Notes under the pieces: model-generated
The model's input: the letters and a program-made list of their open reading frames with translations, nothing else
The model's database searches: none
What the model was told of the DNA's origin: nothing
Position numbers and translations under genes: made by a program
Shown: piece after piece, positions 1-64,000 of the stretch
How positions within the stretch are numbered: the first letter of the stretch is position 1
Layout: every line of letters starts with the position of its first letter
DNA from: Ensifer sp. Root278
GTDB lineage: Bacteria > Pseudomonadota > Alphaproteobacteria > Rhizobiales > Rhizobiaceae
Length of the DNA stretch: 64,000 bases
Direction of reading: 5' to 3'
NCBI RefSeq assembly: GCF_001429285.1
Contig: NZ_LMJJ01000009.1
Span: forward strand, 337 to 64,336

Positions 1-162
1 GCCGAGATAGTTGTTGGCGCAGAAGTTGAGCACGCGGTCGCCCGAGGCGACCTCGATCGCGCCCGCCTGCTTCGAGGTGATGACACGCTCCGACTTGTAA
101 AGCCCGGCCGTCTTCAGGCCCTCGAGTTCAGAACGAAGATGGGAGAGGAAGCGTTCGTTCAT
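1..162 (-). CDS. kbl: 2-amino-3-ketobutyrate CoA ligase (glycine C-acetyltransferase), 5' part only
   Basis: Only the first 54 codons lie in the window; the gene runs off the left edge. The product begins MNERFLSHLRSELEGL and ends with NFCANNYLG, the conserved N-terminal stretch of Kbl and related PLP-dependent alpha-oxoamine synthases. Kbl is a cytosolic enzyme that cleaves 2-amino-3-ketobutyrate with CoA into glycine and acetyl-CoA, the second step of threonine breakdown; tdh often follows it, but that region is not visible here. The start codon directly abuts the stop of the upstream dehydrogenase gene (TGA then ATG with no gap), so the two are translated from one transcript. Identity is firm; the catalytic lysine region is outside the window. 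Confidence 0.88.
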   Translation of the reverse strand, partial: MNERFLSHLRSELEGLKTAGLYKSERVITSKQAGAIEVASGDRVLNFCANNYLG

Positions 163-1290
163 TCAGACGCTTCCTTCGGCTCGATGCGCCGCCTCTGCGG
201 GCAATTCGGCTGCAACCGGCGGGAAGCCGCTGCGGCAGAGCGCATCGAGACCTTCGAGATCCAGTCGCTCGAGCCCCAGTTTCGGAAGGATGTCGTTCTC
301 GCCTTCGAAGTCCCGGCCGTACATTGCCGAGAAGATGCGGATACCCGATTCATGCAGGATCGCCGGGCAGCCGGCGAGGCGCGCGAGCTGCGCCGTGACG
401 ACCAAGCCAAAGGGGACATCTTCCGTCACGTAACGGCTGTCCGCTGTCGCGGGGCCGGTGCCGCAGTGGCCGGCCTGGTGCATCTCCTGGTTCATTTGCG
501 AGATGTTGCTGACCGGCACATGGAACGACAGGTGGAAATGCTGGAAGATGTCGCGCACATCTAGTTGCAGTCTCTCGGCAACGGCCAGACGCTCGCGATC
601 GAGCGTTTCCAGGAGACGGCCGATGTTGGGGGTGACGTTCTGGGCCTGGATCCAGCTCTCGCCGCGCTCCATGCGCGACATGTTGCCAAGCGCGATCCCG
701 AGATGATTTTGCGGGTTCAGGTTCGAGAGAGCGATCGCCAGAAGGTTGCCGCGATCGACAAAATGTTCGCCGAAGAGCGCCGTGCAGACTGCGTATCCCC
801 TGGCGCTCTCCGATGCCGGAACGGTCGCCAGATCAACCTGCTTTCGTATCGTGTTCACCTGGACCAGCGCCGGGCCGAGCTTCCTGCCGCTGACAATCGT
901 CGTCCCCCAGGCAACGATCGGCACGGTTATGCCGCGCGCGGCCAGAAGCGATGAAAGATAAAGCGCTCCGAACGAGGTATGCGAACTGAAGATCACCAGC
1001 TGCCCGGCGGCAAGATACGGCGCGATTGCGTCCAGCACGAACCTGTGACCGTAGGCCGGCAGCGCGATGACGATCGCATCTGCACCGCTGACCAGATCTG
1101 CTGCGCTCTCAGCGACCGCCGGATCGAATACGCCTTCGACGGCACCCTCGGCCGTCAGGCTTTCTCCCTCGGTGAGCGCCAACGTACCTGTACCGGACGG
1201 CGACCAGAGCGTTGCCTTGTGTCCCAGTTTTTCAAGAAGTGCGGCGGTGCCAAAGGCAATAGAGCCCGCACCCGCGATACCTACTCGCAT
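163..1290 (-). CDS. NAD/NADP octopine/nopaline dehydrogenase family protein
   Basis: The 375-residue protein opens with MRVGIAGAGSIAFG, a Rossmann dinucleotide-binding loop at the very N-terminus, and its overall layout (NAD-binding half, then a helical C-terminal half with SNLNPQNHLGIALGN near the middle) fits the opine dehydrogenase family. Such enzymes reversibly join or split an amino acid and a keto acid using NAD(P)H. An in-frame ATG four codons upstream (1302) is possible, but GGAA lies just ahead of the chosen ATG and nothing convincing precedes the other. The gene follows a Pot-type ABC importer and directly precedes kbl, so it probably acts on the imported compound. The substrate cannot be read from sequence. 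The family is likely, the true reaction is inferred. Confidence 0.75.
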   Translation of the reverse strand: MRVGIAGAGSIAFGTAALLEKLGHKATLWSPSGTGTLALTEGESLTAEGAVEGVFDPAVAESAADLVSGADAIVIALPAYGHRFVLDAIAPYLAAGQLVIFSSHTSFGALYLSSLLAARGITVPIVAWGTTIVSGRKLGPALVQVNTIRKQVDLATVPASESARGYAVCTALFGEHFVDRGNLLAIALSNLNPQNHLGIALGNMSRMERGESWIQAQNVTPNIGRLLETLDRERLAVAERLQLDVRDIFQHFHLSFHVPVSNISQMNQEMHQAGHCGTGPATADSRYVTEDVPFGLVVTAQLARLAGCPAILHESGIRIFSAMYGRDFEGENDILPKLGLERLDLEGLDALCRSGFPPVAAELPAEAAHRAEGSV

Positions 1291-1320
1291 GTCGTTTTCC
1301 ATTTTAACTGATATCGGGTA

Positions 1321-1342
1321 ACGGGCGCCGCCAGGCGCCCGT
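1321..1342 (-). terminator. Hairpin between the ABC ATPase gene and the dehydrogenase gene
   Basis: A perfect 9-bp stem (ACGGGCGCC / GGCGCCCGT) with a GCCA loop lies in the 68-bp gap between the transporter and the enzyme genes. No T-run follows it on the minus strand, so it may be a partial terminator or a processing/stability element rather than a full stop. Confidence 0.5.
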
Positions 1343-1358
1343 CGTTAAGACGCTGCGG

Positions 1359-2444
1359 CTATGACGCCGCGTTTCGGGAGGGGATGAGTGTGGTCGCTTC
1401 GGACGGCCAGCCAACCCAGATGTCGTCGCGGCTGAGGCCTTCCACTTCGCTTGGGTGAACGAGCGCGTTGAGCAGGTGTCCGTCGCCGATCTCGACCTTG
1501 AGCGACGTGTGGTTGCCCTTGAAGACGCGCTGGCGGATCCGCCCTTGCACCCGGTTTGCCACGCTCGGTTCGTGCGCCGAGCATTGGATTGCCTCAGGCC
1601 TCAACACGACGTAGATCGCGTCGCCTGGCTTGGGAGACAGCGCGCCGGCAGAGGTCTTGATCGTCACACCGTTCCACCGCACCGCGGCTTCCCCAGCTTC
1701 GGCGCCGACGACATCGGAACGCAACAGATTGGTTTCACCGAGGAAGGTCGCCACGAAAGCGGAGCCCGGCCGATTGTACAGGGTCGCCGGATCGCCCATC
1801 TGCTCGATCCGGCCATTGTTCATGACCACGATCGTATCCGACATGGTCAGTGCCTCTTCCTGATCGTGGGTGACGAACATGAACGTCTTGCCAGTCTGTT
1901 CCTGGATCGCCTTGAGCTCGACCTGCATGGTCTGCCGAAGCTTCGCATCGAGTGCAGAAAGAGGCTCGTCGAGCAGGAGAACGTCAGGATCGGGTGCGAG
2001 CGCCCGCATCAAAGCGACACGCTGGCGCTGACCGCCCGACAGCTCGGACGGAAGTCGGCTTGCGAACTCCTGCAATTGTACGAGCTCCAGAAGTTCCGAT
2101 ACCCGCTTCTGGATCTGCCGGTTGTCGACCCCCTTCAACTCCAGGCCGAAGGCAATGTTCTTCGCGACCGTCATGTGCGGAAACAGTGCATAATCCTGAA
2201 ACACGATGTTCACGTTGCGCCGGTTCGGCGGAACCTGGGTCACGTCGCGGCCGGACAGCAGGATGCGGCCGCTCGTGGGTGTTTCAAACCCACCGAGCAT
2301 ACGCAGCGTCGTCGACTTGCCGCAGCCGGAAGGGCCGAGCAATGTGACGAATTTGCCGCGCTCTATGTTGAGGTTGAGATTTTCGACCGCGACAAAGCTG
2401 CCGAAGCTCTTCCTGACATTTTCGAACTGAACAACCGGTTCCAT
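1359..2444 (-). CDS. ABC transporter ATP-binding protein, PotA-type
   Basis: The 361-residue protein carries a full nucleotide-binding domain: Walker [10 protein letters not shown] near residue 37, Q-loop, signature [11 protein letters not shown] near residue 135, Walker B VLLLDEPLSALD and switch histidine in FVTHDQEEA. After residue 240 follows a regulatory TOBE domain, as in PotA/FbpC-type subunits. It would power uptake by the two permeases encoded just upstream. Its ATG overlaps the stop of the preceding permease by one base (TGATG), which points to coupled translation. The class (polyamine/opine/iron-type importer) is clear; the ligand is not. Confidence 0.92.
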   Translation of the reverse strand: MEPVVQFENVRKSFGSFVAVENLNLNIERGKFVTLLGPSGCGKSTTLRMLGGFETPTSGRILLSGRDVTQVPPNRRNVNIVFQDYALFPHMTVAKNIAFGLELKGVDNRQIQKRVSELLELVQLQEFASRLPSELSGGQRQRVALMRALAPDPDVLLLDEPLSALDAKLRQTMQVELKAIQEQTGKTFMFVTHDQEEALTMSDTIVVMNNGRIEQMGDPATLYNRPGSAFVATFLGETNLLRSDVVGAEAGEAAVRWNGVTIKTSAGALSPKPGDAIYVVLRPEAIQCSAHEPSVANRVQGRIRQRVFKGNHTSLKVEIGDGHLLNALVHPSEVEGLSRDDIWVGWPSEATTLIPSRNAAS

Positions 2445-3238
2445 CAGCGGATCCTCGAACGACGTGTGAGATATTCTGCGTAAAGGCCGACCACGGCCGT
2501 CACGACCAGGACGAGCGTGGCCATGACGTTGATCTCCGGCGACATGCCGGACTGTACGCGAGCGAAGATGAGCATCGGCAGCGTCGGGCGGTAGCCGCCG
2601 AGGAAGAAGGTGCGGACGAAGTCATCGCTCGACAGCAGGAGACAGAAGATCATGCCGCCGAATATGGCCGGCCCCAGGTAAGGAAGGGTGACGCGGAAAA
2701 AGGTGACGATGCTGTCCGCACCGAGATCACGCGCGGCGTCGACCAGATTGCCCGGCATCGAACGCAGTCGCGTCAGCACCATGACCACAACGAAGGGCAC
2801 GGCATGGACGACGTGGCCGAGAATGATGGCCACTGTCCCTGTCGGAAGATCTATGGTCGTGATGAAAATGCGCAGCGAGATCGCCGAGATCATACCCGGC
2901 ACGACGGCCGGCAGGCAGGCCACGGCGAAGGCCACGTATTGAGCGGCACCGCGCAGCGATCCGATCAACATCGCGATCCAGACCCCGATCACCGTTGCGA
3001 TGGCTGTCGTCGCCGCGGCGATCATGATGGTGTAAAGGCAGGCGTCCAGGAACTGCTTGTCCTGAATAACCTTGGCGTACCAGTCGATCGTCAGGTTTCC
3101 GAGCGGGAACGAGATGAAGCTCGCATCCTTGAAGCTGACCGCGACCATCAACGACAACGGCAGAAACAGATAGAGGACAAACAGCCAGTAGAAGGACTTG
3201 AGGGCCAGCCCTGGCCAATCGAGAAACACGGCGCGCAT
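2444..3238 (-). CDS. ABC transporter permease, PotC-type
   Basis: A 264-residue membrane protein beginning MRAVFLDWPGLALKS, with about six hydrophobic segments and the EAA-type cytoplasmic loop (VDAARDLGADSIVTFFRVTL) that docks on the ATPase. The start is set by the one-base overlap with the upstream permease stop (TGATG); a longer reading extending to 3463 would overlap that gene in another frame and its extra residues are Cys/His/Arg-rich nonsense. With the other permease it forms the membrane channel of the importer. Family membership is well supported. Confidence 0.9.
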   Translation of the reverse strand: MRAVFLDWPGLALKSFYWLFVLYLFLPLSLMVAVSFKDASFISFPLGNLTIDWYAKVIQDKQFLDACLYTIMIAAATTAIATVIGVWIAMLIGSLRGAAQYVAFAVACLPAVVPGMISAISLRIFITTIDLPTGTVAIILGHVVHAVPFVVVMVLTRLRSMPGNLVDAARDLGADSIVTFFRVTLPYLGPAIFGGMIFCLLLSSDDFVRTFFLGGYRPTLPMLIFARVQSGMSPEINVMATLVLVVTAVVGLYAEYLTRRSRIR

Positions 3239-4224
3239 CAGAATGTCCTTTGCTTCGAGCCGCCGACGACCCGCATGAACAGCCCCACGGTTACGAGGGA
3301 TGCAGCCAGCATGATCATTGCGAAGGCAGCGCCCGCCGGCCAGCGGCTGCTGGCACCGTGGAAGAAGCTGCTGATCGTCTCGGAGAACATGCTGGTGGTC
3401 GGCCCGCCAAGCAGGATGGGGGCAGCAAACACGCCCATGCAGGTGAGGAAGACCAACGAACAACCGGAGACGATACCGTCGCGCGAAAGCGGCAGCACGA
3501 TGCGGCGGAAGCGCGTGAACGGCCCTGCCCCGAGGTCGGCTGACGCATCAAGCAGGGATTTCGGGATCTTCTCGATCGCCGAATAGAGCGGCAGCAACAT
3601 GTACAGGCAGACCATGTAGACCAGGCCGAAGCTGATCGAGAATGAGGTGTAGAGCATCTGAATGGGGCGGTCGGTCAGCCCGATCTCCCGCAGAAGCACG
3701 TTGACTGCACCACGATTGGCCAGAAGCATGATGACCGAGAAGATGCGGATGATTTCGCCGGCCCAGAACGGTGCCAACAGCAGGAGCAGCGCTCGCGACC
3801 TACCCCCGGGCGAGACCACCTTTGCCACGTAGTAGGCAACCGGATAGACCACGATCAGGGTTACCGCAGTTGCAATCGATGCGTAGACGAAGCTACGCAG
3901 CAGCGGCATCCAGTAGAGTTTCTCGCTGAAGAACAGCGCGTAGTTGTCGAGCGTGAAATTCGCCTCCACGCCAGGCTCCGGCGGATAGCTGGACAGAAGA
4001 CTGATTCGCAGCATCTCGTAGATGGGGCCGATATGCATCATCAGCATCCAGACAACCGGCACGCCGGCCAAGAGCAGGATGCGTCCGTATCGCCACTCGG
4101 CAACGGCGCCCAACGTATATCGATAGGCCGGCGAGTGGATCACCCGGGCAATGCCTGTCGAATATTTCATTTGAGCGGCATAGGCGGGGATACCGCCATC
4201 CGCTGTGCTTGTTCCCACGGCCAT
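3238..4224 (-). CDS. ABC transporter permease, PotB-type
   Basis: A 328-residue inner-membrane protein with a longer N-terminal cytoplasmic stretch (about 45 residues), a first membrane segment near ILLLAGVPVVWMLMM, and an EAA loop (LLDASADLGAGPFTRFRRIVL) near residue 230. It is the first permease of the operon and follows the binding-protein gene after a 105-bp gap that holds a hairpin. It pairs with the PotC-type permease. Several upstream start codons are not available because the frame is closed soon after 4224. Confidence 0.9.
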   Translation of the reverse strand: MAVGTSTADGGIPAYAAQMKYSTGIARVIHSPAYRYTLGAVAEWRYGRILLLAGVPVVWMLMMHIGPIYEMLRISLLSSYPPEPGVEANFTLDNYALFFSEKLYWMPLLRSFVYASIATAVTLIVVYPVAYYVAKVVSPGGRSRALLLLLAPFWAGEIIRIFSVIMLLANRGAVNVLLREIGLTDRPIQMLYTSFSISFGLVYMVCLYMLLPLYSAIEKIPKSLLDASADLGAGPFTRFRRIVLPLSRDGIVSGCSLVFLTCMGVFAAPILLGGPTTSMFSETISSFFHGASSRWPAGAAFAMIMLAASLVTVGLFMRVVGGSKQRTF

Positions 4225-4278
4225 TGAATTGTCCCAAACCTTGACCCGTTGGGCGGCGACCAGACGTGCGTCGTCTTA

Positions 4279-4305
4279 CTGACCCCGTCGCTACAACGGG
4301 GTCAG
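4279..4305 (-). terminator. Hairpin after the PotD-like gene (attenuator or mRNA stabiliser)
   Basis: A perfect 10-bp inverted repeat (CTGACCCCGT / ACGGGGTCAG, 7-base loop) lies 25 bases after the binding-protein stop codon and before the first permease gene. It has no T-tract. Such elements commonly allow the binding protein to be made in excess over the membrane parts. Confidence 0.6.
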
Positions 4306-4329
4306 GGCCAGTCGCCGCTCTATGGTAGC

Positions 4330-5436
4330 TTAAGCCGCCTTCAGTTCGGCGACGGCACGATCAATGATTTCGTTTTTCAGCGAACGGTTAGTCGAGCTGA
4401 AGAAGGTGACACGTTCAAGTTCGTCCTGCGGCAGCGTCGACGCCAGCCGCTCCTTGTCGTTGAGCAGCTTGTCGACGCCCGAGATCGTCGAGCTGAAGCC
4501 GGAGGTGCGCGTCATTGCCGCTCCGACCTCAGGATTGGCCAGGATAGCATCGAACAGTTTGTAGGCGTTCTCGGCGTTGGGCGCATTGTTGACGATGTTC
4601 AGCGTGTAGCAGAACCCGTAGGTGCCTTCTTTCGGCACAGACAGCTTCACTGGCACGCCGTCCATGATCAGCTTGGCGGCCGGGCCAGACCAGGCTTGCG
4701 CCAGGTGGATATCCTCGTTGATGAACATCTGCTGCACTTCGCTGGCTGCGTCGTAATATTTGCGAACCATATGCTTGTGCTTGATCAGGAAGTCACGCGC
4801 CTCGTTTGCAGCCTTGCGGGCCTCTTCGGCCTTGTCGGTATAGGTGACGAAATCGCCATCGTGGCCAAGATATTTCATGGTGATCGACATAAAGTCGCCC
4901 GCCAGGTACGCGGTCAGACCCTCGTATTTCTCGTCGAACATGATGCCCCAGCTGTCGGCCTCCGGCACGTAGTCCGTATTGCGGACCAGGCCTTCGTAGC
5001 CAGCCAGGATCGGCAACCCCCACAGGTTGCCCTCGTAGCGCGCCCAGGCCGCGTCCTGATAGGCCGGATTCAGGTTGGACCAATTGCGCAGCCTTGCTGT
5101 GTCCAGCGCCTGCACCAGCTTCGAGTCGATGAACTGGCCATAGCGATGGCCCGCAACGGTGACGATGTCGGTGGTCGGATTTGCGCCTTCTGCCGTGAGC
5201 AGATTGTACTGCTTGCCCTGGTCGTCCGTCAGACGGATGCGCACCTCAATGCCGCTTTCCTTCTGGAACTGCTCGATGAAGTCCTGCGGCAGGAACTTGT
5301 CGTATGTGGTGATGTTGAGAACCGAGCTCTGCGCGCTGGCCGGCCGGATGATGTACGGCGCTGCGAGCAGCGTCGCGCTGCCAGCTCCCAGCAGCTTGAG
5401 TGCGTTCCTGCGATTGATCTTCTGCCCGATAATCAT
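4330..5436 (-). CDS. ABC transporter substrate-binding protein, PotD/spermidine-putrescine type
   Basis: The 368-residue protein begins with a signal sequence containing a twin-arginine-like NRRNALKLLG motif, a hydrophobic stretch and ASAQ, with cleavage likely near residue 35. The mature part (SSVLNITTYDKFLPQDFIEQFQ onward) fits the PotD/extracellular solute-binding class. A strong GAGGAGG ribosome site precedes the ATG. It is the first gene of the importer operon and captures the ligand in the periplasm. Because the operon also encodes an opine-dehydrogenase-like enzyme and faces an OccR/NocR-like regulator, an amino acid conjugate is a reasonable guess for the ligand, but polyamines cannot be excluded. 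Confidence 0.88.
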   Translation of the reverse strand: MIIGQKINRRNALKLLGAGSATLLAAPYIIRPASAQSSVLNITTYDKFLPQDFIEQFQKESGIEVRIRLTDDQGKQYNLLTAEGANPTTDIVTVAGHRYGQFIDSKLVQALDTARLRNWSNLNPAYQDAAWARYEGNLWGLPILAGYEGLVRNTDYVPEADSWGIMFDEKYEGLTAYLAGDFMSITMKYLGHDGDFVTYTDKAEEARKAANEARDFLIKHKHMVRKYYDAASEVQQMFINEDIHLAQAWSGPAAKLIMDGVPVKLSVPKEGTYGFCYTLNIVNNAPNAENAYKLFDAILANPEVGAAMTRTSGFSSTISGVDKLLNDKERLASTLPQDELERVTFFSSTNRSLKNEIIDRAVAELKAA

Positions 5437-5739
5437 TTGTTCCTCCTCGCGCCTCCCAGCGTGACTTGATGAGCGTCGGTCCGTGCGTGGCGCAATGCCG
5501 GGCCGATCGCCAATCGCGCAACCGGATCGATCCGATTGCAGCCTGCACCTAGATAGGCGCAGCGATTTTGACCCGTCTAATTGTTTTTGAGTCTGCGTCT
5601 ATTCCAAAAGGTTATAGGATTGCGTTCCCCTTCGCGGCGCCGGGTCCCGGTGTTTTCAAGCATAGCGAGCAGTCACATTGTCAACATCCGGTGCCGGAGC
5701 TAGGGTGATTGCAGGCCGCCCCTGTTGAGAGGTTATGGA
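5437..5739. promoter_or_regulatory. Divergent promoter region between the PotD-like operon and the LysR gene
   Basis: This 303-base gap separates two divergent genes, the usual arrangement for a LysR regulator and its target. It includes an AT-rich stretch around 5570-5630 (AATTGTTTTTGAG, then GGTTATAGGATTG), the likely control region. I could not define a clean T-N11-A palindrome by eye and saw no small gene. Confidence 0.45.
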
Positions 5740-6669
5740 ATGAAGCGTGCACCGAACCTCCGACAAATCGAGGCCCTCAAGGCCGTGATCGAATGTGGTA
5801 CGGTCAGCCGTGCAGCCGAGATATTGCATATCTCGCAACCTGCGGTGAGCAAGCTATTGGCGCATTTGGAAGAGGATACGGAACTTGCGCTGTTCGATCG
5901 CGTCAAGGGCCGGCTCATCCCTTCGGAACACGGGATGCGGCTCTACAAGGAGATTGATCGTGTCTTTGCCGGCATCAAGCAGATAGAGCGCGCCGTCGAC
6001 CTCATCCGGCGCGAGGAGCTTGGGCAAATTTCCGTTGGCGTGATGCCGGCCCTGTCCGGTCCCTTCATCAGCCACACCAACAAGCGCTTTCTTGCCAGGT
6101 ATGGCGATGCCTATATTTCCGTGGTGATCCGCAGTTCGCAATTCATCGTTGAATGGCTGCTCTCCAAACAGGTCGACATCGGCCTGATCAATCGCAATAC
6201 GGACAACCCCTATATCGAATGCGTTCCCCTACGCGGCGGCGACCTTGTCTGCATAGCGCCGGCGGGCCATCGCTTCGCGGCGAAACAAGAGGTCGAGCCG
6301 GCCGACATCGATGGCGAGCCCTATATCGGCTTTGCCGCCGACAACCGCATCCGGCAAAAGATCGAGAGCACACTTGATGGCTACGGCACCCGCCTGAATT
6401 ACATCATGGATGCGACCCTTGCGCCGGCGGTGTGTGAAATGGTCGCCAACGGGCTCGGGATTGCCATTGTCGACCCGGTGTTCGCCTACGGCCAGCGCGA
6501 TCACCTTACGATCAGGCCCTTCCGCCCCAACATTGCATCTGATCTCAGCCTCTGCTGGCTTCGCGATACAAAGAATCGTCATCTCGTTGATGCCTATGTT
6601 GAGGCGACGCGCGCCACCGTGCAGGAAATGCAGCTCGGAATGGGTGTGACCAGCCAAGCGACTGAGTGA
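5740..6669 (+). CDS. LysR-family transcriptional regulator, OccR/NocR-like
   Basis: The 309-residue protein has the LysR winged helix at its N-terminus (LRQIEALKAVIECGTVSRAA, then ISQPAVSKLLAHLEE) and a co-inducer domain with the conserved ISVGVMPALSG and GLGIAIVDP segments. The N-terminal region, including RLIPSEHGMRLYKEIDRVFAGI, resembles the opine regulators OccR and NocR. The ATG at 5740 is chosen because GAGAGG lies seven bases ahead; a TTG at 5725 in the same frame is less likely. It is transcribed away from the PotD-like operon and most likely controls it in response to the imported compound. Confidence 0.88.
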   Translation: MKRAPNLRQIEALKAVIECGTVSRAAEILHISQPAVSKLLAHLEEDTELALFDRVKGRLIPSEHGMRLYKEIDRVFAGIKQIERAVDLIRREELGQISVGVMPALSGPFISHTNKRFLARYGDAYISVVIRSSQFIVEWLLSKQVDIGLINRNTDNPYIECVPLRGGDLVCIAPAGHRFAAKQEVEPADIDGEPYIGFAADNRIRQKIESTLDGYGTRLNYIMDATLAPAVCEMVANGLGIAIVDPVFAYGQRDHLTIRPFRPNIASDLSLCWLRDTKNRHLVDAYVEATRATVQEMQLGMGVTSQATE

Positions 6670-6684
6670 CATGGAAGTTCTCGG

Positions 6685-6707
6685 GCAGTCGGCGGATCGC
6701 CGACTGC
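6685..6707. terminator. Hairpin between two convergent genes
   Basis: A perfect 10-bp stem (GCAGTCGGCG / CGCCGACTGC, GAT loop) lies between the 3' ends of the LysR gene and the DMT transporter gene. It could end transcription from both sides, although neither side shows a long T-run. Confidence 0.6.
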
Positions 6708-6725
6708 GATAAGGTGGGTCTTGCT

Positions 6726-7649
6726 TCAGACGAGTTTGATGAGAGCGACACCCGCAAGCAGCAGCACCACACCGGCAAGACGCAAGCCCGACACCGACCT
6801 TTGCGGGAGGCGGAACCAGCCGTAGCGATCGACGAATACGCTTGCGACCTGCTGACCTGCGACAGTGAAACCAACGGCTGCGGCAGCGCCGATCACCGGG
6901 ATCGCAGTAAACACCGTAGTGACATAGGTCGCTCCGGCGAAACCGCCGAGCCAACCCCACCAGGGCATGGTCTGCACGCCGCCGATGTTGGGGCGAGGTG
7001 TCTTTTGCCTGGCGAGCGCTACCAGCATCACCGCTGCCATGGCGAGCGTGGCGACGAAGAACGAGATCGCGCCCACCGCAAACGGCGCACCGCCAAGCTC
7101 CTGGCGCAGCAGCGCATTGATCGCCCCCTGGACCGGGAGGACCGCGCCGGCCACGAGTGCCAAGGCGATCCATCCAAGCTTGTCGGCTTTGAGATTGTCC
7201 TTTCCGCCTTGGCCGAACACGACCATGCCGACACCGATGAGCACGACAAGCGTGCCAGCCGCGGCTCCGGCTCGAAGCCCGGTTTGCGCCACACCAAGCA
7301 GGCCGAAGCTATCGAGTGCGAGAGAAGCGAGCATCTGCCCGGCGATAAAGAGGCCGACCGATACTACTGCGCCGAGGCGGGGAAATAGAACAATCGTCGA
7401 GACGACGTAGACGGCCGAGGCAGTGCCTCCGATGAGATGCCACCACTCCGCCTGCGGAACCGCGCCAAGCACGGCGACCGTCCCGGTGAACAGGGCGACG
7501 AGAAACAGCAAACCGGTGCCAATCGCGAGCTGGAGCGTGGTCGCCGCGAACGGTGATCCGACCGCTTTCGAAAGCTGCGCATTGGCGCCGGCCTGAACGG
7601 CGAGCAGACCGCCCGCAACCAGAGCCATTGGGACGAACAGGGTCTCCAT
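6726..7649 (-). CDS. DMT-family transporter with two YdcZ (DUF606) domains
   Basis: A very hydrophobic 307-residue protein with about ten membrane segments. It is built as two related halves: AGGLLAVQAGANAQLSKAVG near residue 12 and AGAVLPVQGAINALLRQELG near residue 167 match each other, the mark of the YdcZ/DUF606 branch of the drug/metabolite transporters, often encoded as single 150-residue units. A strong AAGGAGG ribosome site precedes the ATG. It lies 51 bases after the glutathione S-transferase gene and is probably cotranscribed with it. Export of an unknown metabolite is likely. Confidence 0.85.
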   Translation of the reverse strand: METLFVPMALVAGGLLAVQAGANAQLSKAVGSPFAATTLQLAIGTGLLFLVALFTGTVAVLGAVPQAEWWHLIGGTASAVYVVSTIVLFPRLGAVVSVGLFIAGQMLASLALDSFGLLGVAQTGLRAGAAAGTLVVLIGVGMVVFGQGGKDNLKADKLGWIALALVAGAVLPVQGAINALLRQELGGAPFAVGAISFFVATLAMAAVMLVALARQKTPRPNIGGVQTMPWWGWLGGFAGATYVTTVFTAIPVIGAAAAVGFTVAGQQVASVFVDRYGWFRLPQRSVSGLRLAGVVLLLAGVALIKLV

Positions 7650-7700
7650 GACGGGACCTCCTTGATGAGAATGACATTGAGCGTGGATAGGGAGAAAGGA

Positions 7701-8345
7701 TCAGGCGCTGATGCTCTCGCGGGCCAGCAGCCGCGGGACGACAAGTCCGCGCAGCACAGCCGGGCGGGCACCGACCGCCATGTACCACCGGGCGAGATTG
7801 CGCGTTGCGTCGAGCGTGAGGCCGAGCTTGGTGAGACCGGCATGAATCCATGGCCAGGTCATCACGTCGGCAATGCCGTATGCCTCGCCCGCGATGTGGG
7901 AGTAGCGCGCCAGTTGCCCGTCGAGCACCCGGTAGACACGGTTTGCTTCCGCCTCGAAGCGGCCAATGACATAGGGGATCTTCTCCGGTGCGAAGACCTT
8001 GTAGTTCCAGAGCTGGCCCAAGGTCGGGCCGACATGGGCGGCCTGGAACAAAGTCCAGCTTTGAACCTGGATGCGCTCCGCATCGGAGCCGGGCAGGAGC
8101 ACACCGGATCGCGCGGCGAGATAGGGCAGAATCGCGCCCGACTCGAAGACGGTGCGATCCTGATCCGGATCGACGATAACCGGTATCTTGTTGTTGGGAT
8201 TGAGGGCCAGGAACTCCGGTGTCCTCTGCTCGCCGGCCTCGATGTCGATGACGTGAACATCATAGGGCAGTCCGGTCTCCTCCAGCATGATCGAGGCCTT
8301 GTGACCATTCGGCGTCTGGTAGGTGTAAAGTTGGATGGGGGTCAT
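7701..8345 (-). CDS. Glutathione S-transferase family protein (Ure2p/YfcG-like)
   Basis: The 214-residue protein has the thioredoxin-like GST N-domain (IQLYTYQTPNGHKASIMLEE, then NPNNKIPVIVD and ESGAILPYLA) and an all-helical C-domain. The TPNG signature with Asn rather than Ser/Tyr fits the Nu-class/YfcG-like enzymes, which act as disulfide reductases or glutathione transferases in the cytosol. The chosen ATG (MTPIQLY) has GGAG nine bases ahead; an ATG five codons upstream (8360) is the alternative. The gene heads a likely two-gene unit with the DMT transporter and is divergent from a LysR gene. Confidence 0.88.
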   Translation of the reverse strand: MTPIQLYTYQTPNGHKASIMLEETGLPYDVHVIDIEAGEQRTPEFLALNPNNKIPVIVDPDQDRTVFESGAILPYLAARSGVLLPGSDAERIQVQSWTLFQAAHVGPTLGQLWNYKVFAPEKIPYVIGRFEAEANRVYRVLDGQLARYSHIAGEAYGIADVMTWPWIHAGLTKLGLTLDATRNLARWYMAVGARPAVLRGLVVPRLLARESISA

Positions 8346-8584
8346 CTTGCGTATCTCCATCGACCGGTCCGCCCGATCGTGGATACTTAGTTAGACCGTG
8401 CTTTCTCGCAGCGCGATCTGTTGCTTTGCCGTCTGACACTGCATATTTGCACACCAGCAACGCGGCGACCAAACACCAAGGCGCCTGATCGTGAGGGGTC
8501 GGCTTTGCCGATCCGACCGAGAATGGGGACAGCGCTGCAACTTCGCTCGCCCGGTCCGCTTCCCTGTTGTAAGTTTGCGCAATC

Positions 8585-9514
8585 ATGCACAGCCACCGCC
8601 AAATCGATTGGGAAGATCTCCGCTTTGTCCTGGCGGTCGCGGAGACGAATTCTCTGGCCGCTGCCGCCCGCGCGCTCGGCGTCAATCACACCACGGTGCT
8701 CCGCCGCGTCGGATCGTTCGAACAGAAATTGGGGGTTCGGCTGTTTGATCGCCTCCCGTCCGGCTACACGCTGACTGCCGGAGGCGAGGAACTGCTCGCG
8801 GTGGCGCGGCAGATGGCCGAAACGGTCACTGAGCTCGAACGGCGCCTGACGGGACAGGATCTGCGTCTGGAAGGCAGTCTGCGGATCACCACCACCGATA
8901 CGCTCATGGCCTCGATCCTGCCGTCGATATTGGCTGCCTTCCAGCAGCGCCACCCCGGCGTCCTGCTTGAGGTGAGCACGTCGAATGCTCTGGCAAATCT
9001 CTCCCACCGCGACGCGGACGTCGCCATTCGCCCAGCCGTTGATTCCCCCGATGCCCTCGTTGGCCGCCGGATCGCGAGTGTTGCCTTCGCCGTTTATGCG
9101 GCGCCTTCCTACCTTCAGGAACGCGGTTTGGCATCAGTCGACGAGATCGACTTCGCGAGGGAACGCTGGGTTGGGCTCGGCGACGCGCTTGCTTCCACAA
9201 GCGTCGCACGATGGATGCGCGCGACGCTGCCGGCGCCAGCGGTGCTGCGTTGTGACTCGCTGGTTACGGCGCGCGAAGCGGCAGCAGCCGGCATCGGGCT
9301 TACCGCTCTCCCTTGCTATCTCGGCGATACGACGTCCGGCCTGATGCGCATCGGCCCGCCGGTTGCTGAAATGACGCGAGAACTCTGGCTTCTCACCCAT
9401 GAGGATCTGCGCCGCACGGCCCGGGTCAGCGCCTTTACCGAGTTTGCAGGCCAGGCGCTCGCGAAACATCGCCCGCTATTCGAAGGGCACCATCCCGCGG
9501 AACGCACTCGTTAG
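8585..9514 (+). CDS. LysR-family transcriptional regulator
   Basis: The 309-residue protein has a LysR DNA-binding domain (WEDLRFVLAVAETNSLAAAA and HTTVLRRVGSFEQKLG) and a standard effector domain (LRITTTDTLMASILP onward). It resembles the subgroup that sits divergent from GST, oxidoreductase or transporter genes, which matches its place next to the GST-DMT pair across a 239-base gap. No clear ribosome site precedes the ATG. The effector is unknown. Confidence 0.88.
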   Translation: MHSHRQIDWEDLRFVLAVAETNSLAAAARALGVNHTTVLRRVGSFEQKLGVRLFDRLPSGYTLTAGGEELLAVARQMAETVTELERRLTGQDLRLEGSLRITTTDTLMASILPSILAAFQQRHPGVLLEVSTSNALANLSHRDADVAIRPAVDSPDALVGRRIASVAFAVYAAPSYLQERGLASVDEIDFARERWVGLGDALASTSVARWMRATLPAPAVLRCDSLVTAREAAAAGIGLTALPCYLGDTTSGLMRIGPPVAEMTRELWLLTHEDLRRTARVSAFTEFAGQALAKHRPLFEGHHPAERTR

Positions 9515-9531
9515 ACAATGCGACTGGCCCA

Positions 9532-10341
9532 CTAGTCCGCTACCGGGTCCTTCCCGCGCTTTAACCGACCGAGCGCTTCGGCATGGAGCGTCTCGTTTGC
9601 TGCCATGAGGACTGTCTCGTACCGGTGCGTGTCATCCAGCGGGTGGCCCTCCCAGTCCGTAACGATACCGCCCGCCCCTTCGATGATGGGTATCTGCGGA
9701 AGTATGTCGTAATCGAACACGTTGCTCTCGACCAGGAGATCAACGCTACCGAGCGCGAGCAGGCCGGCAGCGTAGCAATCATGAGACATGCGCGTGAAGC
9801 GCGCCCCGGCGGCCAGTCGCGAGAAGCGCTCTTTGGCATCGGGATCGAACTGCTCCAGCGCCGATGTATAGACGATCGCCTCCTTGAGGCGGACCGAATC
9901 GCTCGTTTGGACCGGTACACCGTTGAAGAGGGTCGGGCATCCGCGCTGGCCAACCCAGCGTTCGTTTGTTACCGGCTGATCTATGATGCCAATGAACGGC
10001 GTGCCCTGATGCAGGAGAGCGATTTGGGTACCGAAAGCCAGCGAGCCGGACGCAAAAGACTTCGTGCCGTCAATCGGATCGAGCACCCAAACCCATTCCG
10101 CATCCGCATTGGCGGCACCAAACTCCTCTCCACGAATACCGTGGTCAGGAAAGCACGTCTCGATCATCTGCCGCATCGTCATTTCGGCAAGGCGATCGGC
10201 TTCCGTAACAGGACTGCTGTCCGCCTTGGCTGAGATCTCCAACCGTTGGCGGAAATAGGGGCGTATAACGGTGGCGGCGGCATCGGCCAGTTCGTGGGCG
10301 AATGCCAGAAACGCCGGCGGGCAGACGTGTTCGGCCGTCAT
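9532..10341 (-). CDS. Inositol-monophosphatase-family phosphatase, histidinol-phosphatase (HisN)-like
   Basis: The 269-residue protein shows the family's metal and catalytic motifs: GEEFG at 71-75, WVLDPIDGTKSFASG at 84-99, and FDYDILPQIPIIEGAGG in the C-terminal half. The SPVTEADR stretch near 43 and the overall length match HisN-type enzymes, which hydrolyse histidinol phosphate or similar phosphomonoesters with Mg2+. It is the last gene of an ABC importer operon and its ATG overlaps the stop of the preceding TIM-barrel gene by four bases (ATGA). That placement argues for dephosphorylating an imported compound rather than for histidine synthesis. Confidence 0.85.
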   Translation of the reverse strand: MTAEHVCPPAFLAFAHELADAAATVIRPYFRQRLEISAKADSSPVTEADRLAEMTMRQMIETCFPDHGIRGEEFGAANADAEWVWVLDPIDGTKSFASGSLAFGTQIALLHQGTPFIGIIDQPVTNERWVGQRGCPTLFNGVPVQTSDSVRLKEAIVYTSALEQFDPDAKERFSRLAAGARFTRMSHDCYAAGLLALGSVDLLVESNVFDYDILPQIPIIEGAGGIVTDWEGHPLDDTHRYETVLMAANETLHAEALGRLKRGKDPVAD

Positions 10342-11372
10342 TCTTGGACCTTCTCAGCTTGGGTTATGATTTTCTGCAACAGGCTTCGGATGGTTTCGAC
10401 CTGCCTGTGGGCGGCCGCTATCTCCTGGCGCAGCCGCCTCTCCTGATTGCCCGTTCCGATCGTCGTGAAGCTTGGCGAGCGGGCGGGAATGAACGGGTCC
10501 CCGGCCTCGGAAGCAAAGCGGAGTGCAGGCGCGAAGTAGCCCTCCTCCTCTTCCAGCCCGAAGGCCAGGACCTGGGGCTTGTCGCCGCCAAGCAGCAAGA
10601 GTTCCACCAACATCGCGAGCATCGGCAAATCGCCGTTTCCAGACAGGCAGGCGAGATGCGCCCAACCGCCGCGGTCCGCCCGCACGAGGCAGTCCTTGAC
10701 ATGTACCTCGGTGATGTATGGCGCCTGCGCTGCCAGGGCCGACATCGGTGCTTCGAACGCATTGATCATGTTGCCGAAATCGAACAGGAGGCTGAGGCGC
10801 GGGTTAGCGACCGCCTCGATGATTTGGATCAACTCTGCTGATTTGAGATCCTCATGCTGTTCAAGCGTGAACCGGAGCCTGCCTTCAGGATCGAGTACCT
10901 CAAGCCGCCTGAGATCTGCGATCGTCCACGCAACGATCTGCGAGATACGCCCCTCGTAACGCGGATAGCAGCGAAGCGAGCTGGCTCCGGTCAAAAGCGC
11001 AATGCGCACCGCATCCGAGAGCCCGGCAAGCTCCGTCGTGCTGGTCTCGACATGCAATTCCAGGCCGAACTCGCTCACCGCCGCGCCAAGGGCGCTCAAC
11101 GCCTCGTCCGGCATTCTGGCGAGACTTGCCTGCTCGCCGTCCTCGACATGAATCTTGAGGCCCGCGAGACGCTGCCCTCTCGCGAATTCAACTAGATCCA
11201 AGGGTTTCATGCCGCCAAAGCGGAAGTTCAGGTGAAAGGCATAGGCATGGGCAAACAGCGGCGCGCGTCGTGCCCGTGCAGCGAGCCGCGCGCGACTTTC
11301 GGCCGACAGCCCCTCTATCCTCTGCCTCCAGTTCGGACGATGCGTCATTTCCCATGGCATATCGGTCACCAT
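10338..11372 (-). CDS. Sugar phosphate isomerase/epimerase-like TIM-barrel protein
   Basis: The 344-residue protein resembles the xylose isomerase-like TIM-barrel superfamily: repeated strand-end acidic and His positions (LKIHVEDGE, LELHVETST, LSLLFDFGNMINAFE, ITEVHVKDC) supply likely metal ligands. The start is the ATG at 11372, with AAGGA six bases upstream and 22 bases after the ATPase stop; a longer frame to 11522 would run into that gene. It lies between the ATPase and phosphatase genes in one operon. The substrate is unknown; a phosphorylated sugar or polyol is plausible given its neighbours. Confidence 0.75.
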   Translation of the reverse strand: MVTDMPWEMTHRPNWRQRIEGLSAESRARLAARARRAPLFAHAYAFHLNFRFGGMKPLDLVEFARGQRLAGLKIHVEDGEQASLARMPDEALSALGAAVSEFGLELHVETSTTELAGLSDAVRIALLTGASSLRCYPRYEGRISQIVAWTIADLRRLEVLDPEGRLRFTLEQHEDLKSAELIQIIEAVANPRLSLLFDFGNMINAFEAPMSALAAQAPYITEVHVKDCLVRADRGGWAHLACLSGNGDLPMLAMLVELLLLGGDKPQVLAFGLEEEEGYFAPALRFASEAGDPFIPARSPSFTTIGTGNQERRLRQEIAAAHRQVETIRSLLQKIITQAEKVQE

Positions 11373-11394
11373 CCCGGTTCCTTCACGAGCTTCG

Positions 11395-12453
11395 TCAGGC
11401 GGCAAGAACGAGTAGGTCGCGATCAGAAATGCTGACCTCGACCGGCGTGCCAATTGAAGGCGGCGGCGTGTCGGGTTGATTGAACGTATCGAGGGAGACG
11501 ATCTGACCGGCAACCGCGACACGGATGCGGATTACCGACCCCAGGAAATGCACCTCCGCAATATGGCCGGAGAGAACGACGCTGCCCTCGTCTTTTCGCC
11601 CCAGCACCACTGTTTCCGGCCGCAGCGCCAGGCTCAACCGGTCACCAACCCGGCCGGGCAGTTCCCGGTTCAGCGCCACCGGGATATCCCCCAGCCCTAC
11701 CCGCCCCGCGGCTGCGTCGAGGAGGCGGGCGTCGAGGAGATTGAGTGTCCCCACGAACTGCGCCACGAAACGCGTCGCCGGCCGATTGTAGATTTCAAAT
11801 GGCGTGCCGACCTGATCGGCTATGCCTTGATGCATGACCACTACGCGGTCCGACATCGACAGCGCCTCTTCCTGATCGTGCGTCACGAAGATGGTGGTGA
11901 TCCCGAGCTCACGCTGGATGCGGCGGATCTCCTCCCGCAGGCTCGTGCGTATTTTCGCGTCAAGGGCCGATAGAGGTTCATCAAGCAGCAGAACCTGCGG
12001 CCGGATTGCGAGCGCACGCGCCAAGGCTACCCGCTGCTGCTGGCCGCCGGAAAGCTGGAACGGGTAGCGCTCGCCGAGTTTCGGCAGGCCGACCAGCTCC
12101 AACATTTCACCAACACGCGCGCTGATCGCTGCCTTTCCCTCGCCCTTTATTCGCAGGCCGAACCCGATGTTCTGCTCAACCGTAAGATTGGGAAAAAGTG
12201 CATAGGCCTGGAACACCATCCCGATGTTGCGACGGTTGGCAGCCAGGCCGCTTACATCGCGCCCGTCGATGCAAATCGCGCCGGACGTCGGCGTCTCGAA
12301 CCCGGCGACCATACGCAGGACCGTGGTCTTGCCGCAGCCGGAAGGCCCGAGGAAGGAGATGAATTCGCCTTTCTCTATGCCGAGATTGAAATCCTTGACG
12401 ACGCGCTGCGCACCGAAGGACTTTTCCAGATGAAGGATGTCGAGAAAGGCCAT
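11395..12453 (-). CDS. ABC transporter ATP-binding protein, PotA/FbpC-type
   Basis: The 352-residue ATPase has Walker A GPSGCGKTT, signature LSGGQQQRVALARAL, Walker B VLLLDEPLSALD and FVTHDQEEALSMSD, followed by a C-terminal TOBE region. The ATG at 12453 is preferred because GAGG lies ten bases ahead; a TTG at 12459 overlaps the permease stop and would add two residues. It energises the importer encoded by the three genes upstream. Members of this subfamily move ferric iron, phosphonates, sugar phosphates or polyamines. Confidence 0.9.
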   Translation of the reverse strand: MAFLDILHLEKSFGAQRVVKDFNLGIEKGEFISFLGPSGCGKTTVLRMVAGFETPTSGAICIDGRDVSGLAANRRNIGMVFQAYALFPNLTVEQNIGFGLRIKGEGKAAISARVGEMLELVGLPKLGERYPFQLSGGQQQRVALARALAIRPQVLLLDEPLSALDAKIRTSLREEIRRIQRELGITTIFVTHDQEEALSMSDRVVVMHQGIADQVGTPFEIYNRPATRFVAQFVGTLNLLDARLLDAAAGRVGLGDIPVALNRELPGRVGDRLSLALRPETVVLGRKDEGSVVLSGHIAEVHFLGSVIRIRVAVAGQIVSLDTFNQPDTPPPSIGTPVEVSISDRDLLVLAA

Positions 12454-12455
12454 GG

Positions 12456-13244
12456 TCAACGCCTCACGGTAGAGAATTTGGAAAAGCGGGTGAAAAGCTG
12501 GATCAGCCCCATGCAGGCCCAGGTAATGGCAAAGGCCACCACCGCGAGCGCCGATGGCTCGTAGGCGCGGTTGCCGCCCATCCAGACCATGTACGGACCG
12601 AAGGACCCGACGTTGAGCAAGGCGGCGAAGACATATTCACCGATGACGATCGCGAAGGTCAGGAAGGCCCCTGAGAGTACCGAGACGAAGACGTTCGGCA
12701 GGATGACGACGGCGAGAATGCGCGCCCAGCCGGCCCCAAGGCTCTGTGCCGCCTCCGTCAGGCTGCCGATATCGATGGTGCGAAGGCCCGTGTCCACCGA
12801 GCGATACATGTAGGGTAGCGACAACGTCGCATAGCCGAACAGAAGCAGGAGATTGGTGCCCCACCAGCTTCCCGTCAGCGGCAGGACCGAGGACGTGTTG
12901 TAGATGCGGATATAGCCGAAGACGATGACGATCGGCGGAATGACCAGTGGCAGCAGCGTCAGGAACTCGACGATCGGACGCAACCCGGGAAAACGCAGCC
13001 GCACGAAATAGGCGGTCGGGACCACGATCAGGATACCGAGTGCAATCGTCAGCAGTGCCAACACGACCGAATAGCCGAAGGTCTGCTGGAATTGCGGATC
13101 GGCCAGCACGACACGATAGGCTTCGAAGCTGTAGCCATCGCGCTGCATGCGCATGGAGAAATCGAACATGCCGACGAGCGGCAGCAGGAAGTAGAGCCCG
13201 CCCAAGGCGACGGCGAGCCAGGACCAGAGGCGTCTCTCCGTCAT
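12456..13244 (-). CDS. ABC transporter permease (second membrane subunit)
   Basis: A 262-residue membrane protein starting MTERRLWSWLAVALGG, with six predicted membrane segments and an EAA loop (EAAQSLGAGWARILAVVIL). The start overlaps the previous permease stop by four bases (ATGA), which decides it against a much longer reading in this frame. It forms the channel with the permease encoded upstream. Confidence 0.9.
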   Translation of the reverse strand: MTERRLWSWLAVALGGLYFLLPLVGMFDFSMRMQRDGYSFEAYRVVLADPQFQQTFGYSVVLALLTIALGILIVVPTAYFVRLRFPGLRPIVEFLTLLPLVIPPIVIVFGYIRIYNTSSVLPLTGSWWGTNLLLLFGYATLSLPYMYRSVDTGLRTIDIGSLTEAAQSLGAGWARILAVVILPNVFVSVLSGAFLTFAIVIGEYVFAALLNVGSFGPYMVWMGGNRAYEPSALAVVAFAITWACMGLIQLFTRFSKFSTVRR

Positions 13245-14125
13245 TTGACCCACCTTTCCGCACGCATGCGCAGGAGGATGTAGATCGCGTTGGCAATGGC
13301 GGTCAGCAGGATCATGGCAAAGGCGATGGCGTAGCCCAGATGCGGATCGTTGAGCACGTCGCCGCGGATCTGCGCAAACAGTACGATCGGCGCGATCGAG
13401 AGTGATGAGCCGGTCAGTGCGATTGCGGTCGCAACAGCACCAAAGGCATTGGCGAAAAGCAGAGCGAGCGTACCGAGAAGCGAGGGCCACAACACCGGCA
13501 ACGCCACCAGTCGCCAGTATTGAAAACCGTTGGCGCCAAGGCTCTCTGCCGCCTCTCGCCATTCGCGCCGCAGCCCCTCCAGCGCCGGCGTGATGATCAG
13601 CACCATCAGCGGGATCTGAAAGTAGAGATAGGTGAGCGCCAGGCCGAGGAAGGAGACGATGTTGAAGCCTGCGCCGTAGAGATTGATGCCGAACCAATGG
13701 CGCAACAGCATCGTCACCAAGCCGAGGCGACCGAGTGTTGCGATGAAGGCAAAGGCAAGCGGCACGCCGGCAAAATTCGAGGCCACACCCGAGAAGGTGA
13801 GGATGGCACTGCGCAAGGGGCGCGGGAGGCCGCCAAGGGTGATGGCAGCGGCGATGAGAAAGCCGAAAAGGCACCCGAGTACCGCCGTCAGCAGGCTGAG
13901 CTCGATCGAAATCCAGAACGCCGACCGTATCGAGGGCGCCAGAAGCTTGCCAAGGTTGTCCAGCGTCACCTGTCCCTCAGCGTTGCGGAACGCGCCGAGC
14001 ACGATGTTGAGTGTCGGCAGGATGAGGAAGAGCGTGGCAAAGAGGAAGAAAGGGGCAACCCCGAGCCAGCTGAGAACCTGCCGCGGCCTGAAGGCTGCCG
14101 GCAGGGATGCGACACTTGTCGTCAT
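13241..14125 (-). CDS. ABC transporter permease (first membrane subunit)
   Basis: A 294-residue inner-membrane protein with a short cytoplasmic N-terminus, a first membrane segment near LGVAPFFLFATLFLILP and an EAA loop (EAAESLGANGFQYWRLVAL) near residue 190. It follows the binding-protein gene after an 82-base gap containing a 12-bp hairpin. In related systems such as AfuB the two permease units are fused; here they are separate genes. Confidence 0.9.
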   Translation of the reverse strand: MTTSVASLPAAFRPRQVLSWLGVAPFFLFATLFLILPTLNIVLGAFRNAEGQVTLDNLGKLLAPSIRSAFWISIELSLLTAVLGCLFGFLIAAAITLGGLPRPLRSAILTFSGVASNFAGVPLAFAFIATLGRLGLVTMLLRHWFGINLYGAGFNIVSFLGLALTYLYFQIPLMVLIITPALEGLRREWREAAESLGANGFQYWRLVALPVLWPSLLGTLALLFANAFGAVATAIALTGSSLSIAPIVLFAQIRGDVLNDPHLGYAIAFAMILLTAIANAIYILLRMRAERWVK

Positions 14126-14140
14126 CGGATTTGTCCCTGG

Positions 14141-14196
14141 AATAAAAATTGCGCCAAAGGCGGGCGAGAGGCTTCCTGACAGGTAAGCCTCTCGCC
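14141..14196 (-). terminator. Hairpin after the binding-protein gene, with downstream T-rich tract
   Basis: A perfect 12-bp stem (GGCGAGAGGCTT 14163-14174 with AAGCCTCTCGCC 14185-14196, 10-base loop) starts 12 bases after the binding-protein stop. On the minus strand it is followed by a small CGCC-TTT-GGCG hairpin and then CAATTTTTATT. This may stop most transcripts before the permease genes and so raise the binding-protein level. Confidence 0.65.
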
Positions 14197-14207
14197 GACC
14201 GGAGGAG

Positions 14208-15326
14208 TTATTTCACGTTGGCGCCAACCACCTTGTCCCAGCCCTCGACCACGGCGGTCTTGTTGGCGGAAAGTTCGTCGACGGTCGGGAAGATCGCCTT
14301 TTCATAGGCTTCGGCCGGCGGCAGCTTGTCGAGCAGCTCCTGCGGGAACTTGCCGGCCTTCAGCATGGCGTTGAAGCGCGCGGGGTGGCAGTAGCCCTTC
14401 AACCAGCCGGTCTGGCCCTCGTCGGAATAGAGATATTCCATCCAGAGCTTGGCGGCGTTCGGGTGCGGCGCATAGGCCGAGATCGCCTGCACATAGACGC
14501 CGGCGACGACACCGCTTGCCGGCACGACCACGTCCATCGGCGGATTGCCGTTCAGCGCGTCGCGCCAGGCCAGCAGATTGTAGTCCCAGGCAGCGACGAT
14601 CGGCGTTTGCCCCTGTGCGATGGTGCCGGCCTTGCCGAGCACCGGCACGAAGTTGCCGGACTTGTTCAGTTCGGCAAAAAGCTCAAGGCCCTTGCCGCCG
14701 GATTCCGCTCCAGGCTTGGCGCCACGCGAGATGCCTGCCGACATCAGCGCCAGGATCGCCTGCGCCGAGGACCGCGGGTCGCCGGTCAGCGCCACGGCCC
14801 CGGAGTATTCAGACTTCGACAGATCCGACCAGTCGGCCGGTGCGGTCTCAAGCAGGTCCTTGTTCACACCGAAGGCCATGACGCCGTAGTAGTCGCCGTA
14901 CCAATAGCCCTTCTCGTCCTTGATGTTGTCCGGGATTTCGTCCCAGGTCGCCACCTTGTATGGTTGAAGCAGGCCCTCCTGCGCGGCGGCCGGCGCAAAG
15001 GCCAGACCGAGATCGACGACGTCGGGTGCCTGCGAGCCGGTATTGCCCTTGTTCGCCCGGATTGCTTCCAGCTCATCGGCCGTACCGGCATCGGGGTTCA
15101 GCTCGTTGACCTCGATGCCCGGATATTTCGCCTTGAAGCCGGCGATCACCTCTCCGTAGTTGCACCAGTCGTGCGGCAGCGCGATGACCGTCAGCGTGCC
15201 TTCCTTTGTGGCGGCGGCCACGAGTTCTTGCGAAGCCTCGGCGCAGGCAATACCCGGCAGCGCCGCGGCCAGGGCAAGAGTGGAGACGAAGGCGCGGCTC
15301 GTTGCGCGCGATACAAGCTTCTTCAT
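14208..15326 (-). CDS. ABC transporter substrate-binding protein, AfuA/FbpA-like class
   Basis: The 372-residue protein has a Sec-type signal peptide (KK, a hydrophobic core, then PGIACAEA with cleavage near residue 29) and a mature part typical of the iron/sugar-phosphate/putrescine-type binding proteins (TLTVIALPHDWCNYGEVIAG, AIRANKGNTGSQAPDVVDLG). A strong AGGAGG ribosome site precedes the ATG. It is the first gene of an operon that also encodes two permeases, an ATPase, a TIM-barrel enzyme and a phosphatase. Members such as AfuA bind sugar phosphates, so a phosphorylated ligand is the leading guess, made by analogy. Confidence 0.87.
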   Translation of the reverse strand: MKKLVSRATSRAFVSTLALAAALPGIACAEASQELVAAATKEGTLTVIALPHDWCNYGEVIAGFKAKYPGIEVNELNPDAGTADELEAIRANKGNTGSQAPDVVDLGLAFAPAAAQEGLLQPYKVATWDEIPDNIKDEKGYWYGDYYGVMAFGVNKDLLETAPADWSDLSKSEYSGAVALTGDPRSSAQAILALMSAGISRGAKPGAESGGKGLELFAELNKSGNFVPVLGKAGTIAQGQTPIVAAWDYNLLAWRDALNGNPPMDVVVPASGVVAGVYVQAISAYAPHPNAAKLWMEYLYSDEGQTGWLKGYCHPARFNAMLKAGKFPQELLDKLPPAEAYEKAIFPTVDELSANKTAVVEGWDKVVGANVK

Positions 15327-15486
15327 GAAATTCCTCCTGTTGACCGTCGGCGACGGATCGTGGGCGATGGCTACTTCTGTCCTTGCATCCGGTCGTCGGC
15401 ACCGCCGTCAGTTCCGGTTCCCCCGCACCTTGTCTGCGTCCTGCGGAAGGCTGCATCGGTGCGTTTTCGTGTAGGGACAGCATGTA

Positions 15487-15540
15487 ACAATTGGACGACG
15501 AAGAAACGTCCACTATGGTGCAATTGACTGTACCAATTTT
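15487..15540. promoter_or_regulatory. Repeats in the divergent promoter region, likely MocR operator
   Basis: The 226-base gap between the binding-protein gene and the MocR gene holds CAATTGGAC at 15488, CAATTGACT at 15521 and CCAATTTTG at 15533, plus an inverted repeat TGGACG-N9-CGTCCA at 15492-15512 and TGGT-N12-ACCA at 15516-15535. MocR proteins usually bind repeated sites in the shared promoter of a divergent target. The assignment is by eye. Confidence 0.4.
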
Positions 15541-15552
15541 GGAGACGTATCG

Positions 15553-17037
15553 GTGGTCAAACAGCTTGAAGGCCCGATCCTGCCTTTCCTTCGCCTCGAT
15601 GCCTCGATTGCCCTGCCGAAATTCCGCCAGGTACAGGACCAATTGCGCATGGCGATCCTCAAGGGACACCTGCGGGCTGGAACACGCCTGCCTGCCAGCC
15701 GCATCCTTGCCGAGGAGTTGGGCCTGTCGCGCCAGACCTTGGTGCGAGTGCTCGATAACCTGAAGGCAGAGGGCTATCTGGAGGCACGGCAGGGAGCCGG
15801 TACCTTCGTATCGACCGCCTTGCCCCGCCAATCAGCGAAACACCAGTTCGCCCCAACGCCGCGGGGTGCCGCAGAGACTACCCCACCGCGACTGTCGCGT
15901 ATTGGCGACCTGTCACGCCGGATGTCCGCTGATATCGGCCAGATGGAAGACAGGCCTTTCCTCCCCAACCGTCCGGCGCTCGACCGGTTTCCCTTTGCCA
16001 TCTGGCGGAAATGCTGGAACTCGGTGACGCGCGGCGGCAAGGCTGTGGCCATGGGCTATGGCGACGTTGCGGGCGAACTGGTTCTGCGGCAGAGGATCGC
16101 CGAATATCTGGCCCTCCATCGGCGCGATCCTTGCGATCCCGAGCAGATCGTCATCACGCCCGGTGGGCATGCCGCCTTCACGCTCGCAGCTCTGGCGCTC
16201 GCCGACGCCGGCGATGGGATATGGTTCGAGAATCCGGGACCTGTGACCACCAGCAACCTGTTCCGCACGCTCGGGCTGCGGCTGTGCCCGACGAATGTCG
16301 ATGCAGAGGGTATGGATGTCGAAGGCGCCATGGCTCGCTATCCCGATGCGCGGCTCGCCTTCGTCATGCCCTCGCGCCACCACCCGCTCGGCGTCACCCT
16401 GTCGTTGCCGCGCCGGCTCGCCCTGCTCGAATGGGCGCGGGCGAACGATACATGGATCATCGAGGACGACTACGACAGCGAATTCCGCTACGACGGCGCG
16501 CCACTGCCTTCCATGCGCTCCATCGACGGTAACGACCGGGTAATCTATGCAGGCAGCTTCAGCAAGGCGCTCTATCCGGGAATTCGCGTCGGCTATCTCG
16601 TCCTGCCACCGCAGCTCGTCGGAGCCTTTCGCACGCTCTCGGGATTGATCCATCGCAGCATGCCGGTCGAAACCCAGCTGGCGCTTGCGGAGTTTATCGG
16701 CGGGGGGCATTTTGCCAGTCATCTGCGCCGCATGCGCGGCCTTTATGCCGAGCGCCGCGAGGCGTTCATGCAAGCCGGGCGGGACGCCCTTGGCAGTCTT
16801 GCCCGCGTCGACTGCTCCGAAAGCGGGCTCAACGCACTCGCTTGGCTGCAAGACGGTCGTGAAGACCAGGCCTCGCACCGCGCCGTGCTCGATGCGGGGC
16901 TGCAATGCTATCCCCTGTCCGACTATACGATCGCCACGCCTCAGCCGGCTGCGCTCATTCTCGGCTATGCCGGTGTTCCGGCCGATCGGATGAGACCTCT
17001 TCTTCTTCGGCTGGCCGAAGCGATCGCTCGAAAATAG
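15553..17037 (+). CDS. MocR-type (GntR plus aminotransferase-like) PLP-dependent transcriptional regulator
   Basis: The 494-residue protein joins a GntR winged helix (about residues 20-90: LPASRILAEELGLSRQTLVR, then GYLEARQGAGTFV) to a class I aminotransferase-fold domain. The latter keeps the PLP features WIIEDDYDSEFRYDG and the lysine loop AGSFSKALYPGIRVGYL. The start is a GTG with GGAG ten bases ahead. It is divergent from the importer-phosphatase operon and most likely controls it through a PLP-linked signal. The ligand is unknown; MocR proteins often respond to amino compounds or PLP itself. Confidence 0.92.
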   Translation: MVKQLEGPILPFLRLDASIALPKFRQVQDQLRMAILKGHLRAGTRLPASRILAEELGLSRQTLVRVLDNLKAEGYLEARQGAGTFVSTALPRQSAKHQFAPTPRGAAETTPPRLSRIGDLSRRMSADIGQMEDRPFLPNRPALDRFPFAIWRKCWNSVTRGGKAVAMGYGDVAGELVLRQRIAEYLALHRRDPCDPEQIVITPGGHAAFTLAALALADAGDGIWFENPGPVTTSNLFRTLGLRLCPTNVDAEGMDVEGAMARYPDARLAFVMPSRHHPLGVTLSLPRRLALLEWARANDTWIIEDDYDSEFRYDGAPLPSMRSIDGNDRVIYAGSFSKALYPGIRVGYLVLPPQLVGAFRTLSGLIHRSMPVETQLALAEFIGGGHFASHLRRMRGLYAERREAFMQAGRDALGSLARVDCSESGLNALAWLQDGREDQASHRAVLDAGLQCYPLSDYTIATPQPAALILGYAGVPADRMRPLLLRLAEAIARK

Positions 17038-17191
17038 CCCCTCGGCGAGGACATGTTCCAGATCGCTCACCGCGCAGCTAGCGCCGTATGCGGCGAAGAA
17101 CTCTGCGCGCGGCGCCGCGACTAGGCCTTCCCCAGAATGGCTTCGGCCCGGCTTTGTGCCAGGCTTCTTCTGGCCGATGGCCCGAATTGGC

Positions 17192-17222
17192 GCGGAGGGC
17201 GAGCCTGCGCCCTCCGCCTTTT
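17192..17222. terminator. Rho-independent terminator between convergent genes
   Basis: A perfect 10-bp stem (GCGGAGGGCG / CGCCCTCCGC, loop AGCCTG) followed by CTTTT on the plus strand lies between the MocR gene and the DUF892 gene. It should end MocR transcripts and may also serve the opposite gene. Confidence 0.78.
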
Positions 17223-17230
17223 CACGATCG

Positions 17231-17725
17231 TCAGGCCGCCTTCGCCTTGATGTTGGCGGCAGAGAGAGCGATTTCGGTGAGTGCCTTGTCAGTGGCCGCA
17301 TCTTCCTGAAGGGTTTGGTCGAGCAGCGGCACCGCTTTCTCCAACCCAAGTTGCTTGGCCCAGGTCTTCAGGGTGCCATAGCGCGCGATCTCATAGTGTT
17401 CGACCGCCTGAGCCGTGGAGATGAGGCCGGCGTCGAGAGCCGGGCTCCCTTTGAACTCCTCGATGATCTCCTCGCCCTCGGCGATGATCCCCTGGATAGC
17501 CTCGCAGGTCTTTCCCTGCGCGCGCTTGCCGAGGCTCTCGAAGACCTGTTGCAAGCGCTCGACATGGCCCTCCGTTTCGTCCCGGTGCTTCTGGAACGCC
17601 GCTTTGCTGTCGGGCAATTGCGCGGCGCGCGCCATCTTTGGCAGCGCTTTCAGTATCTGCCTCTCCGCATAGTAGATGTCCTTAAGGCCGTCATAGAACA
17701 GCGCCTCGAGCGTCTTCTCCGGCAT
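17231..17725 (-). CDS. Ferritin-like DUF892 (YciE/YciF family) protein
   Basis: The 164-residue all-helical protein begins MPEKTLEALFYDGLKDIYYA and keeps the family's acidic/His pattern (ERQILKALPKMARAA, HRDETEGHVERLQQVFE, EHYEIARYGTLKTWAKQLG) that forms a di-iron-like four-helix bundle. The ATG at 17725 has AGGAG six bases ahead; an ATG six codons upstream (17743) also has a GGAGG but at 13 bases. A perfect EcfG-type promoter lies just upstream, so it is probably a general stress gene. Family members are stress-induced; the precise function is not established. Confidence 0.88.
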   Translation of the reverse strand: MPEKTLEALFYDGLKDIYYAERQILKALPKMARAAQLPDSKAAFQKHRDETEGHVERLQQVFESLGKRAQGKTCEAIQGIIAEGEEIIEEFKGSPALDAGLISTAQAVEHYEIARYGTLKTWAKQLGLEKAVPLLDQTLQEDAATDKALTEIALSAANIKAKAA

Positions 17726-17760
17726 AGCAAGCTCCTGTGCCATCTGGTTGGAACGCCTCC

Positions 17761-17785
17761 AACGGCCGCGGCGCCGAAAGGTTCC
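17761..17785 (-). promoter_or_regulatory. EcfG-type (general stress response sigma) promoter of the DUF892 gene
   Basis: On the minus strand GGAAC is followed after exactly 16 bases by CGTT, matching the alphaproteobacterial EcfG consensus GGAAC-N16/17-CGTT. It lies 36 bases upstream of the DUF892 start codon. Confidence 0.75.
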
Positions 17786-17815
17786 AGACGGAAACAATAC
17801 TTCGCCGCACCAGTT

Positions 17816-17841
17816 GGAACCCGGTCAGCGCCCCATGCATT
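17816..17841 (+). promoter_or_regulatory. Possible second, divergent EcfG-like promoter
   Basis: On the plus strand GGAAC at 17816-17820 is followed after 17 bases by CATT, one base off the CGTT consensus. It points toward the small gene at 17929 and would form a divergent pair with the perfect site 30 bases away. Confidence 0.35.
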
Positions 17842-17928
17842 GATGAGACCCGGCATGCTCGATCCGGCCAGCGCACACACAATGGCCGCCGGAGCATTCG
17901 AAACATCCAGTCGCAAGGAGAACTGGTA

Positions 17929-18150
17929 ATGAAAGACAATGGCTCCGCCCCGGTCCCGGGCACATCAGCCAGAAAATGCGCGCCTGGAGTTCAATCTCGT
18001 TTGAGGCGCAATACTTCGAAGCCGCCAGATGCCCGACAAAGGGAAGTGGCGGCCTCACCAGGCGACGGCGAAGCGTCGCTCGCCGCGACGGATGGCACGC
18101 AGCAGCCCTCCCCGCGATGGGAACCGATGAGCGGCAACTGGCAAAATTGA
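17929..18150 (+). CDS. Small hypothetical protein (73 residues)
   Basis: The reading frame starts MKDNGSAPVPGTSARKCAPG and ends EPMSGNWQN. It is polar, rich in Pro, Gly, Ser and Arg, has no membrane segment and looks disordered. Support comes mainly from a strong AAGGAG ribosome site eight bases before the ATG and a possible EcfG-like promoter about 90 bases upstream. I do not recognise a family. It may be a small stress-induced protein or a chance frame. Confidence 0.42.
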   Translation: MKDNGSAPVPGTSARKCAPGVQSRLRRNTSKPPDARQREVAASPGDGEASLAATDGTQQPSPRWEPMSGNWQN

Positions 18151-18278
18151 CCGCGACGACATTTCAATCTCCCACGCTTAAGCCTCGGAGATAAAAGGGC
18201 ATCGGCAATTGGCAAGGGCCCTGATCCCTCTACCGTGGCATTCTTCGGGTTTGACAAGCCCGATCGTCGCCCCAGTTC

Positions 18279-20219
18279 ATGGTGATGGCTTTAAGTGAGG
18301 TCGTGCGCAGCAACGCACAACGAACAGCAGCACTGGTCAAATGGACCCTCGGTCGGGAACGACCGCGCCGGAGCAGCCCTGTTTCCTCCATGCGCAGCTT
18401 CTGGGGCCTGTTGCTGGCCTACTGGCTCTCCGAACGTTGGCGCGAGGCCTGGGGCTTAACCTTTTTCATCCTGCTGCTCACCGGATTGTCGGCGCAAGCA
18501 AGCGTCTACTTCGCCCTGACGTCCGGCGAGCTCGTCAATCGGATCGCCAATTTTCACCATCCCACCGTGCCCACCACGCCTTCGTCGCTCCTGACCACCG
18601 CAGCAACGCTCGCGGCGATCGCGATCACCAGGGATGCCGGGTTCACTGCGGTCCGTCATTTCTTCTCGACCACGCTCCACCGGAAATGGCGCCAGTGGCT
18701 GGATGAACGCTTCAACCAGGCGCTGCTCGATTCCAACCATACCCATTTCCACCTTCAGCAGAACGGATTTGGCGCCGCGACCGAAGGCGAGAGTTCGTCG
18801 CCCGACAACATCGACCAGAGGGTACAGGAAGCGATAAAGGGCATGACCGGCGGCGCCATCGGTCTTGGCGTGGGCATCGCCGGCGTTGTTTTGTCGCTTG
18901 GCTTCGTCGGGAGCAAACTGATCGAAACATCGAGCCCCGTCAGGGGGCTTGATCTGCTCGGCAGCTACGGCAGCGCCTGCCTGATGTTTCTGGCGATCGC
19001 GATCTACGTGCCGCTCAATACGTTCATCGCAGCCAAACTCGGCAGTGTCCTGCAGGGCCTGTCCACACGCATTCAATCGGCCGAGGGCAGCTATCGCAGC
19101 GAATTGAACCAATTGTTGCACCGTAGTTTTCATGTTGCGGTCATCAAGGGCGAACCGGCGCAGAAGGCCATCAACGGGCGCCGATATCGCGAGATCGACC
19201 ACACCTGGACGAGGCTCAACCGCGTGACCGCCGGCTACATGGGCTTCGAGCTGGTGCATAATTTCCTCGGCTCACGCATCGTCGCCTATGCGCCAGGGCT
19301 ACTCCCCTACGTCGACAAAACGATCAGCCTGCAGGACTATGTCACCGGCGCCGAGCTGGCGACGGCTCTGATCAACGAATGCTCGTGGTTCATCCATGCG
19401 ATGCCCGACATCGCGACGCTCAGGGCGAATGCACACCGGATCACCGAGCTTGCCCAAGCAATAGAAGCGGTGCAGCAGCCGCAGAATTACTATGCTCGCA
19501 GCGGCCCCTCGGTGTTCGAGTACAAGACCCAGGACACCGCGCGCGGACTTACGATCCAAGCGGTCGAGCTCATGCATGCCGGCGATGACCAGGCTTTCCT
19601 GACCGCTGACGAACTGAATTTCCTTCCCGGAGAGTGGACCTTGGTGGTCGGTGAATCTGGAAGCGGCAAGACTTCGCTTCTGAAGGCCATCAACGGTCTG
19701 TGGGCACACGGACGCGGCACGATCACGACGCCGGAGAACGTGCGAAGCCTCTACGCTGCCCAGGACGTCAAGCTCCAGGGTGTTTGCCTGAAGGATCTCG
19801 TCTGCCTGCCGGATGAGGCTGACGCCCATGACGTCGCCTCTGTCGTATCGGCGTTGGAGGAAGCCGGGCTCGAAGAAATTACGGAAGGGCTTTCGAGCGA
19901 TGGTCGTGATGGGCAGAACTGGGACAAGCTTCTGTCGGGAGGCGAGAAGCAGAAACTGGTCCTTGCGAGAATCCTGCTATTGAGGCCAGGCCTGCTCTTC
20001 CTCGACGAGGCGACAAGCGCCCTTGATAGCGACGCGGTTCGGGCGTTCCATCAATCGATCAAGGGCCATTGCCCGGAGGCGACGGTGATCGCCGTTATGC
20101 ACGACACCTCGTCGATCCAGTCAGAAAGCGGGGTCGATTTCTTCGATAGCGTGCTCACCATCGACAACGGCATCGCGACGAAAACGCCAATTACCGACTG
20201 GCGCGATACGAAGGAGTAG
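18279..20219 (+). CDS. ABC transporter, SbmA/BacA-like membrane domain fused to ATPase (YddA-type)
   Basis: The 646-residue protein has an N-terminal half with about six membrane segments (first near LTFFILLLTGLSAQASVYFA), including the RKWRQWLDERFN stretch and DNIDQRVQEAI typical of the SbmA/BacA/YddA family. The C-terminal half is a nucleotide-binding domain: Walker [12 protein letters not shown], signature LSGGEKQKLVLARILL, Walker B LLFLDEATSALDS. SbmA and BacA lack the ATPase domain, so this is the fused, ATP-driven branch. Relatives move peptides, very-long-chain fatty acids or cobalamin. An ATP-grasp ligase gene follows, so a peptide-like substrate is possible. Confidence 0.9.
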   Translation: MVMALSEVVRSNAQRTAALVKWTLGRERPRRSSPVSSMRSFWGLLLAYWLSERWREAWGLTFFILLLTGLSAQASVYFALTSGELVNRIANFHHPTVPTTPSSLLTTAATLAAIAITRDAGFTAVRHFFSTTLHRKWRQWLDERFNQALLDSNHTHFHLQQNGFGAATEGESSSPDNIDQRVQEAIKGMTGGAIGLGVGIAGVVLSLGFVGSKLIETSSPVRGLDLLGSYGSACLMFLAIAIYVPLNTFIAAKLGSVLQGLSTRIQSAEGSYRSELNQLLHRSFHVAVIKGEPAQKAINGRRYREIDHTWTRLNRVTAGYMGFELVHNFLGSRIVAYAPGLLPYVDKTISLQDYVTGAELATALINECSWFIHAMPDIATLRANAHRITELAQAIEAVQQPQNYYARSGPSVFEYKTQDTARGLTIQAVELMHAGDDQAFLTADELNFLPGEWTLVVGESGSGKTSLLKAINGLWAHGRGTITTPENVRSLYAAQDVKLQGVCLKDLVCLPDEADAHDVASVVSALEEAGLEEITEGLSSDGRDGQNWDKLLSGGEKQKLVLARILLLRPGLLFLDEATSALDSDAVRAFHQSIKGHCPEATVIAVMHDTSSIQSESGVDFFDSVLTIDNGIATKTPITDWRDTKE

Positions 20220-20321
20220 CTGCCACCGGCGGCCCGCCCTATTTCTTGGGTCATGTGCCGCGCATTCATTTTGTGACGCGGCGTGAACAGCGATCAAAAT
20301 CCCCCGAAGCTAGGAGCCCCA

Positions 20322-21362
20322 ATGCGTATTGCCCTCCTTGTCAACGCACTCGAAACCGAAAGGCCGACCTATACGACGACCGCGTTGGCGCTTGCCGCGC
20401 TCTCTCGCGGACATGAGGTTCTTTACGTCACGCCCGGTGATTTTATCCTGCGCCCTGACGATACACTGATGATACGGGCGGCCGGTTTCGTCGGCACGCG
20501 ACCGAAGAAGCCCGAGACGCTCTTGCGAGCGCTTACCGACGCGGACAAGACCATCGTCAACGTCGAAGAAGTGGACGTTCTGCTGCTTCGCAACGATCCG
20601 TCGGAGGACGCCGAAAACCGACCCTGGGCATCTCACGCCGGGGCGAATTTCGGCCGTCTCGCCGCGGAGCGCGGTACGATCGTTGTCAACGATCCCTGCG
20701 GCTTGGCATTGGCCCAGGACAAGCTCTACTTCCAGGATTTCCCGGTGACCGTTCGCCCGACAACCTTGATCTCCAAGGACATCGATGAAATCCGTACGTT
20801 CATTGACAGCCACCCCGAGGGGGTGATCATCAAACCGTTGCAGGGTTCTGGCGGTCGAAACGTCTTCCGGGTGGGTACCAGCACGGAGGGCAATCTTACC
20901 CAAATTGTCGAGGCTGTCGGCGTCGTCGGCTATCTTATCGTGCAGAGCTACCTTCCGAAGGCGTCGGACGGCGATACGCGGTTGTTCCTGATGAACGGAC
21001 GACCGCTGCACAGGGGCGACGTCTATGCTGCGTTCAGACGCGTGCCGCCCAAGGGAGACGTCCGCTCCAACATCCACGCAAGCGGCACTCCAAAGCCGGC
21101 CAACGTTACGAAGGAGATGCTGGCGATCGCCGAGACGCTACGGCCGAAGCTCGTTGAAGACGGCATGTTCCTGGTCGGCCTTGATATCGTCGGCGACAAG
21201 CTTCTCGAGATCAACGTATTCACGCCTGGCGGCCTCCAGACCATTCGCGAACTCCACGACATCGATTTCTGCGACGAGATCCTGGACTCGCTGGAAAACA
21301 AGGTGGACATCAAAAAGACCTATCGGGGATCACTCAGCAATCGGATCCTGTCGACGCTTTGA
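20322..21362 (+). CDS. GshB-like ATP-grasp ligase (glutathione synthetase family)
   Basis: The 346-residue protein aligns by eye along its length with prokaryotic glutathione synthetase: NDPCGLALAQDKLYFQDFP, GVIIKPLQGSGGRNVFRVG (the ATP-grasp lysine and glycine loop), IVQSYLPKASDGDTRLFL and FLVGLDIVGDKLLEINVFTPGG (metal-binding Glu-x-Asn). It joins a carboxylate to an amine using ATP. The ATG at 20322 has TAGGAG five bases ahead, better than a GTG 13 codons upstream. It may be a second GshB copy with another substrate, since gshA is absent here and its neighbours are a peptide-type ABC transporter and a Nudix hydrolase. Confidence 0.82.
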   Translation: MRIALLVNALETERPTYTTTALALAALSRGHEVLYVTPGDFILRPDDTLMIRAAGFVGTRPKKPETLLRALTDADKTIVNVEEVDVLLLRNDPSEDAENRPWASHAGANFGRLAAERGTIVVNDPCGLALAQDKLYFQDFPVTVRPTTLISKDIDEIRTFIDSHPEGVIIKPLQGSGGRNVFRVGTSTEGNLTQIVEAVGVVGYLIVQSYLPKASDGDTRLFLMNGRPLHRGDVYAAFRRVPPKGDVRSNIHASGTPKPANVTKEMLAIAETLRPKLVEDGMFLVGLDIVGDKLLEINVFTPGGLQTIRELHDIDFCDEILDSLENKVDIKKTYRGSLSNRILSTL

Positions 21363-21411
21363 ATTGGCGGCCCAATCCGTCGCGCGCTCCACTTTCGCGC
21401 AATGTGTTGAC

Positions 21412-21437
21412 GGAACAGAACCGCCGATCCGGATGTT
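21412..21437 (+). promoter_or_regulatory. Possible EcfG-like promoter ahead of the Nudix gene
   Basis: GGAAC at 21412-21416 is followed after 17 bases by TGTT, one base off the CGTT consensus. It lies 65 bases upstream of the likely GTG start of the Nudix gene. Confidence 0.3.
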
Positions 21438-21501
21438 ACTGTCCGCGAGTGGCAGGCAGAGCCCGTTTGCCGCAAAGGGCGACAAAGGAGATAGCGTTTC
21501 T

Positions 21502-21972
21502 GTGAATTTTCTACACCAGATTGTCTCTGACGTGCAGTTGATGCTTCGCCGGCCGCCGCGCATGCAGTACGCGGCCTTGTGTTATCGCTTTCGCAAAGAC
21601 AACACACTGGAGATCCTTCTCATTACCAGCCGGGATACCGGACGCTGGGTCATTCCCAAGGGCTGGCCGATGAAAGGAAAGCGCGCGCATGAGGTGGCTG
21701 CGAGAGAAGCCTATGAAGAGGCTGGCGTGAAGGGCACCTGCCAGAGGTTTCCTTTCGGCTACTACTTCTACAAGAAGAGGCTGGACCATGGGCTCAAGAT
21801 CTCCTGCAGGGTTCAACTCCACCCCCTGGAAGTCACGCGCATGCGCGGGAAATTCCCCGAGAAGGGAGAGCGAAAGCTCGCCTGGTTCGACTATCGGGAA
21901 GCGGCGAAGCGTGTCGCCGAGCCTTCGCTGCGCGACCGGATACTCCGTTTCGGACAGCAACGCGTTCCCTAG
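21502..21972 (+). CDS. Nudix hydrolase, diphosphoinositol-polyphosphate-phosphohydrolase-like
   Basis: The 156-residue protein has a Nudix box at residues 54-76 (GWPMKGKRAHEVAAREAYEE then AGV). It keeps REAYEEAGV but carries Lys where the canonical box has the first Glu. The RWVIPKGWPMKG lead-in is typical of rhizobial DIPP-like Nudix proteins. The likely start is a GTG with AAAGGAG ahead; an in-frame ATG at 21433 is possible. Nudix enzymes split nucleoside diphosphate-linked or polyphosphate substrates. The stop codon TAG is the first part of a palindromic repeat element. Confidence 0.82.
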   Translation: MNFLHQIVSDVQLMLRRPPRMQYAALCYRFRKDNTLEILLITSRDTGRWVIPKGWPMKGKRAHEVAAREAYEEAGVKGTCQRFPFGYYFYKKRLDHGLKISCRVQLHPLEVTRMRGKFPEKGERKLAWFDYREAAKRVAEPSLRDRILRFGQQRVP

Positions 21973-22043
21973 AGCCCCGCGCGTTTGGTTTCCAAAGCAT
22001 CTTTCCGCTTCAAGTGATTCCACTTGAATGCGGGATGCTCTAG
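21969..22043. repeat. Rhizobial-type palindromic intergenic repeat
   Basis: This 75-base element is bounded by CTAGAGC (21969-21975) and GCTCTAG (22037-22043). It contains inner palindromes TTCAAGTG-ATTC-CACTTGAA (22009-22028) and TTTGG-TT-TCCAAA. It resembles the small mosaic repeats common between rhizobial genes. Its left end supplies the stop codon of the Nudix gene and its right end, read on the minus strand, the stop codon of the small gene at 22040. It may also act as a bidirectional terminator. Confidence 0.7.
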
Positions 22044-22234
22044 TGGACGCTGGCGACCTTGACGGCGTGGGCGAAATCCTCCGCCACCAGCTCACTGATC
22101 GCGATCAACACCTCCTCCACCGAAAACCCGGAGTCGATCGTCTCGCGGATCAAAAGCTGGAGGTCAAGTTCAACGACGTCCCGGCAATCCTCGAGCCGTT
22201 CCTCAGATACCGTGATGCTCTGCAGTTCTTCCAT
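22040..22234 (-). CDS. Small acidic hypothetical protein (64 residues)
   Basis: The protein starts MEELQSITVSEERLEDCRDV and is strongly acidic with amphipathic helices (LDLQLLIRETIDSGFSVEEV). A good AGAGGAG ribosome site lies seven bases before the ATG at 22234. The same frame stays open to an ATG at 22369 (109 residues), but that extension is basic and proline-rich and unlike the rest. It follows the DUF763 gene in the same direction, 159 bases on. Its stop codon comes from the palindromic repeat. I do not recognise a family. Confidence 0.6.
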   Translation of the reverse strand: MEELQSITVSEERLEDCRDVVELDLQLLIRETIDSGFSVEEVLIAISELVAEDFAHAVKVASVH

Positions 22235-22393
22235 CGCGAGACTCCTCTTGACGTGGATTCTGCTGGTTCGCCCTCGCAAGCTTGTTCGCACGACCTTCCA
22301 ACCCTTGGGAGGAGGTTTGAGTTCCGGCGAGAACTCCTCGAAGAGATCAAAGAAAGAGATTCGCTGCAACGCCTTGCGGTCGCATTGAGCCGC

Positions 22394-23677
22394 CTACCGG
22401 TCGCGGTTGCCTTGACGGCGTGACCGCCCTGCATCTCTCGACGGTTCTTCCGGCCCTTCCCAGCCAAAGACGCTGCGACCGCCGAACTCTTGCGATTGTC
22501 GAAACTCGCCGGCCACGATCTCCTTGAGATCCGGGCCGGTCACGTATCTCTCGAACTGGCGAGCCTGATCGTCGAGGCGCTTGAGAACCTGCATCTCTTC
22601 GTCACGACCGAGCTTCGCTTTCGACACGGCGGACTTCATCACCCGGATCGTCTCGTCGTAGACTTTCAGTGGAACCGGGAACGGGTGGCGATCCTTGCCG
22701 CCGTGGGCGAGCGAGAAGCGCGCCGGATCGGCGAACCGGCATGGCGCACCGTGCACCACTTCGGCCACCATCGCCAGCGCCTTGACGGTCCGCGCCCCAA
22801 CGCCCGGCACCAGCAGGAGATGCTCGAAATCCTCTGGGCCACGGTCGGCGGCCGCAGCGAGCGTGGCATGCAGGCGTTTCATATTGACGTCTTCTTCGCG
22901 CACGTCGTGATGTTCAGGCATTATCAAATGCGGCAGCATTGGCTGCGCGCTTTGCTTGGTCACCCGCCTTGGCTCGATGGCCGCGACCTCCCGGACGATC
23001 CGATCCGGCCCCAGCGAAGCCAGAAGATCGAGCTGGCTGTTGCGCGAGGCCGCGGCGCGGCGGTCGGCAAGGTTGACGATCTCGCCCTGCCGCGCGCCTT
23101 CGATCGCCGTGTGGGGCGAATCCACGAAGCTGGTGATCCCCTCCGAAAGCCAATGGTAGCGCCGGGCCTGCCGCTTTTCGCCGTTCATGCCCTGTTGCAC
23201 GATGACCCATTTGCCGTCGTCGGTGACGATAAAACCGTGCAGGTAAAGGTCGAAGCCGTCTTGAACTGCTGCACTGTCGACCTTTGCGACGAGGCGGCTG
23301 GTTGTCGCCAGGCCACTTCCATCGAGGCCCACGCGCTCGCCAATTGCAATCAGCTCGCCGGGGGTCTCCCGGGAGTTCCGCCCTCGACCGCCACAGACAT
23401 GAATACCGAGTTCGCCTGACAGAGGCGACAAACCACGCTTCAGGGCGCCGATGACGCTGGTGGTGATGCCGGAAGAGTGCCAGTCCATGCCCATGACGCA
23501 TCCGAAAGACTGAAACCAGAACGGATGTGCCAACCGCCGAAGAAACTCGTCTCGACCATATTCGATGACGATCGCCTGGGTGATGATCGCACCAAGTTTC
23601 GTCATGCGCTCGCCAAGCCACCGGGGAACCCGGCCACCGTGAAGCGGAAGATCTGCACTGCCTGCTCTCTGGACCAT
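22394..23677 (-). CDS. DUF763 domain-containing protein
   Basis: The 427-residue protein begins MVQRAGSADLPLHGGRVPRW and continues with the DUF763 pattern (GCVMGMDWHSSGITTSVIGA, GLDGSGLATTSRLVAKVD, VIVQQGMNGEKRQARRYHWL). Near residue 290 it has a helix-hairpin-helix-like LLVPGVGARTVKALAMVAE, which suggests DNA or RNA contact. Its biochemical role is not known; the family is best known from archaea and thermophiles. The ATG at 23677 matches the family start; a GTG five codons upstream is possible. Confidence 0.85.
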   Translation of the reverse strand: MVQRAGSADLPLHGGRVPRWLGERMTKLGAIITQAIVIEYGRDEFLRRLAHPFWFQSFGCVMGMDWHSSGITTSVIGALKRGLSPLSGELGIHVCGGRGRNSRETPGELIAIGERVGLDGSGLATTSRLVAKVDSAAVQDGFDLYLHGFIVTDDGKWVIVQQGMNGEKRQARRYHWLSEGITSFVDSPHTAIEGARQGEIVNLADRRAAASRNSQLDLLASLGPDRIVREVAAIEPRRVTKQSAQPMLPHLIMPEHHDVREEDVNMKRLHATLAAAADRGPEDFEHLLLVPGVGARTVKALAMVAEVVHGAPCRFADPARFSLAHGGKDRHPFPVPLKVYDETIRVMKSAVSKAKLGRDEEMQVLKRLDDQARQFERYVTGPDLKEIVAGEFRQSQEFGGRSVFGWEGPEEPSRDAGRSRRQGNRDR

Positions 23678-23916
23678 CCGGCTCTTATACACCGGCAGAT
23701 GGTGCAGTCACACAGGAAAGTTCTCTAAACGTTCTCATTTGCGCCGGCAGTCGGCGAGACCACGGTCGCAAGCCGAATGGTCATGACGAGACCTTGCCCC
23801 CAGGAAGGTTCGACTGCACCAGCTTGAGTAACCACCAACACTACCTTTGCGCTTAAGATTGGGTTCAGCAATCGGCGATATGCCCCGCACCAAACGGCAT
23901 TTGAGCAGGGTGCAGA

Positions 23917-24240
23917 ATGAGTGAGTTCCAAAACAGAGCTGTTCGATTGATGGTTGCCTCCATAGGCGATGCTTCGACCAGCGATATCTCCGTGCGTCGC
24001 ACGAACGTTCTGACGACTGCGATGGAACTCTACGTTGCTTTGGGGGGATCGCACGAGCAGCTTGAGACCGCCATCGCGAAAAAGGCGAAAAAGGAAAGCG
24101 ACGCGCCGAGACGTATTGATCTGGTAATCGGCGATCTGATGATGGAGATGGCAACCATAAGCCACATTCACGATATCGACGTCATGCAGGCAGCGCACAA
24201 TGCTCTCGACAGCGGCGTCCGTGAAACGACTTCCGCCTGA
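23917..24240 (+). CDS. Hypothetical protein (107 residues)
   Basis: The protein begins MSEFQNRAVRLMVASIGDAS, is mostly helical and soluble, with a central Lys/Glu-rich segment (AIAKKAKKESDAPRR) and a C-terminal IGDLMMEMATISHIHDIDVM. That last stretch loosely resembles the final metal-binding helices of MazG-like nucleotide pyrophosphohydrolases, but too little matches for a firm call. It is divergent from the DUF763 gene across 239 bases. Codon use looks like that of its neighbours. Confidence 0.6.
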   Translation: MSEFQNRAVRLMVASIGDASTSDISVRRTNVLTTAMELYVALGGSHEQLETAIAKKAKKESDAPRRIDLVIGDLMMEMATISHIHDIDVMQAAHNALDSGVRETTSA

Positions 24241-24243
24241 ACT

Positions 24244-24263
24244 CCGCCCGTCCCGGCGGGTTT
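24244..24263 (+). terminator. Weak terminator after the 107-residue gene
   Basis: A short stem (CCGCC / GGCGG, 6-base loop) followed by GTTT lies three bases after the stop codon at 24240. Confidence 0.35.
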
Positions 24264-24384
24264 CTCGCTGCTCTGCGCCTTGCGCCCTTGGTGCCGTCGA
24301 TTGTCGCTTGAGTAGCCAACCATTCCCTTGGGAGGCAGAAATCCTCGGCTTCCCGCTTCTCCGGCACCGCGTAGCAATGGTCTG

Positions 24385-24555
24385 TTAGAAGCGGGCGGCC
24401 AGGAAGTTCAATTGGACGTTCAGCCAATACCGGGCCTGTCTGGTCGCGGATTGAACCTCATGCCCAAACTCCTGGGTGTAGCGGCCTTCACACATCGTCG
24501 TGTCGACCACCCACAATCCGCCCGCGTAAATCGCCATCAGCAGGAAACCGCGCAT
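24385..24555 (-). CDS. Small membrane-associated hypothetical protein (56 residues)
   Basis: The frame starts MRGFLLMAIYAGGLWVVDTT and ends YWLNVQLNFLAARF. It has one N-terminal hydrophobic segment followed by a polar, helical tail (EFGHEVQSATRQARYWL). The hydrophobic-then-amphipathic pattern and conserved-looking aromatic residues suggest a real small inner-membrane protein. No clear ribosome site precedes the ATG, so the start is uncertain. I do not recognise a named family. Confidence 0.5.
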   Translation of the reverse strand: MRGFLLMAIYAGGLWVVDTTMCEGRYTQEFGHEVQSATRQARYWLNVQLNFLAARF

Positions 24556-24919
24556 GGCGGAGCAGAATGAACATTCGATATTTCTAAATTATTAACGCGG
24601 GACGTGATCTGCGATTTATGTCGAGCGGACCGCCTCCGGTCGGCTACCACCCACGCCCGCGTCCAGAAAAAGAGCCTCCACCAACCAAGCAGAGGCCCAG
24701 AGTCAGGTGCTTGCGACTGGCCGCTGCAGCGGGGACTGCGACGTCGGCGCAACCGCAATCGGAAAAGGCTGACAGAGGCTTCATCGGAAGGCAATGAACC
24801 TAAACGGACTATTGGATAACCAGCCGGGGCTAGACGGAACACCTCCAGGGCAGTAGCGATCGAACGCCCACTGGGCGATCCGCTGGCGTGCGCGCGAGAT
24901 TGTGCGGCGGCCTCCGCGC
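24556..24919. other. Intergenic region without a supported gene
   Basis: These 364 bases lie between the small membrane gene and the end of the CopC-CopD gene. A 128-codon frame on the minus strand is Ser/Arg-rich and has no family features. I see no clear terminator or repeat. Confidence 0.5.
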
Positions 24920-26527
24920 TCACGGCCCAATGATGATTTGATCGCTCAGCGTTACCTTCTCGAAGTCATTGATCAGAACATCGGCACGTACCTGCCAGGT
25001 GCCCGCCAGCGGTATGTTCACGCGCTCGATCCGCCAATCTGCGTCGCCGCGCCGCGCTGCCGCACGTTTGAACGGCTCGATGCCGGAATCAGGCTTGGAT
25101 AGGACGAGCGTCACCTCCTTGGCGGCAAGCGGTTCGACTTCGCCCGTGGCGAGGTTGATCGATACGTCGACCTCGCCCACCCGTCCGGGCAAGACCTCAA
25201 CGAGGGCCACCGCCTTGTCCGTGTGGATGTGAACGCTTGCAGGCTGAGCCGCCAGAGCTAAGAGCGCGCGCGACGGCGGCGTGAAGCGCCAGCAAGAAAC
25301 GGCGCCGAAGATCAGGACGACGATCAGTGTTTCCGCGGCGATCGAGCGGACCAGCCGCTTCGCCGAAGCCCGATCGCCAGCCATTACCGGTTCCGTCAGG
25401 CACCACCGATTTGCAAGCGCCAACAGAAACAGTCCGACCAGCAACGCCATCTTGACCATCAGCACCTGGCCATAGGCGGTTTCCAGCAGCGCTTGCGGCT
25501 TCTCCACCTGCACAAAGGCCAAGATGAAACCCGCTACGATAAGAACAACGAGCACGTAAGGGATGAAGGCCGAGAACCGGCCGAGCGCCTGAAGAGCCAT
25601 CGGGTCCTTGCGCCGCAACGCGAGGCCCGGGGGAGCCAGCGCTCCAACCCAGAGACTGATCGTTGCGACGTGCAGGAAGACCGCCGGACGCATCAGCCAT
25701 TGCGGCTCGGCTGTCGATGCATGGCCGCTCAGCGACAAGGCGACGGATGACGCGATCAGCGCGGCGAGAGATGACAGTCGAGCAGACCGACCCTTCGCCC
25801 GGAGAGCGATGGCGGCCACACAAAAGGCAGCGAAGGCGGCAATGGCCGTACCGCCGAAGCTCGTTGCCATCGCCGTGGACCAAACGACCGGCTCGACAAT
25901 TTGCGTCACGGAAACGCCCAGTGCATCGAGCCCCTGAAAACCCACAGCGGCAAGTGCGCCGAGGAGCCCTATACCGAGCGCTGCTGCGACGACTTTGCAC
26001 CCTGATCGCGGACCAAAGAGCAGCCAGTGGCGCGAAAACACACCGCCGACGCCGATGAACAGCCCCACGTAAAGCGCGAGCTTCGATAGGAGGAGACCGG
26101 CGCGGACGGCCCAGTCGATCTTGTCTTCCGTCGCGTGCGGAGCGGTGCTGGCCGCGCCGATCGAAAAGACGACCGATCCACCGATCGGATGCCCGTCGGC
26201 AGAGGTCACGCGCCAGCTGAGCACATGTGTGCCGTGCCCAAGATCGGATGGCGCCGCGATCACGACCACTCGATCCTTCAGGTCGAACCGCTCGAGCGGG
26301 ATCGCTGTTCCATCCGGTCTGACGAGCTTTAAGGACAACGGCGAAACCGGCTCGCTGAAGGTCAGCACGTAGACCGATGGCGCGGTGCCGACGACCGCGC
26401 CATCCTGCGGTTCACTTGTGTTGAGCGATGCGTGGGCGAAGGCCGCGGCGGCCTGCATGAGGACCCCGCAGAGCGCGATCACCATCAGCCTCGCAAGACG
26501 AGTGAAGCTCGATGATACGTGCATCAT
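24920..26527 (-). CDS. CopC-CopD fusion copper resistance/import protein (YcnJ-like)
   Basis: The 535-residue protein has a signal peptide ending near AAAAFAHA, so the mature chain would begin with His, as in CopC. The CopC domain (about 31-125: HASLNTSEPQDGAV, LTFSEPVSPLSLKLV, TSADGHPIGGSVVF) is followed by a CopD membrane domain with about eight segments (WAVRAGLLLSKLALYVGLFI onward) and a C-terminal periplasmic tail. It binds copper in the periplasm and probably moves it into the cytosol. GGAG lies seven bases before the first of two ATGs. It is the last gene of a copper unit with DUF1775 and DUF2946 genes. Confidence 0.9.
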   Translation of the reverse strand: MMHVSSSFTRLARLMVIALCGVLMQAAAAFAHASLNTSEPQDGAVVGTAPSVYVLTFSEPVSPLSLKLVRPDGTAIPLERFDLKDRVVVIAAPSDLGHGTHVLSWRVTSADGHPIGGSVVFSIGAASTAPHATEDKIDWAVRAGLLLSKLALYVGLFIGVGGVFSRHWLLFGPRSGCKVVAAALGIGLLGALAAVGFQGLDALGVSVTQIVEPVVWSTAMATSFGGTAIAAFAAFCVAAIALRAKGRSARLSSLAALIASSVALSLSGHASTAEPQWLMRPAVFLHVATISLWVGALAPPGLALRRKDPMALQALGRFSAFIPYVLVVLIVAGFILAFVQVEKPQALLETAYGQVLMVKMALLVGLFLLALANRWCLTEPVMAGDRASAKRLVRSIAAETLIVVLIFGAVSCWRFTPPSRALLALAAQPASVHIHTDKAVALVEVLPGRVGEVDVSINLATGEVEPLAAKEVTLVLSKPDSGIEPFKRAAARRGDADWRIERVNIPLAGTWQVRADVLINDFEKVTLSDQIIIGP

Positions 26528-26571
26528 GCGTGATCTCCGGTCACTTGGCCCTCGCCCCCACGTTGCACTGC

Positions 26572-27102
26572 TCAGTGCCCGCTTTTCTTTTCAAGCAGCT
26601 TGATGCCGGGCGCCGGATATTCGAGATCGTCACCCGACTTGCCTTCTGCCGGGACCTCGATCCAACGCTCGGTCGCGCCATCAGGGCACTCCTGCACCAG
26701 CGGCACGTAGAGTGTCTTGCCGACTGGCAGGCCCTCAGTCAGAAACGCGCGGAAAACAAACTCCTCATATTCGTCGTCGGCCAGGCTGCCGCCCTTCCAG
26801 ACGACCTCCTTCACGCCCTCCTTCATCGGCGTGCCGAAGTAGTCATAGGACTTCTCGTAGGCTCCCTTGACCTTCTCCAGCGTCCAGCCCGGCTTCGGCA
26901 TCGGCTTTGCGGCGATCATGCCTTCCGGGATCTGAACGCGCAGAGCGATGGTCGGCTTGCCGTCGCATCCATGCGGGACGCGGATGACGGCCTTGTAGGA
27001 CGCGCCGACATGCGCCTCCGTTGTTTCGAGCGTGGAGTGGGCAAAAGCTGCCGTGGTGCCTATCGCGATGAAGGCAGCGGTGGTGATGAGTTTCGACAAC
27101 AT
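26572..27102 (-). CDS. YcnI-like DUF1775 copper-binding periplasmic protein
   Basis: The 176-residue protein has a Sec signal (LITTAAFIAIGTTAAFA) with cleavage expected just before HSTLE, giving an N-terminal histidine, the copper-binding feature of YcnI. The body (VGASYKAVIRVPHGCDGKPT, IPEGMIAAKPMPKPGWTLEK, YVPLVQECPDGATERW) follows the DUF1775 pattern, including VPHGC. It likely hands Cu(II) to the CopC-CopD protein encoded 44 bases downstream. Confidence 0.9.
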   Translation of the reverse strand: MLSKLITTAAFIAIGTTAAFAHSTLETTEAHVGASYKAVIRVPHGCDGKPTIALRVQIPEGMIAAKPMPKPGWTLEKVKGAYEKSYDYFGTPMKEGVKEVVWKGGSLADDEYEEFVFRAFLTEGLPVGKTLYVPLVQECPDGATERWIEVPAEGKSGDDLEYPAPGIKLLEKKSGH

Positions 27103-27400
27103 ATGGCTATTCCTTTGAGATTATTGAGCTTGTGTTGGGTCGCGGGAAATCCCCCCGCGGCTGTCAGGGATTGGATGCAGTGATCCGGAAAAGGTTGCCG
27201 ACATTCTTGGTCGGTGGTCGGGCAGCGATCGCACAAGACGGTCAGTGCACGGGTCCCCGTTGGCTCAAGAGCGGCCTGCAGTCAGTCTTGGACCACGCTG
27301 AAGGGACGTCGGGATGCGCCGAAGATCGTCGCGATGGGGCCGGCGGACGCCAGGGGAGGATATCCCTCCCCCCGACATAGGCTGGAGCGAACGCAACCGA
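27103..27400. other. Gap between DUF2946 and DUF1775 genes
   Basis: About 300 bases with no supported gene. A palindrome GGGGAGG-ATATC... CCTCCCC (27353-27370) lies about 30 bases after the DUF2946 stop and could reduce read-through or stabilise the transcript. The two genes may still be one unit. Confidence 0.4.
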
Positions 27401-27790
27401 TCAGGCGAGCAGCCGAGGGGGCGCGCGAGGATAGCCGAGGCGATGTTCGCCCGTCGGCAACGGCTCTGCCGCGGACCAAAACGTGTGCACCGCTGACGCG
27501 ACTTGGTGGTTAAGATCGTCGCCAGGCTGCGGAGTCGCCGCCAAGACCTGCGAGGACACGCAACATCCAAGAAGGCAGCAATCGGCAGCCTTGCCATGGC
27601 CGCCGTCGTGATCGTGATTGCCGTTGCTGGCGTGATCAGCGCTGATGCACAGTGCATTGCCGAAAGCGTCGAGTTGCGAGAAGGCAGGCATCGAGCTGAA
27701 GGCAAATGCGCCGGCGACCGATTGCAGCACGAACAGGCAGGCAGCGATGAATGCCAGTCCCCAACCGTTGCGTCGCCTCACCACAATCAA
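27401..27790 (-). CDS. DUF2946-type small membrane/periplasmic protein with His/Cys metal motif
   Basis: The 129-residue protein has an N-terminal hydrophobic segment (GLAFIAACLFVLQSVAGAFA) and then a His/Asp/Cys-rich stretch (HASNGNHDHDGGHGKAADC followed by CLLGCC). That pattern fits the DUF2946 family, often found beside copper genes. It is the first gene on the minus strand of the copper group, 298 bases before the DUF1775 gene. A role in periplasmic copper binding is inferred from the motif and context; nothing shows an enzyme. Confidence 0.7.
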   Translation of the reverse strand: MIVVRRRNGWGLAFIAACLFVLQSVAGAFAFSSMPAFSQLDAFGNALCISADHASNGNHDHDGGHGKAADCCLLGCCVSSQVLAATPQPGDDLNHQVASAVHTFWSAAEPLPTGEHRLGYPRAPPRLLA

Positions 27791-28109
27791 GCTCCTTCTA
27801 CGCTGTCTCCGAGAATGTCCGGAGCCACCGCATAGCTAGCCGGTACGCCCGCCCCCTTCCTTGCTCCACAGCAAGCATCCGAGTGACGTTCAGGGTATCG
27901 GCCAGTTGAGTGGCGCCATTCTTCGGGCTCCCCGGCAAGAACAGACCTGCCGCAACCAGGGAGCGCGCCGCCGCCTGACAGCGTAATCAAACTTTCATTT
28001 TTCCATCATGCAGATTGGCAAGGACTGTCACACTCAACTGTTAGCAAGCGCCCGGCTTCATTCGTGCCACCGATCCTGGTGTCCGCCAATCTGCAAGGAG
28101 CGTTTTGCA
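27791..28109. promoter_or_regulatory. Divergent promoter region between the copper genes and ugpB
   Basis: A 319-base gap between divergent units. It contains a Pho-box-like sequence at 27992-28009 upstream of ugpB and CTGTCAC/CTGTTAG half sites near 28026. No further gene is supported. Confidence 0.45.
27992..28009 (+). promoter_or_regulatory. Pho-box-like sequence upstream of ugpB
   Basis: CTTTCAT-TTTT-CCATCAT has two 7-base repeats with the 11-base spacing of a PhoB site and matches 11 of 14 positions of CTGTCAT-N4-CTGTCAT. ugp operons are commonly PhoB-controlled, which makes the site reasonable but not certain. Confidence 0.35.
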
Positions 28110-29453
28110 ATGAGAGTCTCCGTCACTACGTCCGTATTCATCGGCCTGATGGCAAGCGTCGCGTTTGGCGCGTCGGCGGCCGCAGCCGAAAAGACGAAGT
28201 TCGAATTCTGGTACGGCCTTTCGGGTGATCTTGGCGAACGTGTCCAGGATGCCTGCAAGAAGTTCAACGACAGCCAGTCCGAGTTCGAGATCGTCTGCAC
28301 CTCTCAAAATGGATACGACACGACCCTGCAGAACACGATTGCCGCCTACCGCGCCAAGAAGCAGCCGGCAATCACCCAGATCTATGATGCCGGCACCCTG
28401 GACATGATGCTGTCGGGCGCATTCGTGCCCGCCAAGAAGCTGATGGCCGACAACGGCTACATCATCGACTGGAACAACTATTTCGGCGGCATCGCCAACT
28501 ATTACGCCACGGCAAAAGGCGAGCTGAATTCCTTCCCGTTCAACTCCTCGACGGCCATGTTCTATTACAACGTCGACGCCTTCCAGAAGGCCGGCATCGA
28601 CTTCAAGCCGGACACCTGGGAACAGGTCGAGGAAGCTGCCCGTAAGCTGAAGGCCGCCGGCTACGGATGCCCGCTCGCCTTCAATTTCGACACCTGGCCG
28701 CTGATGGAGCAGTTCTCGGCCATCCACAACCAGCCGCTCGCCACCAAGGCCAACGGTTACAACGGGTTGGATGCCGAGCTTGTCGTCAACAAGACCAAGT
28801 TCGTCGATCACGTGAAGTTCTTCAAGAAGATGGCCGACGAGAAGCTCTTCGTGGTCAAGACCAAGCAACTCGGCATGGACATCGTCCCCGCCTTCACGTC
28901 CCAGACCTGCCAGATGATACAGACCTCGATCGCCGACCACGGCACGATCGGCAAGACCCTTCCCGAAGGTGTGAAGTGGGAAGTCGCCATGTTGCCCGTA
29001 TGGAAGGGCACGGAGCGGCAGAACTCGCTCGTCGGCGGCGCATCGCTCTGGGTGCTCGCCGGTCGTCCGGAAGCGGAATACAAGGGCGCGGCCGCCTTCC
29101 TCAACTACCTTGCGACGCCGGAAATGGCCGAGTGGTGGTCAACGGTGACGGGTTATATCCCGGTGACCAAGACCGGTTTCGACGCCATGAAGGCCAACGG
29201 GTTCTACTACAAGGCACCCTACAAGGGGCGTGAACTCGCCATCCAGAGCCTGTCCTTCACCCCGACCTCTGAAAACACCCGCGGCATTCGCCTCGGCGGC
29301 TTCACGCAGATCCGCAAGGAGTTCGCGACCGCGCTTGAAGCGATCTTCATGCAGAACGCAGACGTCCAGGCTGAGCTCGACGAGACGGTTGAACGCGGCA
29401 ACGCCGTTCTGCGTCGCTTCGAGAAGACCTACGCCGGACAGACCCTGAACTAG
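28110..29453 (+). CDS. ugpB: sn-Glycerol-3-phosphate ABC transporter substrate-binding protein
   Basis: The 447-residue protein has a Sec signal peptide (SVTTSVFIGLMASVAFGASA, cleavage near residue 27) and a mature part characteristic of UgpB: FEFWYGLSGDLGERVQDACK, ITQIYDAGTLDMMLSGAFVP, and the ligand-site region SFPFNSSTAMFYYNVDAF. It captures glycerol-3-phosphate or glycerophosphodiesters in the periplasm. The ATG at 28110 has AAGGAG about ten bases ahead and starts the signal sequence; an upstream in-frame ATG would add 34 residues without sense. It heads ugpBAEC. Confidence 0.93.
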   Translation: MRVSVTTSVFIGLMASVAFGASAAAAEKTKFEFWYGLSGDLGERVQDACKKFNDSQSEFEIVCTSQNGYDTTLQNTIAAYRAKKQPAITQIYDAGTLDMMLSGAFVPAKKLMADNGYIIDWNNYFGGIANYYATAKGELNSFPFNSSTAMFYYNVDAFQKAGIDFKPDTWEQVEEAARKLKAAGYGCPLAFNFDTWPLMEQFSAIHNQPLATKANGYNGLDAELVVNKTKFVDHVKFFKKMADEKLFVVKTKQLGMDIVPAFTSQTCQMIQTSIADHGTIGKTLPEGVKWEVAMLPVWKGTERQNSLVGGASLWVLAGRPEAEYKGAAAFLNYLATPEMAEWWSTVTGYIPVTKTGFDAMKANGFYYKAPYKGRELAIQSLSFTPTSENTRGIRLGGFTQIRKEFATALEAIFMQNADVQAELDETVERGNAVLRRFEKTYAGQTLN

Positions 29454-29466
29454 CATCTGATCCGCC

Positions 29467-29496
29467 CGGAGCCTGCCGCAACATCGGCGGGCTCCG
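29467..29496 (+). terminator. Hairpin with T-rich tail between ugpB and ugpA
   Basis: A 12-bp stem (CGGAGCCTGCCG / CGGCGGGCTCCG with one G-U pair, 6-base loop) is followed by ATTTCTATTCTT. It begins 13 bases after the ugpB stop and likely allows only part of the transcripts to reach the permease genes. Confidence 0.7.
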
Positions 29497-29528
29497 ATTT
29501 CTATTCTTGCGCATCGGAAATACAACAC

Positions 29529-30419
29529 ATGGACAAGCGTGCGGCCTTTCGCAGCTGGTGGCTGCCCAGCCTATTCGCCCTGCCACAGATCATTTTGATC
29601 CTGCTCTTTTTCTATTGGCCCGCAGTTGCCGTGTTGCGGTGGGCCTTCACGCTCGAGCCGCCATTCGGCGGCGCCGCTGAGTTCGTCGGTTTTGCCAACT
29701 TCCAGGAAGTATTCGCCGACCCGCTCTACTGGAACTCCGTCGGCGTCAGCCTGGCATTCGCCCTTTGCGGCACGCTTGCCACCATTTTCATTGGCCTTGT
29801 TCTTGCCCTTGCTGTCGACCGGCAATTGCCGGGCTCCGCACCGTTCCGGTTCCTCTACATTCTGCCTTACGCGATTGCGGGGCCGGCTGCCGGCATGGCT
29901 TTCCGTTTCATCCTGTCGCCTGAGCGCGGGCTGATGGCATCGGTCAACGCCACTTTTCCGGATTTCTGGAACCCAGCCAAGTACGGCAGCCACGCCCTTC
30001 TCCTCGTCATCGTCGTCTTCGCCTGGAAATGGGCGGGCTACACCTTCATCTTCCTTCTTGCTGGTCTGCAGTCGGTCCCTCGATCGCTGATCGAGGCGGC
30101 AGCGATGGACGGATGCGGCCCGATCCGCCGCGCAGTCGACATCCAGATCCCGCTGCTGGCGCCAACACTCTTCTTCCTGCTGGTCATCATGATGACCGAA
30201 GGTTTCGTCGGCGCCGATACCTACGGCATTGTCGCCCGCACGACGGATGGCGGCCCGAACCACGGCACCGACGTGATGGTGTACCGCATCGTCGAGGAGG
30301 CGTTCCGCGGCTTGAACTACTCCGGCGCGTCGGCCCAGAGCCTCGTGCTCATCGGCCTCATCATGACCTTCACCTTCATCCAGTTCCGCTTCATCGAGCG
30401 CCAGGTCCATTACAAGTGA
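29529..30419 (+). CDS. ugpA: sn-Glycerol-3-phosphate ABC transporter permease
   Basis: The 296-residue membrane protein has about six segments (first LFALPQIILILLFFYWPAVA), the FVGFANFQEVFADPLYWNS region typical of UgpA/MalF-type subunits, and the EAA loop EAAAMDGCGPIRRAVDIQIP near residue 195. It forms the channel with UgpE. It lies 75 bases after ugpB and seven bases before ugpE. Confidence 0.92.
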   Translation: MDKRAAFRSWWLPSLFALPQIILILLFFYWPAVAVLRWAFTLEPPFGGAAEFVGFANFQEVFADPLYWNSVGVSLAFALCGTLATIFIGLVLALAVDRQLPGSAPFRFLYILPYAIAGPAAGMAFRFILSPERGLMASVNATFPDFWNPAKYGSHALLLVIVVFAWKWAGYTFIFLLAGLQSVPRSLIEAAAMDGCGPIRRAVDIQIPLLAPTLFFLLVIMMTEGFVGADTYGIVARTTDGGPNHGTDVMVYRIVEEAFRGLNYSGASAQSLVLIGLIMTFTFIQFRFIERQVHYK

Positions 30420-30426
30420 GGCTTCC

Positions 30427-31314
30427 ATGATCCAGCGGACACCTTTCGCCAACGCGCTGACCTATGGCGTCATGATCTTCGGCTTCCTGCTGCTGATCGG
30501 CCCCTTCATCGTCATCGTGTCGGGCGCCAGCCAGACATTCCAGCAGGTCAACGCCATACCCTTCAGCTTCGTGCCGCAGGACCGCCTCTTCGAGAACATG
30601 GGCGCCGCCTGGTCGCGCGCCAACCTCGGAACAGCGATGCTGAACAGCTTCGTCATGGCCAGCCTCGTCACGGTCGGCAAGGTGGCGCTGTCGGCGCTGA
30701 CGGCCTTTGCCATCGTGTTCTTCAGAACGCCGCTGAAGGGCTTCTTCTTCTGGATGGTGTTCATCACCCTGATGCTGCCGCTCGAGGTGCGCGTGGTGCC
30801 CACCTATGCGGTCGCTGCCGACCTGTTTCAGCCGGTTCGACTGCTGATTTCCGCCGTCACCGGTTTCGAAGTTTCCGTCGATTGGAACCTTCTCAATTCC
30901 TATGCCGGCCTCACCTTGCCGTTGATCGCGACCGCGACCGGAACGTTCCTCTATCGCCAATTCTACCTGACCCTGCCCGACGAACTGGCAGAGGCCGCGC
31001 GCATGGACGGGTCAGGCGCGATCCGCTTTTTCATCGACATGTTGCTGCCGCTCTCGCGCACCAACATGCTCGCACTGACCACCATCATGTTCGTCTATGG
31101 GTGGAACCAGTATCTCTGGCCCCTCCTGATGGTGACGGACCCCCAATACAAGACCACGATGATGTCGCTGGTCGCACTCCTGCCGTCCGACAACGGCACG
31201 CCGGACTGGAACGTGACGCTCGCCGGATCGCTGATCATCATGCTGCCTCCGCTCATCGTCGTTGCCGTCCTGCAGCGGTGGTTCGTTCGCGGCCTCGTGG
31301 CCACGGAAAAATGA
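30427..31314 (+). CDS. ugpE: sn-Glycerol-3-phosphate ABC transporter permease
   Basis: A 295-residue membrane protein with six predicted segments and the EAA loop EAARMDGSGAIRFFIDMLLP near residue 192. The TPLKGFFFWMVFITLMLPLE region and ending RWFVRGLVATEK are those of UgpE/MalG-type subunits. It is the partner of UgpA and is followed by the ATPase gene after 42 bases. Confidence 0.92.
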   Translation: MIQRTPFANALTYGVMIFGFLLLIGPFIVIVSGASQTFQQVNAIPFSFVPQDRLFENMGAAWSRANLGTAMLNSFVMASLVTVGKVALSALTAFAIVFFRTPLKGFFFWMVFITLMLPLEVRVVPTYAVAADLFQPVRLLISAVTGFEVSVDWNLLNSYAGLTLPLIATATGTFLYRQFYLTLPDELAEAARMDGSGAIRFFIDMLLPLSRTNMLALTTIMFVYGWNQYLWPLLMVTDPQYKTTMMSLVALLPSDNGTPDWNVTLAGSLIIMLPPLIVVAVLQRWFVRGLVATEK

Positions 31315-31356
31315 CCCCGCTTTCCCCAAACAGAACAGACAGAGAGGTCCGCGCCC

Positions 31357-32484
31357 ATGGCTGACATCGCAATTCGCGCCGTGCGTAAATCCTACGGAAA
31401 GAACCCCACCCTGCATGGCATCAACCTCGCCTTTGCATCGGGAGAATTCGTCGTGATCCTCGGCCCGTCCGGCTGCGGAAAATCCACGCTTCTGAGGATG
31501 ATCGCGGGGCTTGAGGACATCACCGCTGGCGAAATCGCCATCAACGGCAAGGTCGTAAACAGGCTTGAGCCGCGGGAACGCGGTTGCGCCATGGTGTTCC
31601 AGAACTACGCCCTCTATCCGCATATGACAGTCGCGGGAAACATCGGCTATGCCCTGAAGGTGGCCGGTGTCCCGAAGGCGGAGCGTTTGCGCCGGATCGA
31701 GGAAACGGCGAAGATCGTCGGGCTCTCCGATTATCTCGATCGCAAGCCGGCGGCACTTTCCGGCGGCCAGCGCCAGCGCGTCGCCATGGCGCGCGCGATC
31801 ATTCGCGAACCGAAGGTCTTTCTGTTCGACGAGCCGCTGTCGAACCTGGACGCCAAGCTGCGCGTCATCATGCGGGCCGAGATCCGCAAGCTGCATCAGC
31901 GTCTCCAGGCAACGTCCATCTTCGTCACGCACGATCAGGTGGAAGCGATGACGCTGGCGGACAAGCTGGTCGTGATGAACAAGGGCGTGGTCGAACAGGT
32001 CGGCCAGCCGCTCGACATCTACCACCGTCCGGCAAGCATCTTCGTCGCATCCTTCATCGGCTCGCCGGCGATGAACCTGTTCGAAGCCGCCGTCGACGTT
32101 GACGGCGCCTGCCTGGCGTTCGGCGGCACAAAGATGCCGATAGACCGGGCGCTTGCTGGGCGACTGGGCGCAAGGCACGTCACGGTCGGTATTCGCCCGG
32201 AACAATGTGTCGTTGCGCCTGAAGCAAAAGGCGTCTCGATCAAGGTGGATTTCGTCGAGGAGCTCGGCTCCGGCCGCGTCATCCACTCGGAACTGAATGG
32301 CCATCCCTTCGCCGCCAGTGTTGACGAGCATACGCGCGCCCGGCCGGGCGATCGGATCACCCTGGAGCTCCCTCTGGCGCAATTGCATCTCTTCGACCAG
32401 GAGACCGGCCGGCGGATCCACGTCGATCTGGAGCCCCGCGCCGTCAGCAGTGCCGCCAGCCATCCGACGCTCCAAGCAGTCTGA
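31357..32484 (+). CDS. ugpC: sn-Glycerol-3-phosphate ABC transporter ATP-binding protein
   Basis: The 375-residue ATPase has Walker [10 protein letters not shown], signature [15 protein letters not shown], Walker [13 protein letters not shown] and [15 protein letters not shown], then a TOBE/MalK-like regulatory domain (about 240-360). The N-terminal [20 protein letters not shown] is typical of UgpC. It energises UgpAE. The next gene starts 28 bases later. Confidence 0.92.
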
Positions 32485-32512
32485 TCACTTCAATAAATCA
32501 GGAGAAACCGTG

Positions 32513-33427
32513 ATGAACGACATCATTTCCGCCGTGGGATTCTGCAATCGAACGGGCAAGGGCGATCTTTCGAGCCTTGACGCCTCCTTGCGCGAAATTG
32601 CCGAGACCGGAGCCGACGCCTGCGAGATCGGAATCTATGGCGAAGAGATCGTCAGTGGCGGCCGCATCATCGAAGACCGTGTACAACGCGTCGCCGAGAT
32701 GGCGAAGAAGTACACGTTCAAGAAACTTTCGCTGCACGGCCAGATCGTTTCCAACTTCATGGACCGCCAGCATCACCATCTGCAAAAGAAGGTCGTGAGG
32801 GCGATGCTCGAGCTTTGCGACCGGCTTGGTGCGGGCATTCTCGTCCATCACTCCGGCGCAGCACAGCTTGCCCCCGGAGAGAATGCCGCTGATCTCGACA
32901 AGATGGAACGCGACGCACTTGCGGAGATGGCCGAGATCGCAAAAGGATACGGGGTCCGCATCGCGCTCGAGAACATTTTCACGACAGAAAGCGGCCAGTA
33001 TCGACAGACACCGAGCCAGGTCGCCGAAACAGTGCGAGCGATCGGTTCCAACAACGTCGTCGCGCTCATCGACTTCTCGCATGCTTATATCGAGTCCACG
33101 CATCGCGGGCTGGATTTCCGTGACGAGCTGAGGGCAATGGCGCCCGTGACGGGCCACCTGCATGTTCACGACAGTTTCGGCCTGCCCTATTCCATGAACC
33201 GCTTCTATCATCCGGCCGAAGCCACCGCGCTCGGCATCGGCGATCTGCATCTGCCGATCGGCTGGGGCGACATTGCCTGGGATGACATCTTCTCCGAACT
33301 GACCTTCCTTCCGGATACGACGCTGATCATGGAAATCGGCGCCGAGCGGTTTGCCGATCAGCAACCTGCGTGCCTGGAACGGGCAAGGGGTCTCGCCGCA
33401 GCGGTCGGACTTCGATCCGCCGCGTAA
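32513..33427 (+). CDS. Sugar phosphate isomerase/epimerase-like TIM-barrel protein
   Basis: The 304-residue protein resembles the AP-endonuclease-2/xylose-isomerase-like TIM barrels, with likely metal ligands in KKLSLHGQIV, ILVHHSG, RIALENIFT, VALIDFSHAYIES, HLHVHDSFG and LIMEIGAER. GGAG lies eight bases before the ATG; a GTG just ahead is also possible. It closes the ugp operon where a phosphodiesterase gene (ugpQ) is common. It may hydrolyse or isomerise the imported phosphodiester or its product; the exact reaction is unknown. Confidence 0.8.
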   Translation: MNDIISAVGFCNRTGKGDLSSLDASLREIAETGADACEIGIYGEEIVSGGRIIEDRVQRVAEMAKKYTFKKLSLHGQIVSNFMDRQHHHLQKKVVRAMLELCDRLGAGILVHHSGAAQLAPGENAADLDKMERDALAEMAEIAKGYGVRIALENIFTTESGQYRQTPSQVAETVRAIGSNNVVALIDFSHAYIESTHRGLDFRDELRAMAPVTGHLHVHDSFGLPYSMNRFYHPAEATALGIGDLHLPIGWGDIAWDDIFSELTFLPDTTLIMEIGAERFADQQPACLERARGLAAAVGLRSAA

Positions 33428-33432
33428 TATTT

Positions 33433-33468
33433 CCGGTTGCCCCGCCGCATGTATGGTGGGGCAACCGG
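33433..33468 (+). terminator. Terminator hairpin of the ugp operon
   Basis: A 14-bp stem (CCGGTTGCCCCGCC / GGTGGGGCAACCGG with one G-U pair, 8-base loop) starts six bases after the stop codon of the last gene. The T-run behind it is poor (ATTGC), so it may rely on stem strength. Confidence 0.68.
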
Positions 33469-33677
33469 ATTGCACCCGCTCAAAGCGCACATTCCGGCCG
33501 CGTGTTGCGATAAGGCGGCCCACAGTTCCCGGCAGACCCGCAGTCGGTCAAGAACGACCCTGAGGCGACAAGCACCAGGACCGAGTGAATTGTGGTCGCG
33601 ACTCTAAACGTGCCACCTTGATCAGCAGCCGGGGGGCAATCCAATGACATTCCATATTGCGCACAATAATTGAAATA

Positions 33678-33688
33678 AACGTATACAA
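33678..33688. promoter_or_regulatory. FadR-type palindrome upstream of the AbgT operon (site 1)
   Basis: AACGTATACAA; its first ten bases are the exact reverse complement of the site at 42834. It is one of six related sites in this region and probably binds one of the two GntR regulators encoded nearby. Confidence 0.5.
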
Positions 33689-33783
33689 ATTTGCGCTTAT
33701 CCTGTCGACATTGCCTTCCCTTTCGCCGACACTTGCGGAATAACTTGGCTATCGAAGGCATTTCGAGGATGGGGTAGGACAGC

Positions 33784-35355
33784 ATGGACGGGACGCTGGC
33801 AAGGCGCGACAGCAATTTATTCGACAGGCTCGAGGGGATCATCAACCGGCTGCCCGAGCCCTTCACATTGCTGCTCGCGCTGGCGGCGCTGACGGCACTG
33901 GCATCTTTCCCATTGGCTCAAGCCGGGGTGTCGCTGGCTTTCTCGACGGTGGATCCGGCCACGGGCCAGGCCGTGGCAAAGACAGTCGCGATCGAGAACA
34001 TCCTGACGCCGTCCTATTTTGCCAACCTCATCGTCGAGTTCCCGAAACTGCTGGTCGGCTTTCCGCCGATCGCCCTGACACTGGTCGTGATGATGGGCAT
34101 TTCGGTTGCCGAGCATTCCGGCTTCCTGTCCTCGGTCATTCGGGGGCTTTTGCGCCGCGTTCCGAAATTCGCGATCATCAGCGTCGTCTCGTTCGTGGCA
34201 ATCAACGGAGACCTTTTCGGCGACGCGGCGATGTTCGTGCTGATGCCGCTTGCGGCCACGCTCTTCTACCAGATGGGGCTCAACCCGTGGCTCGGCATCA
34301 TCCTGGTCTTCGTCGGCAACACGGCCGGCTTTTCTGCCTCCCTCGTCATCAATCAGACGGATACGGTGCTCTCGGGCATTACGGCGAGCGTTCTGCCGCC
34401 GGAGGCCGCGGCCAACGTCTCGCCGATCATGAACTGGTATTTCAACGCGTTCAGCGCCTTCACCGCGACTGCAGCGATGTTGTTCATCACCTACTTCTTC
34501 GTTCCCTCCAAGCTCGCGCCGAACCGCGTGAGCGAACTGGAAATCGAAACGGAGGTGGCTGATGAAGCCGGCACCGGCCATGGCCGCGAAGGGCGGGGCC
34601 TTGTCGCGGCCGGCATCTTCACCGTCATCTATCTCGGCCTGATCCTCGCATCCCTCCTGCCGGAGGGTGGGGCGCTGCGTGGCGAAGGCGGGCAGATCGT
34701 GCCGAAGTCCCCTTTCATGGGCGGCATCGTCGTCCTGATCTCGCTGTACTTCGCGCTGTCGGGCGTCGCCTACGGTTGGGCCTCCGGCCGGCTGAAATCA
34801 CTGGGCGAGGCGGCGGAGTGGATGAAGAACGGCATTTCGTCCATGTCCTATTTCCTCGTCGTTTCCGCAGCTGCGGTGATCTTCCTGAAGCTTTTCAACG
34901 ACAGCCATATCGGAGAATATATCGGCAGCTACGGCGTGGTGATGCTGCAGGGCATGCAGGCCTCGCCGGGTGTTGCGATCTTCCTCTTCCTGCTGCTCGT
35001 CTCTGTATCGAACCTCTTCATCATCTCCGGCAGCGTCCTGTGGATCATGTATGCGCCGATCTTCGTGCCGCTGATGCTGGCGCTCGGCTACAGTCCGGCG
35101 GCGACCCAGATGATCTATCGCATCGGCGATGCGCCGCTGAACGCGATCTGCCCGGTCAACCCCTTCCTCATCCTCGTGATCGGCCTGCTCAACAAATGGC
35201 GGCCGAAGGGTACCGAGGCGGTGAAGGTCGGAACGCCGCTCATGCTGGCCATGCCCTATGCGCTCGCCATCCTCGCGGTTCTCGTGCTGCAACTCGTCTT
35301 CTGGGTGCTGTGGGATCTGCCGCCTGGCCCCGGCGTAACGCTGATGGCACGGTGA
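33784..35355 (+). CDS. AbgT-family transporter (aminobenzoyl-glutamate/dipeptide-like)
   Basis: The 523-residue protein has about twelve hydrophobic segments and the AbgT layout: FDRLEGIINRLPEPFTLLLA at the start, NGDLFGDAAMFVLMPLAATL, GNTAGFSASLVINQTDTVLS, IISGSVLWIMYAPIFVPLML, and IGDAPLNAICPVNPFLILVI. AbgT proteins import p-aminobenzoyl-glutamate or export antimicrobials, driven by ion gradients. It heads a three-gene unit with PyrK- and PyrD-like genes, so it probably imports their substrate or precursor. A FadR-type operator lies about 100 bases upstream. Confidence 0.85.
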   Translation: MDGTLARRDSNLFDRLEGIINRLPEPFTLLLALAALTALASFPLAQAGVSLAFSTVDPATGQAVAKTVAIENILTPSYFANLIVEFPKLLVGFPPIALTLVVMMGISVAEHSGFLSSVIRGLLRRVPKFAIISVVSFVAINGDLFGDAAMFVLMPLAATLFYQMGLNPWLGIILVFVGNTAGFSASLVINQTDTVLSGITASVLPPEAAANVSPIMNWYFNAFSAFTATAAMLFITYFFVPSKLAPNRVSELEIETEVADEAGTGHGREGRGLVAAGIFTVIYLGLILASLLPEGGALRGEGGQIVPKSPFMGGIVVLISLYFALSGVAYGWASGRLKSLGEAAEWMKNGISSMSYFLVVSAAAVIFLKLFNDSHIGEYIGSYGVVMLQGMQASPGVAIFLFLLLVSVSNLFIISGSVLWIMYAPIFVPLMLALGYSPAATQMIYRIGDAPLNAICPVNPFLILVIGLLNKWRPKGTEAVKVGTPLMLAMPYALAILAVLVLQLVFWVLWDLPPGPGVTLMAR

Positions 35356-35361
35356 GCCGTG

Positions 35362-36036
35362 ATGCGCTTTCTCAGTGAAACCGAGGTCCTGGCGTGCCAC
35401 GAACTGCGGCGGGCGGGCGCGCGCCGTTGGCTGCGGCTGGAGGTTGCCGGCCTTGCCGCAGCTAGCCCTGGCGAGACCGTGCTTTTCTCGGAGGATCGCC
35501 ACAGCCCCCGCTGCCGGATCGCGACGGTCGATAGATTTTCGGGTGATCGTGCCGTGCTGGTCGCAAAGTTCGAGGCCGACGATCTTGCACCCGCGGCGGG
35601 CAACGGGCTGACGGTCTGGTCGAACGAAAACCCTGCCGTTTCCGTCGGCGCGGGTTCGCTCATCGTGACCACCTCGGCCTTCCTTTACCGCGTCGCGCCC
35701 TTCGCGCTGCGCGGGGCGACGGTGCTCGTCGAGGAGGCGGGCACGGACCTCTGGCAAGACTTGCGCCGGCGTGTCGAACGCGGCCTCGCCTGGACCTCCG
35801 TCTTCCTCGCGCTCGAACCCGTGCGACTTCAGGCGTTCGCGGCCGAGTTCCCCGACGCCAACCCTTATCTCTTTGCCAATATGGACATGAGTTGCGGCAT
35901 CGGCGCCTGCCGGAGCTGTCACGTGACCGTTTCGGACAACAAGGACGGCGAGGCGAGCTGTCGCGTCGGTCCGTGGTTCGCGCTGCAGCGGGTGAACCTG
36001 GTGCGCCTGCAATTCGCCTCCGCCCCCTTCATTTGA
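35362..36036 (+). CDS. PyrK-like iron-sulfur electron-transfer subunit
   Basis: The 224-residue protein shows the C-terminal [2Fe-2S] motif of PyrK: Cys178, Cys183, Cys186 and Cys200 in SCGIGACRSCHVTVSDNK and ASCRVGPWF. The N-terminal part has an FAD-domain-like region (VGAGSLIVTTSAFLYRVAPF) but is short and diverged from standard PyrK. PyrK passes electrons from FMN in PyrD through FAD to NAD. It is six bases after the AbgT stop and 11 bases before the PyrD-like gene. A GTG one codon upstream is possible. Confidence 0.78.
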   Translation: MRFLSETEVLACHELRRAGARRWLRLEVAGLAAASPGETVLFSEDRHSPRCRIATVDRFSGDRAVLVAKFEADDLAPAAGNGLTVWSNENPAVSVGAGSLIVTTSAFLYRVAPFALRGATVLVEEAGTDLWQDLRRRVERGLAWTSVFLALEPVRLQAFAAEFPDANPYLFANMDMSCGIGACRSCHVTVSDNKDGEASCRVGPWFALQRVNLVRLQFASAPFI

Positions 36037-36047
36037 GGATCGCCGCC

Positions 36048-36998
36048 ATGGACCTTTCCGTAACCGTACCGATGGGCGCAGGCGGCGTGACCTTCAAGAA
36101 CCCGGTCATGTCGGCCGCGGGCACCTTCGGCAACATCGTCGAGTATCTCGATGTCTTCGACATCACGCGGCTCGGCGCAGTCGTTGCAAATTCCTTCCTT
36201 CCCTGGCAGGGCGAGCCGAACCGTTGCCGTCGCTTTGCGCATACGGAGAGCGGCTATCTCTCGGCCTTCGGCATCAACAACATGACGCTCGACCGCTTCA
36301 TTGCCGAGGCGCTGCCGCGGCTGCCGGCGGAGGACGTTCCGGTCTTCGTCAACATCAAGGCACCGACCCGCGTGCAACTCGTGGACATGACCCGCGCCTG
36401 CGTGGAAAGCGGCCGCATTGCCGGCGTCGAGGTCAATGGCAACTTCCCCTATGCCGGCCGTGACGAACCCTCCTACTGGGACAATCCTCAGCAAAACGAG
36501 GAGATGTTCCGCGCGCTTTCAGCTGCGGCAGAGGGCAAGGTGCTGCTGTGGTCGAAGGCGGCCACGTCCGCCAAGATGATAATCGAGGACTTCGTATCCG
36601 CCTCGGAGCGAGGCGGCGCGGATGGAACGGTACTGTTCAACGCCATTCCCGGCGCGCGTATCGATATCGAACGGCGCGCCTTCGTCTGCGGCTCCACTGG
36701 CTTTGGCGGCTACTCCGGTTCCGGCGTGAAGCCCTTCGCGCTTTGGCGCTGCGTGCAGGCAGCGCGCGTCGCCACGCGTCCGGTGATCGCTTCGGGCGGC
36801 ATCACCACAGCGGAGGATGTGGTCGAATTCATCATGGCGGGTGCCCATCTGGTGCAGATCGGCGCCGCCAGCATGAGCCGACCGGATTACTTTCCGCGCC
36901 TTCTCGATGATCTCTACGCGCTTATGGAACGCCTCGGCGTGCGCTCACTCGACGAGATTCGCGGGTGCGCCCGCGCAGAGGCAGCACCTGAGACTTGA
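36048..36998 (+). CDS. PyrD (class 1B dihydroorotate dehydrogenase)-like flavoprotein lacking the catalytic Cys
   Basis: The 316-residue protein follows the class 1B dihydroorotate dehydrogenase fold: VTFKNPVMSAAGTFG, YLSAFGINNM, GFGGYSGSGVKPFALW and PVIASGGITTAEDVVEFIMA. However, where the family has an Asn-x-Ser-Cys-Pro-Asn loop carrying the catalytic Cys, this protein reads VEVNGNFPYAG, with Phe at the Cys position; the later Asn-Thr substrate motif reads NAIPG. FMN binding seems kept but dihydroorotate oxidation is unlikely. TGAGGA lies eight bases before the ATG. It is paired with the PyrK-like gene and probably oxidises or reduces another ring compound. Confidence 0.8.
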   Translation: MDLSVTVPMGAGGVTFKNPVMSAAGTFGNIVEYLDVFDITRLGAVVANSFLPWQGEPNRCRRFAHTESGYLSAFGINNMTLDRFIAEALPRLPAEDVPVFVNIKAPTRVQLVDMTRACVESGRIAGVEVNGNFPYAGRDEPSYWDNPQQNEEMFRALSAAAEGKVLLWSKAATSAKMIIEDFVSASERGGADGTVLFNAIPGARIDIERRAFVCGSTGFGGYSGSGVKPFALWRCVQAARVATRPVIASGGITTAEDVVEFIMAGAHLVQIGAASMSRPDYFPRLLDDLYALMERLGVRSLDEIRGCARAEAAPET

Positions 36999-37176
36999 GC
37001 CGCCGGATGGTAGAGCTTCGCCGCTCGGCATGAAACCGGCCTCCCGCAGCGCCCCGTCGTATCTCCGCAAAGATCCCACCTTCGACATCCCTGATATGGG
37101 TGCAGTGTCCCTGGTCGTACGGTCAGCACCGACGCCAATCCATCGGCCGCGCGTTTTTCTAATGCGGCCGAATGGC

Positions 37177-37902
37177 TCAGCGGGCGGCCGCGACATCACC
37201 CGACTTGTCGCGGGGATAGGCGTAGGCACCTGCCTTTGAGGTCCGAAAGCCGCCACTCGCCAATGCCTCGGCGAGCTTGACGGCCGCCACCACGCCATCG
37301 ATGACGGGTACTCCAGCTTCGCGGGAGAGCCAATCGCACAGCTCCGCCATGCCGGCACAGCCAAGGACGATGGCGTCTACGCCATCCTCGCGTATCGCCG
37401 CGCGCGCTTCGCCGAGGAGTTTGGTCCGCGCACTTTCCGGGTCGGCTTCCAGAGCTAGAACAGGCAGGTCGACCGAGCGCACGCGCCGGCAGCGCGCGGC
37501 AGCACCATATTGCTTGACGAGATCCTCGATCACCGGCACCGACCTCGGCAAGGTGGTGATCACCGCAAAGCGGGTTGCCACCGTCATTGCCACCTGTACC
37601 GCCGCCTGGCAGATTCCGATGACCGGGCCAGTTGCCACTTCGCGCGCAGCCGCAAGGCCGGGATCATCGAAACAGGCGATCACATGTGCCGACGCACCCC
37701 GCTTCTCCGCAGCACGGATCGCCGCCAGCATCGCAGGGACGGCCATCGCCTCGTCCGCGTAACCTTCGATCGAGACGGGCGTACCGATTGCGGTCTCCGC
37801 ATCGATCACAGAGCCTTCCGATCGCACAGCTTCGGCGGCCCGTGCGATCTGATCGGTCATTGATGCGGTCGAGTTCGGGTTGATGACATGTATGCGGATC
37901 AT
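37177..37902 (-). CDS. Asp/Glu/hydantoin racemase family protein
   Basis: The 241-residue protein begins IRIHVINPNSTASMT and keeps the two-cysteine active site of the family: Cys77 in VIACFDDPGL and Cys182 in IVLGCAGMAEL, matching the Cys76/Cys181 pair of hydantoin racemases. It would invert a carbon next to a ring or carboxyl group by a two-base mechanism. Its start overlaps the flavin-reductase-like gene by four bases, so they are cotranscribed. The presence of amidohydrolases nearby fits a hydantoin- or cyclic-amide-like substrate. Confidence 0.87.
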   Translation of the reverse strand: MIRIHVINPNSTASMTDQIARAAEAVRSEGSVIDAETAIGTPVSIEGYADEAMAVPAMLAAIRAAEKRGASAHVIACFDDPGLAAAREVATGPVIGICQAAVQVAMTVATRFAVITTLPRSVPVIEDLVKQYGAAARCRRVRSVDLPVLALEADPESARTKLLGEARAAIREDGVDAIVLGCAGMAELCDWLSREAGVPVIDGVVAAVKLAEALASGGFRTSKAGAYAYPRDKSGDVAAAR

Positions 37903-38555
37903 TGGGCGGCCCTCTCCGGCCTTGGGTTCACTTGCGCGAGCTCGAGAGGCAGCAGTTCCTCCGGCTTCTTAAGTTCGAATTGTCGATCTGAGGTGATATA
38001 ATTGTCGGCATGCAGCCGCGCGATCGGCTGATAGGTCTCGGGGTTCGCATAACGCCCCGCGGGATCGAGGCACCGGTCCTGGATATGCATGTGCACGACC
38101 TTGCCGATGACCAGCACGCGCTTGTGATAGTCGAGGATCTGCTCGACCCTGCATTCAAAGCTGCAGGGACTTTCGGCGATACGGGCGGCGTCGATCTGGT
38201 TGCACGGTATCGGCGTCAGGCCCGCGAAATCGAGTTCATCGACCTCCGAGGCGAAATTGACGCCACAGACGATCATCGCATCGGCGAGCGCCATGTCGAC
38301 CATGTTGACGACGAACTCACCGGTTCGGCGGATGTTCGCGACCGTGTCCTTCTCGTCGCCATTGCCACGGTTCTGGATCCCCAGCACCACCAACGGCGGT
38401 TCATGGGAGAACACGTTGAAGAAGCTCATGGGCGCTGCGTTGTTGTGTCCGGCTGGCGATCGCGTGCCAACGAGCGCGATGGGGCGCGGACCGATGAAGT
38501 TGGTCAGCAGTCGATAGCGATCCGGAGGCGGTAGCGTGGTGAAATCTGTGTTCAA
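37899..38555 (-). CDS. Flavin reductase-like (DIM6/NTAB family) protein
   Basis: The 218-residue protein has the FMN-binding flavin-reductase fold: RPIALVGTRSPAGHNNAAPM, SFFNVFSHEPPLVVLGI, FVVNMVDMALADAM. The start is a TTG with AGGAG eight bases ahead; the frame stays open further upstream to 38684, but those residues are Arg/Pro-rich and lack a ribosome site. It could supply reduced flavin to a monooxygenase or act on a bound substrate itself. It heads a two-gene unit with the racemase gene. Confidence 0.82.
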   Translation of the reverse strand: MNTDFTTLPPPDRYRLLTNFIGPRPIALVGTRSPAGHNNAAPMSFFNVFSHEPPLVVLGIQNRGNGDEKDTVANIRRTGEFVVNMVDMALADAMIVCGVNFASEVDELDFAGLTPIPCNQIDAARIAESPCSFECRVEQILDYHKRVLVIGKVVHMHIQDRCLDPAGRYANPETYQPIARLHADNYITSDRQFELKKPEELLPLELAQVNPRPERAAQ

Positions 38556-38893
38556 GTCCGGATCTCCTGCTTGCCTGTTGATAAATTCAGCAAAAAACCC
38601 CGACGCCCGGCGCGGCGACAATCGGGGCGGCAGCGCGCACGCCCGCCGTTGACTACATTGGGGAATGGCGTCGGTGAACGGCAAACGGCAGCCAAAAGCA
38701 CTGATGGCTCGAGCGCGCAGACACGGCCGACACCGGCATACATCCTTCGGTGGGAACTATAGATTCTCAGGAAAGCATCGCCGTCCCTCCGGTTGGCAAC
38801 GGGTACGATGCGCATGCTGCCCTCCCCGACAGTGCCAATCCCGACGTTCAAGCTATATTGCATCCATTATAACGTCAATATCGTACACGAGAA

Positions 38894-38903
38894 TTGCATA
38901 CAA
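38894..38903. promoter_or_regulatory. GntR/FadR-type operator TTGCATACAA (site 2)
   Basis: Exact copy of the site at 39099 and of the reverse complement of 49757-49766. It lies about 340 bases upstream of the flavin-reductase-like gene, in an AT-rich stretch. Confidence 0.5.
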
Positions 38904-39098
38904 TAATGGGAAGATTCGAGAGAGGGACCCTTCTCCAGCAAGGCAAGAAACTCGCCGCGGAAAACTGGCAGGGATATATGAAAAGAAATCAGGCTCTGCC
39001 GCGATCAAGCGGCAGATAGGGCGTGTAAAGGCGGAACCACGCTACTCCTCGCACGCGGCAGACTTGGACGAGCTTCCTTGATCGCGTGGTCGAATGAA

Positions 39099-39108
39099 TT
39101 GCATACAA
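39099..39108. promoter_or_regulatory. GntR/FadR-type operator TTGCATACAA (site 3)
   Basis: It lies in a 17-base identity, GAATTGCATACAAAACG, shared with the reverse complement of the site upstream of the second GntR gene at 49804. This shared context supports a common binding protein. Confidence 0.52.
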
Positions 39109-39176
39109 AACGTGCGGGTGCGCATCCTCGAACGTGAGCTTCCGCAGGCAAGCAACGTCCGAGTGGGCGTTACGAT

Positions 39177-39896
39177 CTAAAGGCCCTCTTCCTTTGCGTA
39201 GGCAGCAAGGAGATCCGGCAAGCCGTCCTCAACGTTGCTTTTCAGCAGAGCTCGGGCCGTGATGGCGCCGATGTGGTGGCCCATCAGCGCGCATGCCTTT
39301 TCGCGATCGTTCCGCGCAAGGGCGGCGATCAGGGCGCGGTGCTCGGATACGGCGCAATCGGAAGAATGGGGGCGTCCATAGAGCGAAAGGATCATCGACG
39401 AGCGCGAAACGAGTTCCGTAACATAGCGCAATAGGGTCGCGTTCTCAGTCAGTCTTGCGAGCAGGACGTGAAACTCACCGGCGAGTTGAATCGAGGTCGA
39501 CGGATTGCTGACCCTTGCCTTGTCCTCGGCATCGACATGCGCTTCAAGCTCCTTGATCTTCGGCGGCGTCAGCCTGCCGATCAGGCTATCGACCACCAAT
39601 GTCTCCAGGGCTCGCCGCACGGCAAAGATATCGTGTCCATCCTCGAGGCTGGGATGGCTGACACAGGCGCCCTTGTTGGGACGCAATTCGATCAGGCCCT
39701 CGCCGTTCAGCCGGGCCAGCGCCTGGCGCACGATCGTGCGGCTAACGCCGAGCCGCTCGCCGATCGAATCCTCCGGAAGCTTCGTTCCCGCAGCGAAGGC
39801 CTGGTCTAGGATCGCGCGCTTCAGGATGCGATAGACCACGTCCGACTTGGGAACCGAGGATTTTGCATTGCTGTCGCTGGGTTTGGGCGTCGTCAT
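39177..39896 (-). CDS. GntR-family transcriptional regulator, FadR/FCD subfamily (copy 1)
   Basis: The 239-residue protein has a winged helix (YRILKRAILDQAFAAGTKLP, SIGERLGVSRTIVRQALARL, LIELRPNKGACVS) and an all-helical FCD ligand domain with metal-binding positions (LAGEFHVLLA, LYGRPHSSDCAVSEHRALI, ALMGHHIGAI). It is clearly paralogous to the regulator at 49804, with near-identical stretches such as AGTKLPEDSIGERLGVSRT. The ATG at 39896 begins the usual length; an upstream frame to 39986 adds a Pro/Phe-rich piece. It follows two amidohydrolase genes in the same direction. Confidence 0.88.
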   Translation of the reverse strand: MTTPKPSDSNAKSSVPKSDVVYRILKRAILDQAFAAGTKLPEDSIGERLGVSRTIVRQALARLNGEGLIELRPNKGACVSHPSLEDGHDIFAVRRALETLVVDSLIGRLTPPKIKELEAHVDAEDKARVSNPSTSIQLAGEFHVLLARLTENATLLRYVTELVSRSSMILSLYGRPHSSDCAVSEHRALIAALARNDREKACALMGHHIGAITARALLKSNVEDGLPDLLAAYAKEEGL

Positions 39897-40093
39897 GAAG
39901 AACCTGAAAAATGGCGGGGCGTGCGGTCGAAAGAGTCTGCCGAGGGATGGACCGCAAACAACTATCATCCCCAGTCGGAACGGCAAAGGCGCGGCCGACC
40001 CCTTCGGCCAACCATTCCTGCGATTGCCTGTCGACGTCTCGACCGGTCGAACTCTCCTCCGTCAGCCCGGTTCCTGATCTCATCGACAAAGCC

Positions 40094-41290
40094 TCACTCG
40101 ATGACCGGCAGGTCACCTGCCAGTTCGCCGCCGTCCACGACGACGCGACCGCGCCGGATCACGGTGCGCTTGTGCGGGGTCAGCGCGACCGCTTCCGCCA
40201 ACGTTCGCGCCGGCACCAGCACCAGATCGCCGAAACAACCATCGGAGAGACCATAACCGCCGAGCCCGATGCCGTCCGCACCACCGAAAGTGCAGACGCG
40301 GGCCGCATATTCGAGATCGACATCATTGGCCATGCCATTGCGCTGCGCCAGATACTTCGCGCGCTCCAGCATGTCGCCATTTCCATACGGCTCCCAGGTG
40401 CCTTGAATACCGTCGGAACCGGAGGCGACGGTGAGTCCGCTCGCGCGCATCAATCTTAATGGCAGTGCGGGCGCCGATGGACTTCCTACGGTCATAACCG
40501 CGATACGCACTGCAGCGAGCCGTTCGATCAACCCAGCCTGCCGTGAGGCATCGAGCATCCCCAGGCAATAGGCATGGCTTACCATGACCCGCCCTTGCAG
40601 CGACAAGGCGCGCGTGCGTTCGATGATGAGATCAAGGCAAAATGCACCGAGGTCACCCGGTTCGTGCAGATGGATGTCGATCGGTTTTGCGTGACGATCC
40701 GCAAGGGCGAAGATGGCATCGAGATGACGCACCGGATCGCGCTCGATGGAGGCAGGGTCGATACCGCCGACGATGTCGGCGCCGGCGCTGAGGGCCGCGT
40801 CCATCAACTCGAGCGTGCCCGCGCGCGGCAGCATGCCACTCTGCGGGAAAGCCACAATCTGCACATCGACCAGATCACGCATCGCCTCGCGCGTTTCGAG
40901 GACACCTTCGATGTTGGCAATGCCGATCTCGGTGTCGACATCGACGTGGCTGCGAATGCTCAAAACGCCGTAGGCAAGCGTCTGCATGATCTGACGGGCC
41001 GACTGCCGGCGCGCATTGATGCCAAGTTCGCGCTTGGCGTCGCGGTCGGCCAGGATCCGGTCATTGCGGGTCGGGCCAACCCGATTTTCGAACCAGTCCA
41101 TGCCGATGAGGGTCTTGTCGAGATGGGTATGAGCCTCGACAAGACCCGGCATGGCGACATGTCCGGCCGCATCGATCTCGACCGCGGCACGGACGCTATC
41201 TGCCGCAACGAACCGGCCGTCACGGATGAAAAGGTCTTCGAGCGGGCCGCCGAAGGGACGGGCATTGCGGATGAGTAGGTCTGCAATCAC
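40094..41290 (-). CDS. Cytosine-deaminase-like amidohydrolase
   Basis: The 398-residue metal-dependent hydrolase shows the expected ligands: His54 and His56 in VEAHTHLDKTL, His207-x-His209-Glu210 in IDIHLHE, His239 in MVSHAYC and Asp293 in ASGSDGIQGT. The LVDVQIVAFPQSGMLP and WEPYGNGDMLERA stretches are hallmarks of the CodA/AtzC branch, which deaminates cytosine or related N-heterocycles. It is cytosolic, with no signal sequence. It is paralogous to the exported enzyme at 50682. It lies 26 bases after another amidohydrolase gene, so both are one unit. Confidence 0.86.
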   Translation of the reverse strand: MIADLLIRNARPFGGPLEDLFIRDGRFVAADSVRAAVEIDAAGHVAMPGLVEAHTHLDKTLIGMDWFENRVGPTRNDRILADRDAKRELGINARRQSARQIMQTLAYGVLSIRSHVDVDTEIGIANIEGVLETREAMRDLVDVQIVAFPQSGMLPRAGTLELMDAALSAGADIVGGIDPASIERDPVRHLDAIFALADRHAKPIDIHLHEPGDLGAFCLDLIIERTRALSLQGRVMVSHAYCLGMLDASRQAGLIERLAAVRIAVMTVGSPSAPALPLRLMRASGLTVASGSDGIQGTWEPYGNGDMLERAKYLAQRNGMANDVDLEYAARVCTFGGADGIGLGGYGLSDGCFGDLVLVPARTLAEAVALTPHKRTVIRRGRVVVDGGELAGDLPVIE

Positions 41291-41316
41291 CTTGATATCC
41301 TCGCTTGTCCCAGTGC

Positions 41317-42693
41317 TTAACGACGCTCGCTTAGTCCGGCACGAGCCATCGCGAGATCAAAGGCGCGCAAGGCGCGATCCAGGATCGCGCCTTCGTCCTG
41401 ACCAACAAGGCGCCGCCCGCGCATCAGCACCCGTCCACCCACGATGGTCGTATCCACGTCCGCCCCGTTGGCGAAGCGCGCGATGCGCTGCACCGGATCG
41501 TGCGGCGGCCAGAGATGGGGCTGACGCATGTTTACGAGGAGGATGTCGGCGCGCTTGCCGGCCACGAGCGAACCGAGTTCATTCTCCATCATCAGAGCGC
41601 GCGCGCCCTCGATCGTTGCCATCTCAAGCAGCTGCAGCGGTGGCAACACGGCATCGTCTGCGAAATGGCGCGCGTGGTAGCGGTGCGCCTGGAACAGGTT
41701 GCGAAACATGTCGAAAGGCCTATCGGGTGCCGCGGCGTCGGTGCCGAGGGAAACCGTGACGCCGTCCGCCATCAGTTCCGGCGCCGGGCACCGACCGTAA
41801 ACCGACATCAATGCACTGGGATTGTGTGCGACCTTGGCACCGGTTCGTTTCAGGACTGCGCGGTCGCCCTCGGTCAGGTCTATGCAATGGGCAAGCAGCG
41901 ATCGCTCGTCAAAGAGGCCGAGGCGCACGTCATTGGCGGCGATGGACCCGTCGCGGTGTCCATCTTGCACCACGAGGCATTCCCTTTCCCGCGCACGATC
42001 TCGGACCTTGCATGCAATTCTGTATACCGTTTCGTCTCGCAATTCCTGCTCATCGAATACGGGCAGGGAAAAGACGACCTGTATCCGCTCGTGACGTCCG
42101 GCCCAAGCATCGACCAACTCCGTGGCCACGTCGATTTGCCGGTCCGGGTCGACGACGATGTCGCTGTGGGACGTCGGCGTATACTGGCGATACACATGTT
42201 CCTGTCCTGGACGGTTCGGCCCCACTGCCAGAACCTCTCGCACGCCCATGGCGGCAACCGCGGCGAGGTGCGCTTCGGCTGCCTCCGGCGCCTCGCTGCG
42301 CATGATATCCGGGCCGCCGCCAAACAGCAGCGCCGCAGTCGTCGTGCCGCATTTGATCCTCTCGGCGGCCGACAGTGCCGCCTCCGCCGCCCAGAATTCA
42401 GGATCTGTCGCGGTTGCATAGATACGGCCGGTCACGGACATCCAATCCTCGGCCTCACTGCCCAGCCCCTTGGTCAGCATATGTCCGGCATGGGCGTGCG
42501 TGTCGATCAATCCGGGCATCGCGACCATGCCGGCGGCGTCGATGCGCTCGGCATGTGTTTCTCCAGCAAGGCTTCCGTCGCCGATGGCGGCGATGCGTCC
42601 ATTCTCAACCAGGATATGGCCGCGATCGAGAACCCGCCGTCCCGGATCCATCGTGATGATCGTGGCATTTTCAATCAGTAGTGCGTTCGTCAT
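41317..42693 (-). CDS. TrzA/AtzA/SsnA-type amidohydrolase (chlorohydrolase/aminohydrolase family)
   Basis: The 458-residue protein starts MTNALLIENATIITMDPGRR and has the metal site His66-x-His68 (LIDTHAHAGH), His in LLAHCIDLTEG and Asp in VSLGTDAAAPD. The DMFRNLFQAHRYHARHF stretch fits the nucleoside/triazine deaminase branch. The start is set by GAGAGGG upstream; the frame remains open to 42831 but the extra residues are unlike the family. It is divergent from the dipeptide-type ABC operon across a 165-base region with a GntR operator-like site. Substrate unknown. Confidence 0.86.
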   Translation of the reverse strand: MTNALLIENATIITMDPGRRVLDRGHILVENGRIAAIGDGSLAGETHAERIDAAGMVAMPGLIDTHAHAGHMLTKGLGSEAEDWMSVTGRIYATATDPEFWAAEAALSAAERIKCGTTTAALLFGGGPDIMRSEAPEAAEAHLAAVAAMGVREVLAVGPNRPGQEHVYRQYTPTSHSDIVVDPDRQIDVATELVDAWAGRHERIQVVFSLPVFDEQELRDETVYRIACKVRDRARERECLVVQDGHRDGSIAANDVRLGLFDERSLLAHCIDLTEGDRAVLKRTGAKVAHNPSALMSVYGRCPAPELMADGVTVSLGTDAAAPDRPFDMFRNLFQAHRYHARHFADDAVLPPLQLLEMATIEGARALMMENELGSLVAGKRADILLVNMRQPHLWPPHDPVQRIARFANGADVDTTIVGGRVLMRGRRLVGQDEGAILDRALRAFDLAMARAGLSERR

Positions 42694-42833
42694 GGAAGAT
42701 TCCCTCTCCGGCTGCCGGGTTTGACGTTCTTTTTTGACAAAGCGCTGCCAAATCGACTTTCGCCATCTTGATATTGTTTGCATCAGATGTACACTATTTT
42801 TGGGAACATTCGTATCCAATAGCAAAGGCAATA

Positions 42834-42843
42834 TGTATACGTT
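42834..42843. promoter_or_regulatory. GntR/FadR-type operator TGTATACGTT (site 4)
   Basis: On the minus strand it reads AACGTATACA, identical to site 1 at 33678. It lies in the divergent promoter between the TrzA-like gene and the dipeptide-type ABC operon, 16 bases from the start of the latter. Related half sites TTGCATCA (42779) and TGTACAC nearby may extend it. Confidence 0.48.
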
Positions 42844-42858
42844 AAACGGGAGAAACCA

Positions 42859-44433
42859 GTGAAAACCTCTATAAAGACCCTTCTGACGGGACTCGCCCTT
42901 CTGGCGCCGCTGCCTGCGCCCGCATTTGCCGAAACGCTGCGGTGGGCCTCATCCGGCGATGTCATTTCCTACGACCCGAACGCTCAGGTCGACAGTTTCA
43001 CCCAGAGCGTTCATCACATGGTTTTCGATCCTCTGGTGCGCCGCAACAAGGATCTGAAGCTGGAGCCGGCGCTTGCCACATCCTGGGAAGTCGTCGAGCC
43101 GACGCGCTGGCGCTTCAAGCTACGCCAAGGCGTGAAGTTTCATGAGGGCCAGCCCTTCAACGCCGACGACGTGGTGGCAACGATCCAGCGCCAGATCGAT
43201 CCCGGCGCGCGCAACCGCGAAAACCTCTCCACCGTCGTCGGTGTCGAGAAGGTGGACGAGTATACCGTCGACCTTATCCTGCGTGCCCCTTACCCGCTGC
43301 TCCTCAACGATCTTGCCGCCATCTACATCATGAGCAAGCCATGGATGGAGGAGCATGACGCACTGAAGCCGGGCAATGCTTCGACCGGCGTCGTCACCTA
43401 TGCCAGCAACCATGCCAACGGCACGGGCGCCTTCAAGCTGAAGGCCTACGAGCCGGACTCGCGCTCGGTCTTCGAAGTGAACAAGGAGTGGTGGGACAAG
43501 CCGCAGCATAATCTGGACGAAGTAGAATTCCGCCCGATCGCCTCCGACGCGACCCGCGTCGCGGCCTTGCTGTCAGGTGAGGTCGACATGATTGCGCCGG
43601 TTCCGCTGCAGGACGTCGACCGCATTGCGGCCACCGACGGTCTGAAGGTCGTCGAAAACCCGTCGCTGCGTACCATCTTCTTCGTCTTCAGCTACCGGCC
43701 GGAACTGCATGCGACACCGGGCCAGCCTAACCCGCTGCGCGATGTGCGCGTGCGCCAGGCACTGTGGCAGGCGATCGACACCAACACGATCCAGAAGCGC
43801 CTGATGCGCGGCAAGTCCCGTACGGCCGGCATGCTTGTCGCACCGGCGGTGACCGGCTACGACGAAGACATCGATGTGCCGCTGCCTTACGACGTCGCCA
43901 AGGCCAAGGCGCTTTTGGCCGAGGCTGGCTATCCGGACGGCTTCAAGACCGGCCTCGCCTGCCCGAACGACCGCTATATCGCTGACGAACAGATCTGCCT
44001 TGCCGTTGCCTCCATGTGGGCGCAGATCGGCGTCCAGGCCAATGTGAGCGTCGAGAGCAAGACGACCTATTTCCCGCGGACCGACAAGGGCGAGTTCGAC
44101 ATCTATCTTCTCGGTTGGGCCTCTTTGCCGCCGATGGATGGCTTTAGCCCGCTGCAAGCGCTGCTCGCGACCAATGACGGCACCTTTGGCGGCAGCAACG
44201 CCGACGGGCTTTCCAATCCCGAGATCGACAAGCTGGCCTATGCTGCTTCGACGGAACTCGACGAAACCAAGCGCGTCGAGGATCTGAAGCAGGCGTTCCG
44301 CATCACCCATGATCAGGTTCTCTACCTGCCGCTGCATCAGCAGCCGGTCGCATGGGCGATGAACAGCAAGGTCGACATGCCGCAGTTCCCGGACGAGTAT
44401 GTCCGTCCGTGGTTCGCGCAGATCAAGAAGTAA
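42859..44433 (+). CDS. Dipeptide-type ABC transporter substrate-binding protein (DppA family)
   Basis: The 524-residue protein starts with GTG, with GGGAG ahead, and has a Sec signal (LLTGLALLAPLPAPAFAETL, cleavage near residue 24). The mature chain follows DppA/OppA-type proteins: WASSGDVISYDPNAQVDSFT, ALATSWEVVEPTRWRFKLRQ, GVKFHEGQPFNADDVV, LYLPLHQQPVAWAMNSKVDM. It binds a peptide or other amide-like ligand in the periplasm. It is the first gene of a five-part importer within the GntR-controlled region. Confidence 0.9.
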   Translation: MKTSIKTLLTGLALLAPLPAPAFAETLRWASSGDVISYDPNAQVDSFTQSVHHMVFDPLVRRNKDLKLEPALATSWEVVEPTRWRFKLRQGVKFHEGQPFNADDVVATIQRQIDPGARNRENLSTVVGVEKVDEYTVDLILRAPYPLLLNDLAAIYIMSKPWMEEHDALKPGNASTGVVTYASNHANGTGAFKLKAYEPDSRSVFEVNKEWWDKPQHNLDEVEFRPIASDATRVAALLSGEVDMIAPVPLQDVDRIAATDGLKVVENPSLRTIFFVFSYRPELHATPGQPNPLRDVRVRQALWQAIDTNTIQKRLMRGKSRTAGMLVAPAVTGYDEDIDVPLPYDVAKAKALLAEAGYPDGFKTGLACPNDRYIADEQICLAVASMWAQIGVQANVSVESKTTYFPRTDKGEFDIYLLGWASLPPMDGFSPLQALLATNDGTFGGSNADGLSNPEIDKLAYAASTELDETKRVEDLKQAFRITHDQVLYLPLHQQPVAWAMNSKVDMPQFPDEYVRPWFAQIKK

Positions 44434-44450
44434 TCAGGACTCTCCCAGGG

Positions 44451-44484
44451 CCAGTCCCGGCAAGCGAAAGCAAGCCGGGACTGG
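44451..44484 (+). terminator. Hairpin after the DppA-like gene
   Basis: A perfect 11-bp stem (CCAGTCCCGGC / GCCGGGACTGG, 12-base loop) begins 18 bases after the stop codon and before the first permease gene. No T-run; a likely expression-balancing element. Confidence 0.62.
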
Positions 44485-44594
44485 ACCGCAAACCGGGTCA
44501 ACCCTCCAGGACCGGCGACGGCACGGAGGATGCGGGAGCGCATAAACCCGGCGGCCGCCCTTAGGGCAAGATCGCTCCCCGTAAGGACTATCCG

Positions 44595-45560
44595 ATGATC
44601 AGACTTCTTTCAGTCAGGCTGCTTCAGGCCATCCTCGTGATGGTCGCGGTGACGGCCATTGCCTTCGTTATGTTCCGCTTCGTCGGCGATCCGGTCGCCT
44701 CCATGGTGCGCGAGGGGGCGACCCAGGCCGAAAAGGACGCAGTGCGCGTCGCGCTCGGTCTCGACAAGCCGGTCTTGGCTCAGTTCGTCAAATTCGTTGG
44801 CCAAGTGCTGACCGGCGACCTCGGCACAAGCTATCGCTACCAGCAGCCCGTGACGACCCTGTTGCTCAGTCGCCTTCCCGCCACGCTGGAACTGGTGATC
44901 GTTGCCACCGTGCTGGCACTGTCGCTCGGCATACCGCTTGGGGTGCTCTGCGCGCTGAAGCCGCACGCCTTCTTCTCGCGGCTGACCCAGTCAGCGACAC
45001 TTGTCGGCATTTCCATGCCCACCTTCGTCACAGGCCTGCTGCTGATCCTGGTTTTCGCAGTAAATCTGCGATGGTTGCCATCGTCGGGACGCGGAGATCT
45101 TGTCGACATCGGATTCTGGCAAACCGGCTTTCTCTCGCTTTCGGGCCTGAAGTCGCTGATCCTGCCTTCGATCACACTGGCATTGTTCCAGCTCACCCTG
45201 ATCATGCGGCTGGTGCGCTCGGAAATGATCGACGTCTTGTCGTCGGACTACATCCGCTTCGCCTTCGCACGCGGCCTGCCGCGGACCTACATCTATGGAC
45301 GGCTCGCGCTGCGCAACGCATTGATGCCGGTCGTCACCGTCACAGGCCTGCAGATCGGGCAACTCATCGCCTTCGCGATCGTCACCGAGACGGTGTTCCA
45401 ATGGCCGGGCATGGGCCTGCTGTTCACGAACGCCGTCGGCTATCCCGACGTGCCGGTGCTGGCTGCCTACCTTCTCTTCGTGGGCTTCCTGTTCGTCATG
45501 ATCAACATGATCGTCGACATTCTCTACACCTTCATCGATCCGCGCCTGAGGACACGATAA
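44595..45560 (+). CDS. Dipeptide-type ABC transporter permease (DppB family)
   Basis: The 321-residue membrane protein has a first segment near LQAILVMVAVTAIAFVMFRF, the DPVASMVREGAT periplasmic loop typical of DppB, and the cytoplasmic loop FAFARGLPRTYIYGRLALRN. It ends LYTFIDPRLRTR, the usual DppB C-terminus. Its stop overlaps the start of the next permease gene by one base (TAATG). Confidence 0.92.
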   Translation: MIRLLSVRLLQAILVMVAVTAIAFVMFRFVGDPVASMVREGATQAEKDAVRVALGLDKPVLAQFVKFVGQVLTGDLGTSYRYQQPVTTLLLSRLPATLELVIVATVLALSLGIPLGVLCALKPHAFFSRLTQSATLVGISMPTFVTGLLLILVFAVNLRWLPSSGRGDLVDIGFWQTGFLSLSGLKSLILPSITLALFQLTLIMRLVRSEMIDVLSSDYIRFAFARGLPRTYIYGRLALRNALMPVVTVTGLQIGQLIAFAIVTETVFQWPGMGLLFTNAVGYPDVPVLAAYLLFVGFLFVMINMIVDILYTFIDPRLRTR

Positions 45561-46456
45561 TGGCTACGCAATCCCTGATGCGCCGGCTTCCGCCGGTTTC
45601 CGTTGTCATCGCCAGCCTGGTGCTCGTCGTCATGCTGGTCCTCGTGATCTTCGCCCCGATGATCGCGCCCATGGACCCGCGCGACGTCGCCTCCTATTCG
45701 CTGATGGATATGGAAATTCCACCTGTCTTCATGGAAGGCGGAGATTCGCGGTTTCTGCTCGGCACCGACAACCAGGGCCGCGACCTCGTCTCGGTCATCC
45801 TGTTCGGCTTGAGGATCTCCGTCGTCATCGGCCTCGGCGCAGTGGTCTTTGCGGCCGTGCTTGGCGTCGTGCTCGGCCTCGTCGCCGGCTTCTTCGGCGG
45901 CGTGGTCGATAGCATCGTGATGCGGATCGCCGATATCTTTGTCAGCTTCCCGACTATCCTCGTCGCACTGCTCATCAGCGGCATCGCCCGCGCGCAGCTC
46001 AGCGCCGAGACGATGCTCGCCTGGGCACCGCTGGTGCTGATCTTCTCCATCGCCATCAACGAATGGGTGCAATACGCGCGAACCGTACGCGCCTCGACCA
46101 TGGTGGAGATCGCGCGAGACTATGTGCGTGCCGCCAAGGTCATCGGCCTGCCGTCCACCCGCATCATGGGCCGCCACATCCTGCCGAACATCATGAGTTC
46201 GGTGATGGTCATCGCCACGATCAACCTCGCCGGCGCGATCCTGACGGAGGCAACGCTCTCCTTCCTCGGCGCAGGCATGCCGCCGACCTATCCTTCGCTC
46301 GGCACACTGATCCGCATCGGCAACCAGTTCCTGTTCTCCGGCCTCTGGTGGATCGCAGTGATGCCCGCGACAGTGCTGGTCATCCTCGTGCTGGCCGTCA
46401 ACGTGATCGGCGACTATCTGCGCGACCACTTCAACCCGAAACTGATGGCTCGATGA
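45560..46456 (+). CDS. Dipeptide-type ABC transporter permease (DppC family)
   Basis: The 298-residue membrane protein begins MATQSLMRRLPPVSVVIASL and carries DppC hallmarks: LLGTDNQGRDLVSVILFGLR, then the EAA-like loop DYVRAAKVIGLPSTRIMGRH and LTEATLSFLGAGMPPTYPSL. The start is fixed by the TAATG overlap; the frame extends well upstream but inside the DppB gene. It forms the channel with DppB. Confidence 0.92.
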   Translation: MATQSLMRRLPPVSVVIASLVLVVMLVLVIFAPMIAPMDPRDVASYSLMDMEIPPVFMEGGDSRFLLGTDNQGRDLVSVILFGLRISVVIGLGAVVFAAVLGVVLGLVAGFFGGVVDSIVMRIADIFVSFPTILVALLISGIARAQLSAETMLAWAPLVLIFSIAINEWVQYARTVRASTMVEIARDYVRAAKVIGLPSTRIMGRHILPNIMSSVMVIATINLAGAILTEATLSFLGAGMPPTYPSLGTLIRIGNQFLFSGLWWIAVMPATVLVILVLAVNVIGDYLRDHFNPKLMAR

Positions 46457-46457
46457 G

Positions 46458-48170
<1,713 letters not shown>

Positions 48171-48380
48171 GCGTGGATGGCAAGATCTTTGCGGACTTTC
48201 CGCGCCGGCCAAACCTCAACGGCATTGGCGACCTGTCGCCGACATCCTTTTTGGCCGGCCACTGTCCCGGCTTGCGCTGGTGACCTTGGGGGGCTGCCCA
48301 TCGCGAATGACTGACGCGCCATCGCGCAAGTGCCTCTTCGGGCCACAAACAAGAAGAAGACGTAAAGGAAATACCCGATC

Positions 48381-49577
48381 ATGCCCAAATCAACCCAGCC
48401 CACGACGGGCCGCCAATGGATGCTGCTCATTCTCGTCGTGCTGGTCGCCGTCAATCTGCGGCCATTTCTTACCGCTCCGGGGCCTGTGCTGTCCGAGATC
48501 GTCGCCGATACCGGCATGGGATATGGCAGCCTGGCACTGCTGACATTGTTGCCGATAATGCTCATGGGCGTCGGTGCCTTCGTATCCCCCTCGCTGCAGG
48601 CCTTGATCGGCACGCGGCGCGGCATTCTCGTCGCTCTCGTTGTGCTGGCGGCCGGCTCCCTGCTCCGGCTTGTCGCACCGGGCGGCATAGCGTTGGTGAT
48701 GACGGCCGCCCTTTGCGGCGCCGGCGTCGCCTTTATCCAGGCGGCCTTCCCGGGCATCATCAAGGCGGAGTTTCCGCGCAGCATACCCGTGGTCACCGGC
48801 CTCTATTCCGCCGTCCTGATGGGCGGCGGGGCTTTGGGCGCGCGGCTGACGCCATTCCTCGTCAGTGCCGGCTACGGCTGGCGCCCGGCACTTGCCTGGC
48901 TCGCGGCACCGGCGCTTGTTGCTCTCAGTGCCGCGTGGCTGATCCTGTCGGATTCGCGCAGCGATCGCCCGGACAAGGCGCTCACCGGCCGGCTGCTCCG
49001 CCGGCCCCGGACCTGGACGCTCATACTCGCCTTCGGCCTGGTCAACGCCGGCTACTCTTCCGCCGTCGCCTGGCTCGCCTCCTATTACCAATCTCTCGGT
49101 TGGAGCAGCGGAGATAGCGGCAATCTCGTAGCGCTGATGGCCATCTGTCAGGCGGCTGCCGCCCTCGCCCTGCCGGTCTTGGCCCGCCGTAGCATCGATC
49201 GCCGCGCCTTCCTGCGCCTGACGCTGGCGATGCAGGCGATCGGTTTTGCTGGCATTGCGTTCGTGCCCCAAGCGGCGCCCGCGATCTGGGTTGGCCTGTG
49301 CGGTGCCGGCCTCGGCAGCAGCTTCTCGCTGGCAATCGTCACCGCCCTCGATCACTTGCCGCGACCGCAGGAGGCCGGTGTGCTGGTGGCATTGATGCAG
49401 GGCGGCGGCTTCCTGATCGCGTCCCTCGGCCCCTTCGCCACGGCATTTCTGCACGACATCAGCGGCAGCTTCGCCCCTGGGTGGACGCTGCATCTCGGCT
49501 GCGTCGTCGGCGTTTTCTTCCTCTATACGCGCTTCAACCCGTCACGCTACGCACAAGCAATGCAGTCACCGATCTGA
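48381..49577 (+). CDS. MFS transporter, CynX/NimT family
   Basis: The 398-residue protein has about twelve membrane segments and the CynX-type opening VAVNLRPFLTAPGPVLSEIV, a strong mark of this family. Relatives move cyanate, 2-nitroimidazole or other small nitrogenous compounds. AAGGAAAT precedes the ATG. It stands 210 bases after the ATPase gene, in the same direction, and before the second GntR regulator. Its presence among amidohydrolases fits a small N-compound as cargo. Confidence 0.85.
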   Translation: MPKSTQPTTGRQWMLLILVVLVAVNLRPFLTAPGPVLSEIVADTGMGYGSLALLTLLPIMLMGVGAFVSPSLQALIGTRRGILVALVVLAAGSLLRLVAPGGIALVMTAALCGAGVAFIQAAFPGIIKAEFPRSIPVVTGLYSAVLMGGGALGARLTPFLVSAGYGWRPALAWLAAPALVALSAAWLILSDSRSDRPDKALTGRLLRRPRTWTLILAFGLVNAGYSSAVAWLASYYQSLGWSSGDSGNLVALMAICQAAAALALPVLARRSIDRRAFLRLTLAMQAIGFAGIAFVPQAAPAIWVGLCGAGLGSSFSLAIVTALDHLPRPQEAGVLVALMQGGGFLIASLGPFATAFLHDISGSFAPGWTLHLGCVVGVFFLYTRFNPSRYAQAMQSPI

Positions 49578-49756
49578 GCGAAATATTGCTCTCCCGATGG
49601 GTTTCGACCCTTGGGCCCGCCTCGTGCGGGCTGAACAGCATCTTGCTAGCGAACTCGGCCAGAACACGAGAGGCATCACCTGGCGACAGGCCTTTTCGTT
49701 CTGCGCCCACCGCTGTTGCCTCGGGTCGATGCCAAATCACTAGACATCTCGCCGTT

Positions 49757-49766
49757 TTGTATGCAA
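49757..49766. promoter_or_regulatory. GntR/FadR-type operator TTGTATGCAA (site 5)
   Basis: The reverse complement of TTGCATACAA; with flanks it shares 17 identical bases with site 3. It lies 37 bases upstream of the second GntR gene, suggesting that this gene is autoregulated or regulated by its paralogue. Confidence 0.55.
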
Positions 49767-49803
49767 TTCGAGGAGACAATTGCTACGGCTTGGAGTGACC
49801 AGT

Positions 49804-50508
49804 ATGGCAAAAAAAGAGAGCGAAGGCGGCGGCGGCCGCGCTCAGGCCGTTCATCGCGTCCTGAAACGCGCAATCCTTGATCAGGCGCTGTCTCCAGGAT
49901 CGAAGCTGCCGGAAGATTCGATCGGCGAAAGGTTGGGTGTCAGCCGGACCCTGGTGCGCGAGGCGCTGGTTCGCCTTAGCGAGGAAGGGTTGGTGGAGTT
50001 GCGGCCGAACAGGGGAGCCGTGGTCGCGCGGCCGACACTTGAGGAAGGGCGCAATCTGTTCCTGACCCGAATGGCGCTGGAGCGGCTGGTGGTGGAGACG
50101 CTTTCGGGAAAATTGACGAGCGAACAAATCGGCATTCTTTCGTCTCATATCGCTGCCGAGGAAGCAGCAAAGAAGGAGCGCGCTCCGTCGATCCGTCTGG
50201 CGGGCGAATTTCATACGCTGCTGGCACAGATGACGAACAACGCCAGCCTCATCCGCTACGTGAACGAACTGGTCGCCCGCAGTTCCCTGATCCTTGCACT
50301 CTATGGCCGACCGCATTCTTCGGAATGCGCCGTATCGGAGCACCAGGAGCTTCTGGACAAATTGATCGCCGGCAAGACCGACGAGGCGGCAGCCCTCATG
50401 GCGCATCACCTCGACTCGGTAACGACCCGGGCTTTGCTTCCGACCGACGGAGACAGAAACATCAAGGAAGTGCTGTCTGCCTACGCCGTTGCGGAGGGCC
50501 TTGCCTAG
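49804..50508 (+). CDS. GntR-family transcriptional regulator, FadR/FCD subfamily (copy 2)
   Basis: The 234-residue protein mirrors copy 1 at 39177: winged helix HRVLKRAILDQALSPGSKLP and SIGERLGVSRTLVREALVRL, FCD domain with LAGEFHTLLAQMTNNASLIR, LYGRPHSSECAVSEHQELLD and ALMAHHLDSVTTRALL. TGGAG lies eight bases before the ATG at 49804. An operator-like palindrome sits just upstream. Like copy 1 it neighbours a cytosine-deaminase-like gene, here convergent with it. Confidence 0.9.
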   Translation: MAKKESEGGGGRAQAVHRVLKRAILDQALSPGSKLPEDSIGERLGVSRTLVREALVRLSEEGLVELRPNRGAVVARPTLEEGRNLFLTRMALERLVVETLSGKLTSEQIGILSSHIAAEEAAKKERAPSIRLAGEFHTLLAQMTNNASLIRYVNELVARSSLILALYGRPHSSECAVSEHQELLDKLIAGKTDEAAALMAHHLDSVTTRALLPTDGDRNIKEVLSAYAVAEGLA

Positions 50509-50521
50509 GCGAAACGCAGCA

Positions 50522-50542
50522 CTCCCGGAGGATACCCGGGAG
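50522..50542. terminator. Hairpin between convergent GntR and amidohydrolase genes
   Basis: A 7-bp stem (CTCCCGG / CCGGGAG, 7-base loop) lies 13 bases after the GntR stop codon. The flanking GCA and TGC may extend the stem. It has no T-run. Confidence 0.5.
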
Positions 50543-50681
50543 CCTTGTGCACAGTCGGCGCGCGAGCCATTCCTTTGACACACACGCTACCAGCTCTTGG
50601 AGCACTTCGACGTTCGGCAAGACACGGCTGCTGGCCGGCTCGTGATGACGAACGTCGTCGTGACACCCAAAGCAGAGCTTA

Positions 50682-52079
50682 TCAGGCTTCGCCAACCCCA
50701 CCCGACACGAGACGCCCCTTGTGGAAGGTCGCAGTCCTGGCGGGCACCCGGGCCACCGCCTCTGCCGAGCAGCTCGCTCCGACGAGCGTGAACGAGGCCT
50801 CATCGCCGACATTTGGCCAAGCGCGTTTGCCCTTGTCGTCGAGGGGCAGAATGCCGCCAGTGGCGATAGACATGGACCGGGACAGACGGAATTCGTCCGA
50901 ACCACGATAAAGCTGCGCGTAGAGATATGCCTTTTCCAGCATGTCCCCGCTGCCGAATGGCGACCAGTGGTCGATGACGCTGTCGGTTCCGGTCATGACG
51001 AAACCCCCCTTCTGGGCCAGCTGCGGCAAGGGCATCATCAATCCACCGATCGGCACCGTCGAGGCAATCGAGATCTTCTGTTCCGCCAGGCGCGAGGCTG
51101 TCTCTTCCAGAGCCTCCGGAGCAAGTGTGGTCAGTGCGAAGGCGTGGCTGATCGTGACCTTGCCGCGCAGAGCGGGATTCTTCTCGACGGTATCGATCAT
51201 GTAGTTGACCGCCGCCATGCCGGCGGGGCTCGTTTCATGCAGATGAATGTCCACGCCCTTGCCAGTATCCAGCGCGATCTGGAACATGGCGTCGAGTGAC
51301 TTTTCCATGGCGCCGTCGACATTCGTCGGGTCCAGGCCGCCGACATACTGAACGCCCATCTGCATGGCTTCACGCATCAGGCCATCGACCTTGGAGTGAA
51401 GCAGGCCGTGCTGGGGGAAGGCGACGATTTCACACACGAAATCATCACGATGGTTTTCCAACGCCTGCTGCAGGTGCTCAAGGCTTTTGAGGCCGCTGAC
51501 CGGGTCGATGTTGCAATGGCTGCGTGCGACCGTGCTTCCCTTGGACTGCAGGAGAGCGATCAGGCCCTCCGCGCGCTCTCGCGAGGTCGGCAGCAACTGA
51601 GGAAGCAGCTTCTCCTCGAGAGCGATCATATCCATGATGGTTTTGCCCTGACGCGGGCGCGGCGCCTGCCATGGACCACCATAAAACGTCTTATCGAGAT
51701 GGATGTGCATATCGCGCATCGTCGGCAGCAACAGTTTGCCGTGCGCCTGATAGCGCGGCACACCTTCGGGCAGGTTCGCATTCTCAGCGTGCAAGGCGAC
51801 AATCGCGCCGTCCTTGATCTCCAACGCGTAGAGCGCAGTCCGTGTGGCGACGACGACATCGCCGTCATACTCAAACCCCTCCTCCAATCGCACGCCGGTC
51901 AGGATGTAGTGGCGATCCACGAGCGTCTTGGTGTTCGTCTCGCCAGCGCTCTTACCCGCGCTGGCCGATGCCTCGCGAACCGCGCCGCCAGACAAGCCGG
52001 CGACAGCGCACGCCGTGGTCAGCGCCCCGGTCCGGCTGAGAAAGGTCCTGCGGCTTTGCGGTAGCATCTGTTCCAACAT
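50682..52079 (-). CDS. Tat-exported cytosine-deaminase-like amidohydrolase
   Basis: The 465-residue protein starts with a twin-arginine signal: SRRTFLSRTGALTTACAVAG at residues 9-28, cleavage likely near ASAS at 37-40. The hydrolase part has His125-x-His127 (DMHIHLDKTF), VDIHLHETS, TISHAFALT and an Asp in VMTGTDSVIDHW, and shares CEIVAFPQHGLL and SGDMLEKAYLYAQ with the cytosolic enzyme at 40094. Few members of this branch are exported, so this one is probably a folded metalloenzyme that works in the periplasm before import. Substrate unknown. Confidence 0.85.
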   Translation of the reverse strand: MLEQMLPQSRRTFLSRTGALTTACAVAGLSGGAVREASASAGKSAGETNTKTLVDRHYILTGVRLEEGFEYDGDVVVATRTALYALEIKDGAIVALHAENANLPEGVPRYQAHGKLLLPTMRDMHIHLDKTFYGGPWQAPRPRQGKTIMDMIALEEKLLPQLLPTSRERAEGLIALLQSKGSTVARSHCNIDPVSGLKSLEHLQQALENHRDDFVCEIVAFPQHGLLHSKVDGLMREAMQMGVQYVGGLDPTNVDGAMEKSLDAMFQIALDTGKGVDIHLHETSPAGMAAVNYMIDTVEKNPALRGKVTISHAFALTTLAPEALEETASRLAEQKISIASTVPIGGLMMPLPQLAQKGGFVMTGTDSVIDHWSPFGSGDMLEKAYLYAQLYRGSDEFRLSRSMSIATGGILPLDDKGKRAWPNVGDEASFTLVGASCSAEAVARVPARTATFHKGRLVSGGVGEA

Positions 52080-52244
52080 CGTTGCGTTGCCTCATCATGG
52101 ATTGGGTCAGGGCCGCCAATCTACCGAACGGCGCCACCGCATGGCAGCGACATTTACCAATGCTGGCTATTCGATTTGCCAATGCAAGCGGGCGACCGCG
52201 CAGCGATCGCGAATGACAAGGAGGTAGACACCTCCCCTCTGTCG

Positions 52245-53102
52245 CTACCGCCGCAGGTCACAATACTCGATGAGACGTTCCGCAAGCGCCAGCGCTGCGG
52301 CGCTAGCATCGTCGCGGTAAAACAGCGCCAGTTCAAAGTCATCGACGGATGGCAGACGCTCGGCCGCGCCCAGCACGCGGTGGGAAGGCAGACGGCAGCT
52401 CGCAGGCAGCAGACTGACACCAAGCCCGGCAGCCGAGGCGGCGGCGAGCGCTGCGAGACTGGCGCTGCTGTAGCTGATACGCCAGCGAATGCCGAGAGTA
52501 TCGAGCGCCTGACATAATTCGTCGCGGTAGAGGCCGTTCAGCGGGAACACAGCCAAAGGCACCGGCACCTGCTCGATCGCCGGGCGCACGAGGCTGTCCA
52601 GCCACAGCAACGGTTCAGGCCTTGCCGCGCGCGGCTGTTGCTTGCGGCGCTGTTTGACGAGAATAAGGTCGAGCTCTCCGTCCCGATAGGCGAGTTGCAG
52701 ATCGGCGCTGAGACCGCTCGTCACGTCCAGCCGCAAGTGCGGATGCTGGCTATTGAAAGCCGCCAGCAGATCGGCCGTCGGCACCATGAAATCCTCGGGC
52801 ATTCCCAAGCGAAGCACGCCGTCACGCCATGGGCCCGCCAAGGCGTCATGCGCCTCTTCGTTCAGCGCGATGATGCGGCGCGCATAGCTCAGCAACTTGA
52901 CGCCTTCCTCCGTCAGTTGCACCTGATGTGACGAGCGTTCAAAAAGTGCCTTCCCGAGCATTTCCTCCAGTCGGCGAATTTGCTGACTGACTGTCGATTG
53001 GGAAAGGTTCACCCGCTCGGCTGCGCGGGTGAAGCTGTTGCTTTCGCAAATGGCCACAAAACTGAGCAGCAGCTGGGGATTGAACATGGGATAGCGGTTC
53101 AT
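52245..53102 (-). CDS. LysR-family transcriptional regulator
   Basis: The 285-residue protein has the LysR DNA-binding domain (LLLSFVAICESNSFTRAAER, LSQSTVSQQIRRLEEMLGKA) and a standard effector domain (RDGVLRLGMPEDFMV onward). The start could be five codons later (MFNPQLL). It lies 165 bases ahead of the exported amidohydrolase gene in the same direction and may regulate it. Effector unknown. Confidence 0.87.
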   Translation of the reverse strand: MNRYPMFNPQLLLSFVAICESNSFTRAAERVNLSQSTVSQQIRRLEEMLGKALFERSSHQVQLTEEGVKLLSYARRIIALNEEAHDALAGPWRDGVLRLGMPEDFMVPTADLLAAFNSQHPHLRLDVTSGLSADLQLAYRDGELDLILVKQRRKQQPRAARPEPLLWLDSLVRPAIEQVPVPLAVFPLNGLYRDELCQALDTLGIRWRISYSSASLAALAAASAAGLGVSLLPASCRLPSHRVLGAAERLPSVDDFELALFYRDDASAAALALAERLIEYCDLRR

Positions 53103-53603
53103 TCGTCCCCCAAATGCGCTGGAGCCGATTTCGGCGAGGATGACGGCGGATCACCACACCATGCGATCACCAGGCGGTCCAGATCACGCGTCACACCAAG
53201 ATTGAATGCGTTGCATTTATTATCTTGTATACAACCTGCATGCAAAGGGAAAAGTACAGAGTTCATTGGGCTACGATCGCCGGCCTCCCTCTGAGCCGAC
53301 CGGCGAAGCCCTAGAAGTCGCCAGGTCTGTGCCCGATCGTCGCGTTTGGAACGGCAAAATCGGTTCCTGCATCTCGCAACCCGGTTTCATTCGCTAACGC
53401 AATGGTTTCCATCGGTTTTCTTAATTTCCGAACAGCCGAGAACATCCCTATAGGCGAGGCCGATGTCGCGCGCTCCGATCGCGAATTGCGCAATGCGGCG
53501 GCGGCGAACATCGCATTGGCACCGCAGACGCCGCAACGAGCAGCTGCCTCTCGAAGAACAGATCCAACCCGAGGCGAACGGCTGCCTGGAAAGGTGCAAT
53601 GTG
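53103..53603. promoter_or_regulatory. Intergenic region with GntR operator-like site
   Basis: These 501 bases separate the LysR gene from a divergent MFS gene. They contain a perfect TTGTATACAA palindrome at 53225, with TTGCATTTAT at 53211 and TGCATGCA at 53237 close by. A short frame from 53402 conflicts with the MFS gene and is not called. Confidence 0.45.
53225..53234. promoter_or_regulatory. GntR/FadR-type operator TTGTATACAA (site 6)
   Basis: A perfect 10-base palindrome that fits the FadR-subfamily pattern (TNGT...ACNA). It is the most symmetric of the six sites and marks the right end of the apparent regulon, between a LysR gene and an MFS gene. Confidence 0.52.
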
Positions 53604-54911
53604 ATGACGCAAGAACTGGACAGCGCAGGACGTTCCGACACGGTCCCAAGCGAGCGCTCTTCCTCATCCACGCCTCATGTCGGTTTCCTGGCCAGGATCG
53701 CGTCGTCGCTTCTCCTTTATCCAGGGTATCGAAGGCTCTGGATATCCAACCTTTTCTTCTTCGGGGGCCTCTGGACGCAGACGCTCGTGCTCGGCTGGCT
53801 GGTGTTTGAGACCACCCGCTCGGAGTTTTCCGTCGCCCTCTTCACCGCGGCAAGGCTGGGGCCGATGATGCTTGGTCCCCTCGCAGGCGTGATCTCGGAC
53901 CGCTTCGACCGGCCCAAACTGCTTTTGGCTGCGTCCGGCTGGGCCTTTGCCGTCCTCAGCGTGATTGCGCTTCTCGTAGCCCTGGACAAAATATCCTTCT
54001 GGGGCCTGGTCTTTGGGGGCTTCTGCATTGGCCTGGCGCAATCCCCATCCCAGCCGGCACGTTTCGCGCTGGTCGCCGACCTCGTCGATCGCGAGAAGCT
54101 CAGCAACGCGAATGCTCTGAACTCGCTTATCCTGAGCATGATGCAGATGATCGGGCCGGCGCTTGGAGGAACGATGATCGTGGCATTCGGAGCTGCATCG
54201 GCGCTAGCGATCTCCGCCGGCTGGTATCTCGTTTCGTTCGTAGCGCTCTGGCCGATGAGGAACCTGAAGAGCGGCCGGCAACCAGATCGAGAAGACGGCT
54301 TTGTGAGCCTTGTCGCGTCAGGCTTTCGCACCATCTCCGGGAACGTCCTCCTCCGGTCTGTCCTGGGCGTCACGTTCCTGGCCAATATTCTGTTGTGGCC
54401 GATCTACCAGGGCTTCATGCCGGTTATCGCTAGGGAACATCTGGGCCTGACGCCACAGGGGCTCGGCCTGTTACTGGCATGCGCCGGTACCGGCAGCCTG
54501 GCCGGGGCTCTCGTCATCGCCAGTCTCGGAGACTTCCGCTACAAGGGCGGCCTTTTCCTGATTGGCACGGCCATCTGGGGCGGACTATGGGCGACCTTCG
54601 CTCTGTCGTCCTCGGTGCCTCTGTCGTTTGCTCTCATGGGGCTCATCGGACTGTCGGCGTCACCGTTCGGCATCCTGCAGACCACGCTCATGCTCATGAT
54701 GACCGAACCGCACGTGCAGGGACGCGTGATGGGCATCCAGGAATTGACCATCGGCGTGATGCCGGTTTCGAGCCTGCTGCTCGGCTCGGCGGCAGAAATC
54801 ATCGGCATTGCCAATGTGGCGCTGATCAGCGGGACGCTGTTGGCCATTTCACTTGCGATCTTGGCTCTGCGTGTTCCGGAACTGCTACGCTACAGCGGCC
54901 ACAATAACTGA
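53604..54911 (+). CDS. MFS transporter (EntS/MFS_3-like)
   Basis: The 435-residue protein has about eleven or twelve membrane segments, with LYPGYRRLWISNLFFFGGLW and ARLGPMMLGPLAGVISDRFD in the first half and ASPFGILQTTLMLMMTEPHV in the second. This fits the MFS_3/EntS-type exporters. The ATG at 53604 follows GGAAAGG; the frame stays open upstream but there reads as Arg-rich nonsense. Cargo unknown. It is convergent with the PuuD-like gene. Confidence 0.82.
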   Translation: MTQELDSAGRSDTVPSERSSSSTPHVGFLARIASSLLLYPGYRRLWISNLFFFGGLWTQTLVLGWLVFETTRSEFSVALFTAARLGPMMLGPLAGVISDRFDRPKLLLAASGWAFAVLSVIALLVALDKISFWGLVFGGFCIGLAQSPSQPARFALVADLVDREKLSNANALNSLILSMMQMIGPALGGTMIVAFGAASALAISAGWYLVSFVALWPMRNLKSGRQPDREDGFVSLVASGFRTISGNVLLRSVLGVTFLANILLWPIYQGFMPVIAREHLGLTPQGLGLLLACAGTGSLAGALVIASLGDFRYKGGLFLIGTAIWGGLWATFALSSSVPLSFALMGLIGLSASPFGILQTTLMLMMTEPHVQGRVMGIQELTIGVMPVSSLLLGSAAEIIGIANVALISGTLLAISLAILALRVPELLRYSGHNN

Positions 54912-54959
54912 GCGCGCCAATAGAAGCCTACCCTCGCGATGCTATGTCGTTTTGCCCGC

Positions 54960-55664
54960 TTAACGGGATCGACGGCTTGCAGCCTCCACAAACGCGTCAA
55001 ATACGCGAGCGCCCGGATGGCTTTCGGCGTCCAGCAATTCCGGGTGCCATTGCAGCCCCATGGCAAAAGACTGCGAGCCGATCTCGATCGCTTCGACGAC
55101 TCCATCGGATGCTCGGGCCGTGACGGTCACGGCGCCGGATACCTCCACAATCGCCTCTCGATGAAACGTGTTCACAGCGAATGTGTCGGCGCCGAAGATT
55201 TCAACCATTCTGGTGCCGGCGACGATGCGCACGTCATGCGACACATTTGCCTGGTCATGATTGAGGGCTTCCGGCCACGACGAATGGACATCCGAGACCA
55301 TCCGGCAGCCGTTGAGACACCCAAGCATTTGCATGCCATTGCAGATGCCAAGCACAGGTTTTTCGCGCGCGAGGAACCCTTCCATCAACGCCATATCGAC
55401 GGCAAGACGATCAGATGGCGGATACTGGGATTGGTCTCCATCGACGTACCAGTCTTTCGGAAAGTTGATACGGCCACCGACGCTCAGGAACCCGTCAAAC
55501 TCCTCGACGACCTGGTCAACCAGATCAGGAATGTACGGGATGCCGAAGGCAAAAGCGCCGGCGCGGCGGATCGCGGAGAAGTAATTCTTCGAGGTATCAT
55601 AGCGTCCGCCACCTGAACTGGTGTTCTCATCCATGATCACGGCGATCTTCGGCATGCGGTCCAT
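54960..55664 (-). CDS. Class I glutamine amidotransferase-like gamma-glutamyl hydrolase (PuuD family)
   Basis: The 234-residue protein resembles PuuD-type peptidase C26 hydrolases: nucleophile Cys in PVLGICNGMQMLGCLNG, catalytic His in AMGLQWHPELLD, and FLSVGGRINFP near the N-terminal half. Such enzymes cleave gamma-glutamyl amide bonds. The start is taken at MDRMPKIAV, since the longer frame to 55748 has no ribosome site; MPKIAV three codons on is the alternative. It follows the dipeptide-type ABC operon by 108 bases and may process the imported compound. Confidence 0.8.
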   Translation of the reverse strand: MDRMPKIAVIMDENTSSGGGRYDTSKNYFSAIRRAGAFAFGIPYIPDLVDQVVEEFDGFLSVGGRINFPKDWYVDGDQSQYPPSDRLAVDMALMEGFLAREKPVLGICNGMQMLGCLNGCRMVSDVHSSWPEALNHDQANVSHDVRIVAGTRMVEIFGADTFAVNTFHREAIVEVSGAVTVTARASDGVVEAIEIGSQSFAMGLQWHPELLDAESHPGARVFDAFVEAASRRSR

Positions 55665-55772
55665 TGGTTCATCCCAGAATCTAGAAATTCTACGTATATT
55701 TATCCCGTCCGGATCGCGCAGGCAGTCGTTTTCATACCGACACCACATCTATCTCCGAACGAGACCCGCTGG

Positions 55773-56735
55773 CTAGGCCACAGCCATCCGGACCCTATGG
55801 TTTCCGCCGATCTCGATAAGCTCGGATCGCGCCGGTGCCGTAAAGACATCCGGCGCGGTGCTGCCGTCGGAAACGAAGCTGCGGCCGACGAGTTGCGGCA
55901 TGGTGGGGTAGAGATCCGGCTTGGCCGCCGAATTCAGGGCCGCATCCGGATCGGGAATGGCCGCGATCAACCGTCGCGTATAGGGATGGGTGGGCGCTTC
56001 GAAAATCTCGCGCCAGCCGCCCTCTTCCACGATCTCGCCGAAATACATGACCAGCACCCGATCGCTCATATGCTCGACCACGCTAAGATCATGGCTGATC
56101 ATCAGATAGGAGAGGCTGAGCTTTTCCTGAAGGTCGAGCAGCAGGTTGATGATCTGTGCGCGGATCGATACGTCCAGGGCAGAGACCGGCTCGTCGAGCA
56201 CGACGATCTCGGGCTCGAGGATCAGCGCGCGGGCGATGCCGATGCGCTGGCGCTGGCCGCCGGAGAACTCGTGCGGGTAGCGCCCCGCCTGCTCGGGCGT
56301 CAGACCGACATTCTTCAGCATCGCCTCGATGCGGCCCTCGATTTCGGAGGCAGCGGTTATGCCGTGCAGGCGCAGCGGCGCGGCAAGCGAGGTGCGCACG
56401 GACTGGCGTGGGTTGAGCGAGGCGTAGGGGTCCTGGAACACCATCTGCACCGCCTTCGCCCTATCCATGCGACCTGGCGCGCCGGGGCCGGCAAGCGGCT
56501 GTCCGCGAAAGCGGATCATGCCCTCGCTCGGCTCCTGGAGGCCGAGGATGGATAGCGCCGTCGTCGACTTGCCGCAGCCGGATTCGCCGACGATCGACAG
56601 GCATTCGCCCTTGGCCAGCTCAAAGCTGATGCCGTTGACGGCGTGAAGCGCGCGCCGCCCGGTGCCGAGCAGGCCGCCGCCGGAAATGGGGAAACGGACG
56701 TGCAGATCGTCCACTTGCAGCAGCGGAGCGGTCAT
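55773..56735 (-). CDS. Dipeptide-type ABC transporter ATP-binding protein (DppF family)
   Basis: The 320-residue ATPase has Walker [18 protein letters not shown], signature [17 protein letters not shown], Walker [19 protein letters not shown] and an oligopeptide-type C-terminal tail after about residue 240. It is the second of two separate ATPases in this operon. Its ATG overlaps the stop of the DppD-like gene by four bases. Confidence 0.9.
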
Positions 56736-57643
56736 GGCTGGCTCCCTTCCAGGTCGCGCGGTGCGATGAAGCGGCTCTCGGTCAGCTTCGAGCGATCGGA
56801 GATGATGCTGTCGATATCGACGAGCCGCTGCCGCCCATGTTCGCTACGGCTGCCAAGGCGCGGCAGGGCGCCGAGCAGCCCGCGGGTATATTCATGCCGC
56901 GGGCCTTCGAACAGTGCCCGCGTCTCATTTTCCTCGACGAGGCAGCCCGAATACATCACGCCGACGCGCTGGCAGATACTGGCGATGACGCCGAGGTCAT
57001 GGCTGATGAAGAGGACTGCAGTGCCCCGCGCCGCACAGAGTTCCTTGATGAGGCGCAGCACTTCCGCCTGCACGGTGACGTCGAGCGCGGTCGTCGGCTC
57101 ATCGGCAATCAGCAGGTCCGGGCTGCAGGCAAGCGCCATCGCGATCATCACGCGCTGGCGCAGTCCGCCGGACATCTGATGCGGGTAGTTCTTCGCGCGC
57201 CGATCGGGGTTGGGCACGCGCACGTTCCCAAGCGCCTCGACGGCGAGCTTTTCAGCCTCCCCCCAACTTTTTCCCTGATGCAGCACGAACATTTCGGCGA
57301 TCTGCCGGCCCACGGTCGAAAGCGGGTTCAGCGCGGTCATCGGTTCCTGGAAGATCATGGCGATGCGGTTGCCACGCAGGCGCCGCATCTCGCGTTTCGG
57401 CAGCGCCAACAGGTTCTGTCCCTTGAACAGTATCTCCCCGCCCGAAACGGCGAGCGGCCTTTTCAAGAGCCCCATGACGGCGAGCGATGTAACCGACTTG
57501 CCGGAGCCGGATTCGCCGACGAGACCATAGGCCTCGCCCGGCATGATCTGGAAGGAGACGCCCTTGAGCAGCGGATGGTGGGCCGAACGACCGAGCGAAA
57601 CGACGAGGCGCAGATCCCTGATGTCGAGAAGCGGCGTGGTCAT
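56732..57643 (-). CDS. Dipeptide-type ABC transporter ATP-binding protein (DppD family)
   Basis: The 303-residue ATPase has [19 protein letters not shown] (Walker A), [16 protein letters not shown] (signature with Leu in place of the usual Gln) and [16 protein letters not shown] (Walker B), then the family's C-terminal segment ([20 protein letters not shown]). It partners the DppF-like ATPase. Four-base overlaps join it to both neighbours. Confidence 0.9.
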
Positions 57644-58470
57644 GGCTTGCGCGTCCTCATATGCGGATCGAGGCTGTCACGCAGGCCGTCGCCGAGAAGG
57701 TTGAAACCGAGTACCGAGAGGAAGATGGCAAGGCCGGGGAAGAGCGCTGCCCAGGGCGCGAGCTGGATGAGCTGCCGCGCATCGGTCAGCATCGAGCCCC
57801 AGCTCGGGAACGGCGGTTGAATGCCGAGGCCGAGGAAGGAGAGCGCCGCCTCCGACAGCACCGCCGACCCCATACCGAGCGTCGCCATGACGAGGATCGG
57901 TCCCATCATGTTGGGCAGGACCTGCGTGAACATGATGCGCAGATCCCCATAACCGAGCGTCTGCGCCGCCTGCACGTATCCCTGCGATTTCAACGAGAGT
58001 GTCGAGGACCGTGCGATGCGGCAGGTCCAGCTCCAATTGGTCAGGCCGAGCGCGATCAGGAGCGACGGCAGGCCGGGGCCGAGCACGGCCATCACGGCGA
58101 GCGCGAAGATCAAAGAAGGGATGGCGAGCATGACGTTGGTCAGCCCGTTCACCAGATCGTCCCACCAGCCGCCCCAATAGCCGGCCGTCATGCCGAGCGT
58201 GACGCCGATGATCGAGTTGATCACCTGCGACACGATGCCGACGGTCAGTGAGATCTGTGCGCCGTAGAGGATGCGGGTGTAGACGTCCCGTCCCTGCCCG
58301 TCCGTGCCGAACCAGAAAGTGGCATCCGGCGGCAGTTCCGAACTCATCAGATCCGCATCGAGCACCGGGTCGAAGGGTGCGATCCACTGGGCGAGAATGC
58401 CGGCGAGGATGACGAGCGCGGTCAGCGTCGCACCGAGCCAGAAGTTGAAGCCGAGGCGCACGCGCGTCAC
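57640..58470 (-). CDS. Dipeptide-type ABC transporter permease (DppC family)
   Basis: The 276-residue membrane protein starts with GTG, giving MTRVRLGFNFWLGATLTALV; this start overlaps the DppB stop (GTGA). It contains the DppC marks FWFGTDGQGRDVYTRILYGA and the loop GYVQAAQTLGYGDLRIMFTQ, and LSEAALSFLGLGIQPPFPSW. A longer frame to 58539 would lie inside the DppB gene. It forms the channel with DppB. Confidence 0.9.
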   Translation of the reverse strand: MTRVRLGFNFWLGATLTALVILAGILAQWIAPFDPVLDADLMSSELPPDATFWFGTDGQGRDVYTRILYGAQISLTVGIVSQVINSIIGVTLGMTAGYWGGWWDDLVNGLTNVMLAIPSLIFALAVMAVLGPGLPSLLIALGLTNWSWTCRIARSSTLSLKSQGYVQAAQTLGYGDLRIMFTQVLPNMMGPILVMATLGMGSAVLSEAALSFLGLGIQPPFPSWGSMLTDARQLIQLAPWAALFPGLAIFLSVLGFNLLGDGLRDSLDPHMRTRKP

Positions 58471-59402
58471 TCCTGCTTGATGCGCGGATCGATCGCGGCA
58501 TAGACCAGATCGACGGCGGTATTGATGATCAGGAACCAAAGCACGATAACCAGGATCGTGCCCTGCACCACGGGGATGTCGCGGATCGCGACGCTATCGA
58601 CCAGGAGCGAGCCGATACCGGGCCAGGCGAACAGCTTTTCGATAACGACGGCCTGGCCGATCAAAGAGCCGAATTGCAGGCCGACCGTAGTGACGATCAG
58701 CACCAGCGAATTGCGGGCCACATGCCAGCGCACCACCTTCGCCTCGCTCATGCCCTTGGAATGGGCGGTGCGGATGAAATCGGCGTTCAATACGTCGAGC
58801 ACGCCGGCCCGCGTGGTGCGTGCGAGCAGCGCCAGCGGCGTGACACCGAGGGTTACGGCAGGCAGGATGAGGTTTCGCAACGAGCCGTCGCCATAGCCGA
58901 AACTCGGCAACCAGTTCAACTGCAGGGCGAAAAGATACATCATCAACAGGCCGAGCCAGAATTGCGGCATCGACAGACCTGAGACCGCGCCGATCATCGT
59001 CACCGTATCGAGGATCGAACCTGGCCGGAGTGCTGCAAGGAAGCCGAGCGGCACGCCGACGACAATGGCAAAGGCCATGGCGGCGACGGCAAGCTGAAGC
59101 GAGGCGCCCATGCGATCGTTGATGAGGTCGACAACCGGCTGGCGCGTGCGGAAGCTGGTACCGAGATCGAACCGCGCGAGATCCGTGACATAGGTCACGA
59201 AGCGCTCCATCAGCGGTTTATTGAGCCCGAACTCCTCGTTGAGGCGAGCAATCATTTGCGGATCTGCGGCACGCTTGCCGTCAGCAAAGAGGCTGGCCGC
59301 GAAGGTACCGGGAACGACGGAGAAGATAACGAAGATCAGCAGCGCCACCACGACGATCGTCGGGACGACCTGCAGGATGCGGCGCAAGGTAAAACGAAAC
59401 AT
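58467..59402 (-). CDS. Dipeptide-type ABC transporter permease (DppB family)
   Basis: The 311-residue membrane protein begins MFRFTLRRILQVVPTIVVVA, the typical DppB first segment, with GGA seven bases before the ATG. It has the periplasmic region LNEEFGLNKPLMERFVTYVT and the loop TAHSKGMSEAKVVRWHVARN, and ends VYAAIDPRIKQE. In-frame ATGs further upstream (59414, 59480) lack good ribosome sites. Confidence 0.9.
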   Translation of the reverse strand: MFRFTLRRILQVVPTIVVVALLIFVIFSVVPGTFAASLFADGKRAADPQMIARLNEEFGLNKPLMERFVTYVTDLARFDLGTSFRTRQPVVDLINDRMGASLQLAVAAMAFAIVVGVPLGFLAALRPGSILDTVTMIGAVSGLSMPQFWLGLLMMYLFALQLNWLPSFGYGDGSLRNLILPAVTLGVTPLALLARTTRAGVLDVLNADFIRTAHSKGMSEAKVVRWHVARNSLVLIVTTVGLQFGSLIGQAVVIEKLFAWPGIGSLLVDSVAIRDIPVVQGTILVIVLWFLIINTAVDLVYAAIDPRIKQE

Positions 59403-59449
59403 GAGCGGTTCCATTTTGGCCACCCGGACGGGCGGGACAACTGATGTGT

Positions 59450-59469
59450 GGGGCGGCCGAAGCCGCCCC
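59450..59469 (-). terminator. Hairpin between the DppA-like and DppB-like genes
   Basis: A perfect 8-bp all-GC stem (GGGGCGGC / GCCGCCCC) closed by a four-base loop starts about 14 bases after the binding-protein stop codon. It is the fifth hairpin in this position in the window. Confidence 0.65.
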
Positions 59470-59483
59470 GAACCTCTCAAGGC

Positions 59484-61076
59484 TTATTTGCGCCCATCCG
59501 GCGCCGTTTCGTCGATCCAGATCTCGTCATAGGGCTGGACCGCCAGTTCCGTCGCGTTCGGAACAAGGCCGTGGATCCATGGCTGATAGGCCATGACAGC
59601 CTTGTTGTAGTTGAAGAACCAGACCGGCGCGTCGTCCTGCACGATGTTGTTGGCCTGGCGCAGCAGGTCGTTCTGCTTGGCCGAGTCTCGCTCCTGCTGG
59701 GCTGCCTCATAGAGCTTGTCGAACTCCGGGCTCGCATAGCTCGCGTAGTTGCAGGCGGACTGCGGCGTCTTGGAATAATAGCAACGCAGCGCATTCAGCG
59801 GATCGGGACCGGAAAGGTTCGACCAGATGAAGGCCTGGAAGTTGTTCGACGTCACGGCGTCACCGAGCGCCGAGCTTTCGACCGGCTTCGGCTTTACCGA
59901 GATGCCGACCTTTTTCAGCATCGGCAGGATGGCCTCGACGATCGGCACGCCCCAGCTTTCGTTCGGGCTCGCCGTCACTTCGAACTCGAAGCCGTCGGCA
60001 TAGCCTGCTTCCGCCAGAAGGGCCTTCGCCTTGTCGGGATCAAAGGCATAGGGCACCTTGTCCTTGTCGAAGGCAGGCGAGGAAATCGGCAGCCACCCGG
60101 CGGCGGGGTAAGCCTTGTTCTTGACGAGGCGTTCGATGATCAGCGGCGCGTTGATCGCGTGGTTGATCGCCTGGCGTACCCGCTTGTCCTTGAACGGTTC
60201 GAAGGCCGGGTTGAAGCCGATATTGCGCGTATAGACCTCGGCGACTTCGAGCAGATGATCCTTTAGAACTTCCTCGCCCTGATAGGCCTGGTACTGGGTG
60301 GGGCCGAGAATGGAGACGTCGATTTCCTTGTTGCGGAAAGCGACGTCGCGGGCGGCGTCCTCGGCCATCAGCACGATGTTGATACGGTCGAGATAGGGCT
60401 TACCCTCTTCGTAATACTTGTCGAACTTCTCGACGACGACCTGCGAACCCGGCACGTGCTCCTTGAAGACGAAGGCGCCGAGGCCGAAGGGGGTCTTTGC
60501 GAAGCTCGATTCATCCTCGACATTCGACGGATAGATGACCGTCGTGTTCTGCATTAGCGGGAAGCCGGGATTGATCGGGCCTGTGTAGGTGATCTCCAGC
60601 GTGTGGTCATCGATCTTCTTGAGGCCGGAAATCTCCTCCGCCTTGCCGGCGATGAAATCTTCCGCGCCCTTGATGACGGCAATGTAGCTGGCGCCCGGGA
60701 AGGCATTCTTCGGGTTGGCGATGCGCTTGTAGCTGTAGATGATGTCGTCTGCCGTCAGCGGCTTGCCGTTGTGGAAGACGGCATTGTCGCGCAGGTGATA
60801 GGTGTGCACCGTGCCGTCTTCGGAGACGTCTTCCGAGGTTGCCAGTTCCAGCACCGGCTTGTTCTGGTTCGAATCCCAGCTGTAAAGCGCGCGGTGGATA
60901 GCCTGGGTGATGAATTCTTCCTGCGTGTTCGGGCTCGCCTGCACGTCGAGTGTGGCGAAGCTCGAGCCATAGGGGGCGGTGAAGACCAGCGTCCCGCCAT
61001 GGCGCTCGCCCGCGGCCAGCGCTCCTGTGGCCACCCCGAGACTAAGCATTGCGGCCAGTGTCAATCTTTTCAGCAT
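59484..61076 (-). CDS. Dipeptide-type ABC transporter substrate-binding protein (DppA family)
   Basis: The 530-residue protein has a Sec signal (LKRLTLAAMLSLGVATGALA, cleavage near residue 22) and a DppA-like mature chain: GGTLVFTAPYGSSFATLD, AVFHNGKPLTADDIIYSYKR, RVRQAINHAINAPLIIERL, and VTASPNESWGVPIVEAILPM. It captures a peptide-like ligand. It lies 55 bases after a YtcJ-like amidohydrolase gene and heads the transport part of the operon. Confidence 0.9.
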   Translation of the reverse strand: MLKRLTLAAMLSLGVATGALAAGERHGGTLVFTAPYGSSFATLDVQASPNTQEEFITQAIHRALYSWDSNQNKPVLELATSEDVSEDGTVHTYHLRDNAVFHNGKPLTADDIIYSYKRIANPKNAFPGASYIAVIKGAEDFIAGKAEEISGLKKIDDHTLEITYTGPINPGFPLMQNTTVIYPSNVEDESSFAKTPFGLGAFVFKEHVPGSQVVVEKFDKYYEEGKPYLDRINIVLMAEDAARDVAFRNKEIDVSILGPTQYQAYQGEEVLKDHLLEVAEVYTRNIGFNPAFEPFKDKRVRQAINHAINAPLIIERLVKNKAYPAAGWLPISSPAFDKDKVPYAFDPDKAKALLAEAGYADGFEFEVTASPNESWGVPIVEAILPMLKKVGISVKPKPVESSALGDAVTSNNFQAFIWSNLSGPDPLNALRCYYSKTPQSACNYASYASPEFDKLYEAAQQERDSAKQNDLLRQANNIVQDDAPVWFFNYNKAVMAYQPWIHGLVPNATELAVQPYDEIWIDETAPDGRK

Positions 61077-61131
61077 GCTGTTTTCCCTCTCGTGCCGTTT
61101 TCGGCTTTGTGTTGATCAGTCCGGCAGGCCG

Positions 61132-62757
61132 TCAGCGCGCGTCATGCACGACGCGGCCCGCAAGCAGGGTCATCAGGCAGCGTGTGCCTGAGAGAATGGT
61201 ATCCGCCGGCGCCTCCAGCAGGTCGTTGTCGAAGACGGCGATGTCCGCCCACTGGCCAGGTACCAGCCTGCCCTTCACACCTTCCGCCTTCTGCGAATAG
61301 GCGCCGTATTCCGTGTAGGCCTGTAACGCCTCCTCACGGCTCAGCTTCTCCGCCTCCGCCATCACGGTGCCCCTGCCGGTCTTGCGCGTGATCATGGCGT
61401 GAAGGTTCGGGAAGGGATCGGGCAAGCAGACGGGAGAATCCGAGCCAGTCGAGGCCTTGAGGCCCATGCGCATCCAGGTACCGATCTGGTAGGAGGCCTT
61501 GCCGCGCTCCTCGCCGAGCACGGAGACGTAGCTGTCGCCGAAATCGTGGATGAAGGCCATCTGCGGCGCGGGCAGGATGCCGGCGGCCTTCATGCGCGCA
61601 TCTTGCCCGGGCGATGAGAAGCCGCAGTGCTCGATGCGGTGACGCCGGTCCGGATCGGGATTGGCGGCAAGCGCCTTTTCATAGGCGGTGACAAGCTGTT
61701 CGATCGCACCGTCACCGATGGCATGGCAGGCCATCTGATAGCCCCGATCGTGGCAGGACTTGACGATCGCCTCGACCTCCGCGTCGGGCAGCATCTGCAC
61801 GCCGATATTGTCGGGCTCGCCCAAATAGGGTTTCGTCATCCAGGCGGTGCGCCCGCCGGCCGAGCCATCGAGAAAGATCTTCACCGCGCCAACGCGCAAC
61901 ATATCGTCGCCAGCGCCGGATATGAGACCCGCGCGCCAGGAATCCTCGACGATCGAGACACCGGGGTCGCCGAGCAGCGTCAGCCAGACGCGCACCGGCA
62001 GGCGACCGGAAAGCTTGGCCATCTCATAGGCCTGGATTTCGGCAAAGCCCGCGAGTTGGCCGACGGCCGCATCCATGCAGCTGGTAATGCCGAGCGACAG
62101 AAGATAACGCCCTGCGCGCTCAATACCGTCGATCAGTTCCTCCGTCGTCACCTCCGGCATGGCACCCTTGATGAGGTTCTGCGCATTTTCCGCGAGGAAG
62201 CCGTTGAGACGGCCGTCAGTGGTGCCGATCACACCGCCATCCGGCACCGGCGTCGCCTCGGTGACATCAGCCAGCCTCAGCGCCAGCGAATTCGCGATGG
62301 CGACATGGCCGCAGGCCCGCGTCAGCAGCACAGGATGATCCGGCACCGCCCGGTCGAGATCCTCTCGGGTCGGATGCCGGCCAACATCGAGCTTGACCTG
62401 GTCATAGCCCCGCGCCCGCACCCAGGTGCCTTTCGGGGTGGCGGCGGCACGCTCGGCAAGCTTTTTGAGCAGGACGGCAAGTGTCGGCGCGGCGGCAGGC
62501 GTCGCATCGACCCAACCCATGGTAATGCCGGTCGAGATCAGGTGCAGGTGGTTGTCGATGAGGCCGGGGCTGGCGAAACGGCCTTCGAGGTCGATGACCT
62601 CCGTGCGCGGCCCCTTGAGGCTCAGCATGTCAGCGTCGCTGCCGGTGGCCAGGACCTTGCCCTGCCAGATGGCAAGGGCCTCGCTGATCCCCTCCTCCCT
62701 GCCCCGCCAGATTCGGCCATTGCGCAGGATAAGATCAGCGTGAAGCTGGAAGGCCAT
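61132..62757 (-). CDS. YtcJ-like amidohydrolase (Amidohydro_3)
   Basis: The 541-residue protein begins MAFQLHADLILRNGRIWRG and has the family motifs LIDNHLHLISTGITMGWVDA, a lysine-region-like VGAVKIFLDGSAGGRTAWMT, CHAIGDGAIEQLVTAYEKAL, HRIEHCGFSS and TGSDSPVCLPDPFPNLHAMI, which supply metal ligands. AGGGAG precedes the ATG at 62757; the frame continues to 62838 without support. YtcJ-like enzymes act on N-substituted formamides or unknown amides. It is the first gene of the operon with the dipeptide-type importer, divergent from a LysR gene. Confidence 0.88.
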   Translation of the reverse strand: MAFQLHADLILRNGRIWRGREEGISEALAIWQGKVLATGSDADMLSLKGPRTEVIDLEGRFASPGLIDNHLHLISTGITMGWVDATPAAAPTLAVLLKKLAERAAATPKGTWVRARGYDQVKLDVGRHPTREDLDRAVPDHPVLLTRACGHVAIANSLALRLADVTEATPVPDGGVIGTTDGRLNGFLAENAQNLIKGAMPEVTTEELIDGIERAGRYLLSLGITSCMDAAVGQLAGFAEIQAYEMAKLSGRLPVRVWLTLLGDPGVSIVEDSWRAGLISGAGDDMLRVGAVKIFLDGSAGGRTAWMTKPYLGEPDNIGVQMLPDAEVEAIVKSCHDRGYQMACHAIGDGAIEQLVTAYEKALAANPDPDRRHRIEHCGFSSPGQDARMKAAGILPAPQMAFIHDFGDSYVSVLGEERGKASYQIGTWMRMGLKASTGSDSPVCLPDPFPNLHAMITRKTGRGTVMAEAEKLSREEALQAYTEYGAYSQKAEGVKGRLVPGQWADIAVFDNDLLEAPADTILSGTRCLMTLLAGRVVHDAR

Positions 62758-62961
62758 TAACAATCTCCCTTTTGTTATCAGCCTGATTTCGCAGCCTCCT
62801 CTGCTGGCTGAAATCAGAACTGTTTGCCTTGGGCGCAACGTGGAAGGTTTGTTGGGGTTTGGCTAATTCGCTTTTAGCAAAGGCTGATGCAATATCGGCA
62901 TAGCGATTTCTTTCCAACAACTTATGATCCCCTACAACTCTAACGCACAAGGGAGCTGGGC

Positions 62962-63903
62962 ATGGAGATCAAGTGGCTGGAGGACTTCGTGACACTCGCC
63001 GATACGTGGAGCTTTTCGCGCGCTGCCGAGTTGCGCAACGTGACGCAACCGGCCTTCAGCCGGCGCATCAAACAATTGGAGGGATGGCTCGGTGCGACGC
63101 TCATCAGCCGTGCCACCATGCCGGCGGAGTTGACGCCGGCAGGTCGGAATTTCCTCCCCATCGCGCAGGAGGCAATCCGAACGTTCTACGCGGCACGCGA
63201 GTCGCTGCGTCCGTCTCACGAAGAGGGTCTCATCCGCTTCGCCGCGCTCCACACGCTGACGGTAACGATCTTCCCGCGCTGGCTCAAACTGCTGGAAAAG
63301 GCAGGCGGCGCCTTCAGCACCTCGCTGATGGCAGACCGTGGCGGCATCGAAGCGAACCTCGAGGCCCTCATCGGCGACGAGGCAGATTTCTTCCTGACCT
63401 ATGCCCATTCGGAGGTGCCGTTCCACCTCGACCGCGGACAGTTCTCGTCGCTGACAATCGCACATGACCGGCTGATCCCGCTTGCCGCGGCAAACGTTTC
63501 CCTGGCCGGAGGCACGCTGCCGGGGCTGCACATTCTCGACCGCGCCGTCGCCCAGCCAAGGCTCGCCATCCCCTATCTGAGCTACGGGTTCAATTCGTTT
63601 TTCGGTGTCGCCCTTTCCCGCCTTATGCTCCGGCGTCCGCCTTTCCGGCGCCGCACCACACATGAGAACACGATCAGCGCCGGGCTGATGAACATGGCGA
63701 TGACAGGGGCCGGCGTCTGCTGGCTGCCGGAGAGCCTCGCGCACGACGTGATCGAGGCCGGGGGCCTCGTGCCCGCCTCCGCGGATGCGGGATGGAACCT
63801 CGACCTCGAAATTCGCCTCTACCGTCACGCCGCGTCGCGCAACCGCAGGGTCGAAGACCTCTGGCAAACAGCAAAGCTGCTCTTGGAGCGTGAACCCGCC
63901 TGA
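62962..63903 (+). CDS. LysR-family transcriptional regulator, HypT/YjiE-like
   Basis: The 313-residue protein starts MEIKWLEDFVTLADTWSFSR and has NVTQPAFSRRIKQLEGWLGA, resembling the HypT (YjiE/QseD) branch. The effector domain includes IRFAALHTLTVTIFPRWLKL and MAMTGAGVCWLPESLAHDVI. It is divergent across 204 bases from the YtcJ-like amidohydrolase and dipeptide ABC operon, which it probably controls. HypT of E. coli senses hypochlorite, but LysR relatives in rhizobia usually respond to metabolites. Confidence 0.87.
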   Translation: MEIKWLEDFVTLADTWSFSRAAELRNVTQPAFSRRIKQLEGWLGATLISRATMPAELTPAGRNFLPIAQEAIRTFYAARESLRPSHEEGLIRFAALHTLTVTIFPRWLKLLEKAGGAFSTSLMADRGGIEANLEALIGDEADFFLTYAHSEVPFHLDRGQFSSLTIAHDRLIPLAAANVSLAGGTLPGLHILDRAVAQPRLAIPYLSYGFNSFFGVALSRLMLRRPPFRRRTTHENTISAGLMNMAMTGAGVCWLPESLAHDVIEAGGLVPASADAGWNLDLEIRLYRHAASRNRRVEDLWQTAKLLLEREPA

Positions 63904-64000
63904 TCAGGCTTTCAGGAAGACCAGCGCGCGCAGAATTTCCGCAAAATCCGCGTGCTTGAAGGCGACGGCGCGGGGACCGTGCGCGTAGGCGCCGGGATAC
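63904..64000 (-). CDS. 3' end of an unidentified gene
   Basis: Only the last 31 residues are in view; they end HADFAEILRALVFLKA and include YPGAYAHGPRAVAF. They directly follow the LysR stop codon on the opposite strand. The stretch looks like the C-terminus of a globular enzyme but is too short to assign. Confidence 0.45.
   Translation of the reverse strand, partial: YPGAYAHGPRAVAFKHADFAEILRALVFLKA

Follow-up and report, generated by a model that had tools for sequence, protein, structure and literature searches.

Do the transport, amidohydrolase, racemase and redox genes gathered at one locus of Ensifer sp. Root278 act together, and if so, on which class of compound? The window, meaning the whole 64,000-nucleotide stretch of DNA that was analysed, was surveyed by profile scans of its gene products. 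Sixteen genes were placed between positions 33784 and 53102 (Table 1), including the members that a preliminary description of the locus had listed. The two GntR/FCD regulators share 57% identity. The AbgT-family transporter scores below the equivalog cut-off for p-aminobenzoyl-glutamate transporters (NF008459, 228.9 vs 864 bits) and below that of TIGR00819 (280 vs 753.55 bits), and the CynX/NimT-like protein falls below the TIGR00896 cut-off (269.5 vs 406 bits).

Table 1. Genes and operator-like sites of the locus, in window coordinates.
Feature	Position	Strand	Remarks
Operator-like site upstream of AbgT	33679..33688		ACGTATACAA; in relatives ATGTATGCAA or ATGTATGCGA
AbgT-family transporter	33784..35355	+	PF03806, 346 bits (gathering 27)
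PyrK-like electron-transfer protein	35359..36036	+	PF10418, 33.4 bits; C-terminal [2Fe-2S] motif CGIGACRSC..C
DHOD-fold (PyrD-like) protein	36048..36998	+	PF01180; Phe133 at catalytic Cys position
Hydantoin/allantoin-type (Asp/Glu/hydantoin) racemase	37177..37902	-	PF01177, 208.7 bits; two Cys kept
Flavin-reductase-like protein	37899..38558	-	PF01613
Operator	38894..38903		TTGCATACAA; upstream of flavin reductase in relatives too
Operator	39099..39108		TTGCATACAA
GntR/FCD regulator 1	39177..39896	-	PF00392 and PF07729
AtzC/CodA-like amidohydrolase (PRK05985 type)	40094..41290	-	NF004636, 476.8 bits (cut-off 408)
TRZ/ATZ-like amidohydrolase	41317..42693	-	PF01979; QDGH replaces HxxE; closest solved structure AtzA
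Operator-like sites between divergent TRZ and SBP genes	42787..42842		ATGTACACTA at 42787, ATGTATACGT at 42833
SBP_bac_5 solute-binding protein	42859..44433	+	PF00496, 305 bits
ABC permease 1	44595..45560	+	PF00528
ABC permease 2	45557..46456	+	PF00528
Fused two-domain ABC ATPase	46458..48170	+	PF00005, two stretches
CynX/NimT-like MFS transporter	48381..49577	+	NF007256, 375 bits (cut-off 312)
Operator	49757..49766		TTGTATGCAA; 47 bp upstream of GntR 2
GntR/FCD regulator 2	49804..50508	+	Profile scan
YahJ-type amidohydrolase (PRK06846)	50682..52079	-	NF005312, 634.3 bits (cut-off 447); twin-arginine-like N-terminus
LysR regulator	52245..53102	-	PF00126, PF03466
Operator upstream of LysR	53225..53234		TTGTATACAA

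The common operators proposed in the preliminary description proved real by genome-wide count, by shuffled controls and by conservation in relatives. The motif TTGYATACAA occurs at 10 distinct places in the 7.1 Mb genome, and four of these (38894, 39099, 49757 and 53225) fall within this 19.7 kb against 0.03 expected (Poisson P about 2e-8). When up to one mismatch was allowed, TTGNATACAA gave 11 matches in the 64-kb window, whereas 100 shuffles gave 3.6 (sd 2.2) and never as many as 11; matches were counted per strand, a palindromic site giving two counts. Relatives keep the sites that precede AbgT, the importer and one GntR gene. The first was aligned with E. adhaerens, S. chiapasense and genome G219, those between the divergent TRZ and SBP genes are aligned in nine loci, and the operator preceding GntR 2 lies at the same distance in 6/6 loci. 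Counting against a common regulon, the pattern was found at none of eight distant cluster loci, nor in the copies of genomes G106 and G236 or the S. meliloti copy L140. A sigma-54 nitrogen regulon was set aside, as matches to the -24/-12 promoter consensus showed no enrichment in the 64-kb window (22 matches with up to two mismatches, 29.9 expected).

Comparative analysis defined a core consisting of the Opp-type ABC importer, the AtzC/CodA-like and TRZ/ATZ-like amidohydrolases, the racemase, the flavin reductase and GntR, which recurs as same-strand runs in Rhizobiales and Rhodobacterales. Gene content and order are kept in genomes of the same genus and family, in E. canadensis and in S. meliloti, and in Defluviimonas, Gemmobacter, Leisingera, Sulfitobacter and genomes G200, G189, G616 and G400; a paralogous cluster lies at C8 of the Root278 genome itself. 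The idea of a common pathway had been made to depend on conserved gene order, and for the core it survives. The wider survey counts against the cluster reading. Among four family loci with a TRZ homologue of 47-50%, the importer, racemase and AtzC/CodA genes accompany it in one and the flavin reductase in three. At 13 more distant TRZ loci within the class, six lacked every partner gene that was looked for over about 9 kb (a shorter span at contig ends), and a flavin reductase was present at only one (L178).

In their distribution, AbgT-PyrK-PyrD, the Tat-type amidohydrolase with LysR, and CynX are separable add-ons. The AbgT-PyrK-PyrD trio is rare in the genomes searched and in one of them lies away from the core, while in the stretches examined from Paracoccus, Microvirga and Ewingella the LysR and Tat amidohydrolase genes occur with no core beside them. 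The preliminary description had drawn a single route for one substrate class; the evidence supports a shared operator and a core conserved across genera and orders, but one linear route through all of the genes is unsupported or unproven given this separability. Taken to its end, separability would make the locus a set of unrelated catabolic modules (AbgT-PyrK-PyrD; racemase and flavin reductase; ABC importer and amidohydrolases; LysR and Tat amidohydrolase) gathered on an accessory replicon, with only look-alike FCD-GntR operators in common. Each module does occur somewhere without the others, and the exact operator is found at six further places in the genome, several of which adjoin apparent GntR or ABC genes. 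Such an assembly is countered by G189, G200, Defluviimonas and Sulfitobacter, where importer, amidohydrolase, flavin reductase and racemase genes follow one another on a single strand, and by G219, where the site upstream of AbgT is retained even though the trio occupies a separate contig there from the core, which that genome also carries. An assembly of unrelated modules is considered somewhat unlikely.

The best solved match of the racemase is 3qvj_A (216 bits). It scores 147 bits against the allantoin racemase 5lfd, and it has Cys at both positions that are Cys in 3qvj and Ser in 3qvk. Family match and both catalytic cysteines place it among the hydantoin/allantoin racemases, with this as its candidate activity. 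A flavin reductase gene lies within 1.5 kb of the racemase gene in 25 of 30 loci, the Root278 locus included; the nearest solved structure to the protein encoded here is 4z85, a 2-nitrobenzoate nitroreductase. In S. meliloti and S. mexicanum this gene pair adjoins importers annotated for nickel, with nickel/cobalt transporter genes nearby. SBP_bac_5 importers are often peptide or metal carriers, and the substrate could be a metal-chelating opine or a peptide-like compound, brought in by an Opp/Nik-type importer and processed by amidohydrolases acting on the ligand. The racemase is also weakly similar to the epimerase OpaE (55 bits), but it is far closer to 3qvj and to the allantoin racemase, and the partner genes encode ureide and purine enzymes, which leaves an opine or peptide substrate improbable.

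The predicted structure of the TRZ-like protein and a fold search place it in the amidohydrolase fold near AtzA, on which it models best. However, QDGH stands in place of the canonical HxxE in 23/23 sequences (the window and 22 homologue loci); in each of them Gln occupies the Glu position, and the His position holds another residue. The His and Glu of the AtzA motif, H243 and E246, pair with Leu240 and Gln243 in the alignment. Because this motif is lost, AtzA-type chemistry was set aside, the textbook reaction of the family is not assignable, and the deamination that had been proposed is doubtful for this protein. The AtzC/CodA-like amidohydrolase passes the PRK05985 subfamily cut-off, and the metal and HxxE motifs are kept in its aligned relatives (the Shinella row is partial). 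Both it and the YahJ-type amidohydrolase match AtzC-like chains. The latter passes the PRK06846 cut-off, is about 63% identical to Enterobacteriaceae proteins named YahJ, and begins with a twin-arginine-like SRRTFLS stretch, read by eye. It shares its NCBIfam subfamily with E. coli YahJ, whereas the gene analysed here adjoins an operator-linked catabolic cluster. The set thus recalls the AtzA/AtzC atrazine route, with one protein closest to AtzA and two that are AtzC-like, but the HxxE His and Glu are missing from the TRZ protein and no ring-opening triazine gene is among the 16.

The PyrK/PyrD-like pair shares with dihydroorotate dehydrogenase B the fold family, two adjacent genes and the [2Fe-2S] cysteines. 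Cys135 of the L. lactis enzyme is catalytic; alignment to 1ep1_A pairs it with Phe133, and Phe occupies this position in 4/4 PyrD-like sequences (the window and three homologues). The protein also scores under the curated PyrD cut-offs (TIGR01037, 149.9 vs 270 bits; NF005574, 197 vs 269 bits). The dihydroorotate dehydrogenase reaction is consequently not assignable, and the reaction of the PyrD-like protein is uncertain owing to the changed active-site residue. At the sequence level, the likeness of the PyrK-like protein to PyrK is confined to the C-terminal [2Fe-2S] portion (PF10418 gathering threshold, 23.9 bits), where Cys 179, 184, 187 and 201 are invariant in 4/4 sequences. Its low-confidence predicted model (mean pLDDT 63.4) gave, as a hint only, ferredoxin-reductase folds in Foldseek (best TM ~0.3). 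In a contig search with the PyrD-like sequence, the 80 relatives kept out of 172 were all 30-37% identical to it, belonged mostly to Lachnospiraceae and were uninformative about the cluster.

No ring-opening hydrolase was found among the 16 genes or in the window, and neither a hydantoinase nor an N-carbamoylase is among the 16. A dihydropyrimidinase/hydantoinase gene is present elsewhere in the genome, at C5 (TIGR02033, 601 bits). An ergothioneine-type cluster, considered for its ErtD as the missing ring-opening step, was rejected: it lies on contig C40, with no exact operator there. Comparison with hydantoin-utilisation (hyu) clusters, which combine a racemase, a D-hydantoinase and an N-carbamoylase, gives a mixed picture. 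The racemase is related, and relatives of the present cluster include a D-hydantoinase and a carbon-nitrogen hydrolase; on these grounds, the locus might be the hyu or the reductive pyrimidine (Pyd) pathway in disguise. Unlike hyu clusters, it has an AtzC-/TRZ-type front end, an Opp-type importer and a flavin reductase, and no hydantoinase or carbamoylase. The standard Pyd route was rejected because the dihydropyrimidinase gene lies outside the window and the PyrD-like protein has no catalytic Cys. A disguised Pyd or hyu pathway is thus highly improbable. The allantoin racemase/allantoinase pathway is suggested by the likeness to 5lfd and by an AllB-type gene that adjoins the copy in S. meliloti, but no allantoinase or later allantoin gene is among the 16. 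For the Rut and PreTA routes, family scans of these genes gave no RutA-type family among the matches and 61.9 bits for the PreA model NF006183 (cut-off 335). The earlier view that the set fits no standard route holds for Pyd, hydantoin utilisation and AtzA chemistry, since defining genes or residues fail in each case, as they do for dihydroorotate dehydrogenase.

What relatives add to the cluster is informative about its substrate. The S. meliloti copy includes an allantoinase (TIGR03178, 526.6 bits, cut-off 357.85), those of G472 and G581 a D-hydantoinase (TIGR02033, 553 and 556 bits, cut-off 393.25), that of G472 also a carbon-nitrogen hydrolase, and that of Sulfitobacter xanthine-dehydrogenase-type genes, while an NCS1 permease occurs in the Leisingera copy and beside AbgT-PyrK-PyrD in G219. 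Because of these additions, catabolism of a cyclic ureide or N-heterocycle is the best reading. The gene set, the shared operator and the conserved gene runs are established at the level of sequence, and a nitrogen-ring compound is probably imported and degraded via hydantoin-like intermediates. It is judged reasonably likely that this is a co-regulated catabolic cluster by which an amino- or imino-substituted N-heterocycle or cyclic ureide is taken up and degraded.

In such a pathway, repression would come from the GntR/FCD proteins, with substrate or product relieving it. In the periplasm, the putatively exported Tat-type amidohydrolase may trim the substrate, and uptake would proceed through the Opp-type ABC importer, together with AbgT where present. 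The AtzC/CodA-like amidohydrolase would remove an exocyclic nitrogen group, and hydrolysis of another C-N bond may fall to the TRZ-like enzyme, whose active site is altered. A redox change could be made by the flavin-dependent proteins, namely the racemase-paired flavin reductase and the PyrK/PyrD-like proteins. The racemase may invert a hydantoin- or allantoin-like intermediate at C5, and a hydantoinase or allantoinase whose gene lies elsewhere in the genome would open the ring of this intermediate.

No description of the cluster was found in the accessible part of the open-licence full-text literature, and it is apparently an undescribed variant of hydantoin/cyclic-ureide catabolic clusters. 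A bolder version, regarded as speculative and unlikely, has a family of undescribed alphaproteobacterial pathways removing nitrogen from amino- or imino-hydantoins and from related ureides that derive from purines, such as by converting iminoallantoin/guanidinohydantoin into an allantoin-like product. The hydrolase would then be a new one of the TRZ type whose metal site is rewired, joined in some strains by a DHOD-fold reductase that operates without the classical base. The natural function of hydantoinases is called unclear in one account (PMC3546935). If correct, the present reading would provide a natural setting for hydantoin-type racemases and a role for a gene set that rhizobia and Rhodobacterales, marine ones among them, carry on large replicons. 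Two protein subfamilies would be delimited as well, with active-site changes that predict new reactions.

The preliminary description had read the region 33784-53102, which holds the 16 genes from AbgT to LysR, as a candidate undescribed pathway for an N-heterocycle or cyclic amide under common operators. Reading frames and family scans placed the genes it named at their positions (see table). The host genome comprises 7.1 Mb in 44 contigs, with the window at C9:337-64336 (contig NZ_LMJJ01000009.1). A megablast search with a 24 kb query placed the window near Ensifer adhaerens (90% DNA identity over 99%) and Sinorhizobium chiapasense (89% over 96%); both matches lie on large replicons.

Features of the cluster and of related loci, with positions where assigned
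Feature	Sequence	Positions	Strand	Basis
AbgT, PyrK-like, PyrD-like genes	window		+	reading frames, family scans
Racemase, flavin reductase, AtzC/CodA-like amidohydrolase, TRZ/ATZ-like amidohydrolase	window		-	reading frames, family scans
GntR 1	window	39177-39896	-	reading frames, family scans
SBP_bac_5, two permeases, fused ATPase, CynX/NimT-like MFS	window		+	reading frames, family scans
GntR 2	window	49804-50508	+	reading frames, family scans
Amidohydrolase with twin-arginine-like start SRRTFLS (Tat amidohydrolase), LysR	window		-	reading frames, family scans; start by eye
Second complete SBP_bac_5 (dipeptide-type) ABC importer, just past the cluster	window	55773-61076	-	
Stretch resembling first flavin-reductase residues, upstream of racemase	L151	8788-8990		by eye
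Third TRZ-type gene, partial frame only	L140	15212-16039		
Gene group adjoining the cluster, E. canadensis	L139	22986-31521		
Ankyrin-repeat protein gene	L132	1865-2533		
Ankyrin-repeat protein gene	L133	1558-2214		
Ankyrin-repeat protein gene	L143	13429-14109		
Ankyrin-repeat protein gene	L192	14517-15107		

The proposed common operators were borne out. With at most one mismatch, and palindromic sites scored on both strands, TTGNATACAA reaches 11 matches across the window where 3.6 would be expected, a count attained by 0 of 100 shuffles. The exact operator, TTGYATACAA, occurs at 10 distinct places genome-wide, 4 of them within the cluster (19.7 kb would be expected to hold 0.028; Poisson P 2.4e-8). 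It is not exclusive to the cluster: several of the 6 outside places adjoin GntR- or ABC-looking frames (by eye), and one lies within a long reading frame. The two GntR/FCD proteins of the cluster are 57% identical. Upstream of GntR 2, at a distance of 47 bp, a TTTTGTATGCAATT block is identical in 6/6 aligned loci, and the site upstream of AbgT reads AATAAACGTATACAA in the window and AATAAATGTATGCAA, AATATATGTATGCAA and AATAAATGTATGCGA (the last in G219, a family genome) in the three other aligned loci. The interval separating the SBP and TRZ genes contains ATGTACA and TCGTAT(C/G)CAA in 9/9 aligned loci and ATGTATACG in 8/9. A search with a broader pattern had no hit in eight distant cluster loci (L151, L157, L159, L173, L192-L195) or in the copies of G106, G236 and S. 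meliloti (L140). The observation of genes and operators was confirmed, and the pathway idea is supported in part.

Gene order is conserved in two other genomes of the genus. G154 carries the homologues in the order of the window, with importer, TRZ, AtzC/CodA, GntR 1, flavin reductase and racemase on one side and CynX, GntR 2, Tat amidohydrolase and LysR on the other; G071 has the same arrangement without the racemase. Elsewhere in the family, G106 and G236 carry the importer, two amidohydrolases, GntR 1 and CynX, and G219 the importer, two amidohydrolases and a flavin reductase at 43%. Homologues are also present in named records of E. canadensis and Shinella HZN7, and the S. meliloti copy combines the importer, two amidohydrolases and an allantoinase-type gene; its partial third TRZ-type frame is 48% identical to TRZ3 of the distant relative G189. 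A paralogous cluster lies on contig C8 of the host genome (L151), where no flavin reductase frame was picked. Adjoining the E. canadensis cluster, genes for TauE/SafE, a uracil-xanthine permease, XdhC, UbiX, UbiD and two amidohydrolases may make up another heterocycle pathway. Next to the amidohydrolase genes, several loci carry a gene for an ankyrin-repeat protein, annotated in Microvirga and Defluviimonas and read by eye in G106 and G236.

More distant copies occur in Defluviimonas, Gemmobacter, Leisingera and Sulfitobacter, and also on S. meliloti pSymB. On a single strand, G189 encodes SBP-permease-permease-AtzC/CodA-TRZ3-ATPase-ATPase-flavin reductase-racemase-GntR, and G200 has importer, flavin reductase, racemase and AtzC/CodA on one strand with GntR-TRZ divergent. 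The racemase (E<=1e-70) is found in 31/247 family genomes, own included, with a flavin reductase within 1.5 kb in 25 of the 30 loci listed and none within that distance at L091, L098, L114, L115 and L116. The TRZ protein was found in 10/247 family genomes (E<=1e-120) and 14/385 class genomes (E<=1e-100), own included in each. At the four family loci with a 47-50% TRZ homologue, GntR accompanies all four and flavin reductase three, while importer, racemase and AtzC/CodA occur at one (G200). In most of the 13 other class loci, the TRZ gene resembles the second one of G106 more closely than that of the window. In their flanks, examined up to 9 kb each side (shorter at contig ends), the neighbours are importer (7), racemase (3), AtzC/CodA (2), D-hydantoinase (2) and flavin reductase (1, L178); 6/13 have none of these.

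Other parts of the cluster are separable from its core (importer, AtzC/CodA- and TRZ-type amidohydrolases, racemase, flavin reductase and GntR). The PyrD-like protein was found in 2/247 family genomes (own and G219) and 1/385 class genomes (own) at E<=1e-60, and in 3/72,556 plasmid records at E<=1e-50, one of which agrees with the G219 contig in length and match coordinates. The AbgT-PyrK-PyrD trio was seen on four distinct genomes or replicons, those of the window, E. adhaerens, S. chiapasense and G219, and each of them carries the core too. In G219 the two are split: the trio is on contig C3, where an NCS1-family gene comes next, and C1 holds the core. LysR and the Tat amidohydrolase occur without the core in Paracoccus, Microvirga and Ewingella stretches.

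Catalytic residues were compared by alignment. AtzA's HxxE His and Glu pair with Leu240 and Gln243 of the TRZ-like protein; the Gln sits within QDGH in 23/23 (window plus all 22 homologue loci from the family and class searches), and the His position holds Leu, Ile, Val, Gly or Arg, with His in 0/23. The predicted model (pLDDT 90) has AtzA as its best solved match (TM 0.8). It is thus a TRZ-fold protein lacking the deaminase motif, which may be inactive or may act on some substrate by a different hydrolytic mechanism. In the AtzC/CodA-like and Tat proteins, the metal motifs and HxxE are intact. The two Cys of 3qvj that are replaced by Ser in 3qvk are both conserved in the racemase. Sequence match of the PyrK-like protein to PyrK is confined to the [2Fe-2S] part, and Phe133 of the PyrD-like protein pairs, in the window and 3 homologues, with the L. 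lactis Cys (C135, counted on the 1ep1 alignment).

Passages of PMC7431475, PMC3546935, PMC6015842 and PMC12316311 do not describe the cluster, and searches of open-licence full text for the gene set or its parts found no description of it; its undescribed status holds within that scope. In a passage of PMC12316311, the proteobacterial genes given as sigma-54-regulated include COGs for hydantoin racemase and dipeptide ABC transport, but no sigma-54 promoter enrichment was found in the window.

Neighbouring genes point to the chemistry. The core adjoins allantoinase in one relative, D-hydantoinase and carbon-nitrogen hydrolase genes in others, oxoprolinase-type subunits on the opposite strand in G374, hydantoinase A/B-family genes in Shinella and xanthine-dehydrogenase-type genes in Sulfitobacter, and NCS1 transporter genes accompany cluster modules in relatives. 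The chemistry common to these neighbours is that of cyclic ureides, cyclic amides and N-heterocycles. Outside the cluster, the host encodes a dihydropyrimidinase/hydantoinase (601 bits) and, at L201 (C40:242000-259000), an ErtD-type hydantoin-5-propionate amidohydrolase (NF058538, 803 bits, cut-off 600); ring opening could therefore be carried out by an enzyme encoded elsewhere in the genome. L201, where a frame resembling a histidine-ammonia-lyase relative (by eye) precedes the ErtD-type gene, is probably an ergothioneine-utilisation cluster. The AbgT-to-LysR cluster itself probably belongs with the hydantoin/cyclic-ureide catabolic clusters, as an apparently undescribed form.
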